From contig WGMV01000017.1 of assembly GCA_016124905.1 (NCBI GenBank), positions 1-41,934 of the forward strand: a stretch of 41,934 nucleotides of DNA, read 5' to 3'. Position numbers and translations under genes: made by a program. Positions within the stretch are counted from its first letter, which is position 1. Each line of letters starts with the position of its first letter. The notes below the pieces were generated by a model. That model did not search any database. It saw only the letters and a list, made by a program, of their open reading frames with translations, and was not told where the DNA came from. Source of the DNA: a bacterium. GTDB lineage: Bacteria; Pseudomonadota; Alphaproteobacteria; Rickettsiales; RI-342. Below are positions 1 through 41,934 of this stretch, in pieces.

Positions 1-3000
1 ATAACCGTCTGGCAGGCGAGCGGTATATAAACGCCGCCAACCGTGGTGAGGGCGATGAGCTGCTGGAAGGCGTTGCACCGCATTTCCGCACGCATATTGT
101 GATGACGGCACACCCGACGCAGAACCTTAGCAACCGCATGATGTGGCTGATTTTCGATATCCAGGACCTGATGCAGGAATATGCGGCAACCGGGCAGGTG
201 AGCCAGCGCGTGGTTGGGCGCTACAGCGAATTAAACTCTAAAATGAAATTCGACCAGGTGCTGGATGCGCTGCTGGATCAGTTCGTCATGACCGATCTGA
301 CGCATTACTATTACGATCTTCCGGTTGACGCATGGGTGGAGACGGATGTGATTGCCCTGGATGGGCATGATTATTTCCTTAAGCCGGGCAAGGACCCGCT
401 GGATCTGGCCAATTACACCTATTCTGACATCTATCGGGCAGGCGCGAGCAGTCTTGGTAATGCGGCATACGAGGCTGCGCAGAAGAACCAGCATGAATAT
501 TCCCTGAAGGATGCTCTGGATGCGCATCCCGAGGCTGTTATTATCCGCGAGCAGATTGCCCGGGAACTGCAGGAAAGGGATGATCAGAACCGCGCAGGCG
601 ATCGCGTTTATTATCGCGGCAAGGATTGGGTGATTCCCGACCTAGGCAAGCCCACGACCAAGCTGACGGTAAATGGTGAAGTGCGCCGTGCTGCGGATTT
701 CGCGCTGGAAATCATCGGCGCAGTGCCCGAGCTGATGAAGCGCTATGTGCAGGCGGAGAACCGCCTTGATCAGCGATATGCTGACGATGCGCCCCAGAAC
801 AAGCAGATGGGCGGCCAGTCCTTCGCGGAGCGTTACCGGCTGTTTAATCAACAAAACCTGTATGATTTGAGCGTGTTTGACAGGCTGCTGCAGATTGACA
901 GCTGGGCTGGTGGCGACCGCGACAACAAGGACAATGTGACGGCGGTGGAAATTGAGAAGGCTATTTACGAATATCGTGATGCCGCAACCGGGTTCTATCG
1001 CAAGTCGTTACAGGACATCATTCAGCAGGCCGGGCAATCGATGTTCCAGGCACTGAGCGGGATGGCAAACCAGGAAATCGTTTATCTTCTCACCAAAGAT
1101 GACGCGTTTCAGCCGATGGCCGGGGCCATTCGCGGCAGGCTGGCGGATATTGCCGCCGAAGCCAAGACTAAAGGATTCACCACATTGGACGAGCTGCTGG
1201 AACGTTATGCGGCGGGTGAGAAGGGGTTGCCTTCGCTGGCCAATATGGTGACGGATGCCTTCATGGCCAATCTGGCTGAGTGGAAAGAAGCGGAGCTTTC
1301 GCCCATTCTTACGGACAATAAGGCTTTTGTTGAAAAGCTGGATGCATGGCGCCAATGGCTGAACCCGTATCTTCCCGAGATCGCCACGGTTCAATTGCCG
1401 AATAATGAAGGAATATACCGCATGACCACGCTGGATGCGCTGCGCGTTCAGGCGGCGAACATGCGCGGCTATGCGGCGCACCCGCAATTGCGCCAGAACC
1501 GCGACCGGCACAATGTGACGTATGACTATATGGTGGCGGAGGGCTGGCTAACGCCAGAATCACTGACCGGTGGGATTGCAGCGCTTACGGCAAGTGACCC
1601 TGATTTTGTGCGTGATGCTGAGAAGGCGGTAGGTGAATGGATTGATGCCAACCATCAGAATGATGAGAAGGCGGACATTCTGGAGAGCTTACAGCGAATT
1701 GACGGTGTGTTGCCGAAAATGGAATATCTGTTGAGGCAGCGGGAGCTGGAACCGGAATTTGCCGAACATGTGATGGCGCGATGCCTTGAAGTGAGCGATG
1801 AATATGCAAGTAATCTGCGCAGCACGGTCGCCATGTGGCTGGATGGCGTTGGACAGGAGATTGCGCAGAATAAACATGTTCCCAAAGAAAAACGTCTGGC
1901 CTATGAAACGCTTAAATCCTGCTGGCTGGCCAATGAATATCCCGGGGCGATTGAGGATTATATCATTGCGGAATGCGAAGGGATTCATGACATCCTGAAG
2001 GTGCGCCTGTTTTTACAGGCTACGGCGCATGGGGACCGGCCCGCCGTTAAAACCCACATCGTGCCGCTGTTTGAAGGCTGGAAGGAAATCATCGATAACA
2101 AGGATATCACGGGCGATATTTTCAATGAAGACTGGCTGGCGCAGCTGCTGGACCCGGTGAATGGGCAGGAAGAAAACTCCAAGGACCGCATTCACCACGC
2201 CCCGCTGGTGTATGCCATTGATCCTGAGACCAAACAATCTCACCCGGTGACGCCGAATGATATTTTAAAGGCAATGGGTATTGACAGCGAGTTTGCCACC
2301 CGTTCGCCCGGGCATGAGAAGGGTGGGCTTGGCGTGAGCGCGGATATTCTCAACCGCCCACTCGAGAAAAAGCAGACCGTGATGTATGCGGGCAGTGACT
2401 CGATCAAGAGCAGCGGTGCTTGTATTGTGCCTTTGCTTGAGCGGGCCAAAGAGCACGCTATTCTTCAGGGCCTGCGCCACGGTGTGCTGGTGCAGCTTTA
2501 TGCCGGTGAGGGTGGAAGCGTATTCCGTAAGGATGGCGGCTTGCAGCAGCAGGCTACGTTTCAGGGCGTATCATTGATGTGGGAAGGGTTGCGCCAGGTT
2601 GTGGCTGATCGGGTAGAGGCCACGCAGGTAAACAACATCCTTCAATATTTCAGCGGCAACACCCGCGCCACCATGCAAAAAGGTACGGGAAAAACGCAGG
2701 AAGTGGTGATTGGCAACCAGTTGCTGCAACCCCGCGAAGGCGAGCCGCAGTGGAAGGAAATCAAGGAACGCTGCACGAATGGCGTGCATTATTACCGCAA
2801 AATATTCGGCGAGCGGGGTGTCGCAACCGATTTTGGCGAATATTTCCAGGAAGGCGCGGCACATAAACTTGTTTCCGCCGTTGGAAACCATAGCGCACGT
2901 AAAGACAGCCGCGACCGCGTGGAGCCCGCAGCCGGTGAAGTGGCCGCTGTTGAGGAAAAACCGAAGGAAGTGGTGCAAAAGCACCAGGATAGCCGTGCCA

Positions 3001-3875
3001 TCGGTTATAACCTTGCGTTGAACGTGGCGGGCAGCTGCGCGCCGCTTTATATCGGCGTGGGGAAGGCATTGGCCGGGACTATTTCGAACAGCATGATTTC
3101 AACCATGTTTCATGGCAACCCGGATGAGATTTCGCAGGAGGATGCCTACCACGCGATGCTGGGTGGGAATCTCAACGGTCTGATTGAGCAGACGTTCAAC
3201 CGCGATAACCTGGAAAAACTGGAAATTCTGACGCAGGCCTCGCCCAAATTCCAGGAAATGCTGCTGCGCAGTGCTTATGCGCTGGTGATGGCGAATTTCG
3301 ATGTGGCGTGGAAAGGGCTGGGCGGGCAGCTTGACCAGCAGACGAACAAGGTTTCGTTCGATGAAGGAAAGACCTGGACCCATGTGACGAAGCTGGTGGA
3401 GCATGAGCGTGGGGCGGTGCGTCAGCTGGCTTATTTCCAACTTGAACATGCCCTGTGCCTGCCGGTGGTGCGCGCGCTTCTGCATGATTTGCGCGTTGGG
3501 CATGGCGAGGCTATTTATGAATTGAATGGTATTGCCTATCCGGGCGGGCAGATGGATTTCAATGGTGCCGAGATGTTTGACCATCTGCGCCAGGTACATC
3601 GTTCAGATTTGTATGATGAGCTTGCTCCTGGTTTGAAGGTGGAACTGGGCATTCAGATGCAGAATGCCGACCGTGCACGGGAATATCTGCTGCAATTCAA
3701 GGATGGCAAAAACCTGGCGCCGGATTCACCGAATTACCGTGATGCGCATGCCGCCTTCACGGCCTGTGTGGGGATTTTCGAACGGGCACCGGTCTATTTC
3801 CATGATGCCACGTTCAATGCGCAGGCCGTTGATGAGATGCTGCGCGGCGAGCAACTGGCGCTGACCTACAATTAA
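1..3875 (+). CDS. Phosphoenolpyruvate carboxylase-like protein, divergent and oversized, 5' end outside the window
   Basis: The reading frame is open from base 3, so the gene starts upstream; about 1290 residues are visible, already far longer than the usual 880-960 of PEP carboxylase. Family membership rests on four motifs in the right order: TAHPTQ (E. coli His138 region), GGDRDNKDNVT (compare GGDRDGNP), LRQNRDRH (compare VRQES, Arg396 region) and AGSDSIKSSG (compare GYSDSNKDAG, with the lysine kept). The enzyme normally makes oxaloacetate from PEP and bicarbonate in the cytoplasm. The second active-site loop is altered: where the family has FHGRGGSVGRGGGP this protein has YAGEGGSVFRKDGG, so the usual His579 and Arg581 become Ala and Glu while Arg587 appears kept. 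The usual C-terminal MRNTG is also absent. The fold assignment is fairly sure; carboxylase activity is not. Confidence 0.75.
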   Translation, partial: NRLAGERYINAANRGEGDELLEGVAPHFRTHIVMTAHPTQNLSNRMMWLIFDIQDLMQEYAATGQVSQRVVGRYSELNSKMKFDQVLDALLDQFVMTDLTHYYYDLPVDAWVETDVIALDGHDYFLKPGKDPLDLANYTYSDIYRAGASSLGNAAYEAAQKNQHEYSLKDALDAHPEAVIIREQIARELQERDDQNRAGDRVYYRGKDWVIPDLGKPTTKLTVNGEVRRAADFALEIIGAVPELMKRYVQAENRLDQRYADDAPQNKQMGGQSFAERYRLFNQQNLYDLSVFDRLLQIDSWAGGDRDNKDNVTAVEIEKAIYEYRDAATGFYRKSLQDIIQQAGQSMFQALSGMANQEIVYLLTKDDAFQPMAGAIRGRLADIAAEAKTKGFTTLDELLERYAAGEKGLPSLANMVTDAFMANLAEWKEAELSPILTDNKAFVEKLDAWRQWLNPYLPEIATVQLPNNEGIYRMTTLDALRVQAANMRGYAAHPQLRQNRDRHNVTYDYMVAEGWLTPESLTGGIAALTASDPDFVRDAEKAVGEWIDANHQNDEKADILESLQRIDGVLPKMEYLLRQRELEPEFAEHVMARCLEVSDEYASNLRSTVAMWLDGVGQEIAQNKHVPKEKRLAYETLKSCWLANEYPGAIEDYIIAECEGIHDILKVRLFLQATAHGDRPAVKTHIVPLFEGWKEIIDNKDITGDIFNEDWLAQLLDPVNGQEENSKDRIHHAPLVYAIDPETKQSHPVTPNDILKAMGIDSEFATRSPGHEKGGLGVSADILNRPLEKKQTVMYAGSDSIKSSGACIVPLLERAKEHAILQGLRHGVLVQLYAGEGGSVFRKDGGLQQQATFQGVSLMWEGLRQVVADRVEATQVNNILQYFSGNTRATMQKGTGKTQEVVIGNQLLQPREGEPQWKEIKERCTNGVHYYRKIFGERGVATDFGEYFQEGAAHKLVSAVGNHSARKDSRDRVEPAAGEVAAVEEKPKEVVQKHQDSRAIGYNLALNVAGSCAPLYIGVGKALAGTISNSMISTMFHGNPDEISQEDAYHAMLGGNLNGLIEQTFNRDNLEKLEILTQASPKFQEMLLRSAYALVMANFDVAWKGLGGQLDQQTNKVSFDEGKTWTHVTKLVEHERGAVRQLAYFQLEHALCLPVVRALLHDLRVGHGEAIYELNGIAYPGGQMDFNGAEMFDHLRQVHRSDLYDELAPGLKVELGIQMQNADRAREYLLQFKDGKNLAPDSPNYRDAHAAFTACVGIFERAPVYFHDATFNAQAVDEMLRGEQLALTYN

Positions 3876-3884
3876 GGCGTTGCC

Positions 3885-4226
3885 TTATTGTGGTTCGGTG
3901 CCGGTTTTGGGCTCTTCCTGTTGAAGGGCCTCACGCCGCTTTTTCTTTTTTTCCTTTTCCTCTTTTTCTTTCTTTTTATCGGCTTCGCTTTGGTAGGTTT
4001 CGGGATTGTAGGTGTCTTTGGGGTTGTAATCCTTGGCTTTGACGGCCTTGGGGTCGTAGGCCGGGGTGGCGGTCTGGGAAGGATCGTAGGCTTTGGTGCC
4101 GGAAGTGGCGCGGTCTACTGTGCGGGCATTGGCGGAGCCATCGTATCGCTGGGTTTTCCAGGCTTCCTGGGCAAAAGCGGGTGAGGCGGCCAGGGTAAGG
4201 ATAAGGGCTAGAAGGCGCAGGCGCAT
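3885..4226 (-). CDS. Small exported protein with Tyr-(Asp/Asn)-Pro repeats and a charged tail
   Basis: I do not recognise the family. The protein has 113 residues. It starts with a clear Sec signal peptide (MRLRLLALILTLAASPAFA, probable cut after AFA). The mature part carries four spaced copies of a Tyr-Asp/Asn-Pro motif (AYDPS, AYDPK, DYNPK, TYNPE) and then a Lys/Glu-rich stretch (about 15 charged residues in a row) before the end. I chose the ATG at 4226 over a TTG five codons upstream because GGAG lies seven bases before it. The gene stands alone, convergent with the PEP carboxylase-like gene (9 bases apart) and divergent from obgE. A periplasmic or surface location is inferred from the signal peptide; there is no lipobox cysteine. 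Confidence 0.7.
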   Translation of the reverse strand: MRLRLLALILTLAASPAFAQEAWKTQRYDGSANARTVDRATSGTKAYDPSQTATPAYDPKAVKAKDYNPKDTYNPETYQSEADKKKEKEEKEKKKKRREALQQEEPKTGTEPQ

Positions 4227-4293
4227 GGCGGGTCTCCGCAATCAGTGGGCGATTTTGCTTGAGCTAGGCTCACAGGTGTGTTGAGAGCAATAA

Positions 4294-6486
<2,193 letters not shown>

Positions 6487-6490
<4 letters not shown>

Positions 6491-6942
6491 TAAACGACGG
6501 CTACGCTGTTATAGCCCAACTCGTGCCCGATGAATTGGTAGATGGCGAAACAGGCCGTCAGGGCGAGCGCACTGAAGGTGAGCACCATACCGACGACACG
6601 ACCGGTAAAGGATGTCTTGGCTTCTTCCTTGCTTTTGTTTTCCAGCACCAGAATGCCATAGGCATGCAGGAAGCGACCGGCAAGAAGCGTCAGGCCTACA
6701 GCGTGCATGAAGAGGCGCGGGGCGCCGTTCAGCTCGATCAGCAGCATCAGGAACAGGGCGAAGGGTACGTATTCCGTGAAGTTGCCGTGCGCGCGGATGG
6801 CGCGCATGATTTCAGGATGGTCCCCATGAAGAAGCGGGATATTGTGACGGCGGCGCTTGCTGATGACGATGGCGCTCAGCACCAGAAGCATCAGCGCAAA
6901 AATGCCTGCATAAAGCGGCGTGACGAGAAGTTCGGACTCCAT
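6487..6942 (-). CDS. MAPEG-family integral membrane protein
   Basis: The 151-residue protein has four hydrophobic segments and the MAPEG signature region RAHGNFTEYVPFALFLMLL, as in bacterial YecN-like members. MAPEG proteins include glutathione-dependent microsomal enzymes; the bacterial members of this type have no settled substrate. AAGGG precedes the ATG. On the minus strand upstream there is a perfect TTGACA at 6999-6994, but no good -10 at the expected spacing. A full CtrA-type site lies 10-24 bases upstream of the start codon. The gene is convergent with proB. Confidence 0.88.
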
Positions 6943-6951
6943 GGGCGGCCC

Positions 6952-6966
6952 TTAACAGTGGTTTAA
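6952..6966. promoter_or_regulatory. CtrA-type binding site, TTAA-N7-TTAA
   Basis: The sequence is TTAA, seven bases, TTAA, followed by CC. This matches the full alphaproteobacterial CtrA consensus TTAA-N7-TTAAC. It sits between the MAPEG gene (start 6942) and the phage block (first gene 7141), so it could act on either. One such match is expected by chance about once in several tens of kilobases, so this is suggestive only. Confidence 0.4.
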
Positions 6967-7103
6967 CCGACGCAATCATCCGGGGCGGGTTTTTGTCAAG
7001 AAACGAGTTGGTATTGGCTGCCGATGGGCTGGATTTTCGCGGCGGCGTTGCGGGGATGCCACAAAATTATCAAACCCCCCTGCACCAGCGTCACGCTTTA
7101 TGT

Positions 7104-7109
7104 TATAGT
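7104..7109 (+). promoter_or_regulatory. Possible -10 element upstream of the terminase genes
   Basis: TATAGT lies in a short AT-rich patch about 31 bases before the chosen terminase small subunit start. No convincing -35 hexamer is seen 16-18 bases upstream, so an activator or another sigma factor would be needed. Confidence 0.25.
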
Positions 7110-7140
7110 TTATGTATGATGCAAAGAGATGCGACAGAGC

Positions 7141-7515
7141 ATGGCACGTAAGGCAACATCGCGTGCCGCATCAAAGAAACCAGTCACAGTCACGATTGCC
7201 CCGGATGAGCGGGTCTGGTGGGTTTCACGCCTGAAGGGTGTGGTAGAGCGTTGCATGCAGGCAGAAACGGTGATGGACCGGAAAGGCGAATGGACGGGGC
7301 TTTATCAGTTTGACGCCTCCGCCGCCTTGAAGGGGCTGGAAATGCTCGGCAAGCATTACGGGCTGCTTCAGCCGGTTGCCGGAGGGGACGGTGCCCTGCT
7401 GGTTGAAGAAGACCGGCTGGACGATGAAATTGCGCGTTTGATAAAGGAATGTGGCTATGCCGTTGCAGGAGAAAGCACGGTTACGGGCATGCCTGCGGAA
7501 AAAATGGGAGCGTAA
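7141..7515 (+). CDS. Phage terminase small subunit
   Basis: This is the DNA-recognition subunit of the packaging motor. The 124-residue protein has a basic N-terminus (MARKATSRAASKKP) and the segment YQFDASAALKGLEMLGKHYGL, typical of small terminases of this type, where each terminase monomer has a conserved K/R-LLGKHxGL-like helix. Its place directly upstream of and overlapping the large subunit by 59 bases supports the call. Two in-frame starts exist: ATG 7129 touches its only purine-rich leader, so ATG 7141 is preferred. It is shorter than many small terminases, and the usual N-terminal helix-turn-helix is not obvious. Confidence 0.75.
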   Translation: MARKATSRAASKKPVTVTIAPDERVWWVSRLKGVVERCMQAETVMDRKGEWTGLYQFDASAALKGLEMLGKHYGLLQPVAGGDGALLVEEDRLDDEIARLIKECGYAVAGESTVTGMPAEKMGA

Positions 7516-8833
7516 GCATTACCGCAAGCTGGATGCTTACCGGCCTTACGCAAAGCAGATGAGGTTTCATGAAGCCGGTGCGGATAACCGGGAACGGCTG
7601 TTCATGGCCGGTAACCAGCTCGGGAAGACCTGGGCGGGCGGTTTTGAAACAGCCATGCATGCCACGGGGCTCTATCCGGACTGGTGGCAGGGCAGGCGAT
7701 TTGACCGGCCGACAACAGGCTGGGTGGCCGGGGTGACGATGGAAGCACTGCAGGGGAGCGCCATGCGTATTCTACTGGGGCGCGACGGCGATGTGGGCAG
7801 CGGGGCGGTGCCCAGGGATTCTCTGGTGGGTGATTTAGGCGGCTCTATGCTGCGGATTGCGCATGCATCGGGCGGCCAGTCGCTGATCGGGTTTAAAAGC
7901 TATAATCAGGGCCGTGAGAAATGGCAGGGCGAAACGCTGGATTGGGTATGGTTCGATGAAGAGCCGCCCCTGACCATTTATATGGAAGGATTGACGCGCA
8001 CCAACGCAGCGTTGGCACGGGGAGCCGGGCTGGTGTGGATGAGCTTTACACCGCTGCTTGGCATGAGTGACGTGGTGCGGCGCTTTCTGATGACGCAACC
8101 GGAAGGTACGCATGTGACCAGCATGACGATTGAGGATGCGGGGCATTATTCGCCGGAAGAGCGGGAGGCTATATTGGCCAGTTATCCAGCGCATGAGCGG
8201 CAGGTGAGGGCTTATGGCGTGCCGGGGCTTGGGAGTGGTCGGGTTTTTCCTGTAGAGGAACGGGATGTGGGAGTGGAAAGTTTTGCCATACCGGCGCACT
8301 GGGCGCGTATCGGCGGGCTGGATTTTGGCTGGGATCACCCCACCGCGGCCGTGCAACTGGCGTGGGACCGGGATGTGGACTGCATCTATGTGACCCATGC
8401 CTACCGCTTGCGGGAGGCAACACCCGTGATGCATGCGGCAACCTTGAAAGCCTGGGGAACCAGCCTGCCATGGGCATGGCCGCATGACGGGCTGCAACAC
8501 AGCAAGGACAGCGGCGAGCCGCTTGCCGCGCAATACCGGCGAAACGGTTTAAACATGCTGCCAGAGCGCGCAACATTCGAGGATGGTGGTGACGGTGTGG
8601 AAGCGGGGGTGCTTGAGATGCTGGAGCGGATGCAGACCGGCAGGCTCAAAGTGTTCTCGCATCTGGCGGACTGGTGGGAGGAGTTCAGGCTCTATCACCG
8701 CAAGGATGGGCGAATCGTGAAAGAGCGCGACGACCTTATCTGCGCCACGCGATATGCCATGATGATGCTGCGTTTTGCCGTTACCGGGCGGGCGGATGCG
8801 TTGTTGAAAACGGACACCAGCTGGGTTGTCTGA
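7457..8833 (+). CDS. Phage terminase large subunit
   Basis: This is the ATPase-nuclease that cuts and pumps DNA into the prohead. The 458-residue protein has Walker A FMAGNQLGKT near residue 48 and Walker B WVWFDEEPP near 170. The C-terminal RNase H-like nuclease starts at about 290 (GGLDFGWDHPTAAV, first acidic residue) and ends with a conserved acidic segment (KERDDLICATRYAMMML). ATG 7457 is chosen because AAGGA lies eight bases upstream; a GTG two codons earlier is the alternative. The gene is translationally coupled to the small subunit. Confidence 0.93.
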   Translation: MPLQEKARLRACLRKKWERKHYRKLDAYRPYAKQMRFHEAGADNRERLFMAGNQLGKTWAGGFETAMHATGLYPDWWQGRRFDRPTTGWVAGVTMEALQGSAMRILLGRDGDVGSGAVPRDSLVGDLGGSMLRIAHASGGQSLIGFKSYNQGREKWQGETLDWVWFDEEPPLTIYMEGLTRTNAALARGAGLVWMSFTPLLGMSDVVRRFLMTQPEGTHVTSMTIEDAGHYSPEEREAILASYPAHERQVRAYGVPGLGSGRVFPVEERDVGVESFAIPAHWARIGGLDFGWDHPTAAVQLAWDRDVDCIYVTHAYRLREATPVMHAATLKAWGTSLPWAWPHDGLQHSKDSGEPLAAQYRRNGLNMLPERATFEDGGDGVEAGVLEMLERMQTGRLKVFSHLADWWEEFRLYHRKDGRIVKERDDLICATRYAMMMLRFAVTGRADALLKTDTSWVV

Positions 8834-8856
8834 CCATTGATTATCAGGAGAGATGC

Positions 8857-10830
8857 ATGAATGACGACGAACTCGTCCATATCGTAACGCGCCATCTGGA
8901 TGCGGCGAAACAGTTTGCCGGGCAGTTGCAGGGTGAGCGTGAGCAGGTGCTGGATTATTTCCTGGGCAAGCCGCTCGGCAACGAAGTGGAGGGCAGAAGC
9001 AAGGTGGTGTCCACCGATGTGGCGGAAACCATCGACTGGTTGATGCCCAGCCTGATGCGCCAGTTCACCGGTGAGAAATCCATCGTGCAGTTTCACCCGG
9101 TTGGAGATGAGGATGTGGATAGCGCCCGGCAGGTGGGGGCTTATTGCCGCCATGTGTACCAGGTGCAGAATGACGGCTTTTTAAATACGCATAGCTGGAT
9201 TCAGGATGCGCTGCTGCACAAGAACGGTTACCTCAAGGTGTGGTGGGACGAGTCGGTGGAAGAGGAGCGCGAGGAATATAGCGGGCGTGAGGAAGACGAG
9301 GCGCTTCTGATTCTGTCGGACCCGGATATCCGCGTGCTGCGCCATGAATGCGTAGAGCAGGAGGATGGCCGCCTGTTGCATGACCTGGCGGTGATTCGCC
9401 GACATGATGCGAGCCAGATTCGGGTGCAGTCCCTGCCGCCGGAACATGTGCTGGTGCCGGCTGATTATCACGGTATCGGCCTGAATGAATGCCCGTTTGT
9501 GTGCCACCGGGAATACCGGACGGTGAGCGACCTGTTGATTGACGGGTATGACCGCGAAGCGGTGGAAGCCGCCGCCGAGGCGGATGGTGCGCAGGACGGC
9601 GTGACACGCGCGCGCAATCTGGAAGGGCAGACATCGCGAAGCGAGGATAAGGGCGACCCGTCCATGCGGCGCGTGTGGGTGTATGAATGTTACATCAAGG
9701 TGGATGTGAATGGCGACGGCATTGCCGAGCTTCGCCGCGTGCTGCTGGCGGGCGACAAGGCGCGTGCGCTGCTGGCCAATGATGTGGTGGATGCGGTGCC
9801 GATCATCTCGCTTACCGCGCTGCCGATGGCGCACCGGCATTATGGGCGCAGCATTGCTGAACTGGTGATGGAGCTGCAAAAGATCAAGACGGCGCTTTGG
9901 CGGCAGATGCTGGATTCGTTGTATCTTTCCAACAACCCGCGCGTGGTGGCGGATAAGCACCGGGTGAATTTGGATGACCTGATGACGGGGCGCATCGGCG
10001 GTATTGTGCGCGGCGACCCATCGGCGGTGACGATGCTCAATGTGCCCTTTGTCGGGCAGCAGGCATTGCCGGTGCTGGATTACCTTGACAGTGTGCGTGA
10101 GGAGCGAAGCGGCGTTTCCAAAACCATGCAGGGGCTGGACCCCGCCGCGCTGCGCGACCAGAGTATTTACGGCATGTCGGCCCTGATGGGAGCGGCGCAG
10201 CAGAAGATTGAGCTGATTGCCCGCGTGTTTGCCGAAACAGGCTTCAAGGAATTATTCCAGCGTATTTTTTCGCTGATTTCCAAATATGAAAGCTCGCAGC
10301 ACATGGTGGAGCTGAACGGCAGACGTGTGTTGATCGACCCGCGCGCATGGCGGAAAAAACGTGACCTGACCATCAGCATCGGACTTGGGAATGTGGCGCT
10401 GGATGAGCGGCGTCAGGCGCTGGAAGCGATTGCCGCCTGGCAGGAGAAGATTGTGCAGATCCAGGGCGGTGCAATGGGTGAAAATGCCATTCTGGTGGAT
10501 ATCGGGTCCATTCATAATACGCTTTCCGACCTGGTGGAATGTTATGGGCTGAAGCAGGCGGGGCGTTATTTCCGTGAGCCGCTGGCGCGATTGCAGGAAA
10601 TCGCACTTCAACAGCAGCTATATGCGGCACCTCCTCCTGCACCGGATGCAGCATTGCAGCTTGCGCAGGCCGATCTGGCCAGAAGGGCTCAGGAAGACCA
10701 GCGGCAGTTTGAACTGGATGTGCTGAAGCATCGCGATGAGATGCTGCTGGAGCGCGAGAAACTGCAGCTGCAGGCGGCGAAGCTTCAGGCCGCGCAACTT
10801 ATGAAAGAGGATGAGAGCGCGCATGGATGA
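8857..10830 (+). CDS. Phage portal protein (P22/podovirus type)
   Basis: The portal is the dodecameric ring through which DNA enters and leaves the capsid. The protein has 657 residues, close to podovirus portals, which are larger than the lambda type. Segments such as LWRQMLDSLYLSNNPRVV, near residue 345, and the preceding AHRHYGRSIAELVMELQKIK are typical of this family. The C-terminus is a long coiled coil rich in Gln, Glu and Lys, comparable with the portal barrel. The open frame extends 61 codons into terL, but GGAG six bases before ATG 8857 marks the real start. It overlaps the next gene by 8 bases. Confidence 0.9.
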   Translation: MNDDELVHIVTRHLDAAKQFAGQLQGEREQVLDYFLGKPLGNEVEGRSKVVSTDVAETIDWLMPSLMRQFTGEKSIVQFHPVGDEDVDSARQVGAYCRHVYQVQNDGFLNTHSWIQDALLHKNGYLKVWWDESVEEEREEYSGREEDEALLILSDPDIRVLRHECVEQEDGRLLHDLAVIRRHDASQIRVQSLPPEHVLVPADYHGIGLNECPFVCHREYRTVSDLLIDGYDREAVEAAAEADGAQDGVTRARNLEGQTSRSEDKGDPSMRRVWVYECYIKVDVNGDGIAELRRVLLAGDKARALLANDVVDAVPIISLTALPMAHRHYGRSIAELVMELQKIKTALWRQMLDSLYLSNNPRVVADKHRVNLDDLMTGRIGGIVRGDPSAVTMLNVPFVGQQALPVLDYLDSVREERSGVSKTMQGLDPAALRDQSIYGMSALMGAAQQKIELIARVFAETGFKELFQRIFSLISKYESSQHMVELNGRRVLIDPRAWRKKRDLTISIGLGNVALDERRQALEAIAAWQEKIVQIQGGAMGENAILVDIGSIHNTLSDLVECYGLKQAGRYFREPLARLQEIALQQQLYAAPPPAPDAALQLAQADLARRAQEDQRQFELDVLKHRDEMLLEREKLQLQAAKLQAAQLMKEDESAHG

Positions 10831-11095
10831 GCATCGGCTGCGCAGGGAGATTGCCAAGGGATATGAAGCGCAGTCTCTGCTTGAGCACCCACTGCTGGTG
10901 GATTGCTTCACCGGCTTGAAGAGGCGCTATCAGGATGTGTGGCTTGGCGCGCAGGAGGCTGAACAGCGGGAACAATGCTGGCATGACATGCAGGCGTTGC
11001 TGCGGCTGGAAGCGCAGCTTCAGGAATGGGTGATTTCAGCAGAGATGGCCGCACAACAACAGCAGGAAAGGGAAGCACGGAATGAGCGTGGATGA
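10823..11095 (+). CDS. Small phage protein between portal and scaffold, unknown function
   Basis: I do not recognise the family. The 90-residue protein is predicted to be all helical, with Leu and Gln-rich stretches (RLEAQLQEWVISAEMAAQQQ). It overlaps the portal gene by 8 bases and the scaffold gene by 14, which implies tight translational coupling in the head operon. ATG 10823 gives MDEHRLRREI; a second in-frame ATG at 10811 adds four residues. From position a role in head assembly is likely, but this is inference only. Confidence 0.65.
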   Translation: MDEHRLRREIAKGYEAQSLLEHPLLVDCFTGLKRRYQDVWLGAQEAEQREQCWHDMQALLRLEAQLQEWVISAEMAAQQQQEREARNERG

Positions 11096-11888
11096 CATGA
11101 AGGCAGATACGGAGAAACCGGCAGATGCCGAATTGACCATGGGTGAGGCGGCGCAGCAGATCTCTGACAAGCGCAGCCAGTCTGTTGATTCATCCGACCT
11201 TGTGGTGCGCGTGAAGCTGGATGGCGAGGAGCAGGCCGTGCCGGTGAATGAACTGGCCAAAGGCTATATGCGTCAGGCCGATTATACGAAAAAAACACAG
11301 GAACTGGCAGACAGCCGTAAAAGCCTGCAGCAGGAGCGCGATGAGATCGGCCAGTTGCGGGCGCGGGAACAGGAACGGCTTGCGGCACTTGATGCCCTGC
11401 TCGGGGATGACGGTAACGGGCTGCTTGAGGCGATGGGATTTTCATCCGATCAGCGTGCGGCGTGGCAGACGCATCGGCACCAGTTACACCAGGAAAGCGC
11501 GGCGAAAAAGCTGGATGGACTGAAGGAGCGGCTCCAGCAGGAGGCAAGGACATTGAAGGAAAAAATGCCGGAACTGGCCGATGCAGGCGCGCGTCAGGCT
11601 TTGGCAGGTTATCTGAAAACCCAAGGCTATAGCGGCGAGGAATTATCGAACCTTATCGATCATCGTGCGTTAATGGTGGCGGATAAGGCGCGACGCTATG
11701 ACGAGCTGATGGCCCGTAAAGAAACGGTGCTGAAACCACAGGCAAAAGCTGCAACCTTGCAGAAGGCGCAAGGTCAAGGGTCCGCGGATAGCGCACAGGC
11801 TGAATCGCGCAAGAAAGCATTTGAAAAGCTGCGGCAAAGCGGCAGCCTGAAGGATGCGGCAAGGCTGATCGAATCCCGTTACCGATAA
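11082..11888 (+). CDS. Probable phage scaffolding protein
   Basis: The scaffold guides coat protein into a prohead and is then lost. The 268-residue protein is acidic at the N-terminus and mostly helical. It carries VPVNELAKGYMRQADYTKKT, near residue 52, a segment common in scaffold proteins next to SU10-type capsid genes. A long Gln/Glu/Arg coiled coil follows (about 70-170) and a basic C-terminus (KDAARLIESRYR), the part that in known scaffolds contacts coat protein. It lies directly before the major capsid gene, as expected. No protease motif is seen. The start overlaps the previous gene by 14 bases behind an AGGAAAGGGAAG leader. Confidence 0.75.
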   Translation: MSVDDMKADTEKPADAELTMGEAAQQISDKRSQSVDSSDLVVRVKLDGEEQAVPVNELAKGYMRQADYTKKTQELADSRKSLQQERDEIGQLRAREQERLAALDALLGDDGNGLLEAMGFSSDQRAAWQTHRHQLHQESAAKKLDGLKERLQQEARTLKEKMPELADAGARQALAGYLKTQGYSGEELSNLIDHRALMVADKARRYDELMARKETVLKPQAKAATLQKAQGQGSADSAQAESRKKAFEKLRQSGSLKDAARLIESRYR

Positions 11889-11899
11889 TTTTTGCGGTC

Positions 11900-11913
11900 T
11901 TCACATTTGTGAA
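11900..11913. repeat. Short palindrome between scaffold and capsid genes
   Basis: TTCACA and TGTGAA face each other with two bases between. It lies 12 bases after the scaffold stop and upstream of the hairpin at 11930. It could be an operator or a weak RNA hairpin; nothing else supports a function. Confidence 0.3.
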
Positions 11914-11929
11914 CACACCGCACACACCG

Positions 11930-11960
11930 GCCTCTAACCGAATGGAGAGGCAGGTTTTTT
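11930..11960 (+). terminator. Intrinsic terminator-like hairpin before the capsid gene
   Basis: GCCTCT pairs with AGAGGC across a ten-base loop, followed three bases later by six T. The stem is short, so partial read-through is likely. Only 24 bases separate it from the capsid start codon. Confidence 0.5.
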
Positions 11961-11984
11961 GCAACCCACATTCAAGGATCAAAC

Positions 11985-12932
11985 ATGACACAACCAACCG
12001 AAACTTTTGATAGTTATGATGCCAAGGGTAACCGTGAATCCCTGCTCGACACCATCTACAACATCTCTCCGATCGATACGCCTTTCATCAGCATGGTGGC
12101 GGATGTAAGCACCGCGCGTGCCGTGAAGCATGAATGGCAGACCGACGCTTTGGCCACCGTCAATGCCGGCAATGCCCAGCTTGAAGGTGATGATGCCAGC
12201 GGCAGCGCCATTACGGCGACGACCCGTCTGGACAATACCTGCCAGATCTCCAGCAAAACCGTTATCGTATCCGGCACGCAGGAGGCGGTGGAAAAGGCAG
12301 GCCGTTCCCTGGAGTCCGCCTATCAGGTGGCAAAGGCCGGTAACGAGCTGAAGCGCGACATGGAAGCCGTGCTGGTGCGCAACCAGACGAGCTTGGCGGG
12401 CAATGCCTCCACGGCGCGAAAGCTGCGTTCGCTGGAAGCATGGTTCACTACCAATACCAGCCGCGCTTCAGGCGGTGCCAACGGGTCTACCACCCAGGCC
12501 GCGACCGATGCGACGACCGGCGCGTTGCGCGACTTCACCGAAACGCTGCTGAAAGACATGGTCGAGAAAGTGTGGACCAGTGGCGGCCGTCCGGACATCC
12601 TGATGGTCGGCTCCAAGAACAAGCAGAAGGTTTCTGCCTTTACCGGCAACAGCACCCGCATGGATACGGGCGAGGACAAACGCCTGGTGGCCGCGATCGA
12701 TATTTATGAAAGCGATTTCGGCGCCATCAAGGTGGTGCCCAACCGCTTCCAGCGCGACCGCTCGGCCTTCATTCTTCAAAAAGACATGTGGGGCGTGGCT
12801 TATCTGCGACCCTTCGTGGAGAAACCGCTGGCAGATACGGGCGACCATGTGCGCAGCATGGTAATCGCCGAATATACGCTTGAAGCACGTAACGAGGCTT
12901 CCAGCGGCGTTGTGGCCGATCTGACCGCCTAA
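11985..12932 (+). CDS. Major capsid protein, SU10/DUF5309 type
   Basis: This is the main shell protein. The 315-residue sequence matches the SU10 major capsid family: N-terminal ESLLDTIYNISPIDTPF, then an ISSKTVIVSGTQEAVEKAG segment at about 90-108, a P domain and the C-terminal FVEKPLADTGDHVRSMVIAE. The family adopts the HK97 fold and is found in short-tailed phages. No separate prohead protease gene is present, and the scaffold carries no visible protease site. AAGGA lies six bases before the ATG. The gene is bracketed by two terminator-like hairpins (11930-11960 and 12941-12972). Confidence 0.92.
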   Translation: MTQPTETFDSYDAKGNRESLLDTIYNISPIDTPFISMVADVSTARAVKHEWQTDALATVNAGNAQLEGDDASGSAITATTRLDNTCQISSKTVIVSGTQEAVEKAGRSLESAYQVAKAGNELKRDMEAVLVRNQTSLAGNASTARKLRSLEAWFTTNTSRASGGANGSTTQAATDATTGALRDFTETLLKDMVEKVWTSGGRPDILMVGSKNKQKVSAFTGNSTRMDTGEDKRLVAAIDIYESDFGAIKVVPNRFQRDRSAFILQKDMWGVAYLRPFVEKPLADTGDHVRSMVIAEYTLEARNEASSGVVADLTA

Positions 12933-12940
12933 CTTCATGT

Positions 12941-12972
12941 GCCGGTGCGGCAAGCCGCACCGGCTTTATTTT
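12941..12972 (+). terminator. Strong intrinsic terminator after the capsid gene
   Basis: A perfect ten-base-pair stem (GCCGGTGCGG with CCGCACCGGC) has a CAAG loop and is followed by TTTATTTT. It lies 8 bases after the capsid stop and 13 before the next start codon. Confidence 0.8.
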
Positions 12973-12985
12973 AAAGGAGACAGTT

Positions 12986-13282
12986 ATGCGTGGTTACCAA
13001 ACGCATTATAAACCCGATGTGACGCAGAAAGTGACCATTGGCGCGGCATCTGCCGCCATTACCAACGGCGTGGGCAATTACATCCAGGCAGTGCGCATTA
13101 TCAGCACGACGGATTGCTTCGTGAAAATCGGCAATTCGGGCGACAGCCCTTCGGCCACGGTCAATGACATGTTTGTTAAGGCCGGCGTGCCGGAGGTCTT
13201 TACCATCGCCCCTGGTGCCAAGGTGGCGTTTATCCAATCCAGCGCTGGCGGCGCCGGTTATGTTACCGAACTGACCCAGTAA
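12986..13282 (+). CDS. Small virion protein after the capsid gene, possible decoration protein
   Basis: I do not recognise a named family. The 98-residue protein is rich in beta-prone residues and small side chains (VTIGAASAAITNG, FTIAPGAKVAFIQSS), giving a compact beta-sandwich look. In phages with this capsid type a head decoration or stabilisation protein commonly follows the coat gene, and position is the main support here. AAGGAGA precedes the ATG. It is only one base apart from the next gene. It resembles in style, but not visibly in sequence, the 107-residue protein at 16613. Confidence 0.6.
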   Translation: MRGYQTHYKPDVTQKVTIGAASAAITNGVGNYIQAVRIISTTDCFVKIGNSGDSPSATVNDMFVKAGVPEVFTIAPGAKVAFIQSSAGGAGYVTELTQ

Positions 13283-13283
13283 C

Positions 13284-13595
13284 ATGCGCCGTATCCTCGA
13301 TGCGCATAACGGGGTGGTGAGTGAGTTTCACTTTAACCCGGCGGAAGAGCGTTTTGCCATCCGCCATGTGCAGGATGTTGATCCGCTTCTGGAGCATAAT
13401 GCCAGGCTGAGGGCGGAAGGTACGGGATTTAGCGAAAGCCGTGAACTGCGCCGCGTGGCGAGCATTCCGCTGGTGCTTTATCACCGCTGGCTGAAGCAAG
13501 GCTTTGATGCGCTGCAACCGGATAATTTGCCTGAACTGAAGCGGCGGTTGCGCGGGGAATATGCCTATTTGCGAACCAGCGACGGCGGGTTTTGA
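13284..13595 (+). CDS. Small conserved-looking phage structural-module protein, unknown function
   Basis: The protein has 103 residues. The segment RVASIPLVLYHRWLKQGFD near residue 55 resembles short proteins found near head-tail connectors in several podovirus and cyanophage late operons, whose role is not known to me. It is charged and probably soluble. The stop lies ten bases before the next start and the GGAGG of the glycosyltransferase gene begins right after it. The family assignment is a loose recollection, so only the existence of the gene is well supported. Confidence 0.65.
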   Translation: MRRILDAHNGVVSEFHFNPAEERFAIRHVQDVDPLLEHNARLRAEGTGFSESRELRRVASIPLVLYHRWLKQGFDALQPDNLPELKRRLRGEYAYLRTSDGGF

Positions 13596-13605
13596 AGGAG
13601 GTTTC

Positions 13606-14283
13606 ATGGGGCGGCATATCAAGCTCGGCATCTGCATTCCCACGCGTGGGCAATGGGAGGCGGATTTCGGACAGTCGCTGGCGATGGCGGTACTGGCATT
13701 CGCTACCACCCTGCCGGAAGGGTTGCAGGCCAGCATCAAGCTTTTCAATCATCATGGCAGTATTTTGCCGACGCAGCGCACGGAGATGGTGAGAGAGGCG
13801 CTTGCCAGTGAGTGCACGCATGTGTTGTTTCTGGATGACGATATGGGGTTTCCCATGGAGACGATCATCCGTTTACTGGCGCATGACTTGCCGGTGGTGG
13901 CGGCCAATTGCGCCACCAAATGTCTGCCGCCGTTACCTACCGCGCGTTATGCGGATGGAAGCAGTTGTTATACGAGGCAAGGATCACAAGGGCTGGAGCC
14001 GGTCGCCGTTGTCGGCACAGGAATTTTGCTGGCGAAGGCGGATGTGTTTCGCGCCATCGCCGAGCCCTGGTTTACCATCGGCTGGAATGCCGAAACGGGC
14101 AGGTATACGGGTGAGGACTGGTTTTTCTGCCAGCGTTTGGCGGAGCACGGCATTCCCATTTATGTGGACCATGACGTGAGCCGAGAGGTGCGGCACTGCG
14201 GCAGGCTGGATTATGTGCACCCGATGATCCCGGCTTATTACGAGACAGCTAACACAGCAGGAGAGGCGCATGCCGATCATTGA
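13606..14283 (+). CDS. Phage-borne glycosyltransferase-like protein (GT-A fold)
   Basis: The 225-residue protein starts IKLGICIPTRGQWEADF, like the first strand of GT-A glycosyltransferases. It carries CTHVLFLDDDMGFP near residue 75, an aspartate run in the place of the metal and nucleotide-sugar binding DXD motif. A later EDWFFCQRLAEHGIPIYVD fits the usual acidic catalytic region of the family. Its role would be to transfer a sugar from a nucleotide sugar to an unknown acceptor, possibly virion or cell-surface. The start is fixed by GAAGGAGG six bases before ATG 13606; the open frame upstream is inside the preceding gene. It overlaps the adaptor gene by 14 bases, so it is part of the structural operon rather than a separate cassette. 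Confidence 0.78.
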   Translation: MGRHIKLGICIPTRGQWEADFGQSLAMAVLAFATTLPEGLQASIKLFNHHGSILPTQRTEMVREALASECTHVLFLDDDMGFPMETIIRLLAHDLPVVAANCATKCLPPLPTARYADGSSCYTRQGSQGLEPVAVVGTGILLAKADVFRAIAEPWFTIGWNAETGRYTGEDWFFCQRLAEHGIPIYVDHDVSREVRHCGRLDYVHPMIPAYYETANTAGEAHADH

Positions 14284-14893
14284 CAATTACACGAATTTGC
14301 TGACCGAGGTGGAAAGCGAATTTTCACGAAGCGATTTGAGCGGGCGGATTCCCCGTGCGGTTCAGGCAGCCGAAGCTCGTATGAACCGGGAATTGAGGCT
14401 GCTGGATATGGAAAGCCTGGCGAGCCTTACCACCACCCCGAATCAGGCGACGATCGACCTGCCGCAGGGCAGCCGCCATGTGCGGCAGGCATGGCTGGAT
14501 GGCAGCCCCGCACGGCTTGGGTTGGTGAGCCTGACGCAATTGGTGGAAACACAGATTGCCGGCTGCCATGGGCGGCCCATCATGATGGCCGTTGAGCGCG
14601 ATAAGCTGCGGCTGGCACCCGTGCCGGACGGCGAATATGACATTCAGCTGATTCATACGCTGGCCGTTACGCCATTGACCGAAGCGGCTCCTACCAACTG
14701 GCTGCTTGAGAAGCATCCGGACGCTTATTTGTACGGCACCTGTTCCGCCGTGGCGGCACAACTGCAGAACCCGGATGCGATGGCCTATTACGACAGCATG
14801 TTCAGCCGCGTGCTGGATGCGATGCGGCAGGAGGATGAGCTGCGCCGGGTGCCGAGTTCCTCGTTGGTGATACGTTCCGAGGGTAGGTGCTGA
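14270..14893 (+). CDS. Head-tail adaptor protein (SU10 adaptor-like)
   Basis: The adaptor ring joins portal and tail in short-tailed phages. The 207-residue protein begins with NYTNLLTEVESEFSRSDLSG and then has IPRAVQAAEARMNRELRLLD, the pattern of the SU10-type adaptor family (a first helix, then an acidic/arginine helix). The C-terminal half is helical. Its position just before the tail hub gene agrees. AGGAG lies six bases before the ATG, and the start overlaps the glycosyltransferase gene by 14 bases. Confidence 0.75.
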   Translation: MPIIDNYTNLLTEVESEFSRSDLSGRIPRAVQAAEARMNRELRLLDMESLASLTTTPNQATIDLPQGSRHVRQAWLDGSPARLGLVSLTQLVETQIAGCHGRPIMMAVERDKLRLAPVPDGEYDIQLIHTLAVTPLTEAAPTNWLLEKHPDAYLYGTCSAVAAQLQNPDAMAYYDSMFSRVLDAMRQEDELRRVPSSSLVIRSEGRC

Positions 14894-14894
14894 C

Positions 14895-16346
14895 ATGATG
14901 CAGGATATTGCGTTTGGGCCGTGGCTGCCCGATATGCCGGGCTATGCCAATCCTGGGCTGGTGGAGGCCAAGAACCTTGTGCCGGAAATGAACGGTTATG
15001 CCCCCTGGTGTGAGCCGGTTGAGATTGGCGAGGCGTTGCCGGATGACTGTCTGGGAGCGGTGGCTCTGTATGATAGCGAAGGCAACCCGCATTTATTCGC
15101 CGGGACCGCGACCCGATTGTACAAACGGAATGCCGGTGCATGGCAGGATGTGACGCGGCCAGGCATGCCTTATAACCTAGGGACGGAGCAGGGCTGGCAG
15201 TTTGTGCAATATGGCGACCGCGTGCTGGCAGCGAACGGCGCCGACCCTGTTCAGAGTTTCCTCATCGGCACCGATGCTCATTTCGATGAGGTTGATGCGT
15301 ATGCGCCCGCGGCACAACATCTTGCCGTGATCAATAACTTTATCATGGCCGGGCATACAGCCGAGGCTGGTAATCTGGTGCAATGGAGCGGCCTTGATGC
15401 GCCTACAAGCTGGGAGAGGTCGGCTGCAACGCAGGCGGATTTCCAGCGACTTGAGAATGAAGGCGGTGCAGTGCAGGCGGTGATCGGCCACCAGAATTAC
15501 GGTATCATTCTGCAGGAATATGCCATTGTGCGTATGGAATATGTCGGCCCACCGGAAATTTTCACCTTCGCCGAGGTAGAGCGCCGCCGCGGAGCATTGA
15601 CGGGAAGCGCCGTGACCAATGTGGGGCAGGATATTTATTACCTTGCCGAGGACGGGTTCTACCGTTTTGACGGCGTGCGTTCCCTGCCGATAGGAGAGGG
15701 GCGGGTCAATCAATGGTTTTTCGATCTGATCGACCGGAATTACCTGCATCGCATTCAGGCATGCGCGGACCCTGTGCGGCCGCTGGTGATCTGGAGCTTT
15801 CCGGAGAAAGGACAAAACGGCCTCGCCAACCGGCTGCTGGTGTACCACACGCAGCAGGACCGGTGGAGCTGGATAGAACTGGAGAGCGAAACGCTGTTGC
15901 CCTTATTCGGCGACAGTTACCGTCTGGAAGATCTGGATGCGATTGCGGCCAGCCTTGAAACCCTGCCCTATCCGCTGGACAGCCGCGTGTGGCAGGGTAA
16001 GGACCGGCAGCTGGCATTTTTTACCACCAGTCACCGGCTTGCCAATTTCAATGGTGAAGCATTGCAGGCGACCTTGCTGACGGGGGATATTATCGCCGGA
16101 GAGCAGTCCTTTCTGCTGCAAGGTGTGATGCCGGCCGTAACGGGTGGGGATGTGAGTGTTCGCGTGGGCGGGCGGGCCTATGCGCGCGGGCCACTAGTAT
16201 TAGGCGGCGCTACGGCCATCAATAACTATGGGTGGTGTGACAGCCTGACACATGGGTGCAGTCATGCGGTGGAGCTTACCCTTTCAGGCGATTGGGAAAA
16301 GGCGACAGGTATGCGTGTAGGCCTCATACCTGCTGGCAAATATTAA
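14895..16346 (+). CDS. Tail hub/nozzle or DNA-stabilisation protein
   Basis: The 483-residue protein starts with IAFGPWLPDMPGYANPGLVEAKNLVP and goes on through repeated beta blades, including DIYYLAEDGFYRFDG near residue 250. This arrangement is that of the P22 gp10/SU10 nozzle group of beta-propeller tail proteins, which plug the portal vertex and carry the fibre. It follows the adaptor gene by one base, as in related phages. ATG 14895 and ATG 14898 are both possible; AGGTG lies before the first. No cysteine or enzyme motif stands out. Confidence 0.75.
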   Translation: MMQDIAFGPWLPDMPGYANPGLVEAKNLVPEMNGYAPWCEPVEIGEALPDDCLGAVALYDSEGNPHLFAGTATRLYKRNAGAWQDVTRPGMPYNLGTEQGWQFVQYGDRVLAANGADPVQSFLIGTDAHFDEVDAYAPAAQHLAVINNFIMAGHTAEAGNLVQWSGLDAPTSWERSAATQADFQRLENEGGAVQAVIGHQNYGIILQEYAIVRMEYVGPPEIFTFAEVERRRGALTGSAVTNVGQDIYYLAEDGFYRFDGVRSLPIGEGRVNQWFFDLIDRNYLHRIQACADPVRPLVIWSFPEKGQNGLANRLLVYHTQQDRWSWIELESETLLPLFGDSYRLEDLDAIAASLETLPYPLDSRVWQGKDRQLAFFTTSHRLANFNGEALQATLLTGDIIAGEQSFLLQGVMPAVTGGDVSVRVGGRAYARGPLVLGGATAINNYGWCDSLTHGCSHAVELTLSGDWEKATGMRVGLIPAGKY

Positions 16347-16406
16347 AACGCTTGTTTTAAAGATTAAGATTTGTTATGCCTTTCTCATCGTTTGGGAGGC
16401 GATACA

Positions 16407-16562
16407 ATGAATATAAATCAAGCGGTTCAAGCCGTATCCGGCGTATTTAATGCATCTGATTTTAACCTTACACAACAGGCGCTTAGGGCGCAGCTGCAGA
16501 GTTTTGCAGAGCTGGTGAACAGTGTAGTGCGGCAGCCAGAGGCATCCGGCCGCACTGTTTAA
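16407..16562 (+). CDS. 51-residue phage protein, unknown
   Basis: A short helical protein (MNINQAVQAVSGVFNAS at the start) without a recognised family. GGGAGGC six bases before ATG 16407 is a clear ribosome binding site and decides this start over the in-frame upstream one at 16371. The AT-rich leader contains TTGTTT at 16352 and TTATGC 16 bases later, a weak promoter candidate. A strong terminator follows the stop, so this small gene may be its own transcript. Confidence 0.55.
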   Translation: MNINQAVQAVSGVFNASDFNLTQQALRAQLQSFAELVNSVVRQPEASGRTV

Positions 16563-16583
16563 TTTAACCTATTATTTAACAAA

Positions 16584-16612
16584 GGCTTGCCGCCAGACGG
16601 CAAGCCTTTTTT
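16584..16612 (+). terminator. Strong intrinsic terminator
   Basis: A perfect nine-base-pair stem (GGCTTGCCG with CGGCAAGCC), five-base loop CCAGA and six T. The next base is the A of an ATG start codon. Confidence 0.85.
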
Positions 16613-16936
16613 ATGGGCAAAACCATGCGAGCTCCATTAAACTCCCGCCTGGGAGAAGATTATGTGCGCGAACTGGCCGATGCGATCAATCGCATCAGTG
16701 CCGGAAAAATAAGAGCCGGGGGAGAGGTTTCTCTTCAGCCGGGCGCCACCAGCACGGTGGTTGCTGACCCGCGCTGCGGTACAAAAAGCGTTATCCTGTT
16801 AAGCCCCAGAAGTGCCAGCGCAGCCATAGCGACCCAAGCGGTTTATACCGCCATTGTCACCAACGGCGCTTTTACACTGGCGCATGACAGCCAGCCGGTG
16901 AATGACCGTTTGTTTGATTATGTGATTCTTGGTTAA
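16613..16936 (+). CDS. Small phage structural-module protein, 107 residues
   Basis: The N-terminal third is helical (LGEDYVRELADAINRISAGKI), and the rest is beta-rich with LQPGATSTVVADPRCGTKS and FTLAHDSQPVNDRLFDYVILG. Short proteins of this build occur beside tail genes in several podoviruses; I cannot name a function. The start is unusual: ATG 16613 directly follows the T-run of a strong terminator and has no Shine-Dalgarno sequence; ATG 16625, four codons on, has none either. Translation must depend on read-through RNA with a hairpin before the start codon. Confidence 0.6.
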   Translation: MGKTMRAPLNSRLGEDYVRELADAINRISAGKIRAGGEVSLQPGATSTVVADPRCGTKSVILLSPRSASAAIATQAVYTAIVTNGAFTLAHDSQPVNDRLFDYVILG

Positions 16937-16950
16937 CGCTACCTGCGTGG

Positions 16951-16978
16951 TTGCGTTTCCCATGCAGATGGATAGATT
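16951..16978 (+). promoter_or_regulatory. Candidate sigma-70 promoter of the lipoprotein gene
   Basis: TTGCGT at 16951 and TAGATT at 16973 are separated by 16 bases, placing a transcription start about 20 bases before the start codon at 17003, with AGGAG between. Confidence 0.45.
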
Positions 16979-17002
16979 GCTCCTATCATTCAGGAGTGTT
17001 TT

Positions 17003-17761
17003 ATGCGTGCTTATGTAACCCGTTCGTTTGTTTCCCGCTTTGCCGCCGCTGCTCTTTGCATCGGCATGCTGAGTGCCTGTACGGACCGGGATGAGGCCGC
17101 AAAAGCAAAGCTGGCCGAAGCCAAGGTTCACATGGATACGGGGATTAAGGCGACGACCTATGCCGAGAAAGCTAAGGCATATGAGCAGGCCAACCTGCTG
17201 CTGGAAGATATCCAGAAACATTTTGCCAGCACGCCCACGGCGAAAGCGCTGGCGGAAGGCCAGGTGGTGGATGGCGTGAATCCGAAAGAAGTGGCCAACC
17301 AGTTGGCCATTGCCGCGCCGCGTGCCGTAAAGGAAGTGCAGAAGCAAGCGAACCTGCTGGATTTTGACCAGGAAAGCGCTGTGGTGAAAAGCTTCTTCGT
17401 TCAGGAAGGCGAATGCCATGACGAGCCGCAGCGGGTTCAATGCCTGGGCTATTCCACGCAAATTTCCGCCAAGGTTCTTGGAAATGGAAAGACGACTGAT
17501 GCGGTGGTGGTGGATATCAAAAAAGGTGGCGACAAGCCCAGCGAGACAGCGTTTGAAGGCGAGTTTCTAAAAGTTTACCGTATTGATGCGGCCAAGTTTG
17601 ACGCATTGATGAAAAGCATTTCCTCCGGCCTGGAAAGCAGCTTCATTCAAGACAGCCTGCGTATTTCCGGCGTAACGGCGCAGCCGGACCCCAAGCAGCC
17701 GATTTACCGTGTGGTGATTCGGTCGGAAGATGCCAAGACGGCCAAAGCGCCGACGGAATGA
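17003..17761 (+). CDS. Lipoprotein within the phage block (moron-like)
   Basis: The 252-residue protein has a basic N-terminus, a hydrophobic core and the lipobox IGMLSAC, so it should be lipid-anchored at Cys26. Residues 30-110 are charged helices that resemble TPR-like or coiled-coil packing; the rest is mixed, ending in a short tail of Lys/Ala. I do not recognise the family. Unlike its neighbours it has its own candidate promoter (16951-16978), AGGAG before the ATG, and a strong terminator right after (17784-17806). That is the layout of a moron, a gene expressed from a prophage for the benefit of the lysogen. A role in surface exclusion, fitness or lysis (spanin-like) is possible but not shown by the sequence. 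Confidence 0.7.
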   Translation: MRAYVTRSFVSRFAAAALCIGMLSACTDRDEAAKAKLAEAKVHMDTGIKATTYAEKAKAYEQANLLLEDIQKHFASTPTAKALAEGQVVDGVNPKEVANQLAIAAPRAVKEVQKQANLLDFDQESAVVKSFFVQEGECHDEPQRVQCLGYSTQISAKVLGNGKTTDAVVVDIKKGGDKPSETAFEGEFLKVYRIDAAKFDALMKSISSGLESSFIQDSLRISGVTAQPDPKQPIYRVVIRSEDAKTAKAPTE

Positions 17762-17783
17762 TGCGATTTACATAGATTTGAAA

Positions 17784-17806
17784 GGGCGCCTCCGGCGCCC
17801 TTTTTT
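17784..17806 (+). terminator. Strong intrinsic terminator after the lipoprotein gene
   Basis: A perfect seven-base-pair GC stem (GGGCGCC with GGCGCCC), three-base loop TCC, then six T, with three A upstream. It lies 22 bases after the lipoprotein stop. Confidence 0.88.
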
Positions 17807-17825
17807 ATTGCCCGAAAGCCAGCCC

Positions 17826-18260
17826 ATGCATTCGTGTTACCGCTTTACCGGTGTGCGCCAGGACGAGCTTGATCGCTGGTGGCCAGAGGTTGAGCCCTTA
17901 TTGCAGCGGACGTTCGCGCGGGCGGAGATATGCGAGCCCATGAAGGATGTGCTGGCGGCGCTCAGGCAGCGTGACGCGCAGTTATGGATTGAGCTGGATG
18001 GCGGGGAGCGTGTGACGGGAGCGGCCGTGACACGGTTGATCCGTTATCCGTCCAGCTTGCATGTGCAGGTGCAATATGGCGCAGGCTGCCTTCAACCACG
18101 GTGGTGCGGCTGGTTGAAATGCATTGAGGATTGGGGACGGCAGCATGGCTGTGACGCCGTTGACGTGATGGGGCGTAAAGGCTGGGAAAAGGTCTTTGCC
18201 GGGGTGGGATACAGCCATGCTTATTCAGTGATTAGAAAAACATTCACCAAGGAGGAATGA
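17826..18260 (+). CDS. Phage structural-module protein with possible GNAT fold
   Basis: The 144-residue protein ends GCDAVDVMGRKGWEKVFAGV followed by GYSHAYSVIRKTF. This matches the final alpha-beta part of GNAT-type acetyltransferases (residue region where a neutral Gly-Trp and the C-terminal strand sit) and resembles proteins in other podovirus late operons. I see no clear acetyl-CoA pyrophosphate loop (Q/RxxGxG/A), so enzymatic activity is doubtful. The open frame begins at 17730 inside the lipoprotein gene, but a terminator lies between, so ATG 17826 is chosen. The Shine-Dalgarno sequence there is weak. It touches the next gene. Confidence 0.6.
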   Translation: MHSCYRFTGVRQDELDRWWPEVEPLLQRTFARAEICEPMKDVLAALRQRDAQLWIELDGGERVTGAAVTRLIRYPSSLHVQVQYGAGCLQPRWCGWLKCIEDWGRQHGCDAVDVMGRKGWEKVFAGVGYSHAYSVIRKTFTKEE

Positions 18261-19216
18261 TGGTGCGGGTATGGACAAAACTGGTGCTGGATGCAGAGGG
18301 CAATTGGGTTGCCGATGCATGCCAGCATGAGGAGCATGAGGGAGATATTGCCGAATGCAAGGGAGCAACGGGCGGCACAACAACTGTGCAGCAGGCCGAC
18401 CCGTGGGTGGGGCAGCAGTCTTATCTGAAATACGGGTTTCAACAGGCGGCGCAGCTTTACAATAACAAGAATCTCTGGCCGCAATATTATTCGGGCAATA
18501 CGGTTGCGTCGCTGTCTCCTGATACACAGGCGGCCATTTATATGACACAGCAGCGCGCCATGAACGGAAGCCCCCTGCAAAGTGCTGCGCAAAACCAGAT
18601 GCTGCAAACCATTAGCGGTCAATATCTCAATCAGAATCCTTATCTTAACAAGGCTATTGATTCGGCCTTAAGCCCTGTGATGCGCCAATACAGGGATGCA
18701 GTGCTGCCTGGTGTTGATGCGCAATTTTCGCGCAGCGGACGTTATGGAAGCAACGCCTATGATACCAGCCGGGCGCGCAGTGAATCGGAGCTGGCAACGG
18801 CTCTTGGCAATATTGCCAATGATATGGCCTATCAGAATTACCGGGATGAACGGAATAACCAGAACGCAGCCACCTTGGCTGCGCCGGCTTTTGCCCAGGC
18901 CGATTACAATGATTCACAACGCCTGGCCGCGGCGGGTGCGATTCAGGATAACCAGGCGCAGGCCGTTCTGGACAGCAAGATGAACCAATATAACTACAAC
19001 GCCAACCTGCCGAAACAAATGCTGGCCGATTATATGGCGCTGATCCAGGGAAATTACGGCAGCAGCAGCAGCAGCGTGACAACGCCCAGCAAACCTAACC
19101 CGCTTGCGCAGGGTATCAACGGCGCACTGACGGGATTGTCCCTGGGGTCCATGATTCCTGGGATCGGTTCGGTGCTGGGTGCCGGCCTTGGTGGGTTGTT
19201 CGGTCTTGTAATGTAA
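18260..19216 (+). CDS. DNA ejection (pilot) protein
   Basis: The protein has about 318 residues. The central part is rich in Gln, Asn and Ala (YLNQNPYLNKAIDSALSPVM, FSRSGRYGSNAYDTSRA) and is of a type seen in ejection or tail proteins of short-tailed phages. The C-terminus is glycine-rich and hydrophobic (residues about 294-318, LGAGLGGLFGLVM at the end), suited to inserting in a membrane. Such proteins leave the head or tail and form a channel for DNA. Start choice: AAGGAGG ends one base before ATG 18257, four before ATG 18260 and seven before GTG 18263; ATG 18260 is a compromise. Confidence 0.7.
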   Translation: MVRVWTKLVLDAEGNWVADACQHEEHEGDIAECKGATGGTTTVQQADPWVGQQSYLKYGFQQAAQLYNNKNLWPQYYSGNTVASLSPDTQAAIYMTQQRAMNGSPLQSAAQNQMLQTISGQYLNQNPYLNKAIDSALSPVMRQYRDAVLPGVDAQFSRSGRYGSNAYDTSRARSESELATALGNIANDMAYQNYRDERNNQNAATLAAPAFAQADYNDSQRLAAAGAIQDNQAQAVLDSKMNQYNYNANLPKQMLADYMALIQGNYGSSSSSVTTPSKPNPLAQGINGALTGLSLGSMIPGIGSVLGAGLGGLFGLVM

Positions 19217-19233
19217 CAGTAAAGGAATCACAG

Positions 19234-20829
19234 ATGTCAGGAATCAAAGACTGGTCAAGCAATCCGGCCAATAATATCGCAGGGCCGCCCTATGGATGGC
19301 CGGAGGGCATGGCACCGAGCGCGGTGAATAACTGCGCGCGTCAGATGATGGCCGATATTCGCACCTGGTATGCCGATTCGCAATGGGTGAATCTGGGGCA
19401 TGAGCCGAGTTATCTGAGCGCGAACAGCTTTGCCCTGGCGGGAGATGTGACGGGTATTTATCATAAAGGCCGACGCGTGCGGCTGACGGATAACGGGGCC
19501 GACCTTTATGCCACTATTGCCGACAGTGGGTATGGCAGCCCCAATACAACGGTAACCGTTGATCTATCCAGCCTGACTTCAAACCTGACGGCGGTTGCGC
19601 TGGGTGCATTGAGCGCGCTGAACGCGAGCGTTCCGAGTAATATCGTCAACCGGGCGGCGGATGGTGCCGCCGGGCAGCCTGCCTATGCGTTTTATAACGA
19701 TGAGAACACGGGGATTTACCGCAGCGCAGCCGACCGTCTGGATGTGGCGACGGGCGGTGTTCAGCGCCTCAGCGTGTTGCAGGGGCTGGTGGTGGACGTG
19801 AATGAAGCCGACCCTGGAAATGGCAATGCCGTTATCAATGACGCCCGGATCAAATCATTGAATGGGGGGCCCCTGGCAGGGTTTCGCAATACCATCATCA
19901 ACGGGGCTTTTGACATATGGCAGCGGGGAACGAGTTTCGGCAGCAATGGATTCGTCGCCGACCGCTGGCAGTTTAATTATGGTTCCGGAGGGGCAGCCAC
20001 CGTATCACGCTCGGCATTTTCTCCGGGAGAAAGTGTGGGAGATGGCACCCAGCCGCTTTATTCGCTGCAATGGAACCAGACCACGGGTGGTACCGGCAAC
20101 TATCTTATGCAGCCTATCGAGAATGTGCGCCTGTTGAGCGGCCAGCAGGTGACGGTGTCGTTTTACGCGCGCACCGTGTCCGGCTCGATGACGCTGAGCT
20201 GTTTTTTGCGTCAATGTTTTGGTACCGGCGGGAGCCCATCTTCCAATAACGATTCCAGCACACAAACAGCAGGATTGACTACAAACTGGCAGCGATTTCG
20301 CCTTACCTGGACGCTGGATTCCATCAGCGGGAAAACCATGGGAAGCAATGCCAATGACTATCTGGGCTTGATCTTCAGCGGGCCTTCGGGTTCCACCTTT
20401 AACCTGCTGCTGTGGGGTGTGCAGCTTGAGAGAGGACCTTTTGCCACGCCGTTTGAAGGAAGGCAGATGGCAACCGAGCTAGGGCTTTGTCAGCGTTACT
20501 TCTGGAAAAGCTTTCGAGCCAGCGTGACCCCTGCGCAGAATACGGGCAGGGAAGGCGCAATCATGCTGACCGCCACCGGCACCACCACCAACCTTTCCGT
20601 ATGCGCCCAAGTGCGGCTGCCGGTGCCCATGCGGGCATTGCCTAGCATCACCACCTACAATCCCCAGGCCAGCAACGCCAACTGGCGGAATGTGGGCGCC
20701 GGAACCGACCTGGCCGTTATTGTGGATAGTAACAACCTGAGTGAGCAGAGCTTTGTGCTGTATAATAACGCAGCCTCTGTCGACAATGCGCTTTACAGCA
20801 TTCATGCCACGGCCAATGCGGAATATTAG
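19234..20829 (+). CDS. Tail fibre or tailspike protein
   Basis: This is the receptor-binding protein. The 531-residue sequence has the N-terminal virion-attachment region DWSSNPANNIAGPPYGWPEG with NNCARQMMADIRTWYAD. A spacer of short beta repeats follows (about 100-200), then NTIINGAFDIWQRGTSF near residue 225, the start of a widespread C-terminal carbohydrate-binding beta-sandwich (ADRWQFNYGSGGAATVSR). No endo-glycosidase motif is visible, so it may bind rather than cut. AAGGA precedes the ATG. The target would be a surface polysaccharide of the host or recipient cell. Confidence 0.85.
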   Translation: MSGIKDWSSNPANNIAGPPYGWPEGMAPSAVNNCARQMMADIRTWYADSQWVNLGHEPSYLSANSFALAGDVTGIYHKGRRVRLTDNGADLYATIADSGYGSPNTTVTVDLSSLTSNLTAVALGALSALNASVPSNIVNRAADGAAGQPAYAFYNDENTGIYRSAADRLDVATGGVQRLSVLQGLVVDVNEADPGNGNAVINDARIKSLNGGPLAGFRNTIINGAFDIWQRGTSFGSNGFVADRWQFNYGSGGAATVSRSAFSPGESVGDGTQPLYSLQWNQTTGGTGNYLMQPIENVRLLSGQQVTVSFYARTVSGSMTLSCFLRQCFGTGGSPSSNNDSSTQTAGLTTNWQRFRLTWTLDSISGKTMGSNANDYLGLIFSGPSGSTFNLLLWGVQLERGPFATPFEGRQMATELGLCQRYFWKSFRASVTPAQNTGREGAIMLTATGTTTNLSVCAQVRLPVPMRALPSITTYNPQASNANWRNVGAGTDLAVIVDSNNLSEQSFVLYNNAASVDNALYSIHATANAEY

Positions 20830-20838
20830 GAGGAAGTA

Positions 20839-20988
20839 ATGGAAATACAGACGGTGGAAACAGCCGGTGAAGGCCAGATACGGGTAAGCTGGCTGGATGG
20901 CGATGTGAGCTATGCGCCTTATCCGGGCGGTACGGAACATGCGCGCCTGGTGGATGAATGGGTGGCGGCGGGCGGCGTTATCCAATGA
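20839..20988 (+). CDS. 49-residue phage protein after the tail fibre
   Basis: A short open frame with AGGAGG (overlapping the tail fibre stop) five bases before ATG 20839. It reads MEIQTVETAGEGQIRVSW at the start and ends with ARLVDEWVAAGGVIQ, resembling small helper proteins that follow tail fibre genes. Its stop overlaps the next start by four bases (ATGA). No function is known. Confidence 0.6.
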   Translation: MEIQTVETAGEGQIRVSWLDGDVSYAPYPGGTEHARLVDEWVAAGGVIQ

Positions 20989-21305
20989 TGGGGGCACCCT
21001 TGAAGACCCAGCCTTACCGGCAGGGGTGGATATTGGATAAGCATATTCCGGTGGCGGTGGTGCTGACCATTCTGGTGCAAACGGGAAGTGTCATCTGGTG
21101 GGGGGCGCGGCTGGACAGCCATGTCTCCAACCATGAGGCACGTATTTCCCAGCTGGAAAAAACCTCTCAGGAGCGGCTGCTTATCTATGAGCGGATTGTC
21201 AGGCTGGAGGCACAGCAGGAAAGCACTTCCCGCCAGCTGGTGAGGCTGGAAGATACGCTTGGAAGGCTCGAGGGAAAGATTGATAGGTTGAAAGGCAGAT
21301 CATGA
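20985..21305 (+). CDS. Membrane-anchored coiled-coil protein of the lysis module
   Basis: The 106-residue protein has one membrane segment near residues 20-40 (HIPVAVVLTILVQTGSVIWW) and a long heptad-like coiled coil after it (RISQLEKTSQERLLIYERIV). This build is like holin-associated or XhlA-type proteins next to holin and lysozyme genes. The start at the ATGA overlap (ATG 20985, next ATG 20988) is favoured by coupling; an earlier in-frame start lies inside the preceding gene. It overlaps the holin gene by four bases. Confidence 0.65.
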   Translation: MMGAPLKTQPYRQGWILDKHIPVAVVLTILVQTGSVIWWGARLDSHVSNHEARISQLEKTSQERLLIYERIVRLEAQQESTSRQLVRLEDTLGRLEGKIDRLKGRS

Positions 21306-21754
21306 TCATTACGTTATTTGCCAGTTTGCTTGGCTTTATCGGCAGCGTGGTGCCGGAATGCTTCAAGATGTTTCAGGACAAGCGCGACCGTGCGCATGAG
21401 CTGGAAATTCTGAGGCTGCAGTTCGAGCAGCAGAAGCTGGGGCTGAGTCAACGCATGGAAGAGGTGCGGCTGCAGCTGGACAGTGAAGCGACAAAGGCTA
21501 TCTATGGTACCTACACGATTGGTGTGAAATGGGTGGATGCGTTGAATGGCACGGTGCGACCCATTCTGGCTTATGCGTTTTTTGCCCTGTATGCGGCCGT
21601 CAAGCTTTTGCAGTGGGTGCAGTTTCAAATAATTGTGGCGAGTGCGTTTGAAATGGCCGGGTTGCTCTGGAGCGCCGAAGATCAGGCTATTTTTGCCGCC
21701 ATTATCAGCTTTTATTTCGGCCACCGTGCCATGCAGCAGCGGGCCAAAGCGTGA
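21302..21754 (+). CDS. Holin, three-transmembrane GTA/phage type
   Basis: Holins puncture the inner membrane to let lysozyme out. The 150-residue protein has an N-terminal membrane segment (ITLFASLLGFIGSVV), a charged coiled coil at about 25-65, and two C-terminal membrane segments ending IISFYFGHRAMQQR. The motif FYFGxR at the end of the last helix is characteristic of the three-helix holin family, first described for gene transfer agent release. It starts at an ATGA overlap and ends overlapping the lysozyme start. Confidence 0.78.
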   Translation: MIITLFASLLGFIGSVVPECFKMFQDKRDRAHELEILRLQFEQQKLGLSQRMEEVRLQLDSEATKAIYGTYTIGVKWVDALNGTVRPILAYAFFALYAAVKLLQWVQFQIIVASAFEMAGLLWSAEDQAIFAAIISFYFGHRAMQQRAKA

Positions 21755-22176
21755 GCATGGATCTAACGGGTTTTATCAAGCGGCATGAAGGGTTTTCGGA
21801 TAGGCCGTATCTCTGCCCGGCGGGTTATACCACGATCGGCTGGGGACACCTTATAAGACGAGACGAGCATATCGACAGTCCGATATCGTCTGAAGATGCT
21901 GAGCGATTGCTGGCACAGGATATAGACCAGGCCCGGATGGCGGTGTTGAGGCTTGTTCAATGGCCGTTAAGCGACAACCAGCAGGGGGCGCTTGTCAGTT
22001 TTACGTTTAATCTCGGGGCTGGGGCGTTACAGCGCTCGACCCTGCGGCGCAAGCTGAACCGGGGGGAAGTTGCTGCCGTGCCGGATGAGCTGAGGCGCTG
22101 GGTATATGCCGGGGGGCGCAAGCTGCCCGGTCTGATGATTCGCCGGGAGGCGGAGGTGAGGCTTTTTATGGCCTGA
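21751..22176 (+). CDS. Endolysin, GH24 lysozyme (T4/P21 type)
   Basis: It cleaves peptidoglycan. The protein has 141 residues, or 139 if ATG 21757 is used instead of GTG 21751. The catalytic Glu is in KRHEGF (residue 12), and the Thr is in GYTTIGWGH (residue 27). At the usual Asp position there is Cys (PYLCPAG), a variant common in this family and known from T4 lysozyme D20C to be active. There is no signal peptide or signal-anchor, so export depends on the holin. It is the last gene of the block; the SRP RNA promoter begins 14 bases after its stop. Confidence 0.88.
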   Translation: MSMDLTGFIKRHEGFSDRPYLCPAGYTTIGWGHLIRRDEHIDSPISSEDAERLLAQDIDQARMAVLRLVQWPLSDNQQGALVSFTFNLGAGALQRSTLRRKLNRGEVAAVPDELRRWVYAGGRKLPGLMIRREAEVRLFMA

Positions 22177-22189
22177 GCAAAGGTTAAGC

Positions 22190-22217
22190 TTGCTTAATTT
22201 TGGGGAGGGCCCATAAT
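22190..22217 (+). promoter_or_regulatory. Candidate promoter of the SRP RNA gene
   Basis: TTGCTT at 22190 and CATAAT at 22212 are 16 bases apart, putting the transcription start close to base 22222-22224, the first paired base of the RNA. It fills the 43-base gap after the lysozyme gene. Confidence 0.5.
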
Positions 22218-22221
22218 CAGA

Positions 22222-22316
22222 GGTGGCTGACGGCGGGCGTAGCCCCCGCCAACCCGGCCAGGTCGGAAACGAAGCAACCGTAACGGGTTAGCTGCGGGTC
22301 GCCGCTCAGCCACTCC
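22222..22316 (+). ncRNA. ffs: Signal recognition particle RNA (4.5S)
   Basis: The conserved Ffh-binding domain is present: CCAGGTCGGAAACGAAGCAA with the following CCGTAACGGG. The outer stem pairs GGTGGCTGA at the 5' end with TCAGCCACTCC at the 3' end, and an inner GC stem surrounds the loop. The roughly 95-base length fits the short bacterial form. It directs ribosomes making membrane proteins to FtsY together with Ffh. Its place just upstream of dnaX is typical of Alphaproteobacteria. No obvious terminator separates it from dnaX, so the RNA is probably processed from a longer transcript. Confidence 0.93.
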
Positions 22317-22368
22317 TATAACAAACATGTTCCTGCGGGTTGCCCGTTTAGGGGCAAGCGGGTTGGCT

Positions 22369-24135
22369 ATGGATACAGAAACAGGCAATGCCGGTAACAG
22401 CAACCAGGCATACAAGGTGCTGGCGCGTAAATACCGCCCCACACGGTTTGAGGACCTGATCGGACAGGAAGCGCTGGTGCAGACCCTGTCCAACGCGATT
22501 AATATGAACCGTATTGCGCATGCGTTTTTGCTTACCGGTATTCGGGGTATTGGTAAAACCACGACGGCGCGTATCATTGCGCGCGCACTGAATTGCGTGG
22601 GACCGGATGGAAAAGGCGGACCAACCATCAATCCCTGCGGTGAATGCGAGCAGTGCCTTGCCATCGCAGCCGACCGGCACGTGGATGTGCTGGAAATGGA
22701 TGCCGCAAGCCGCACGGGCGTAGGCGATATCCGCGAGATCATCGAGAATGTGCATTACCGGCCGGTGAGCGGGCGCTACAAAATCTACATCATCGACGAG
22801 GTTCACATGCTTTCCAACAGCGCGTTCAACGCGCTGTTGAAGACATTGGAAGAACCGCCGCCGCATGCGAAATTCATTTTTGCCACCACTGAGCTGCGCA
22901 AGATTCCCGTTACGGTTCTTTCCCGCTGTCAGCGGTTTGATTTGCGCCGGGTGGATGCCGCGGCCATGCAGGCGCATCTGACGCATATCTGCGAGAAGGA
23001 AGCGATTCAGGCAACACCGGCGGCGCTGGCGATGATTGCCCGGGCGTCCGAAGGGTCTGTGCGTGATGCCTTGTCGTTGCTTGATCAGGCCATCGCGCAT
23101 GCGATGGGGCAGGTGGAGGAGCATCATATCCAGGCCATGATCGGTACGGCAGACCGAGGACGTATTTTCGATTTGCTTGAGCATGTGTCATCGGGCCGGG
23201 CGAGCGAAGCGGTGCAGCTGGCGCAAAGCCTTTATTACGAAGGCATGGACCCCTCGCTGCTTTTGACCGACAGCCTGGATGTGCTGCATGTCATTACGCA
23301 GATACAGCTGATGCCAGATATGGCGGCTGACCTTTCCCTGCCAGCGGATGTACGGCAGCGTGCGAGTGAGATGGCTCAGAAATTAAGCATGCCCGCATTG
23401 GTGCGTGCATGGCAGACCCTGTTCAAGGGGCTGCAGGAAGTGAAGCAGGCGCCGAGCCCCTTGCAGGCATTGACGATGGTGCTGGTGCGTCTGGCTTATA
23501 TGAGCGAGCTGCCGCCGCCGAATGATTTGTGGAAGCTGGTGAAGCCAGGGTCTGGTTCTTCTGCGCAAGCGGCACCTGTGCAGTTTGCTCCAAAACGGCA
23601 GGAGCCTTTGCCCGTGATGGCGCAGGCCCCGGTGCTTCAGATTGTGCCGCAGCCGCCAGCGGTGCATGTGATGCCCCCTCTCGCAAATGACAGGGAGGCA
23701 AATAATGTGGCAACGACGGTTGCCAGCCCCGAGGATTTTCATGCATTGGTGGCGTTGTTTTCTGAACGCCGCGAGATGGTGCTGCATCAATTGCTGAGAA
23801 GCCAGGTTGTGCCGGTGGAGTGTGGTGACGGCAGACTTGTGTTGAAGCCTGTTGGGTCGGCCTTAACGCCGGATTTCGCTGGTCGTATCAGCCATTGCCT
23901 GCGCGTGTGGACGGGTGCGCCGTGGATGGTGGTGCTGGATGAAACGGCAGAAGCCAAAACGGAAAGCATCGCCGCCAAAGAAGCCAGCCATGCAAAGCAT
24001 GTGCGGGAAGCCCTGCTGGCCAGGCCGGATGTAAAAGAATGGCTGGAGGCGTTTCCCGGTGCGGAAGTCGAGGATGTGAAACCTCCCGAGGTGAGCCATT
24101 CCGCAGAAGATGAATTGCTGGCGAGAAGTGCTTAA
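22369..24135 (+). CDS. dnaX: DNA polymerase III subunit gamma/tau
   Basis: The clamp-loader ATPase of the replisome. The 588-residue protein starts its conserved part at YKVLARKYRPTRFEDLIGQE, with Walker A TGIRGIGKTTTAR near residue 55 and zinc-binding cysteines CGECEQC. Walker B YIIDEVHMLS and the SRC motif VTVLSRCQRFD follow. The C-terminal part (after about 390) is Pro/Ala-rich and then has a tau-like domain. I see no slippery A-rich run for a gamma frameshift. The start ATG 22369 is chosen over 22327, which would add 14 residues unlike the family. The stop overlaps the convergent oxidoreductase gene by 3 bases. The usual partners ybaB and recR do not follow. Confidence 0.95.
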   Translation: MDTETGNAGNSNQAYKVLARKYRPTRFEDLIGQEALVQTLSNAINMNRIAHAFLLTGIRGIGKTTTARIIARALNCVGPDGKGGPTINPCGECEQCLAIAADRHVDVLEMDAASRTGVGDIREIIENVHYRPVSGRYKIYIIDEVHMLSNSAFNALLKTLEEPPPHAKFIFATTELRKIPVTVLSRCQRFDLRRVDAAAMQAHLTHICEKEAIQATPAALAMIARASEGSVRDALSLLDQAIAHAMGQVEEHHIQAMIGTADRGRIFDLLEHVSSGRASEAVQLAQSLYYEGMDPSLLLTDSLDVLHVITQIQLMPDMAADLSLPADVRQRASEMAQKLSMPALVRAWQTLFKGLQEVKQAPSPLQALTMVLVRLAYMSELPPPNDLWKLVKPGSGSSAQAAPVQFAPKRQEPLPVMAQAPVLQIVPQPPAVHVMPPLANDREANNVATTVASPEDFHALVALFSERREMVLHQLLRSQVVPVECGDGRLVLKPVGSALTPDFAGRISHCLRVWTGAPWMVVLDETAEAKTESIAAKEASHAKHVREALLARPDVKEWLEAFPGAEVEDVKPPEVSHSAEDELLARSA

Positions 24136-27100
24136 ACCCCGATATGCTTGAGCCATTGCGCGGTCAGTGATTCGCTGACGCGATTCTGCATGAGCCGTGT
24201 GTTGAGATGCGGGAAGGATACGCAATCCAGCGGCTGGTCCTGATTGAAGCAGGAGAAGACATAGTGTTCTTCACCCGTGACGGGGTCTTTTTGTAATTGC
24301 AGGCACTGGGCGCAGATTTCCTTCATCATGCATTGCATGGGGGAGTTGATGCTGCCGATGGCCATGTGGTTGGGATTCAACATGGGCTTGAGGATGGTGT
24401 GGCGTGCCTGCGCGACGGCAGCCATCATTCTGTCGGAGCCGATGGCGATGAGGTGGTTGACCGCAGACAGGGAGATGGGCTGTTCGCCCAATCTGCCCTC
24501 GCCATAGGCCTGCATGGCGGCAACGATGTTGCCGTGAAAAACATGGTCCTGCGGGCGGCATGCCATGAAATCCGGCGGTTCATCAGTGCACCAGATGACG
24601 ATGTCGGCGGCGGCTTCAATGTCGTCGAGTTTGTAGCGGTCGATGTTTTTCCGGTAACCGGCGAAATAGAGGACGCGGCTGTTTTGTTCGCGGCAGGCGC
24701 GGCCGATGGAGAAAAGCACGGCGTTACCCAGGCCGCCGCCTGCCAGCAGCACAGTATCGTTTGCCGGAATGTGGGTGGGTGTGCCGGTGGGGCCCATGAG
24801 GATGACCGGCTCGCCAGGTTTCAGGTGTGCGCAGAGGTTGGAGGAGCCGCCCATTTCCAGCACAATGGTGGAAAGCAGGCCGGTTTTGGGATTGGCACTG
24901 GCGCCGGTGAGGGCGAGGCCCTCCATGGCTAGTGTAGTGCCTTGCCTGGTTTCGGCATAGGTTTCGTAATTCTGCAGGCGGTAGAACTGGCCAGGCTGGA
25001 AATGCTCTGCGGCCAATGGGGCGTGAAGAACAACTTCCACAATGGTGGGGGTGAGGCGGCTCACCGCATGCACGGTGGCGAGTAATGACTGGCGCAGGTG
25101 GTTGAAGAAATCCTCACGCAGCTGGGCGTTGGCGGGGGGCTGACGCAGCAGATCACGGGTGAGGTGGGGATAGCCCTGTTTGGCGCTGCCCATGGCTTTC
25201 ACCACATTGCCAGCAAAAGATGGGTGAAGATCGCCGAAATAGCTCATGCCGTGGCCGTTGGCGGCGCGGTACATGAGGATATTCACGCTGGATGGTTTGG
25301 CGATTTTCTCCGGTGTGACGGGTTGGCCTTGTTCGTCGATGGCCTGGAAGTAATTGCGGTCAAGCGCGATGTCGTTTCGTTCCCTGGCCAGCACGGTGTT
25401 GGGCTGGGTGCCGGCGGCGACGAGAATGCTGCGGGCGGGAAGATCGATCTCACGTTCCGGCAGTTTCAGTTTAATGCTTCTGGCCGCTCCATATGTATCC
25501 AGCTCAATGGAGAGAGGGGTAGCGTTCTCCAGGAAGCGGATACCCTCCTGCATGGCCAGTTCAACTTCCTCGTGATTGAGGCGGTAGGAAGGGGCATCCT
25601 GCAAACGACGACGATAGGCAAGCGTGGCGCCGCCCCAGCTATCCAGCAGGCCTTGGATGTCGGCTTTTGGGTTTTGTTGTTTGGCCGTGCGAATGGCCTT
25701 GGCGTGCGCCAGCCATTCGTCTGCGATGAGGTTGTCTTCCGCTGACCAATGCTGGCGGATAGCGGCTTCACCGGTTGTGGCGGTAAGGATTTCATAGCGC
25801 GCGAGAAAACGTTCCACCTGTACCGGATAATAGGCCAGTGCCTCTGTGGCGGTATCGATGGCTGTGAGGCCGCCGCCGATCACTACCACGGGCAGGCGTA
25901 GCTGCAAGTTGGCGATGCTGTCGGTTTTGGCGGCGCCGGTTAGTTGCAGGCTCATCAGAAAATCCGATGCGGTGCGCACACCACGCGCAAGACCGTTGGG
26001 AATGTTCAGCAGGGTGGGTTTGCCTGCGCCCATGCAGAGGGCGACATGGTCAAAACCCAGCGCCCAAGCATCTTCCAGCGTCAGGTTGCTGCCGAAGCGA
26101 ATGCCGCCGAACATCAGAAATTGCTGGCGACGTTCCAGCAGCAGGCGGATGATGGAGAGGAAATTCTTGTCCCACCGGACGGTGATGCCATATTCCGCCA
26201 CGCCGCCGAAGCCGGCCTGCGTGCGGATGGCGAGATCCTGTTGCAGTTGATCTATGCTATGCACGGGAGCAAAAGAAACAGGATTGAGCTGTGTATCGCG
26301 GCCGCTTTGCCCGGGTGGCGCTGGTTCGATCTTCAGGCCGTCCAAGGCCACGACATCGTGACCGTCATTCATTAAATGATGGGCCAATGTGTAACCGGCG
26401 GGGCCCATGCCTACCACCAACACGCGATAACCGCTGGAGGGCCTGGGTAAGGGGCGGTGGATGTTGAGAGGGTTCCAGCGGGTGAGCAGGCTGTAGATCT
26501 CAAATCCCCAGGGCAGTTCCAGTACGTCTTTTAGTGTGCGGGTTTCGATTTGTGGGATGTTGACGGGCTCCTGCTTCTGGTAGATGCAGCTTTTCATGCA
26601 GTCGTTGCAGATGCGGTGGCCGGTGCCCGCGGCCATGGGGTTGTCGATGCAGACAACGGCAAGCGCGCCGATGGAAATGCCCGCTGCTTTCAGGCTGTTC
26701 ATTTCCGAGATTTTTTCTTCCAGCGGGCAACCGGCGAGGGTGACATCGGTCGGGCTTTTTTTGAAGGAGCCGTCTTTTTCCTTCAGGCCTTTGCTGCAGG
26801 AATCCTTACCCTGGTGGTGGCAGAAAATGCAGTAATGGGCTTCGTCCAGCGCGTGTTTGAGCGTGGCGCCCTGATCGGTGAGGGAGAAGCCATTGCGCTG
26901 GCGGCGGTGATGATGGGGCAGGGCGAGCATGCGCACGCCATCAACTTCGATGGTTTCGACCGGGACAAGCTGTTCAAAATCGAGTTTTCTGGGGAACTTG
27001 AATAGCAGGCTGTGGCCGTAGCGATGGTGCCCATCCTTATTGTGGATGACCCATGCAGCGAAGCGGCTGGCGGCATTCAGGGCTTCGGTATGTTCCGTTT

Positions 27101-27599
27101 CTTTTTCCAGCCAGTTGCAAACGGCGGTGGCGAAGGTCAGTTCATCGTAGGGACGGCCGAGGTGGTTTTCCAGTTCCTGCAGCAGGTCGTTGCCGTTAAG
27201 CGTGGCGGCGGCTTCGGCGGTCAGGGCCTTTGCGGCGCGGCGCTGGATGAAAAGGCGCTTGCAGCGGTAGAGCGGTTCCAGCGTGTGATGGGTGGCGTTC
27301 AGGCGGTTCAGTTCCGGCATGATGCCGAACAGGTTTGCCATGAAGGCGTCCAGCGCCGGGGCGAGATCGGTCAGCAGGGAGGAGTAGGTTTTATTGTCCA
27401 GCTTGTCCGGTTCGGCGCGGGCGGCCATCAGGCGGTTGTGATATTCCGTGTGTTCGTGGCGCAGATAATCGAGGAAAAAGCCGTCGAGCTTTATCAGCCC
27501 TTCACGCTCATACAAGTCTGCCAATGTCAGGCCATGCGCCAGGGATAGCACCGGCGTGGCGCTGGCAAGATCGGCAATCTTCATGGCGTTTTCGGACAT
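24132..27599 (-). CDS. Fused GltD-like and PyrK-like flavin/iron-sulfur oxidoreductase
   Basis: A 1155-residue protein. Residues 1-250 are an extension I do not recognise. Residues 251-350 hold iron-sulfur cysteines of the GltD/NfnB type (C257, C260, C268, C291; C331, C334, C338, in IFCHHQGKDSC and HRICNDCMKSC). A FAD/NAD(P)-binding module follows (VVGMGPAGYTLAHH at about 395, VVVIGGGLTAIDTATEA near 580). From about 870 a ferredoxin-reductase part of the PyrK/NfnA type follows, with AGGGLGNAVLFSIGRA and, near the end, a 2Fe-2S motif C1090-x5-C1096-x2-C1099-x17-C1117. In other systems these halves are separate subunits. It follows cysNC by 15 bases, so it may supply electrons in sulfur assimilation; that link is inferred from the operon only. 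Confidence 0.85.
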   Translation of the reverse strand: MSENAMKIADLASATPVLSLAHGLTLADLYEREGLIKLDGFFLDYLRHEHTEYHNRLMAARAEPDKLDNKTYSSLLTDLAPALDAFMANLFGIMPELNRLNATHHTLEPLYRCKRLFIQRRAAKALTAEAAATLNGNDLLQELENHLGRPYDELTFATAVCNWLEKETEHTEALNAASRFAAWVIHNKDGHHRYGHSLLFKFPRKLDFEQLVPVETIEVDGVRMLALPHHHRRQRNGFSLTDQGATLKHALDEAHYCIFCHHQGKDSCSKGLKEKDGSFKKSPTDVTLAGCPLEEKISEMNSLKAAGISIGALAVVCIDNPMAAGTGHRICNDCMKSCIYQKQEPVNIPQIETRTLKDVLELPWGFEIYSLLTRWNPLNIHRPLPRPSSGYRVLVVGMGPAGYTLAHHLMNDGHDVVALDGLKIEPAPPGQSGRDTQLNPVSFAPVHSIDQLQQDLAIRTQAGFGGVAEYGITVRWDKNFLSIIRLLLERRQQFLMFGGIRFGSNLTLEDAWALGFDHVALCMGAGKPTLLNIPNGLARGVRTASDFLMSLQLTGAAKTDSIANLQLRLPVVVIGGGLTAIDTATEALAYYPVQVERFLARYEILTATTGEAAIRQHWSAEDNLIADEWLAHAKAIRTAKQQNPKADIQGLLDSWGGATLAYRRRLQDAPSYRLNHEEVELAMQEGIRFLENATPLSIELDTYGAARSIKLKLPEREIDLPARSILVAAGTQPNTVLARERNDIALDRNYFQAIDEQGQPVTPEKIAKPSSVNILMYRAANGHGMSYFGDLHPSFAGNVVKAMGSAKQGYPHLTRDLLRQPPANAQLREDFFNHLRQSLLATVHAVSRLTPTIVEVVLHAPLAAEHFQPGQFYRLQNYETYAETRQGTTLAMEGLALTGASANPKTGLLSTIVLEMGGSSNLCAHLKPGEPVILMGPTGTPTHIPANDTVLLAGGGLGNAVLFSIGRACREQNSRVLYFAGYRKNIDRYKLDDIEAAADIVIWCTDEPPDFMACRPQDHVFHGNIVAAMQAYGEGRLGEQPISLSAVNHLIAIGSDRMMAAVAQARHTILKPMLNPNHMAIGSINSPMQCMMKEICAQCLQLQKDPVTGEEHYVFSCFNQDQPLDCVSFPHLNTRLMQNRVSESLTAQWLKHIGV

Positions 27600-27614
27600 G
27601 GCGATGTTCAGTGC

Positions 27615-29525
27615 CTATTGATGGCGCAGAGGCGCTACCAGTTGCTTCTCGACATAGGCGGAAAGTTTTTCGACACAGGTTTCGAGCGATTCGTTGACCG
27701 TGTCGAGGGTCACTTCGGGATCTTCCGGTTCTTCGTAGGGGGCGGAAATACCGGTGAAGTTCTGGATGACGCCTGCGCGGGCCTTTTTGTAGAGGCCTTT
27801 GACATCGCGCTGCTCGCAAGTGCCGACATCGGCTTTTACATAGACCGTGTGGAACTTATCCGGGCAGGCGTTGCTGGCCATCAGGCGGTCGGCATGGGTG
27901 GGTGAGATCAGCGCGGAGATGACGATGACGCCGGAATCGGCAAAGAGAGAGGCGACTTCGCCCACGCGGCGGATGTTCTCGGAACGGTCCTCGGGGCTGA
28001 AGCCGAGGTCGCTGTTCAGGCCGCTGCGGAGGTTGTCGCCATCGAGTACGTAAACCTGATAGCCCTTCTCAAACAAGTGCTTCGACAGGGCTTTGGCGAT
28101 GGTGGATTTGCCTGCGCCGGAGAGACCGGTGAACCAGAGAACCCCGCCTAAATGGCCGTTGCGCTGGCAGCGTTCGTTATAGGCCACCGCTGCATCCACA
28201 TGGGTGATGTTGCTTGAGGCGATTTCACGGATGCGCGGACGTATATCCTGGATGCCCTCAAGCGACACGATGCCGCCGCCGACCATGTCGTAACCGTCCA
28301 GTATGACGAAGCGGCCCATGGCCGGAATATCCGCGGCATCGTCCAGCGCGGCATGGCCACGGATGATCATGGAAATTTCAGCGACACTGTTTTTGCTCAC
28401 CGTTTTTGCGCCGGTATGGCCCAGGGTCTCGGTGTCCAGCACCTGATGGATCATCTCAACTTCGCCCCAGAATTCCGCTGTGGCAAGTTTGATGGTGTAG
28501 CGTTTGCCGGTTTGCAGCGATTCATTACCCAGCCAGAAGATGCGGGCATGGAAGCGGCTGGCAAGAACAGGCGCCTGCGTGACGTGGCTGATGATGTTGC
28601 CGCGTTCGATGAAGAGCTGCTCATCCAGCGTAATGCCGACGGACTCTCCGGCGAAGGCCTGGGAAGGGGCGGTTTTGCCCCAGGCTTCGATGGATTTGAC
28701 TTTAACAAGCTGGTTGCGCGGAGAGACGAGAATGGTGTCCCCTACTTTAAGCGAGCCGCTTTCGATGCGGCCGGCAATGATGCGGCGGTCATCGAACTTG
28801 TACACATCCTGGACCGGGAAACGAAGCGGAAGGGATTCCGCTGGTTTATGAGATTCGCAGGCGCGGATGGCATCCAACAGGTTTGGGCCTTGGAACCAGG
28901 ACATTTCCGCGGACGGAGCGAGCATGCCCTCGCCCTCGCGGGCAGCGATGGGGATGATGTGCGCGGGCTTTACACCGATACTGCCGAGGTAATCCAGGCA
29001 GTCCTTCTTCACTTCATTAAAACGCGCTTCGCTATAGCCGACGGCATCCATCTTGTTGACCGCCACCATCATCTGACGGATGCCCAGCAGATGCAGCAGG
29101 TAACCGTGGCGACGCGATTGTTCCTGCATGCCGTCTTTGGCGTCGATGACGAGGATGGCGGCATCGGCGCCGGCGGCGCCGCTGATCATGTTTTTCAGAA
29201 ATTCCTTGTGGCCGGGCGCATCGATGATGACCACATCACGCTCGGGGGTTTTGAACCAGATGCGGGTGGTATCGATGGTGATGCCCTGGTCGCGTTCGGC
29301 CTGAAGCGCATCCAGCACGAAGGACCATTCAAACGGCATGCCGCGGCGCTGGCAGTTGGCCTGAAGCTGCTCGAGTTTGCCGTCTGGCAGTACGCCTGTG
29401 TCATGCATCAGACGGCCGATGAGGGTGGATTTTCCATGATCCACATGGCCGACGACGACTAGCTTCAGCGCTGTGGATTTGGCGGCTTCCGTCTGGATTT
29501 CGGTTTTGAGCGCGGCGTTGTTCAT
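27615..29525 (-). CDS. cysNC: Sulfate adenylyltransferase subunit 1 / adenylylsulfate kinase
   Basis: A 636-residue bifunctional protein. The N-terminal GTPase (CysN) helps CysD make adenosine 5'-phosphosulfate ([25 protein letters not shown] and VNKMD). An elongation factor-like beta domain follows. The C-terminal APS kinase begins near residue 450 ([16 protein letters not shown]) and makes PAPS. Start: the frame stays open 15 codons into cysD, but ATG 29525 leaves a one-base gap after the cysD stop and the family N-terminus fits better there. It is transcribed after cysD and before the oxidoreductase. Confidence 0.96.
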
Positions 29526-29526
29526 T

Positions 29527-30360
29527 TTACATGTATCCATCAGCACGAAGGCGTTCGAAGGATGACTCATCCTTGTCCGCGCCCATTGGGCGGCCAGCGC
29601 GTTCAGAGGTTTTGGTGATTTTCAGTTCGGCGATGATTTCTTCGATATTGCTGGCGGTGCTGGGAAGCGGGAAGGTGATGCCCTTTTCACCCAGCGAGCG
29701 GAAGCGCATCATCTGCCCGCCATAATTCTGGCCGAAGAATTCACCATATTCACGGGCGAAATAAAGCGGCACTACGGGGATGTTTTCCCGATCGATATAT
29801 TGCCAGATATCCAGTTCCGTCCAGTGCAGCAACGGGTGCACGCGCACATGGGTGCCAGGCGGAAAACGCGTGGCGAACTGATTCCAGAATTCCGGTGGCT
29901 GGTTTTTCACATCCCACTGGGCTTCGGTGTTGCGGGGGCTGAAATAACGTTCTTTGGCGCGGGTGCCCTCTTCGTCACGCCGGATACCCGCGATGATGGC
30001 CTCAAACCCGTGTTTGGCGATGGCGTTTTTCAGGCCGCCCGTTTTGCGCGCCGCCACGCGCGCATCGTGTGGAAGGCTAGGGTCGGTCGTTTCCAGCGCG
30101 GGGCATTCCTCGCTCAGAAAATTCAGGCTCCATTCGCGCACATATTGATCGCGGTAGGCATAGACTTCATCCATTTCCAGGCCGGTGTCGCAATGGATAA
30201 GGGGAAAGGGCACGTGACCGAAAAAAGCTTTGCGCGCCAGCCAGATCATGACCGTGGAATCTTTACCAAAGGACCAGAGCATGCCGAGCTTTTTGATATG
30301 CCGGAACGCTTCGCGGAAAATATAGACGCTTTCTGCCTCTAGCTGGTCAAGATGATCCAT
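29527..30360 (-). CDS. cysD: Sulfate adenylyltransferase subunit 2
   Basis: The ATP pyrophosphatase subunit that adenylates sulfate, working with CysN. The 277-residue protein has the PP-loop [19 protein letters not shown] near residue 28 and the family end [20 protein letters not shown]. It is slightly shorter than the usual ~300 residues, from a shorter N-terminus. It is the first gene of the cysD-cysNC-oxidoreductase operon. The 151-base gap to ftsX holds its control region; on the minus strand I see only a weak -10 candidate TATTAA and no clear regulator site. Confidence 0.95.
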
Positions 30361-30458
30361 GGAATTCTTAATAAGGTAACGGTTGGTTGGCAGAAACTGA
30401 TAGGGCCTAATCGCTTATCCCGCTACCGTTTTTTCTGCTTTTTTCAGCATGGGCCGCC

Positions 30459-30487
30459 TTGCCTGGCTGGTATGGCGGGAGTATGAT
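30459..30487 (+). promoter_or_regulatory. Candidate sigma-70 promoter of ftsX
   Basis: TTGCCT at 30459 and TATGAT at 30482 are exactly 17 bases apart. The predicted transcription start lies about 18 bases before ATG 30512, with GAGGG in between. This also decides the ftsX start. Confidence 0.55.
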
Positions 30488-30511
30488 GGCGCCCTACCAG
30501 AGGGATGGCAG

Positions 30512-31393
30512 ATGAAACGTTTCGATTTTCCTTTTTCCGGCAGGGATTCCTACGCGGCATTGCCATGGATTCTGGCGTTTATGGTGTTTTTGACATTGCT
30601 CTGTGCCTCGGTGACGCTGAATATCCAGACCGCTACACAAAATTGGCACCAGCAGTATGATTTTCGCCTGAGTCTCCAGATTCCTGCCACTATCGCCAAA
30701 GATCACGACCGTATGGAAAAAGCGCTGGCCGATATCGGCCATGCTCCGGGCGTCACTAAAATTGAGCCGGTGCGCCGTGAGACGGTGGACATGCTGCTAA
30801 AGCCATGGCTGGGGGAAGGGGTCAGCACGGAGAGCCTGCCGGTGCCGGCGTTGGTGGATGTGATGATGATGCCTGACCCGGCGGCAGACGGATCGTTCCG
30901 CAGCTGGCTGGGCGAACATTATCCCGATGTGCGGGTGGATGACCATGCCGCCTGGCTGAATGATTTCAATCGTCTGGTCAGGTCTGCCGGATGGCTGGCG
31001 ATTGGGGTGGTCGGGCTGATTGCGGCCGTGACCCTTGTGATTATCGTGATGTCGACCCGAACTGAACTTGCTTTGCATCGGGCAACGCTGGAGTTGCTGC
31101 GTGCTTTGGGAGCCGAGGACTTTTATATCGCCAACCAGTTTCAGGCCAAAGCGCTTTGGATGAGTGTGCAGGGAACGGTTGCCGGTATGATCAGCGCCCT
31201 GGTCACCATGCTCGTGTTTGCAAGAATCTCGACGCATATCCAGGCGCCATTTCTCCCGCTGCTGGATTTTGGCGGCGCGCATGTGTGGCTGTTTATAGCG
31301 GTTGGTATTTTATCCGTGATGCTGACGGTGCTGGCTGCCCGTGTCACGACCTATCGCGAATTGCGCGCGCCGGATTTCAGGGTTGGTGTGTGA
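30512..31393 (+). CDS. ftsX: Cell division protein FtsX-like permease
   Basis: FtsX with the ATPase FtsE couples divisome constriction to peptidoglycan hydrolase activation. The 293-residue protein has one N-terminal membrane segment (ILAFMVFLTLLCASVTL), a periplasmic loop of about 120 residues, and three more segments (AIGVVGLIAAVTLVIIVM, GTVAGMISALVTMLVFA, LFIAVGILSVMLTVLAA). The sequence TRTELALHRATLELLRALGA between segments 2 and 3 is typical of FtsX. The longer frame from ATG 30449 would include the promoter, so ATG 30512 is preferred. No ftsE is upstream; the gene begins right after divergent cysD. The stop overlaps the next start. Confidence 0.85.
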   Translation: MKRFDFPFSGRDSYAALPWILAFMVFLTLLCASVTLNIQTATQNWHQQYDFRLSLQIPATIAKDHDRMEKALADIGHAPGVTKIEPVRRETVDMLLKPWLGEGVSTESLPVPALVDVMMMPDPAADGSFRSWLGEHYPDVRVDDHAAWLNDFNRLVRSAGWLAIGVVGLIAAVTLVIIVMSTRTELALHRATLELLRALGAEDFYIANQFQAKALWMSVQGTVAGMISALVTMLVFARISTHIQAPFLPLLDFGGAHVWLFIAVGILSVMLTVLAARVTTYRELRAPDFRVGV

Positions 31394-32040
31394 TGCGACT
31401 GCTATTGACGTTTTTCGGATATGCCATAGCGGCGGCATTTTTAGCCTGGCTTGCGGGGTTCGCTCTTTTTCTCCGGCTTGTGCCGGAAGCGCCCCAGCCT
31501 GTGCCGGTGGACAAGGCGGATGCCATTGTGGTGCTGACGGGTGGGGCTGCCCGTGTGCAGGAAGGGCTTGAGCTAACCGAGCGTGGGTTGGCCGACCGGC
31601 TTTTTATTTCCGGTGTGGGTAAAGGGGTGACTGTTAAGGACGTGCTGGTAAACCATGCCAAAGGGCGCACGCGCGAAACGTTGGAACAGATGGCCAAGCA
31701 GCAGCGCATCGCGCTTGGGTATGAAGCCCAGGACACCAATGGTAACGCGCAGGAGGTTGCCAACTGGGTGAAGTCCAGCCATGTGCAGAGTTTTTATCTT
31801 GTGACCGCTTACTATCATTTGCCTCGTGCCATGCTAGAGCTGGGGCATGCATTGCCGGATGCGCGCATCATTCCCAATGCGGTGTTTCCTTTTGAAAAAC
31901 CCGCTGAGTTGCCTAGCCGCTGGACCGCATACCGGCTGCTCTGGGGTGAATATCATAAATATGGACTCAGCATGTGGCGTTTGTACGCGCGACCCTATGT
32001 GGATGAGATCCTTCGTCAGGAAGCGGAGAACCATGTCTGA
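31393..32040 (+). CDS. YdcF/SanA-like DUF218 membrane protein
   Basis: The 215-residue protein has one N-terminal membrane segment (LLLTFFGYAIAAAFLAWLAG), then the DUF218 domain, which starts with ADAIVVLTGGAARVQEG. It continues through DRLFISGVGKGVTVKDVL and VQSFYLVTAYYHLPRAMLEL. Family members such as SanA and YdcF are linked to envelope integrity and their biochemical role is unsettled. The start overlaps the ftsX stop by one base (TGATG) and the stop overlaps plsC by 8, so the three are one operon. The ftsX, DUF218, plsC order is common in Alphaproteobacteria. Confidence 0.88.
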   Translation: MRLLLTFFGYAIAAAFLAWLAGFALFLRLVPEAPQPVPVDKADAIVVLTGGAARVQEGLELTERGLADRLFISGVGKGVTVKDVLVNHAKGRTRETLEQMAKQQRIALGYEAQDTNGNAQEVANWVKSSHVQSFYLVTAYYHLPRAMLELGHALPDARIIPNAVFPFEKPAELPSRWTAYRLLWGEYHKYGLSMWRLYARPYVDEILRQEAENHV

Positions 32041-32833
32041 AGCCGATATATCCAAGGCCTTCTGGGTCAAACATATGCCGCGTTATACCACATCCGCGCC
32101 ACGGGTCTGGCTTTACACGGCACGCTCGCTCATTTTTATTCCCAGTGTCTGGTTTTTTATGATTCTGCTGGGGCTGTGGATTCCTCTTTTTAAGCACATG
32201 GATGAGAAGGCCCGCTGGTATGGCGCCCGGTGCTGGGTGCGCTCGGTGCTGGGCAGCCTGGCATTTGTCTGCCGATTGACGGATGAGCGGCGAGGGCTGG
32301 AGAATCTGCCAAAAGGGGCATTCATCATTGCATGCAAACATCAGTCCGCCTGGGAGACGCTGGTTTTTACCGACATATTGGAACGGCCCGCCTACGTGCT
32401 GAAGCGGGAATTGATGCGTATACCGCTGTTTGGGGCTTATACGCGGCTTCTGGAGATGATCCCGATCAACCGCAGCAAGGGTAGCGATGCATTGAGCACC
32501 ATGCTGAGTGCGGCGAAAAAGGCAGTCGCCGATGGCAGGCCGGTTGTCATATTTCCCGAAGGTACCCGTACATCCCCAGGGATGCCCGTTAAATATCGCA
32601 AGCGTGGTATTATGGCGCTTTATGAAGCGCTGAATGTGCCCATTTTACCTGTTGCGCTTAACTCCGGCCTTTTTTGGGGCAGAAAGCAGATTACCAAGTA
32701 TCCAGGCGTCATTACGCTTGAAGTGCTGAAACCCATACCTCCAGGCCTGCCGCCAGAGAAAATGGTGGGACAGCTTTATGAAGCAATTGAAACGGCAAGT
32801 GACCGCCTGGCACGAGAAGCGCTGGGAGTTTAG
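32033..32833 (+). CDS. plsC: 1-acyl-sn-glycerol-3-phosphate acyltransferase
   Basis: It makes phosphatidic acid from lysophosphatidic acid at the inner membrane. The 266-residue protein has a membrane segment near residue 30 (ARSLIFIPSVWFFMILLGL). Motif I is KHQSAWET, with Glu at the usual Asp place of H-x4-D, a form seen in alphaproteobacterial members. Motif III is FPEGTRTSPG, and motif II/IV regions are present (IPINRSKGSD, VPILPVALNSG). ATG 32033 overlaps the previous gene; the longer open frame upstream is out of family. It overlaps convergent pgk by 4 bases at its 3' end. Confidence 0.92.
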   Translation: MSEADISKAFWVKHMPRYTTSAPRVWLYTARSLIFIPSVWFFMILLGLWIPLFKHMDEKARWYGARCWVRSVLGSLAFVCRLTDERRGLENLPKGAFIIACKHQSAWETLVFTDILERPAYVLKRELMRIPLFGAYTRLLEMIPINRSKGSDALSTMLSAAKKAVADGRPVVIFPEGTRTSPGMPVKYRKRGIMALYEALNVPILPVALNSGLFWGRKQITKYPGVITLEVLKPIPPGLPPEKMVGQLYEAIETASDRLAREALGV

Positions 32834-34038
32834 GCGGCTGCTTTAGCTGTCTGCAATGCGGCTATGCCGGGCAGCTCGTGACCTTCCATCCATTCCAGAA
32901 AAGCGCCACCGGCCGTGGAGAGATAGGTAAGCTGATCGGTCAGGCCTGCATGGCGAAGCGCGGCTACCGTGTCGCCGCCTCCGGCGACGCTTTTTAATGT
33001 TCCTTTGGCGGTCAGCCCCGCGATCATGCGGGCCAGGGTTACCGTGGCATTGTCAAACGGGCTGGTTTCAAAGGCGCCGATGGGGCCGTTCCAGACGGCG
33101 GTTTTGCATTGCGTCAGCTTGGTTGCCAGCGCGGCAAGCGTAAGGGGGCCGAGATCGAGGATCATGTCATCCGGCTGGGTTTTTTCCACAGGGATGACAC
33201 GGCATGGCGCATGGGGCTCGAAGGCTTTGGTCACGACTACATCTTCCGGCAGAATAATGTCGCAGCCTTCTTTCTGCGCGGTTGCCAGGATGGCTTCCAC
33301 CGTCGGTTTAAGATCTTTTTCGCAAAGCGATGCGCCTACTGGTTTGCCCATGGCATAGAGGAAGGTATTGGCCATGCCGCCGCCAATCACCAGTATGTCT
33401 ACTTTACTGACGAGGTTGCCCAGCAATTTCAGTTTGGTGGAAACCTTGGAGCCGCCCACGATAGCCGCTACCGGATGGGCCGGTTTTTCGAGCGCGAGGT
33501 TTAAGGCGTTCAGCTCTTCTTCCATCAACCTGCCGGCATAAGCAGGAAGCAGGCGCGCAAGGCCCTCCACCGAGGCGTGAGCACGATGCGAACAGGAGAA
33601 TGCATCGTTCACATAGGCTTCGCCCAATTCCGCCAAGGCGGCAGCAAAAGCCGGATCGTTGCTTTCCTCACCAGCATGAAAGCGGACATTTTCCAACAGC
33701 AGCACTTCGCCGGGCTGAAGGCGATCCACGGCGGATTTGGCTTCAGGGCCAACGCTGTCTACGCCGAATTTTACGTTCTGGTTCAGTTCCTGCGCCAGCG
33801 CATCGGCCAGGGGGGCCAGCGACATGCCGGGATCATATTTGCCTTTGGGGCGGCCGAAATGGGAAAGAATGACCGTTTTGGCCTTTTTCTGTACCAGTTC
33901 GCGGATGGTCGGCACAATCCGTCTGATACGTGTGGCATCGGTCACCTGGCCGCCCTGCATGGGCACGTTCAAATCCGCCCGCAGCAGAATGGTGCGGTTT
34001 TGGGCGGTCAGATCATCCAGGCTCAGAAAGGCGTTCAT
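32830..34038 (-). CDS. pgk: Phosphoglycerate kinase
   Basis: The glycolytic enzyme transferring phosphate between 1,3-bisphosphoglycerate and ADP. The 402-residue protein has RADLNVPMQGGQVTD at the N-terminus, HFGRPKG, AIVGGSKVSTKLKLL in the middle and the C-terminal GGGDTVAALRHAGL. Length matches the family. It follows the unknown 200-residue gene by 67 bases on the same strand. No gap or fba gene is adjacent. Confidence 0.97.
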   Translation of the reverse strand: MNAFLSLDDLTAQNRTILLRADLNVPMQGGQVTDATRIRRIVPTIRELVQKKAKTVILSHFGRPKGKYDPGMSLAPLADALAQELNQNVKFGVDSVGPEAKSAVDRLQPGEVLLLENVRFHAGEESNDPAFAAALAELGEAYVNDAFSCSHRAHASVEGLARLLPAYAGRLMEEELNALNLALEKPAHPVAAIVGGSKVSTKLKLLGNLVSKVDILVIGGGMANTFLYAMGKPVGASLCEKDLKPTVEAILATAQKEGCDIILPEDVVVTKAFEPHAPCRVIPVEKTQPDDMILDLGPLTLAALATKLTQCKTAVWNGPIGAFETSPFDNATVTLARMIAGLTAKGTLKSVAGGGDTVAALRHAGLTDQLTYLSTAGGAFLEWMEGHELPGIAALQTAKAAA

Positions 34039-34105
34039 AGGCTCAACAACAGGTCAGACTGGCGCCTTTTAACCTTATTGGCTGCGAAAATAAAGTGACA
34101 GTTGG

Positions 34106-34708
34106 CTATTTTTGCGGGCAAGCAACGGCATCAAACGCCATCTGGGCCAGTGCCGCGCCCGGTATGCTGCCGGGGGTAGGGACCATGGAGAGTGTGATAA
34201 GGCTGCCGATTTCCTTGTCCAGAGGGCTTGGGCCTTCCTCGCGCGCCGAGGAGTTAATAAGGCCACGGGCACCATGAACCAGTTTACCCATGAAATTCTC
34301 GATTTTTTCCATCGCGTTGCGTGTAACCTCAAGATTATAGAGCAGGGCCGTGGTGCCCTGATAAGCGGCGGAACCACCGATATAGCTGGCACCCACACGC
34401 CCGGCATCGGTCAGCAGAGGCGCATGTTCATTATTATTCAATCTTTTAAGGGCGAATTGCGTCAGCATGTTGGCGCTGCCGGCGAGATTGATCAGCAGGC
34501 TGTTGGTCATGGCTTCCGCGGCTTTGGCGCTTTCGCCTGGTGTTTCGCTGGGGGGCATGGTTTTCACCAGTTTTTGCATGACTTCCCCGATTTTCAGCGC
34601 AACTTCAGGAAAAAACCGCTTGATTGCAAGGGTTCCTGTAACACCAACAATGGTGCTGACCACGTTGCCAATGGTGATTTCTTTTAAAAAACGCAGGAAT
34701 TTCGACAT
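34106..34708 (-). CDS. Protein of unknown function, 200 residues
   Basis: I do not recognise it. The sequence is Ala/Gly/Thr-rich with helical stretches, a moderately hydrophobic segment at about 10-30 (IGNVVSTIVGVTGTLAIKRF) and another near the end (LSMVPTPGSIPGAALAQMAF). No signal peptide or lipobox is present, and the only cysteine is near the C-terminus (VACPQK). ATG 34708 is chosen because AGGAG lies six bases upstream; the ATG two codons earlier directly touches the AGGAG. It lies between the ABC importer gene (34 bases) and pgk, so it is probably co-transcribed with them. Confidence 0.65.
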   Translation of the reverse strand: MSKFLRFLKEITIGNVVSTIVGVTGTLAIKRFFPEVALKIGEVMQKLVKTMPPSETPGESAKAAEAMTNSLLINLAGSANMLTQFALKRLNNNEHAPLLTDAGRVGASYIGGSAAYQGTTALLYNLEVTRNAMEKIENFMGKLVHGARGLINSSAREEGPSPLDKEIGSLITLSMVPTPGSIPGAALAQMAFDAVACPQK

Positions 34709-34742
34709 GTTCATCTCCTGCGGGCACTATAACCTTTAATTG

Positions 34743-36293
34743 TTACAGTTCGTCTTGCCGGGCAAGGTAGTCCTTCACCACTTCCCGGACCGTCAGCTTT
34801 TTCTGATCCACGTCTCCGTTCAGGCGCCGCATGGTGTCGTCGCTGAGGCTGTCACTCAGGAGTCTGAGAACAGCACGAAGATTGGGCTGATTCTGGATGG
34901 TTTTTTCCCTTACAACGATGGCCGCATCATAGGGAGGAAAGAAGTTTTTATCGTCTTTGAGCACCATAAAGCCCGAGTTGGCAAGGCGGCCATCCGTTGA
35001 ATAGGCCGAGATGACATCGACTTGTTTCTTGGTCAGGGTGTCGTAGAGAATATCGGGGTGAATGTCGCGAATCTCGGCAAATTTTAAACCATATGCCTGC
35101 CGCAGGCCTGCGTAGCCGTCCTTGCGTTCAGCAAATTCGAAATCGAAGGCTGCTTTCAAGTTGTTTGCATGAAGCGCCAGATCGCTGATGGTGGAAATGC
35201 CCTCCAGCTTGGGATCGCCTGTGCGAATGGCCAGGCAGTAGCTATTGTTAAAGCCCAAGGGGGGCAGCCATTCCAGGTTGAAACGTCTGTTATATTCCTT
35301 TTGCACGGCAAGGAAGGCTTCCTCGCGATTGTGAAGCGGGGGTTTGTGAAGGATGGCCGTTAAGGCGGTGCCTGTATATTCCACCGCAATATCGATTTCG
35401 CCGTTGATCAGCGCCTGATGGAGCACGGAGCTGCCGCCCAGACCAAAACGGCGTATGACGTGATAACCATTCTGCTCCAGTGTCTGGGCAATCAATTCGC
35501 CTACAATGAGTTGTTCGGTGAAATTTTTTGAACCGATGGTGATGCTATCGTCGGATTGTTTGGCCTGCCACCAGGGGTGAAACATTGCTGTGAACAGCGC
35601 CATACCTAGAAGGGCCGCGCCAGCCAGGCCCATTTGCCACTGGTGCTGAGAGCCGGAAGAAGGGCGGGGTATCCGTACCCATGCTTCCAGCATGGCCATG
35701 ACGCCGTCTACCAGAAGGGCGATGATGATGGCGGGGATGGCGCCCATCAGGATAAGGCGGGTATCGGATAAAAACAGGCCGCGATTGATGAATTGGCCCA
35801 GCCCGCCCGCGCCGACAAAGGCGGCCAGCGTTGCAAGCCCCACGGTTTGAACCGCGGCAATGCGCAGGCCGGTGACGATGAAGGGCAATGCGTAAAAAAT
35901 GCGGATATGGCGCAATTGCTGCCAAGGCGTCATGCCCAGGCTTTTGCTTGCCTCCACCAGGTTATGCGGGAAGCTGGTGAGCCCGACCAGGCTGTTGCGG
36001 CTGATGGGGAGCAGTGCATAAAGAATCAGCGCAAGCAAGGCGGGCAGCATGCCGATATGCCTTACCAGTGCCAGCATCAGCACCAGCAGCGCCATGCCCG
36101 GGATGGTTTGCAGCAGGCTGATAACCGACATGAGCGGGCCGCGGATGCGCGGGCTACGGAATGCCAGTACGCCAAGCGCTACGCCTAATGGCGCTGCGAT
36201 GCCCAGCGTGATGGCGCAGAGCATGATGTGTTCGGCAATGCCGGCGGCAAGCTCAGGCCACCGTGAGAGAAGAAACTGTGCGTAGTTACGCAT
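34743..36293 (-). CDS. ABC importer, fused permease and substrate-binding protein (OpuB/EgtU-like)
   Basis: A 516-residue fusion. The first 230 residues are an inner-membrane permease with the coupling-helix region SLGMTPWQQLRHIRIFYALP and TLAAFVGAGGLGQFINRGLF. After a membrane segment near 225-245 comes a glycine betaine/choline-type binding domain (DSITIGSKNFTEQLIVGELI, INGEIDIAVEYTGTALTAIL) up to the end, fixed to the outside of the membrane. Substrates of this family include quaternary amines, and related fused proteins carry ergothioneine; I cannot choose between them from the sequence. It overlaps the ATPase gene by 8 bases. Confidence 0.88.
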   Translation of the reverse strand: MRNYAQFLLSRWPELAAGIAEHIMLCAITLGIAAPLGVALGVLAFRSPRIRGPLMSVISLLQTIPGMALLVLMLALVRHIGMLPALLALILYALLPISRNSLVGLTSFPHNLVEASKSLGMTPWQQLRHIRIFYALPFIVTGLRIAAVQTVGLATLAAFVGAGGLGQFINRGLFLSDTRLILMGAIPAIIIALLVDGVMAMLEAWVRIPRPSSGSQHQWQMGLAGAALLGMALFTAMFHPWWQAKQSDDSITIGSKNFTEQLIVGELIAQTLEQNGYHVIRRFGLGGSSVLHQALINGEIDIAVEYTGTALTAILHKPPLHNREEAFLAVQKEYNRRFNLEWLPPLGFNNSYCLAIRTGDPKLEGISTISDLALHANNLKAAFDFEFAERKDGYAGLRQAYGLKFAEIRDIHPDILYDTLTKKQVDVISAYSTDGRLANSGFMVLKDDKNFFPPYDAAIVVREKTIQNQPNLRAVLRLLSDSLSDDTMRRLNGDVDQKKLTVREVVKDYLARQDEL

Positions 36294-37062
36294 CCATGCG
36301 CTCCTTCGCCAGTTTCAGCAGGTGCTTCATGTCTGCAAGCGGTTTGGCAATGAGCCCTTCGACCACCGGGCTTGCCGGTTTTTCCAGAAGGGTTTCCGGC
36401 GCGGCGCATTGAATGATTTTTCCCGCGTCCATTACGGCAATGCGGTCGGCCAGCAGGAAGGCCTCCATCAAATCATGCGTTACAAACAGAATGCTGACAT
36501 GCATGGTGGAGCGGATGTTTTTCAGTTCCTCCTGAAGGCCGCGGCGGGTGATGGCATCCAGCGCACCGAAGGGTTCATCCATGATGAGGTAACGGGGTTT
36601 GGTGGCCAATGCGCGGGCAACGCATACGCGCTGTTGCTGACCGCCTGAGAGTTCGTGCGGGAAACGCAAGGACATGGCGCCGTCCAGCTTGACCAGTTCG
36701 AGCAGGCTCTCGGCTTCCTTGCGCGCTTCGGCGCGCGGCATGCCGGAAAGCGTGAGGCCCAGTGCAATGTTTTCCCACACACGCAAATGCGCGAACAGGC
36801 GGTTTCCCTGAAGCGCAACGCCCATGTTGCGGCGCAATGTGGCGCTGTCGATCATGCCGATTTCTTCGCCATCAACCAGGATGCTGCCGCTGCGCGGACG
36901 GGCGAGTTTCAACAGGCAGCGGATGAGGGTGGATTTGCCGCTGCCTGAGCCGCCAACCACCACCAGCGTTTCATTATCGGCAACATCCAGATTTACATCG
37001 TCCAGCACCAGGTGTTGCTGCCCTTTATAGGCAAAACTCACGTGCTGAAACTGGATGCTCAT
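36286..37062 (-). CDS. ABC importer ATP-binding protein
   Basis: The 258-residue ATPase powers the adjacent OpuB/EgtU-like importer. Motifs: Walker A VVGGSGSGKSTLIRC, signature LSGGQQQRVCVARALA, Walker B YLIMDEPFGALDAITR and the switch histidine in LFVTHDLMEAFLLADR. There is no C-terminal CBS domain, unlike osmotically controlled ProV/OpuAA. It overlaps der by 4 bases (ATGA) upstream and the permease fusion by 8 downstream, so the importer is translated with der, an unusual pairing. Confidence 0.92.
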   Translation of the reverse strand: MSIQFQHVSFAYKGQQHLVLDDVNLDVADNETLVVVGGSGSGKSTLIRCLLKLARPRSGSILVDGEEIGMIDSATLRRNMGVALQGNRLFAHLRVWENIALGLTLSGMPRAEARKEAESLLELVKLDGAMSLRFPHELSGGQQQRVCVARALATKPRYLIMDEPFGALDAITRRGLQEELKNIRSTMHVSILFVTHDLMEAFLLADRIAVMDAGKIIQCAAPETLLEKPASPVVEGLIAKPLADMKHLLKLAKERMDA

Positions 37063-38423
37063 TTGTCCTTATCCGCTTTGTGGTAAGGATTGTCGCTTTT
37101 ACGGAGGAAGAAGCGGATGGGAACCCCCGGCATGTTGAACGCATCGCGCAATGCGTTGGACATGAAGCGCATGTAGCTTTCCGGCACGTCGTCGGGCTTG
37201 TTGCAAAAGATGATGAAGCGTGGCGGGCGGCCCTTGATCTGCGTCATGTATTTGAAGCGGATGGGACGATTGCCCGCGAGCGGCGGTGTGTGAAGCGCTT
37301 GCACGTCGGTGAGGAAGCGGTTGAGCTCCGCCGTGGAGAAGCGGGTGTTCCATAGCTTGTACACGCGGAAGACCTCGTTCATGAGCTTGTCCATCCCTTC
37401 GCTACGCATGGCGGAGATGGGCACCATGGGTACCCCGCGCACCTGGGAGAGCACGTCCTCCAGCCGTGAACGCAGGCTCTTGCGGTAGGCTTCGGCATTT
37501 TCAACCTGGTCCCACTTGTTCAGGGCGATGACAATGGCACGGCCTTCTTCCGCCATGTGGCTGGCGATGGTGAGATCCTGTTTTTCCAGCGCGACGGTGG
37601 CATCCATCACCACCACAGCCACCTGCGCGTAACGGGCGGCGCGAAGGGCGTCCTTGACCGACATCTGTTCTAGCGCTTCTTTCACGTTTGCCTTGCGGCG
37701 CATGCCGGCGGTGTCGATCAGGGTAAGGGAGGTGCCGTGCCATTCCCAGGGGATGGCAATGGCATCGCGCGTGATGCCGGCTTCCGGGCCGGTGAGCAGG
37801 CGTTCATACCCCACCAGCTGATTGATGAGGGTGGATTTGCCGGCATTGGGGCGGCCGACCACGGCGATCTGCAATTGTTTCGCTTTCAGGGCGCTTTCCG
37901 GCTCATCCGGCTCATCCTCCGGCCAGACGGCACGAAGTTTTTGATACAGGAGATCCAGCCCATCGCCGTGCGAGGCGGAAAGCGGAATGGGCTCACCTAA
38001 TCCCAGCCCCCAGGCTTCCTGAGCCTCGAATTGAGACTGGCGCGTTTCGCATTTATTGGCGGCCAGTATCACGGGCTTTTTGGCTTTGCGCAGCAGCTGC
38101 GCGACTTCCTGGTCATCCGGCAGAAGACCCGCACGGGCGTCAACCAGAAAAAGCACAGCATCGGCGGCCTTGATGGCGGCTTCGGTCATCATGCGCATGC
38201 GGCCGGAAAGGCTTTGCTTATCGGTGTCCTCCCACCCGGCGGTATCCAAAACGCGGAAAGCGAGATCGGCAATTGAGCCGTCGCCCTCGCGCCAGTCACG
38301 CGTGACGCCGGGCTGATCGTGCACCAGGGCGAATTGGCGGCCGGTGAGGCGGTTGAAAAGCGTCGATTTGCCAACATTCGGACGGCCGACAATGGCGAGG
38401 GTGCGTGTTGCGGATGCGTTCAT
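37059..38423 (-). CDS. der: Ribosome-associated double GTPase Der (EngA)
   Basis: Der is needed for 50S subunit maturation. The 454-residue protein has two tandem G domains: G1 VGRPNVGKSTLFNRL and G3 DTAGWED in the first, VGRPNAGKSTLINQL and DTAGMRRK in the second, with NKWD as the second G4. A KH-like domain ends the protein. ATG 38423 is chosen; a TTG three codons upstream is the alternative. bamB lies 20 bases upstream on the same strand, the classic bamB-der order. Confidence 0.97.
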   Translation of the reverse strand: MNASATRTLAIVGRPNVGKSTLFNRLTGRQFALVHDQPGVTRDWREGDGSIADLAFRVLDTAGWEDTDKQSLSGRMRMMTEAAIKAADAVLFLVDARAGLLPDDQEVAQLLRKAKKPVILAANKCETRQSQFEAQEAWGLGLGEPIPLSASHGDGLDLLYQKLRAVWPEDEPDEPESALKAKQLQIAVVGRPNAGKSTLINQLVGYERLLTGPEAGITRDAIAIPWEWHGTSLTLIDTAGMRRKANVKEALEQMSVKDALRAARYAQVAVVVMDATVALEKQDLTIASHMAEEGRAIVIALNKWDQVENAEAYRKSLRSRLEDVLSQVRGVPMVPISAMRSEGMDKLMNEVFRVYKLWNTRFSTAELNRFLTDVQALHTPPLAGNRPIRFKYMTQIKGRPPRFIIFCNKPDDVPESYMRFMSNALRDAFNMPGVPIRFFLRKSDNPYHKADKDK

Positions 38424-38443
38424 AAAAGCCAATGATCTGGGCG

Positions 38444-39778
38444 TTAGCGGAGCTTGGTCAAGGTGCCGTCCTTGGTGACCAGCAGCCAGCCGTCATTCAA
38501 GGCAATCGGAAGCGACCATGCCCCTTTGGGCCAGGACTGGGTGCCGATCTGTTCACCCGTTTGTGCATTCAGCCAGACAGCCTCGCCGTTGATGCCCGTT
38601 ATCAGCACACGGCTGCCTGCCATCAAAATGAATCGCCAAGGCGATGCTTCGTTCTTTTTTCCTTCAAAAGGCAGGTTCTGCGTCCAGAATATCTTGCCGG
38701 TATCGGTATCCAGCGCGGCGGCCTGATTGTAGGATGTCAGTACCAGCGTTACGCCATCGGCCAGCCAGGCATGCTGGATGGAGGGGAATTCACGTTCCCA
38801 TACATGCATGCCGTTGCGCACGTCCATGCCAACGATCAAGCCGCTGCGGCTGGCGGCAATCATTTTGGGGAAGGCGATCATCGGCGGAGCCGCCAGATCA
38901 TTGATGTCTTTTGACTTGTTGCCGCGCTTGCGGGGCTGGACCATGTCGCGCCAGCGTTCACGTGAGGTGGCGGCATCCAGGGCGTATAATTCGCCCGAGC
39001 CGTAAGGCACGACGACCACGGATTCATGAAGCGCGACCGGAAGGCTTGAGAAAATACGCAGCGGTTCGGTGATGCCCTGGTGTTTCCAGAGAATGCTGCC
39101 GTCCTTGGTGCTGATCACCAGCATCTGGTTGTCGGCAGCAGAGATGTATAGGTGATCATCCTGTATTTTGGGTTCGGCGCGTACCGTAACGCCCAGCACG
39201 CGTTCCCAGCGTTTTTCGCCGGTTTCTGCATTGATGGCGGTGACGAGGCCGCCGCCATTGACCGCATAAACCGTATCGCCCACCACCACCAGGCCGCCGC
39301 CTGGCAAGGTTTTCTGCCATTCCTCAGGCGGATCGTAGGTCCATAGCTGGCTGAGGTTATCGCGGTTGTGCGCGCTCACGCTGCCTTTGGCGTCGATGGC
39401 GTAAATACGTTCCGATGTGGCAACCGGGATGCTGCTGAAGGGCATGCTCCAGCCTGCGCCGTGACCGGCATTGGCCGTATCCGCCACTGAGAGCTCACCT
39501 TTCTGGTGGTCTGGAAGGCCAAGATTGGCGGCATGGTTGCCCGGCATCAGGCCGAACTGTACCCAGGAACTGGGGGCCTGCTCATCCGGCAGAGTAATGG
39601 ATTCACCCTTGAGTTCGGCCTGGGGAAGGGCGTTATCCGCCTCGGCCGTAACCGAAAGGCGTGTGCCTTCCAGCGGCGGTTCCTCATCGCTGCCAAACAT
39701 GTTGCTAAGCGTGCTGCACCCGGCAAGCCACCCCAGGCTGAACAATGCCAGCAGCAGGTGACGTGCGGGTTTATTCAT
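38444..39778 (-). CDS. bamB: Outer-membrane assembly lipoprotein BamB
   Basis: BamB is a periplasmic lipoprotein of the BAM complex that inserts outer-membrane beta-barrels. The 444-residue protein has a signal peptide with lipobox LGWLAGC, then a linker and an eight-bladed PQQ-type beta-propeller (IYAIDAKGSVSAHNRDNL, LVTAINAETGEKRW, AALDTDTGKIFW). The start ATG 39778 puts a normal signal peptide at the N-terminus; the open frame extends 26 codons into yfgM and is not used. It overlaps yfgM by 8 bases. Confidence 0.92.
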   Translation of the reverse strand: MNKPARHLLLALFSLGWLAGCSTLSNMFGSDEEPPLEGTRLSVTAEADNALPQAELKGESITLPDEQAPSSWVQFGLMPGNHAANLGLPDHQKGELSVADTANAGHGAGWSMPFSSIPVATSERIYAIDAKGSVSAHNRDNLSQLWTYDPPEEWQKTLPGGGLVVVGDTVYAVNGGGLVTAINAETGEKRWERVLGVTVRAEPKIQDDHLYISAADNQMLVISTKDGSILWKHQGITEPLRIFSSLPVALHESVVVVPYGSGELYALDAATSRERWRDMVQPRKRGNKSKDINDLAAPPMIAFPKMIAASRSGLIVGMDVRNGMHVWEREFPSIQHAWLADGVTLVLTSYNQAAALDTDTGKIFWTQNLPFEGKKNEASPWRFILMAGSRVLITGINGEAVWLNAQTGEQIGTQSWPKGAWSLPIALNDGWLLVTKDGTLTKLR

Positions 39779-40466
39779 GCGAGGCCTCCGCCGGTGCCGC
39801 TGCGGTGGCCGGTTTGGACGTGCCGGTTTCCACCACGGCCAGAATGCCCTTGGCACGCATTTTCAGGCTTTCCGGAGCATCGGCATCTGTGGCGATTTCA
39901 TTCAGCAGGATTTTAGCGGTGTCGCTATCGTTTTGCTTCAGTGCCGCCATGGCCTGCCATTCTTTGAACAGTCCGGGATAGAGGCTGTCTTTCAGGGCGG
40001 TTTTCACAGGTGCTTCCGCTTCCGACTGTTTGCCTTGAGCCAGCAAATTATAAGCCCAGGTAAGCAGTGCCAGTTCGCGTTGGGCCTGATCGAAGCGCGT
40101 TTCATCGGCAATGGCCTTCAGCGTGGCGAGCTGGGCTTCGGTTTTGCCCTGTTCTCCGTAAATGGCCGCCAGGCGGAACCCTGCAATGGCACCGAAACCA
40201 GGGGTGCCGTGCTTCATCGTGTCTTCAAAGGCTTTGGCCGCATCATCCAGTTTTTGTTCGTCTTCCAGTTTGCTGGCAGCCACAAAGGCGACCGATGACT
40301 TTTCCGCCTGCGCATGCTGATAGGCCTGATAACCCTGCTGGCCGCCCACGCCGATTAATACTGCCAATACCGCGGATATGATCCAGCCCTGGTATTGCTT
40401 CCACATGGCAATCATCTGGTCGCGTTTGACCTCGTCGGTGATTTCCTGAATGACCTGCTCGTTCAC
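39771..40466 (-). CDS. YfgM-like TPR membrane protein
   Basis: YfgM is a membrane-anchored TPR protein linked to the Sec translocon and periplasmic chaperones. The 231-residue protein has a cytoplasmic N-terminus, a membrane segment near 28-45 (GWIISAVLAVLIGVGGQQGY) and TPR-like helices after it. Its C-terminus is Ala/Pro/Thr-rich. It starts with GTG at 40466 behind AGGAG six bases upstream; no better ATG is in frame nearby. It is the first gene of the run with bamB, der and the importer. Confidence 0.88.
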   Translation of the reverse strand: MNEQVIQEITDEVKRDQMIAMWKQYQGWIISAVLAVLIGVGGQQGYQAYQHAQAEKSSVAFVAASKLEDEQKLDDAAKAFEDTMKHGTPGFGAIAGFRLAAIYGEQGKTEAQLATLKAIADETRFDQAQRELALLTWAYNLLAQGKQSEAEAPVKTALKDSLYPGLFKEWQAMAALKQNDSDTAKILLNEIATDADAPESLKMRAKGILAVVETGTSKPATAAAPAEASHE

Positions 40467-40505
40467 GGCGATCTCCTCTAGCGGGGTATTGGCAGTTGAA
40501 GCCTG

Positions 40506-40534
40506 TGTTTACACATTTATCCCCAAAGGGACAA
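40506..40534 (-). promoter_or_regulatory. Candidate promoter of the yfgM-bamB-der operon
   Basis: On the minus strand TTGTCC (40534-40529) and TAAACA (40511-40506) are 17 bases apart. The -10 match is poor. It lies about 40 bases before the GTG start of yfgM. Confidence 0.3.
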
Positions 40535-40572
40535 CCCTATTAGCGCCCAACTCTTTTGGACACTAATAGGGT
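40534..40572. repeat. Long inverted repeat next to the yfgM promoter
   Basis: ACCCTATTAG and CTAATAGGGT, ten bases each and perfect, are separated by 19 bases. On the minus strand the inner arm ends at the -35 candidate, the usual place for an activator or repressor site. No T-run follows, so it is not a normal terminator. Confidence 0.5.
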
Positions 40573-40581
40573 ATTTGGCTG

Positions 40582-40619
40582 CCTTGCCTGCGGCAAGGAA
40601 TATGCGCCCCTTATGGCGC
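40582..40619. repeat. Two adjacent hairpins downstream of guaA
   Basis: CCTTGCC-TGC-GGCAAGG (40582-40598) and GCGCC-CCTTAT-GGCGC (40604-40619). A third, weaker one, CTAAC with GTTAG, lies at 40657-40673. They may end guaA transcription or protect its 3' end, but no T-run is present. Confidence 0.35.
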
Positions 40620-40684
40620 GGAGCCTCAATGGCCCAGTCGCGGTGCCCCGGTTTTCCTAACTGAAACGGTTAGCTTAGTTTAGG

Positions 40685-41934
40685 CTATTCCCACTCGATG
40701 GTGCCGGGGGGTTTGCTGGTAACATCCACCACCACCCGGTTGATGCCGCGGACCTCGTTGATGATGCGGTTGGCCACCCGGGTAAGGAAACCCATGTCGA
40801 ACGGGTAAACATCGGCGGTCATGCCGTCGGTTGAGGTGACGGCGCGGAGGGCGCAGACGCTTTCATAGGTGCGGGCATCGCCCATTACGCCGACGGTTTT
40901 GACCGGCAGCAGCACGGCAAACGCCTGCCAGATGGCATCGTAAAGGCCGGCGGCGCGGATTTCTTCCAGATAGATGGCGTCGGCCTGCTGCAGGATGGCT
41001 ACCTTTTCCTTCGTAACCTCACCGGGGATGCGGATGGCAAGGCCCGGGCCCGGGAAAGGATGGCGCTTGACCATCGTGTCGCTCATGCCAAGCTCGCGGC
41101 CAAGGGCACGCACCTCATCCTTGAACAGCTCGCGGACGGGCTCCAGCAGCTTGAGGTTCATTTTTTCTGGCAGACCGCCGACATTGTGGTGGGATTTGAT
41201 GGTGTGGCTCGGCCCGCCATGGAAGGAGATGGATTCGATCACATCCGGGTATAGTGTGCCCTGGGCCAGCCACTTGATGCCTTGAAGCTGGGTCGCTTCC
41301 TGATCGAACACTTCAATGAAGGTCTCGCCGATGATCTTGCGCTTCCGTTCGGGGTCCGTCACGCCTGCAAGGCGGCTGAGGAACAAGGCGCTGGCATCCA
41401 CATGCTTCACGGGGATGTGGAAATCATCCTTGAACATGCTCATGACCTGTTTGACTTCCTGGCCGCGAAGCAGGCCGGTATCGACAAAAATACAGGTCAA
41501 TTGGTCGCCGATGGCGCGGTGGATGAGGGCCGCCACCACGGAGCTGTCCACGCCGCCGCTAACGGCGCAAAGGACTTTTTCGGAGCCGACCCTGGCTTTG
41601 ATGTCGGCGGCCGATTGGTCGAGGAAGGCTTGCATGTTCCAGTCGCCGTCGCAACCGCAGATGTCTTTCACAAAATCGCGCAGGAGCGCGGAGCCATGCG
41701 GGGTGTGGGCAACTTCCGGGTGGAATTGAACAGCGTATATTCTTTTGGCTTCGTTGGCAACGAAGGCATAGGGGGCGTTGTCCGTGCGGGCGATCACCTT
41801 AAAGCCGGACGGGATGCTGGTGACATGATCGCCATGGCTCATCCAGACCTGTTCGCGTGCGGCTTTCTGCCAATGCTCCTTGGCCAGCGGGCTATTTTCC
41901 ACCAGTTCAATGTAGGCGCGGCCGAACTCGCGGC
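40685..41934 (-). CDS. guaA: GMP synthase (glutamine-hydrolysing), 5' end outside the window
   Basis: It converts XMP to GMP. About 416 residues are visible, and the frame is open to the window edge ([21 protein letters not shown] before the first internal GTG, in two pieces of the same frame). The end of the class I glutamine amidotransferase domain is seen with its His and Glu ([13 protein letters not shown]). The ATP pyrophosphatase domain follows with the PP-loop [20 protein letters not shown], and the dimerisation domain ends [17 protein letters not shown]. The nucleophile cysteine lies outside the window. The usual neighbour guaB is not visible. Confidence 0.97.

Follow-up and report, generated by a model that had tools for sequence, protein, structure and literature searches.

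Does a compact cluster of phage-type late genes in a bacterium of the order Rickettsiales encode a short-tailed gene transfer agent (GTA) kept by its host, as a preliminary description of the locus had proposed, or is it what remains of a prophage? The window, that is the whole stretch of DNA analysed, comprises 41,934 nucleotides of contig WGMV01000017.1, from a 2.36 Mb draft genome (47 contigs, 95% complete). The cluster (7129-22176) consists of 21 intact open reading frames (ORFs), all on the plus strand, as established by ORF calling and inspection: 19 ORFs of at least 94 amino acids (AAs) and two of 51 and 49 AAs, in agreement with the number given before. The gene caller was home-made, hence starts and small genes are approximate.

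As had been stated, the cluster lies flush between host genes. To its left is a MAPEG gene (6487-6942, minus strand), downstream of obg-proB, and to its right the 4.5S RNA gene ffs (22221-22318, plus strand; RF00169, 60.8 bits) starts 45 bp past the lysozyme stop codon, with dnaX next to it. The ffs-dnaX pairing is conserved in the order, and in the relatives looked at the MAPEG-to-ffs junction was recovered in none. No convincing attachment-like direct repeat was found between the two edges, again as described earlier. With the lysozyme gene 45 bp from ffs and the early module absent, the context is prophage-like: phage genes stand beside an integration-type site and a module is missing. The right edge looks, from gene order, like a natural prophage end, because the proviruses that carry this holin-lysozyme pair mostly have lysozyme as their last gene, followed by host-type sequence. 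No related lysis cassette was found adjoining ffs. The gap between the MAPEG gene and the cluster holds a CtrA-consensus-like TTAA-N7-TTAA (6952-6966, plus strand), a weak lead from a motif scan; it is the single copy in the window (0.15 expected), and genome-wide the motif is barely enriched (35 sites versus 20 for the reversed control pattern).

Judged from its protein families, the cluster is an SU10-type podovirus late module with predicted packaging, head, short tail and lysis functions, the SU10 portal, capsid and adaptor families of Pfam all being matched. The large terminase subunit, TerL (7457-8833, alternative GTG start at 7451; Terminase_6N/6C, Pfam 2.3e-28 and 3.4e-25), is of the headful type, with 55% identity to TerL of Rhizobium phage RHph_N3_2 and 46% identity (over 91%) to those of P22-like phages; its Walker A/B motifs and nuclease aspartates are intact on sequence inspection. 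P22-type terminases package DNA by headfuls. TerL is followed by the portal protein (SU10_portal, 8857-10830, ORF open from 8674; PF23899, 618.6 bits), a small conserved packaging-region protein of family F4 (10811-11095; phrog_8161, in 15 of the 19 compared loci), the scaffolding protein (11082-11888; phrog_3927, 3.3e-38) and the major capsid protein (SU10_MCP, 11985-12932; PF17236, 4.5e-98), which is 64% identical to that of the IMG/VR contig L032. An intrinsic-terminator-like hairpin (12941-12964, plus strand) lies 3' of the capsid gene. Next come two conserved virion-region proteins, F8 (12986-13282; 12 loci) and F5 (13284-13595; phrog_3982, 15 loci), and a glycosyltransferase-like protein, F15 (13606-14283; phrog_1574), whose match to PF03452 (Anp1) is weak (1e-5, below the Pfam cut-off) and whose family also occurs in two phage loci, L043 and L051.

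The predicted tail region begins with the head-tail adaptor (SU10_adaptor, 14270-14893; PF24175, 2.3e-26) and a tail or virion structural protein that is a candidate nozzle (14895-16346; phrog_3287, 2.4e-75). A 51-AA ORF with a good ribosome site (16407-16562) precedes a second intrinsic-terminator-like hairpin (inverted repeat I15, 16577-16613, plus strand); weak Rfam matches at 16455-16613 fall below the gathering scores and probably reflect this terminator. The conserved tail-region proteins F9 (16613-16936; 10 loci) and F10 (17730-18260; 6 loci) flank an orphan lipoprotein with an LSAC lipobox (17003-17761), for which no match was found in Pfam, PHROGs, NCBIfam, 130 other genomes of the order, phages or IMG/VR. 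A DNA ejection protein-like product (18257-19216; phrog_4287, 1.2e-17), the tail fibre (19234-20829; phrog_4492, 1.3e-67) and a 49-AA ORF with a good ribosome site (20839-20988) lead to the lysis cassette, which is composed of a small one-TM protein (20958-21305, likely start 20985; phrog_19911, 4.2e-10), a 3-TM holin of the GTA_holin_3TM family (21302-21754; PF11351, 27.6 bits with a cut-off of 24.8) and an endolysin of the phage lysozyme type (21751-22176; PF00959, 8.3e-41) with an intact E-C-T motif. Tape-measure, tail tube and sheath genes were found in the cluster neither with Pfam nor with PHROGs, which is why we infer a short tail. The two terminator-like hairpins, 3' of the capsid gene and within the tail region, are strong, so that read-through, antitermination or internal promoters may be required for full expression.

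Gene-family clustering of this locus with 18 related ones, mostly IMG/VR contigs, showed that the widely recurring virion-module families (F0-F10 and F12) are all present and that no core virion gene is missing. Two minor families are absent, F11 (5 loci) and F14 (4 loci), as are the large genes that relatives commonly carry between the ejection-type protein and the fibre and that two other loci, L003 and L049, also lack. Protein lengths match those of phage relatives, with the exception of a shorter scaffold (268 AAs versus a median of 327), a shorter g14 and a truncated small terminase; the capsid protein (315 AAs versus 312-320) gives no sign of a small head. None of the 21 ORFs is broken, and the functional identities and the integrity of the genes given in the preliminary description are thus borne out by PHROGs and Pfam, the catalytic motifs and the mostly normal lengths.

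The truncated small terminase, TerS, went unnoticed in the earlier reading of the sequence and is new here. The first ORF of the cluster (7129-7515, at most 128 AAs), identified by phmmer and alignment, matches TerS of contig L133 (7.6e-11, residues 17-105 versus 64-149) and those of four further phage contigs (L042, L120, L147 and L183). All five phage homologues match PF03592 (Terminase_2), L147 marginally under the cut-off, and in all five about 60-78 residues that the alignment shows to be missing from the cluster TerS precede the matched part. In the AlphaFold model of L133 TerS this block forms four helices, and Foldseek matched the model to the DNA-binding domain of SF6 G1P (2cmp, TMt 0.75; 4zc3, TMt 0.81) as well as to full-length SPP1-like TerS; on these structural comparisons, the missing block is the predicted DNA-binding domain. 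The cluster TerS thus keeps the oligomerisation core and the C-terminus, and its N-terminal DNA-binding domain is wholly missing. The AlphaFold model of the truncated protein is of low confidence (mean pLDDT 54), and nothing but the succession of helices and strands was taken from it. The notion that any short TerS lacks this domain finds no parallel in the phages nearest by TerL (e.g. L116 and RHph_N3_2), which use an unrelated DUF5681-type protein that is not homologous to the first ORF.

An in-frame stop codon immediately upstream of terS prevents extension of the ORF, and the upstream DNA, read in other frames, gave no convincing match to the lost portion. Most other genes of the cluster have a clear Shine-Dalgarno sequence, which terS lacks. 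As the truncation stands at the exact left edge of the cluster, with these features at its start, it may well be a deletion junction. Loss of the TerS DNA-binding domain has, on the other hand, been proposed as a mark of GTA-type small terminases (Sherlock et al., PMC6854486); the cluster bears this mark, and a deletion junction would look alike.

Integrase, repressor and replication genes were not found in the cluster, as previously described, and neither was any debris of phage early genes. The locus is a 15 kb late module, not a complete phage genome with replication genes, and it has the make-up of a GTA, with chromosomal virion and packaging genes and no integration, lysogeny or replication genes. 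Genome-wide, the tyrosine recombinases are XerC/XerD-like proteins only. Two large serine recombinases are encoded, both beside conjugation-type genes; they were considered as the integrase of the cluster and rejected on account of these surroundings, which look conjugative and not phage-derived. A second portal or terminase had no match elsewhere in the genome. The cluster could work like a GTA, given a GTA-type TerS, a P22-like headful-type TerL and no early genes.

Distribution speaks less for domestication. The check suggested earlier, a search for the same cluster in related genomes, yielded the portal in only 1 of 263 sampled genomes of the order; it was not found in the one further genome that the family holds (81% complete). 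In a quick tree the capsid protein groups with those of two phage contigs, L032 and L033 (98% SH-aLRT), and no close relative was usable for dN/dS of the cluster. The GTA candidate of the preliminary description thus stands in its make-up, a podovirus-type virion-plus-lysis set to which a TerS without DNA-binding domain is now added, while the claim that the particle is domesticated is not supported.

A capsid search led to about 20 loci in Bradyrhizobium, which are perhaps of more interest than the cluster in the window. Four strains (BTAi1, OK095, Tv2a-2 and SZCCT0449) carry a related cluster at one common site, between an Nramp-like transporter on one side and CaiB-type CoA transferase, acyl-CoA dehydrogenase-like and flavin reductase-like genes on the other (named from sequence reading); the right flank is common to at least four further genomes. 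The capsid, terminase, portal and tail genes have diverged in step with the genes that flank them, and dN/dS is mostly 0.05-0.2, which is no proof of domestication because active prophages also show low dN/dS. Close homologues (at least 63%) are present in 19 of 147 Bradyrhizobium species, besides one broken copy; one same-site copy (L025) is truncated, four more divergent copies lack these flanks in the stretches fetched, and the prophage ppBeUSDA76-2, a spontaneously produced relative, has recombination genes and 73% capsid identity. The Bradyrhizobium cluster seems to be inherited at one site and often lost or absent, a pattern that fits a domesticated element. Among its virion genes are variable ORFs, including an M23 peptidase (2.9e-13), an SLT-like ORF and others; 18 carry the motif [F]x[DE]RFGxW, for which shuffles give an expectation of 0 and which none of the phage relatives tested has, and many of these have further common motifs. 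By these features they resemble toxin cargo that bears tags, accompanied by small partner ORFs of membrane or secreted type. In one strain of B. japonicum, short-tailed particles are made that contain DNA mapping uniformly across the genome (PMC10127595).

We put slightly better than even chances on the cluster being the late half of an SU10-type temperate podovirus, the early half of which was lost, probably by one deletion. The integration, lysogeny and replication genes would have been removed from the left attachment side into terS, and the right prophage edge, lysozyme beside ffs, would have been retained. A single deletion ending inside terS is the simplest reading that explains all features, and the earlier caveat that a recent prophage deletion would look similar still holds, a terS without Shine-Dalgarno sequence resembling a deletion junction. 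By a rough estimate, about a third of the deletions that end near terS would take away no more of TerS than its DNA-binding part. Against a truncated prophage stand the 21 unbroken genes, with neither early-gene debris nor attachment repeat, a codon use near that of the host, so that residence need not be recent, and the fact that loss of just this part is also expected of a GTA; the truncation, however, favours a GTA only modestly, since any element free of early genes with terL intact must have its deletion ending near terS. That the host instead keeps the cluster for DNA transfer, the TerS loss being an adaptation to non-specific packaging, is a possibility that we regard as distinctly the weaker, if a serious one. 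The virion and lysis set is complete and intact without early genes, TerS has lost a domain present in all five detectable homologues, as in RcGTA (PMC6854486) and as is reported for FpGTA (PMC12946183), TerL is of the headful type, the holin belongs to the GTA_holin_3TM family, a CtrA-like site lies upstream, and Bradyrhizobium has an independent cluster of SU10 type that is conserved and under purifying selection. Yet the cluster was not found in relatives, terS has no clear Shine-Dalgarno sequence, the CtrA-type motif is barely enriched, and a capsid protein as long as in 35-44 kb phages means that the head, unlike that of RcGTA, may have room for more than the 15 kb of the cluster. A recently truncated prophage is thus somewhat more likely than a maintained GTA.

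The remaining explanations fare worse. Replication or integration functions supplied from elsewhere in the genome or by another phage would make the locus part of a split or helper-dependent element, which is improbable: the draft state of the genome and the two serine recombinases leave room for it, but these recombinases have conjugative-looking neighbours, no second portal or terminase was matched and a truncated TerS would not recognise the element's own DNA. A killing particle, tailocin-like or with protein cargo, rather than a DNA carrier, is more improbable still. The toxin-like genes with shared tags interspersed in the related Bradyrhizobium clusters would fit, as would the orphan lipoprotein, which stands at the matching position in the window, between F9 and F10, but the window has no toxin-like gene and none of these tags, and head, portal and terminase are kept, whereas tailocins lose them. 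Least credible is an assembly or binning artefact in which a phage contig was joined to bacterial flanks; even in a draft of 47 contigs it would take two independent joins, and GC content and codon use of the cluster (GC3 0.65 versus 0.67) are near those of its flanks, which makes a chimeric contig unlikely.

If expression of the operon of the truncated prophage persists, packaging by TerL and the truncated TerS would begin without a pac site, host DNA would enter the heads one headful at a time, and lysis by holin and lysozyme would set short-tailed particles free. Without pac recognition, loading would be non-specific, and the DNA in any particles made would probably be that of the bacterium itself; the cluster would then act like a GTA by default, without selection as one. 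Packaging is predicted to be alike in a maintained GTA. In that case, this would be a short-tailed GTA from a virus family for which we found no report of domestication, and its TerS would support loss of pac recognition as a key step from prophage to GTA. Together with the same-site cluster of Bradyrhizobium, it could even imply that short-tailed domesticated particles arise repeatedly in Alphaproteobacteria, a suggestion that we make with considerable reserve. A freshly truncated prophage would capture a way in which this step could begin, with autonomy and packaging specificity removed together by one deletion. On either reading, a virion-only cluster with a TerS lacking the DNA-binding domain is a sequence criterion by which ordinary prophage remnants can be told from GTA candidates.

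Portal, capsid, adaptor, scaffold, tail and ejection-type proteins are common to the cluster and SU10-type (kuravirus-related) podoviruses such as Pelagibacter phage HTVC106P, Sinorhizobium phage phiM5 and Bradyrhizobium prophage ppBeUSDA76-2 (OP596614), with capsid identities of 44-48%; these are phage records of 37-44 kb, whereas the cluster lacks the early half and has a truncated TerS. With cryptic or truncated prophages it shares a late module beside a host RNA gene, the absent early module and a phage-like phylogeny, and it differs from them in having no broken gene and no debris. The RcGTA-type GTAs of Alphaproteobacteria resemble it in size (about 15 kb), in the single operon, the TerS without DNA-binding domain and the lack of early genes, and the cluster holin belongs to a family named after GTAs; these GTAs, however, have a long-tailed virion, are widely conserved in Alphaproteobacteria and are host-regulated, while the cluster has an SU10-type virion and was found in a single genome. 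The preliminary description called the known alphaproteobacterial GTAs long-tailed; among GTAs at large, long tails are no longer general, since Faecalibacterium has FpGTA, for which a podovirus-like nature is described as most likely and whose TerS has no obvious DNA-binding domain (PMC12946183). FpGTA is found in a Firmicute, at two loci, is near-ubiquitous in its genus and forms particles that carry host DNA; both have a podovirus-like, short structural operon with lysis genes and without early genes (PMC12946183).

An SU10-type virion cluster related to that of the window occupies a single common chromosomal site in Bradyrhizobium species, where it was compared, together with its flanks, in BTAi1 (L258/L029/L259), OK095 (L260/L009/L261), Tv2a-2 (L262/L008/L263) and SZCCT0449 (L264/L019/L265). 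The cluster is under purifying selection, it diverges in step with the flanking host genes, and no phage early genes were recognised within it at these four same-site loci. We propose it as a candidate domesticated podovirus. In B. aeschynomenes, the same-site cluster (L025:10001-12281) ends within the capsid gene and is followed by CaiB; this break-off is a secondary loss.

In the window's own genome, two loci, L331 (G000:C2:77000-96999) and L332 (G000:C3:19000-38999), each carry one large serine recombinase, adjoined by conjugation-type coupling-protein-like genes, and are probably integrative elements. Proviruses that share the window's holin-lysozyme pair (L333-L342; 51-57% identity) have, for the most part, the lysozyme as their last gene, and host-type sequence begins immediately beyond it.

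Within the window's tail genes, 17003-17761 encodes an orphan lipoprotein, of which no homologue was found in any collection searched; its position matches that of some of the putative Bradyrhizobium cargo inserts. In the same region, 16455-16613 gives weak, sub-threshold Rfam sRNA matches (GlmZ_SraJ, 29.5 bits; BjrC1505, 26.5 bits), around the place where a small ORF is found together with a strong terminator hairpin.

The portal gene of L258/L029 and other Bradyrhizobium loci is split by variable inserts into one part of about 190 aa and another of about 560 aa, each under purifying selection; in the Bradyrhizobium prophage ppBeUSDA76-2 (L307) the two parts adjoin. The motif [F]x[DE]RFGxW occurs in 18 of 872 ORFs (shuffles, 0.0), its carriers being variable ORFs among the Bradyrhizobium virion genes (L008:4559-6172, L019:4398-5147, L260:15384-16229, L262:11068-12111 and 14 others). 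RRLTR- and GLLGMIxDY-like motifs frequently accompany it, and the N-terminal domains ahead of the shared motifs differ (M23 peptidase, SLT-like, nuclease-like). These ORFs resemble polymorphic toxins that a phage-derived particle would carry as tagged cargo, for which the MuF toxins of temperate phages offer a comparison (PMC5576092).
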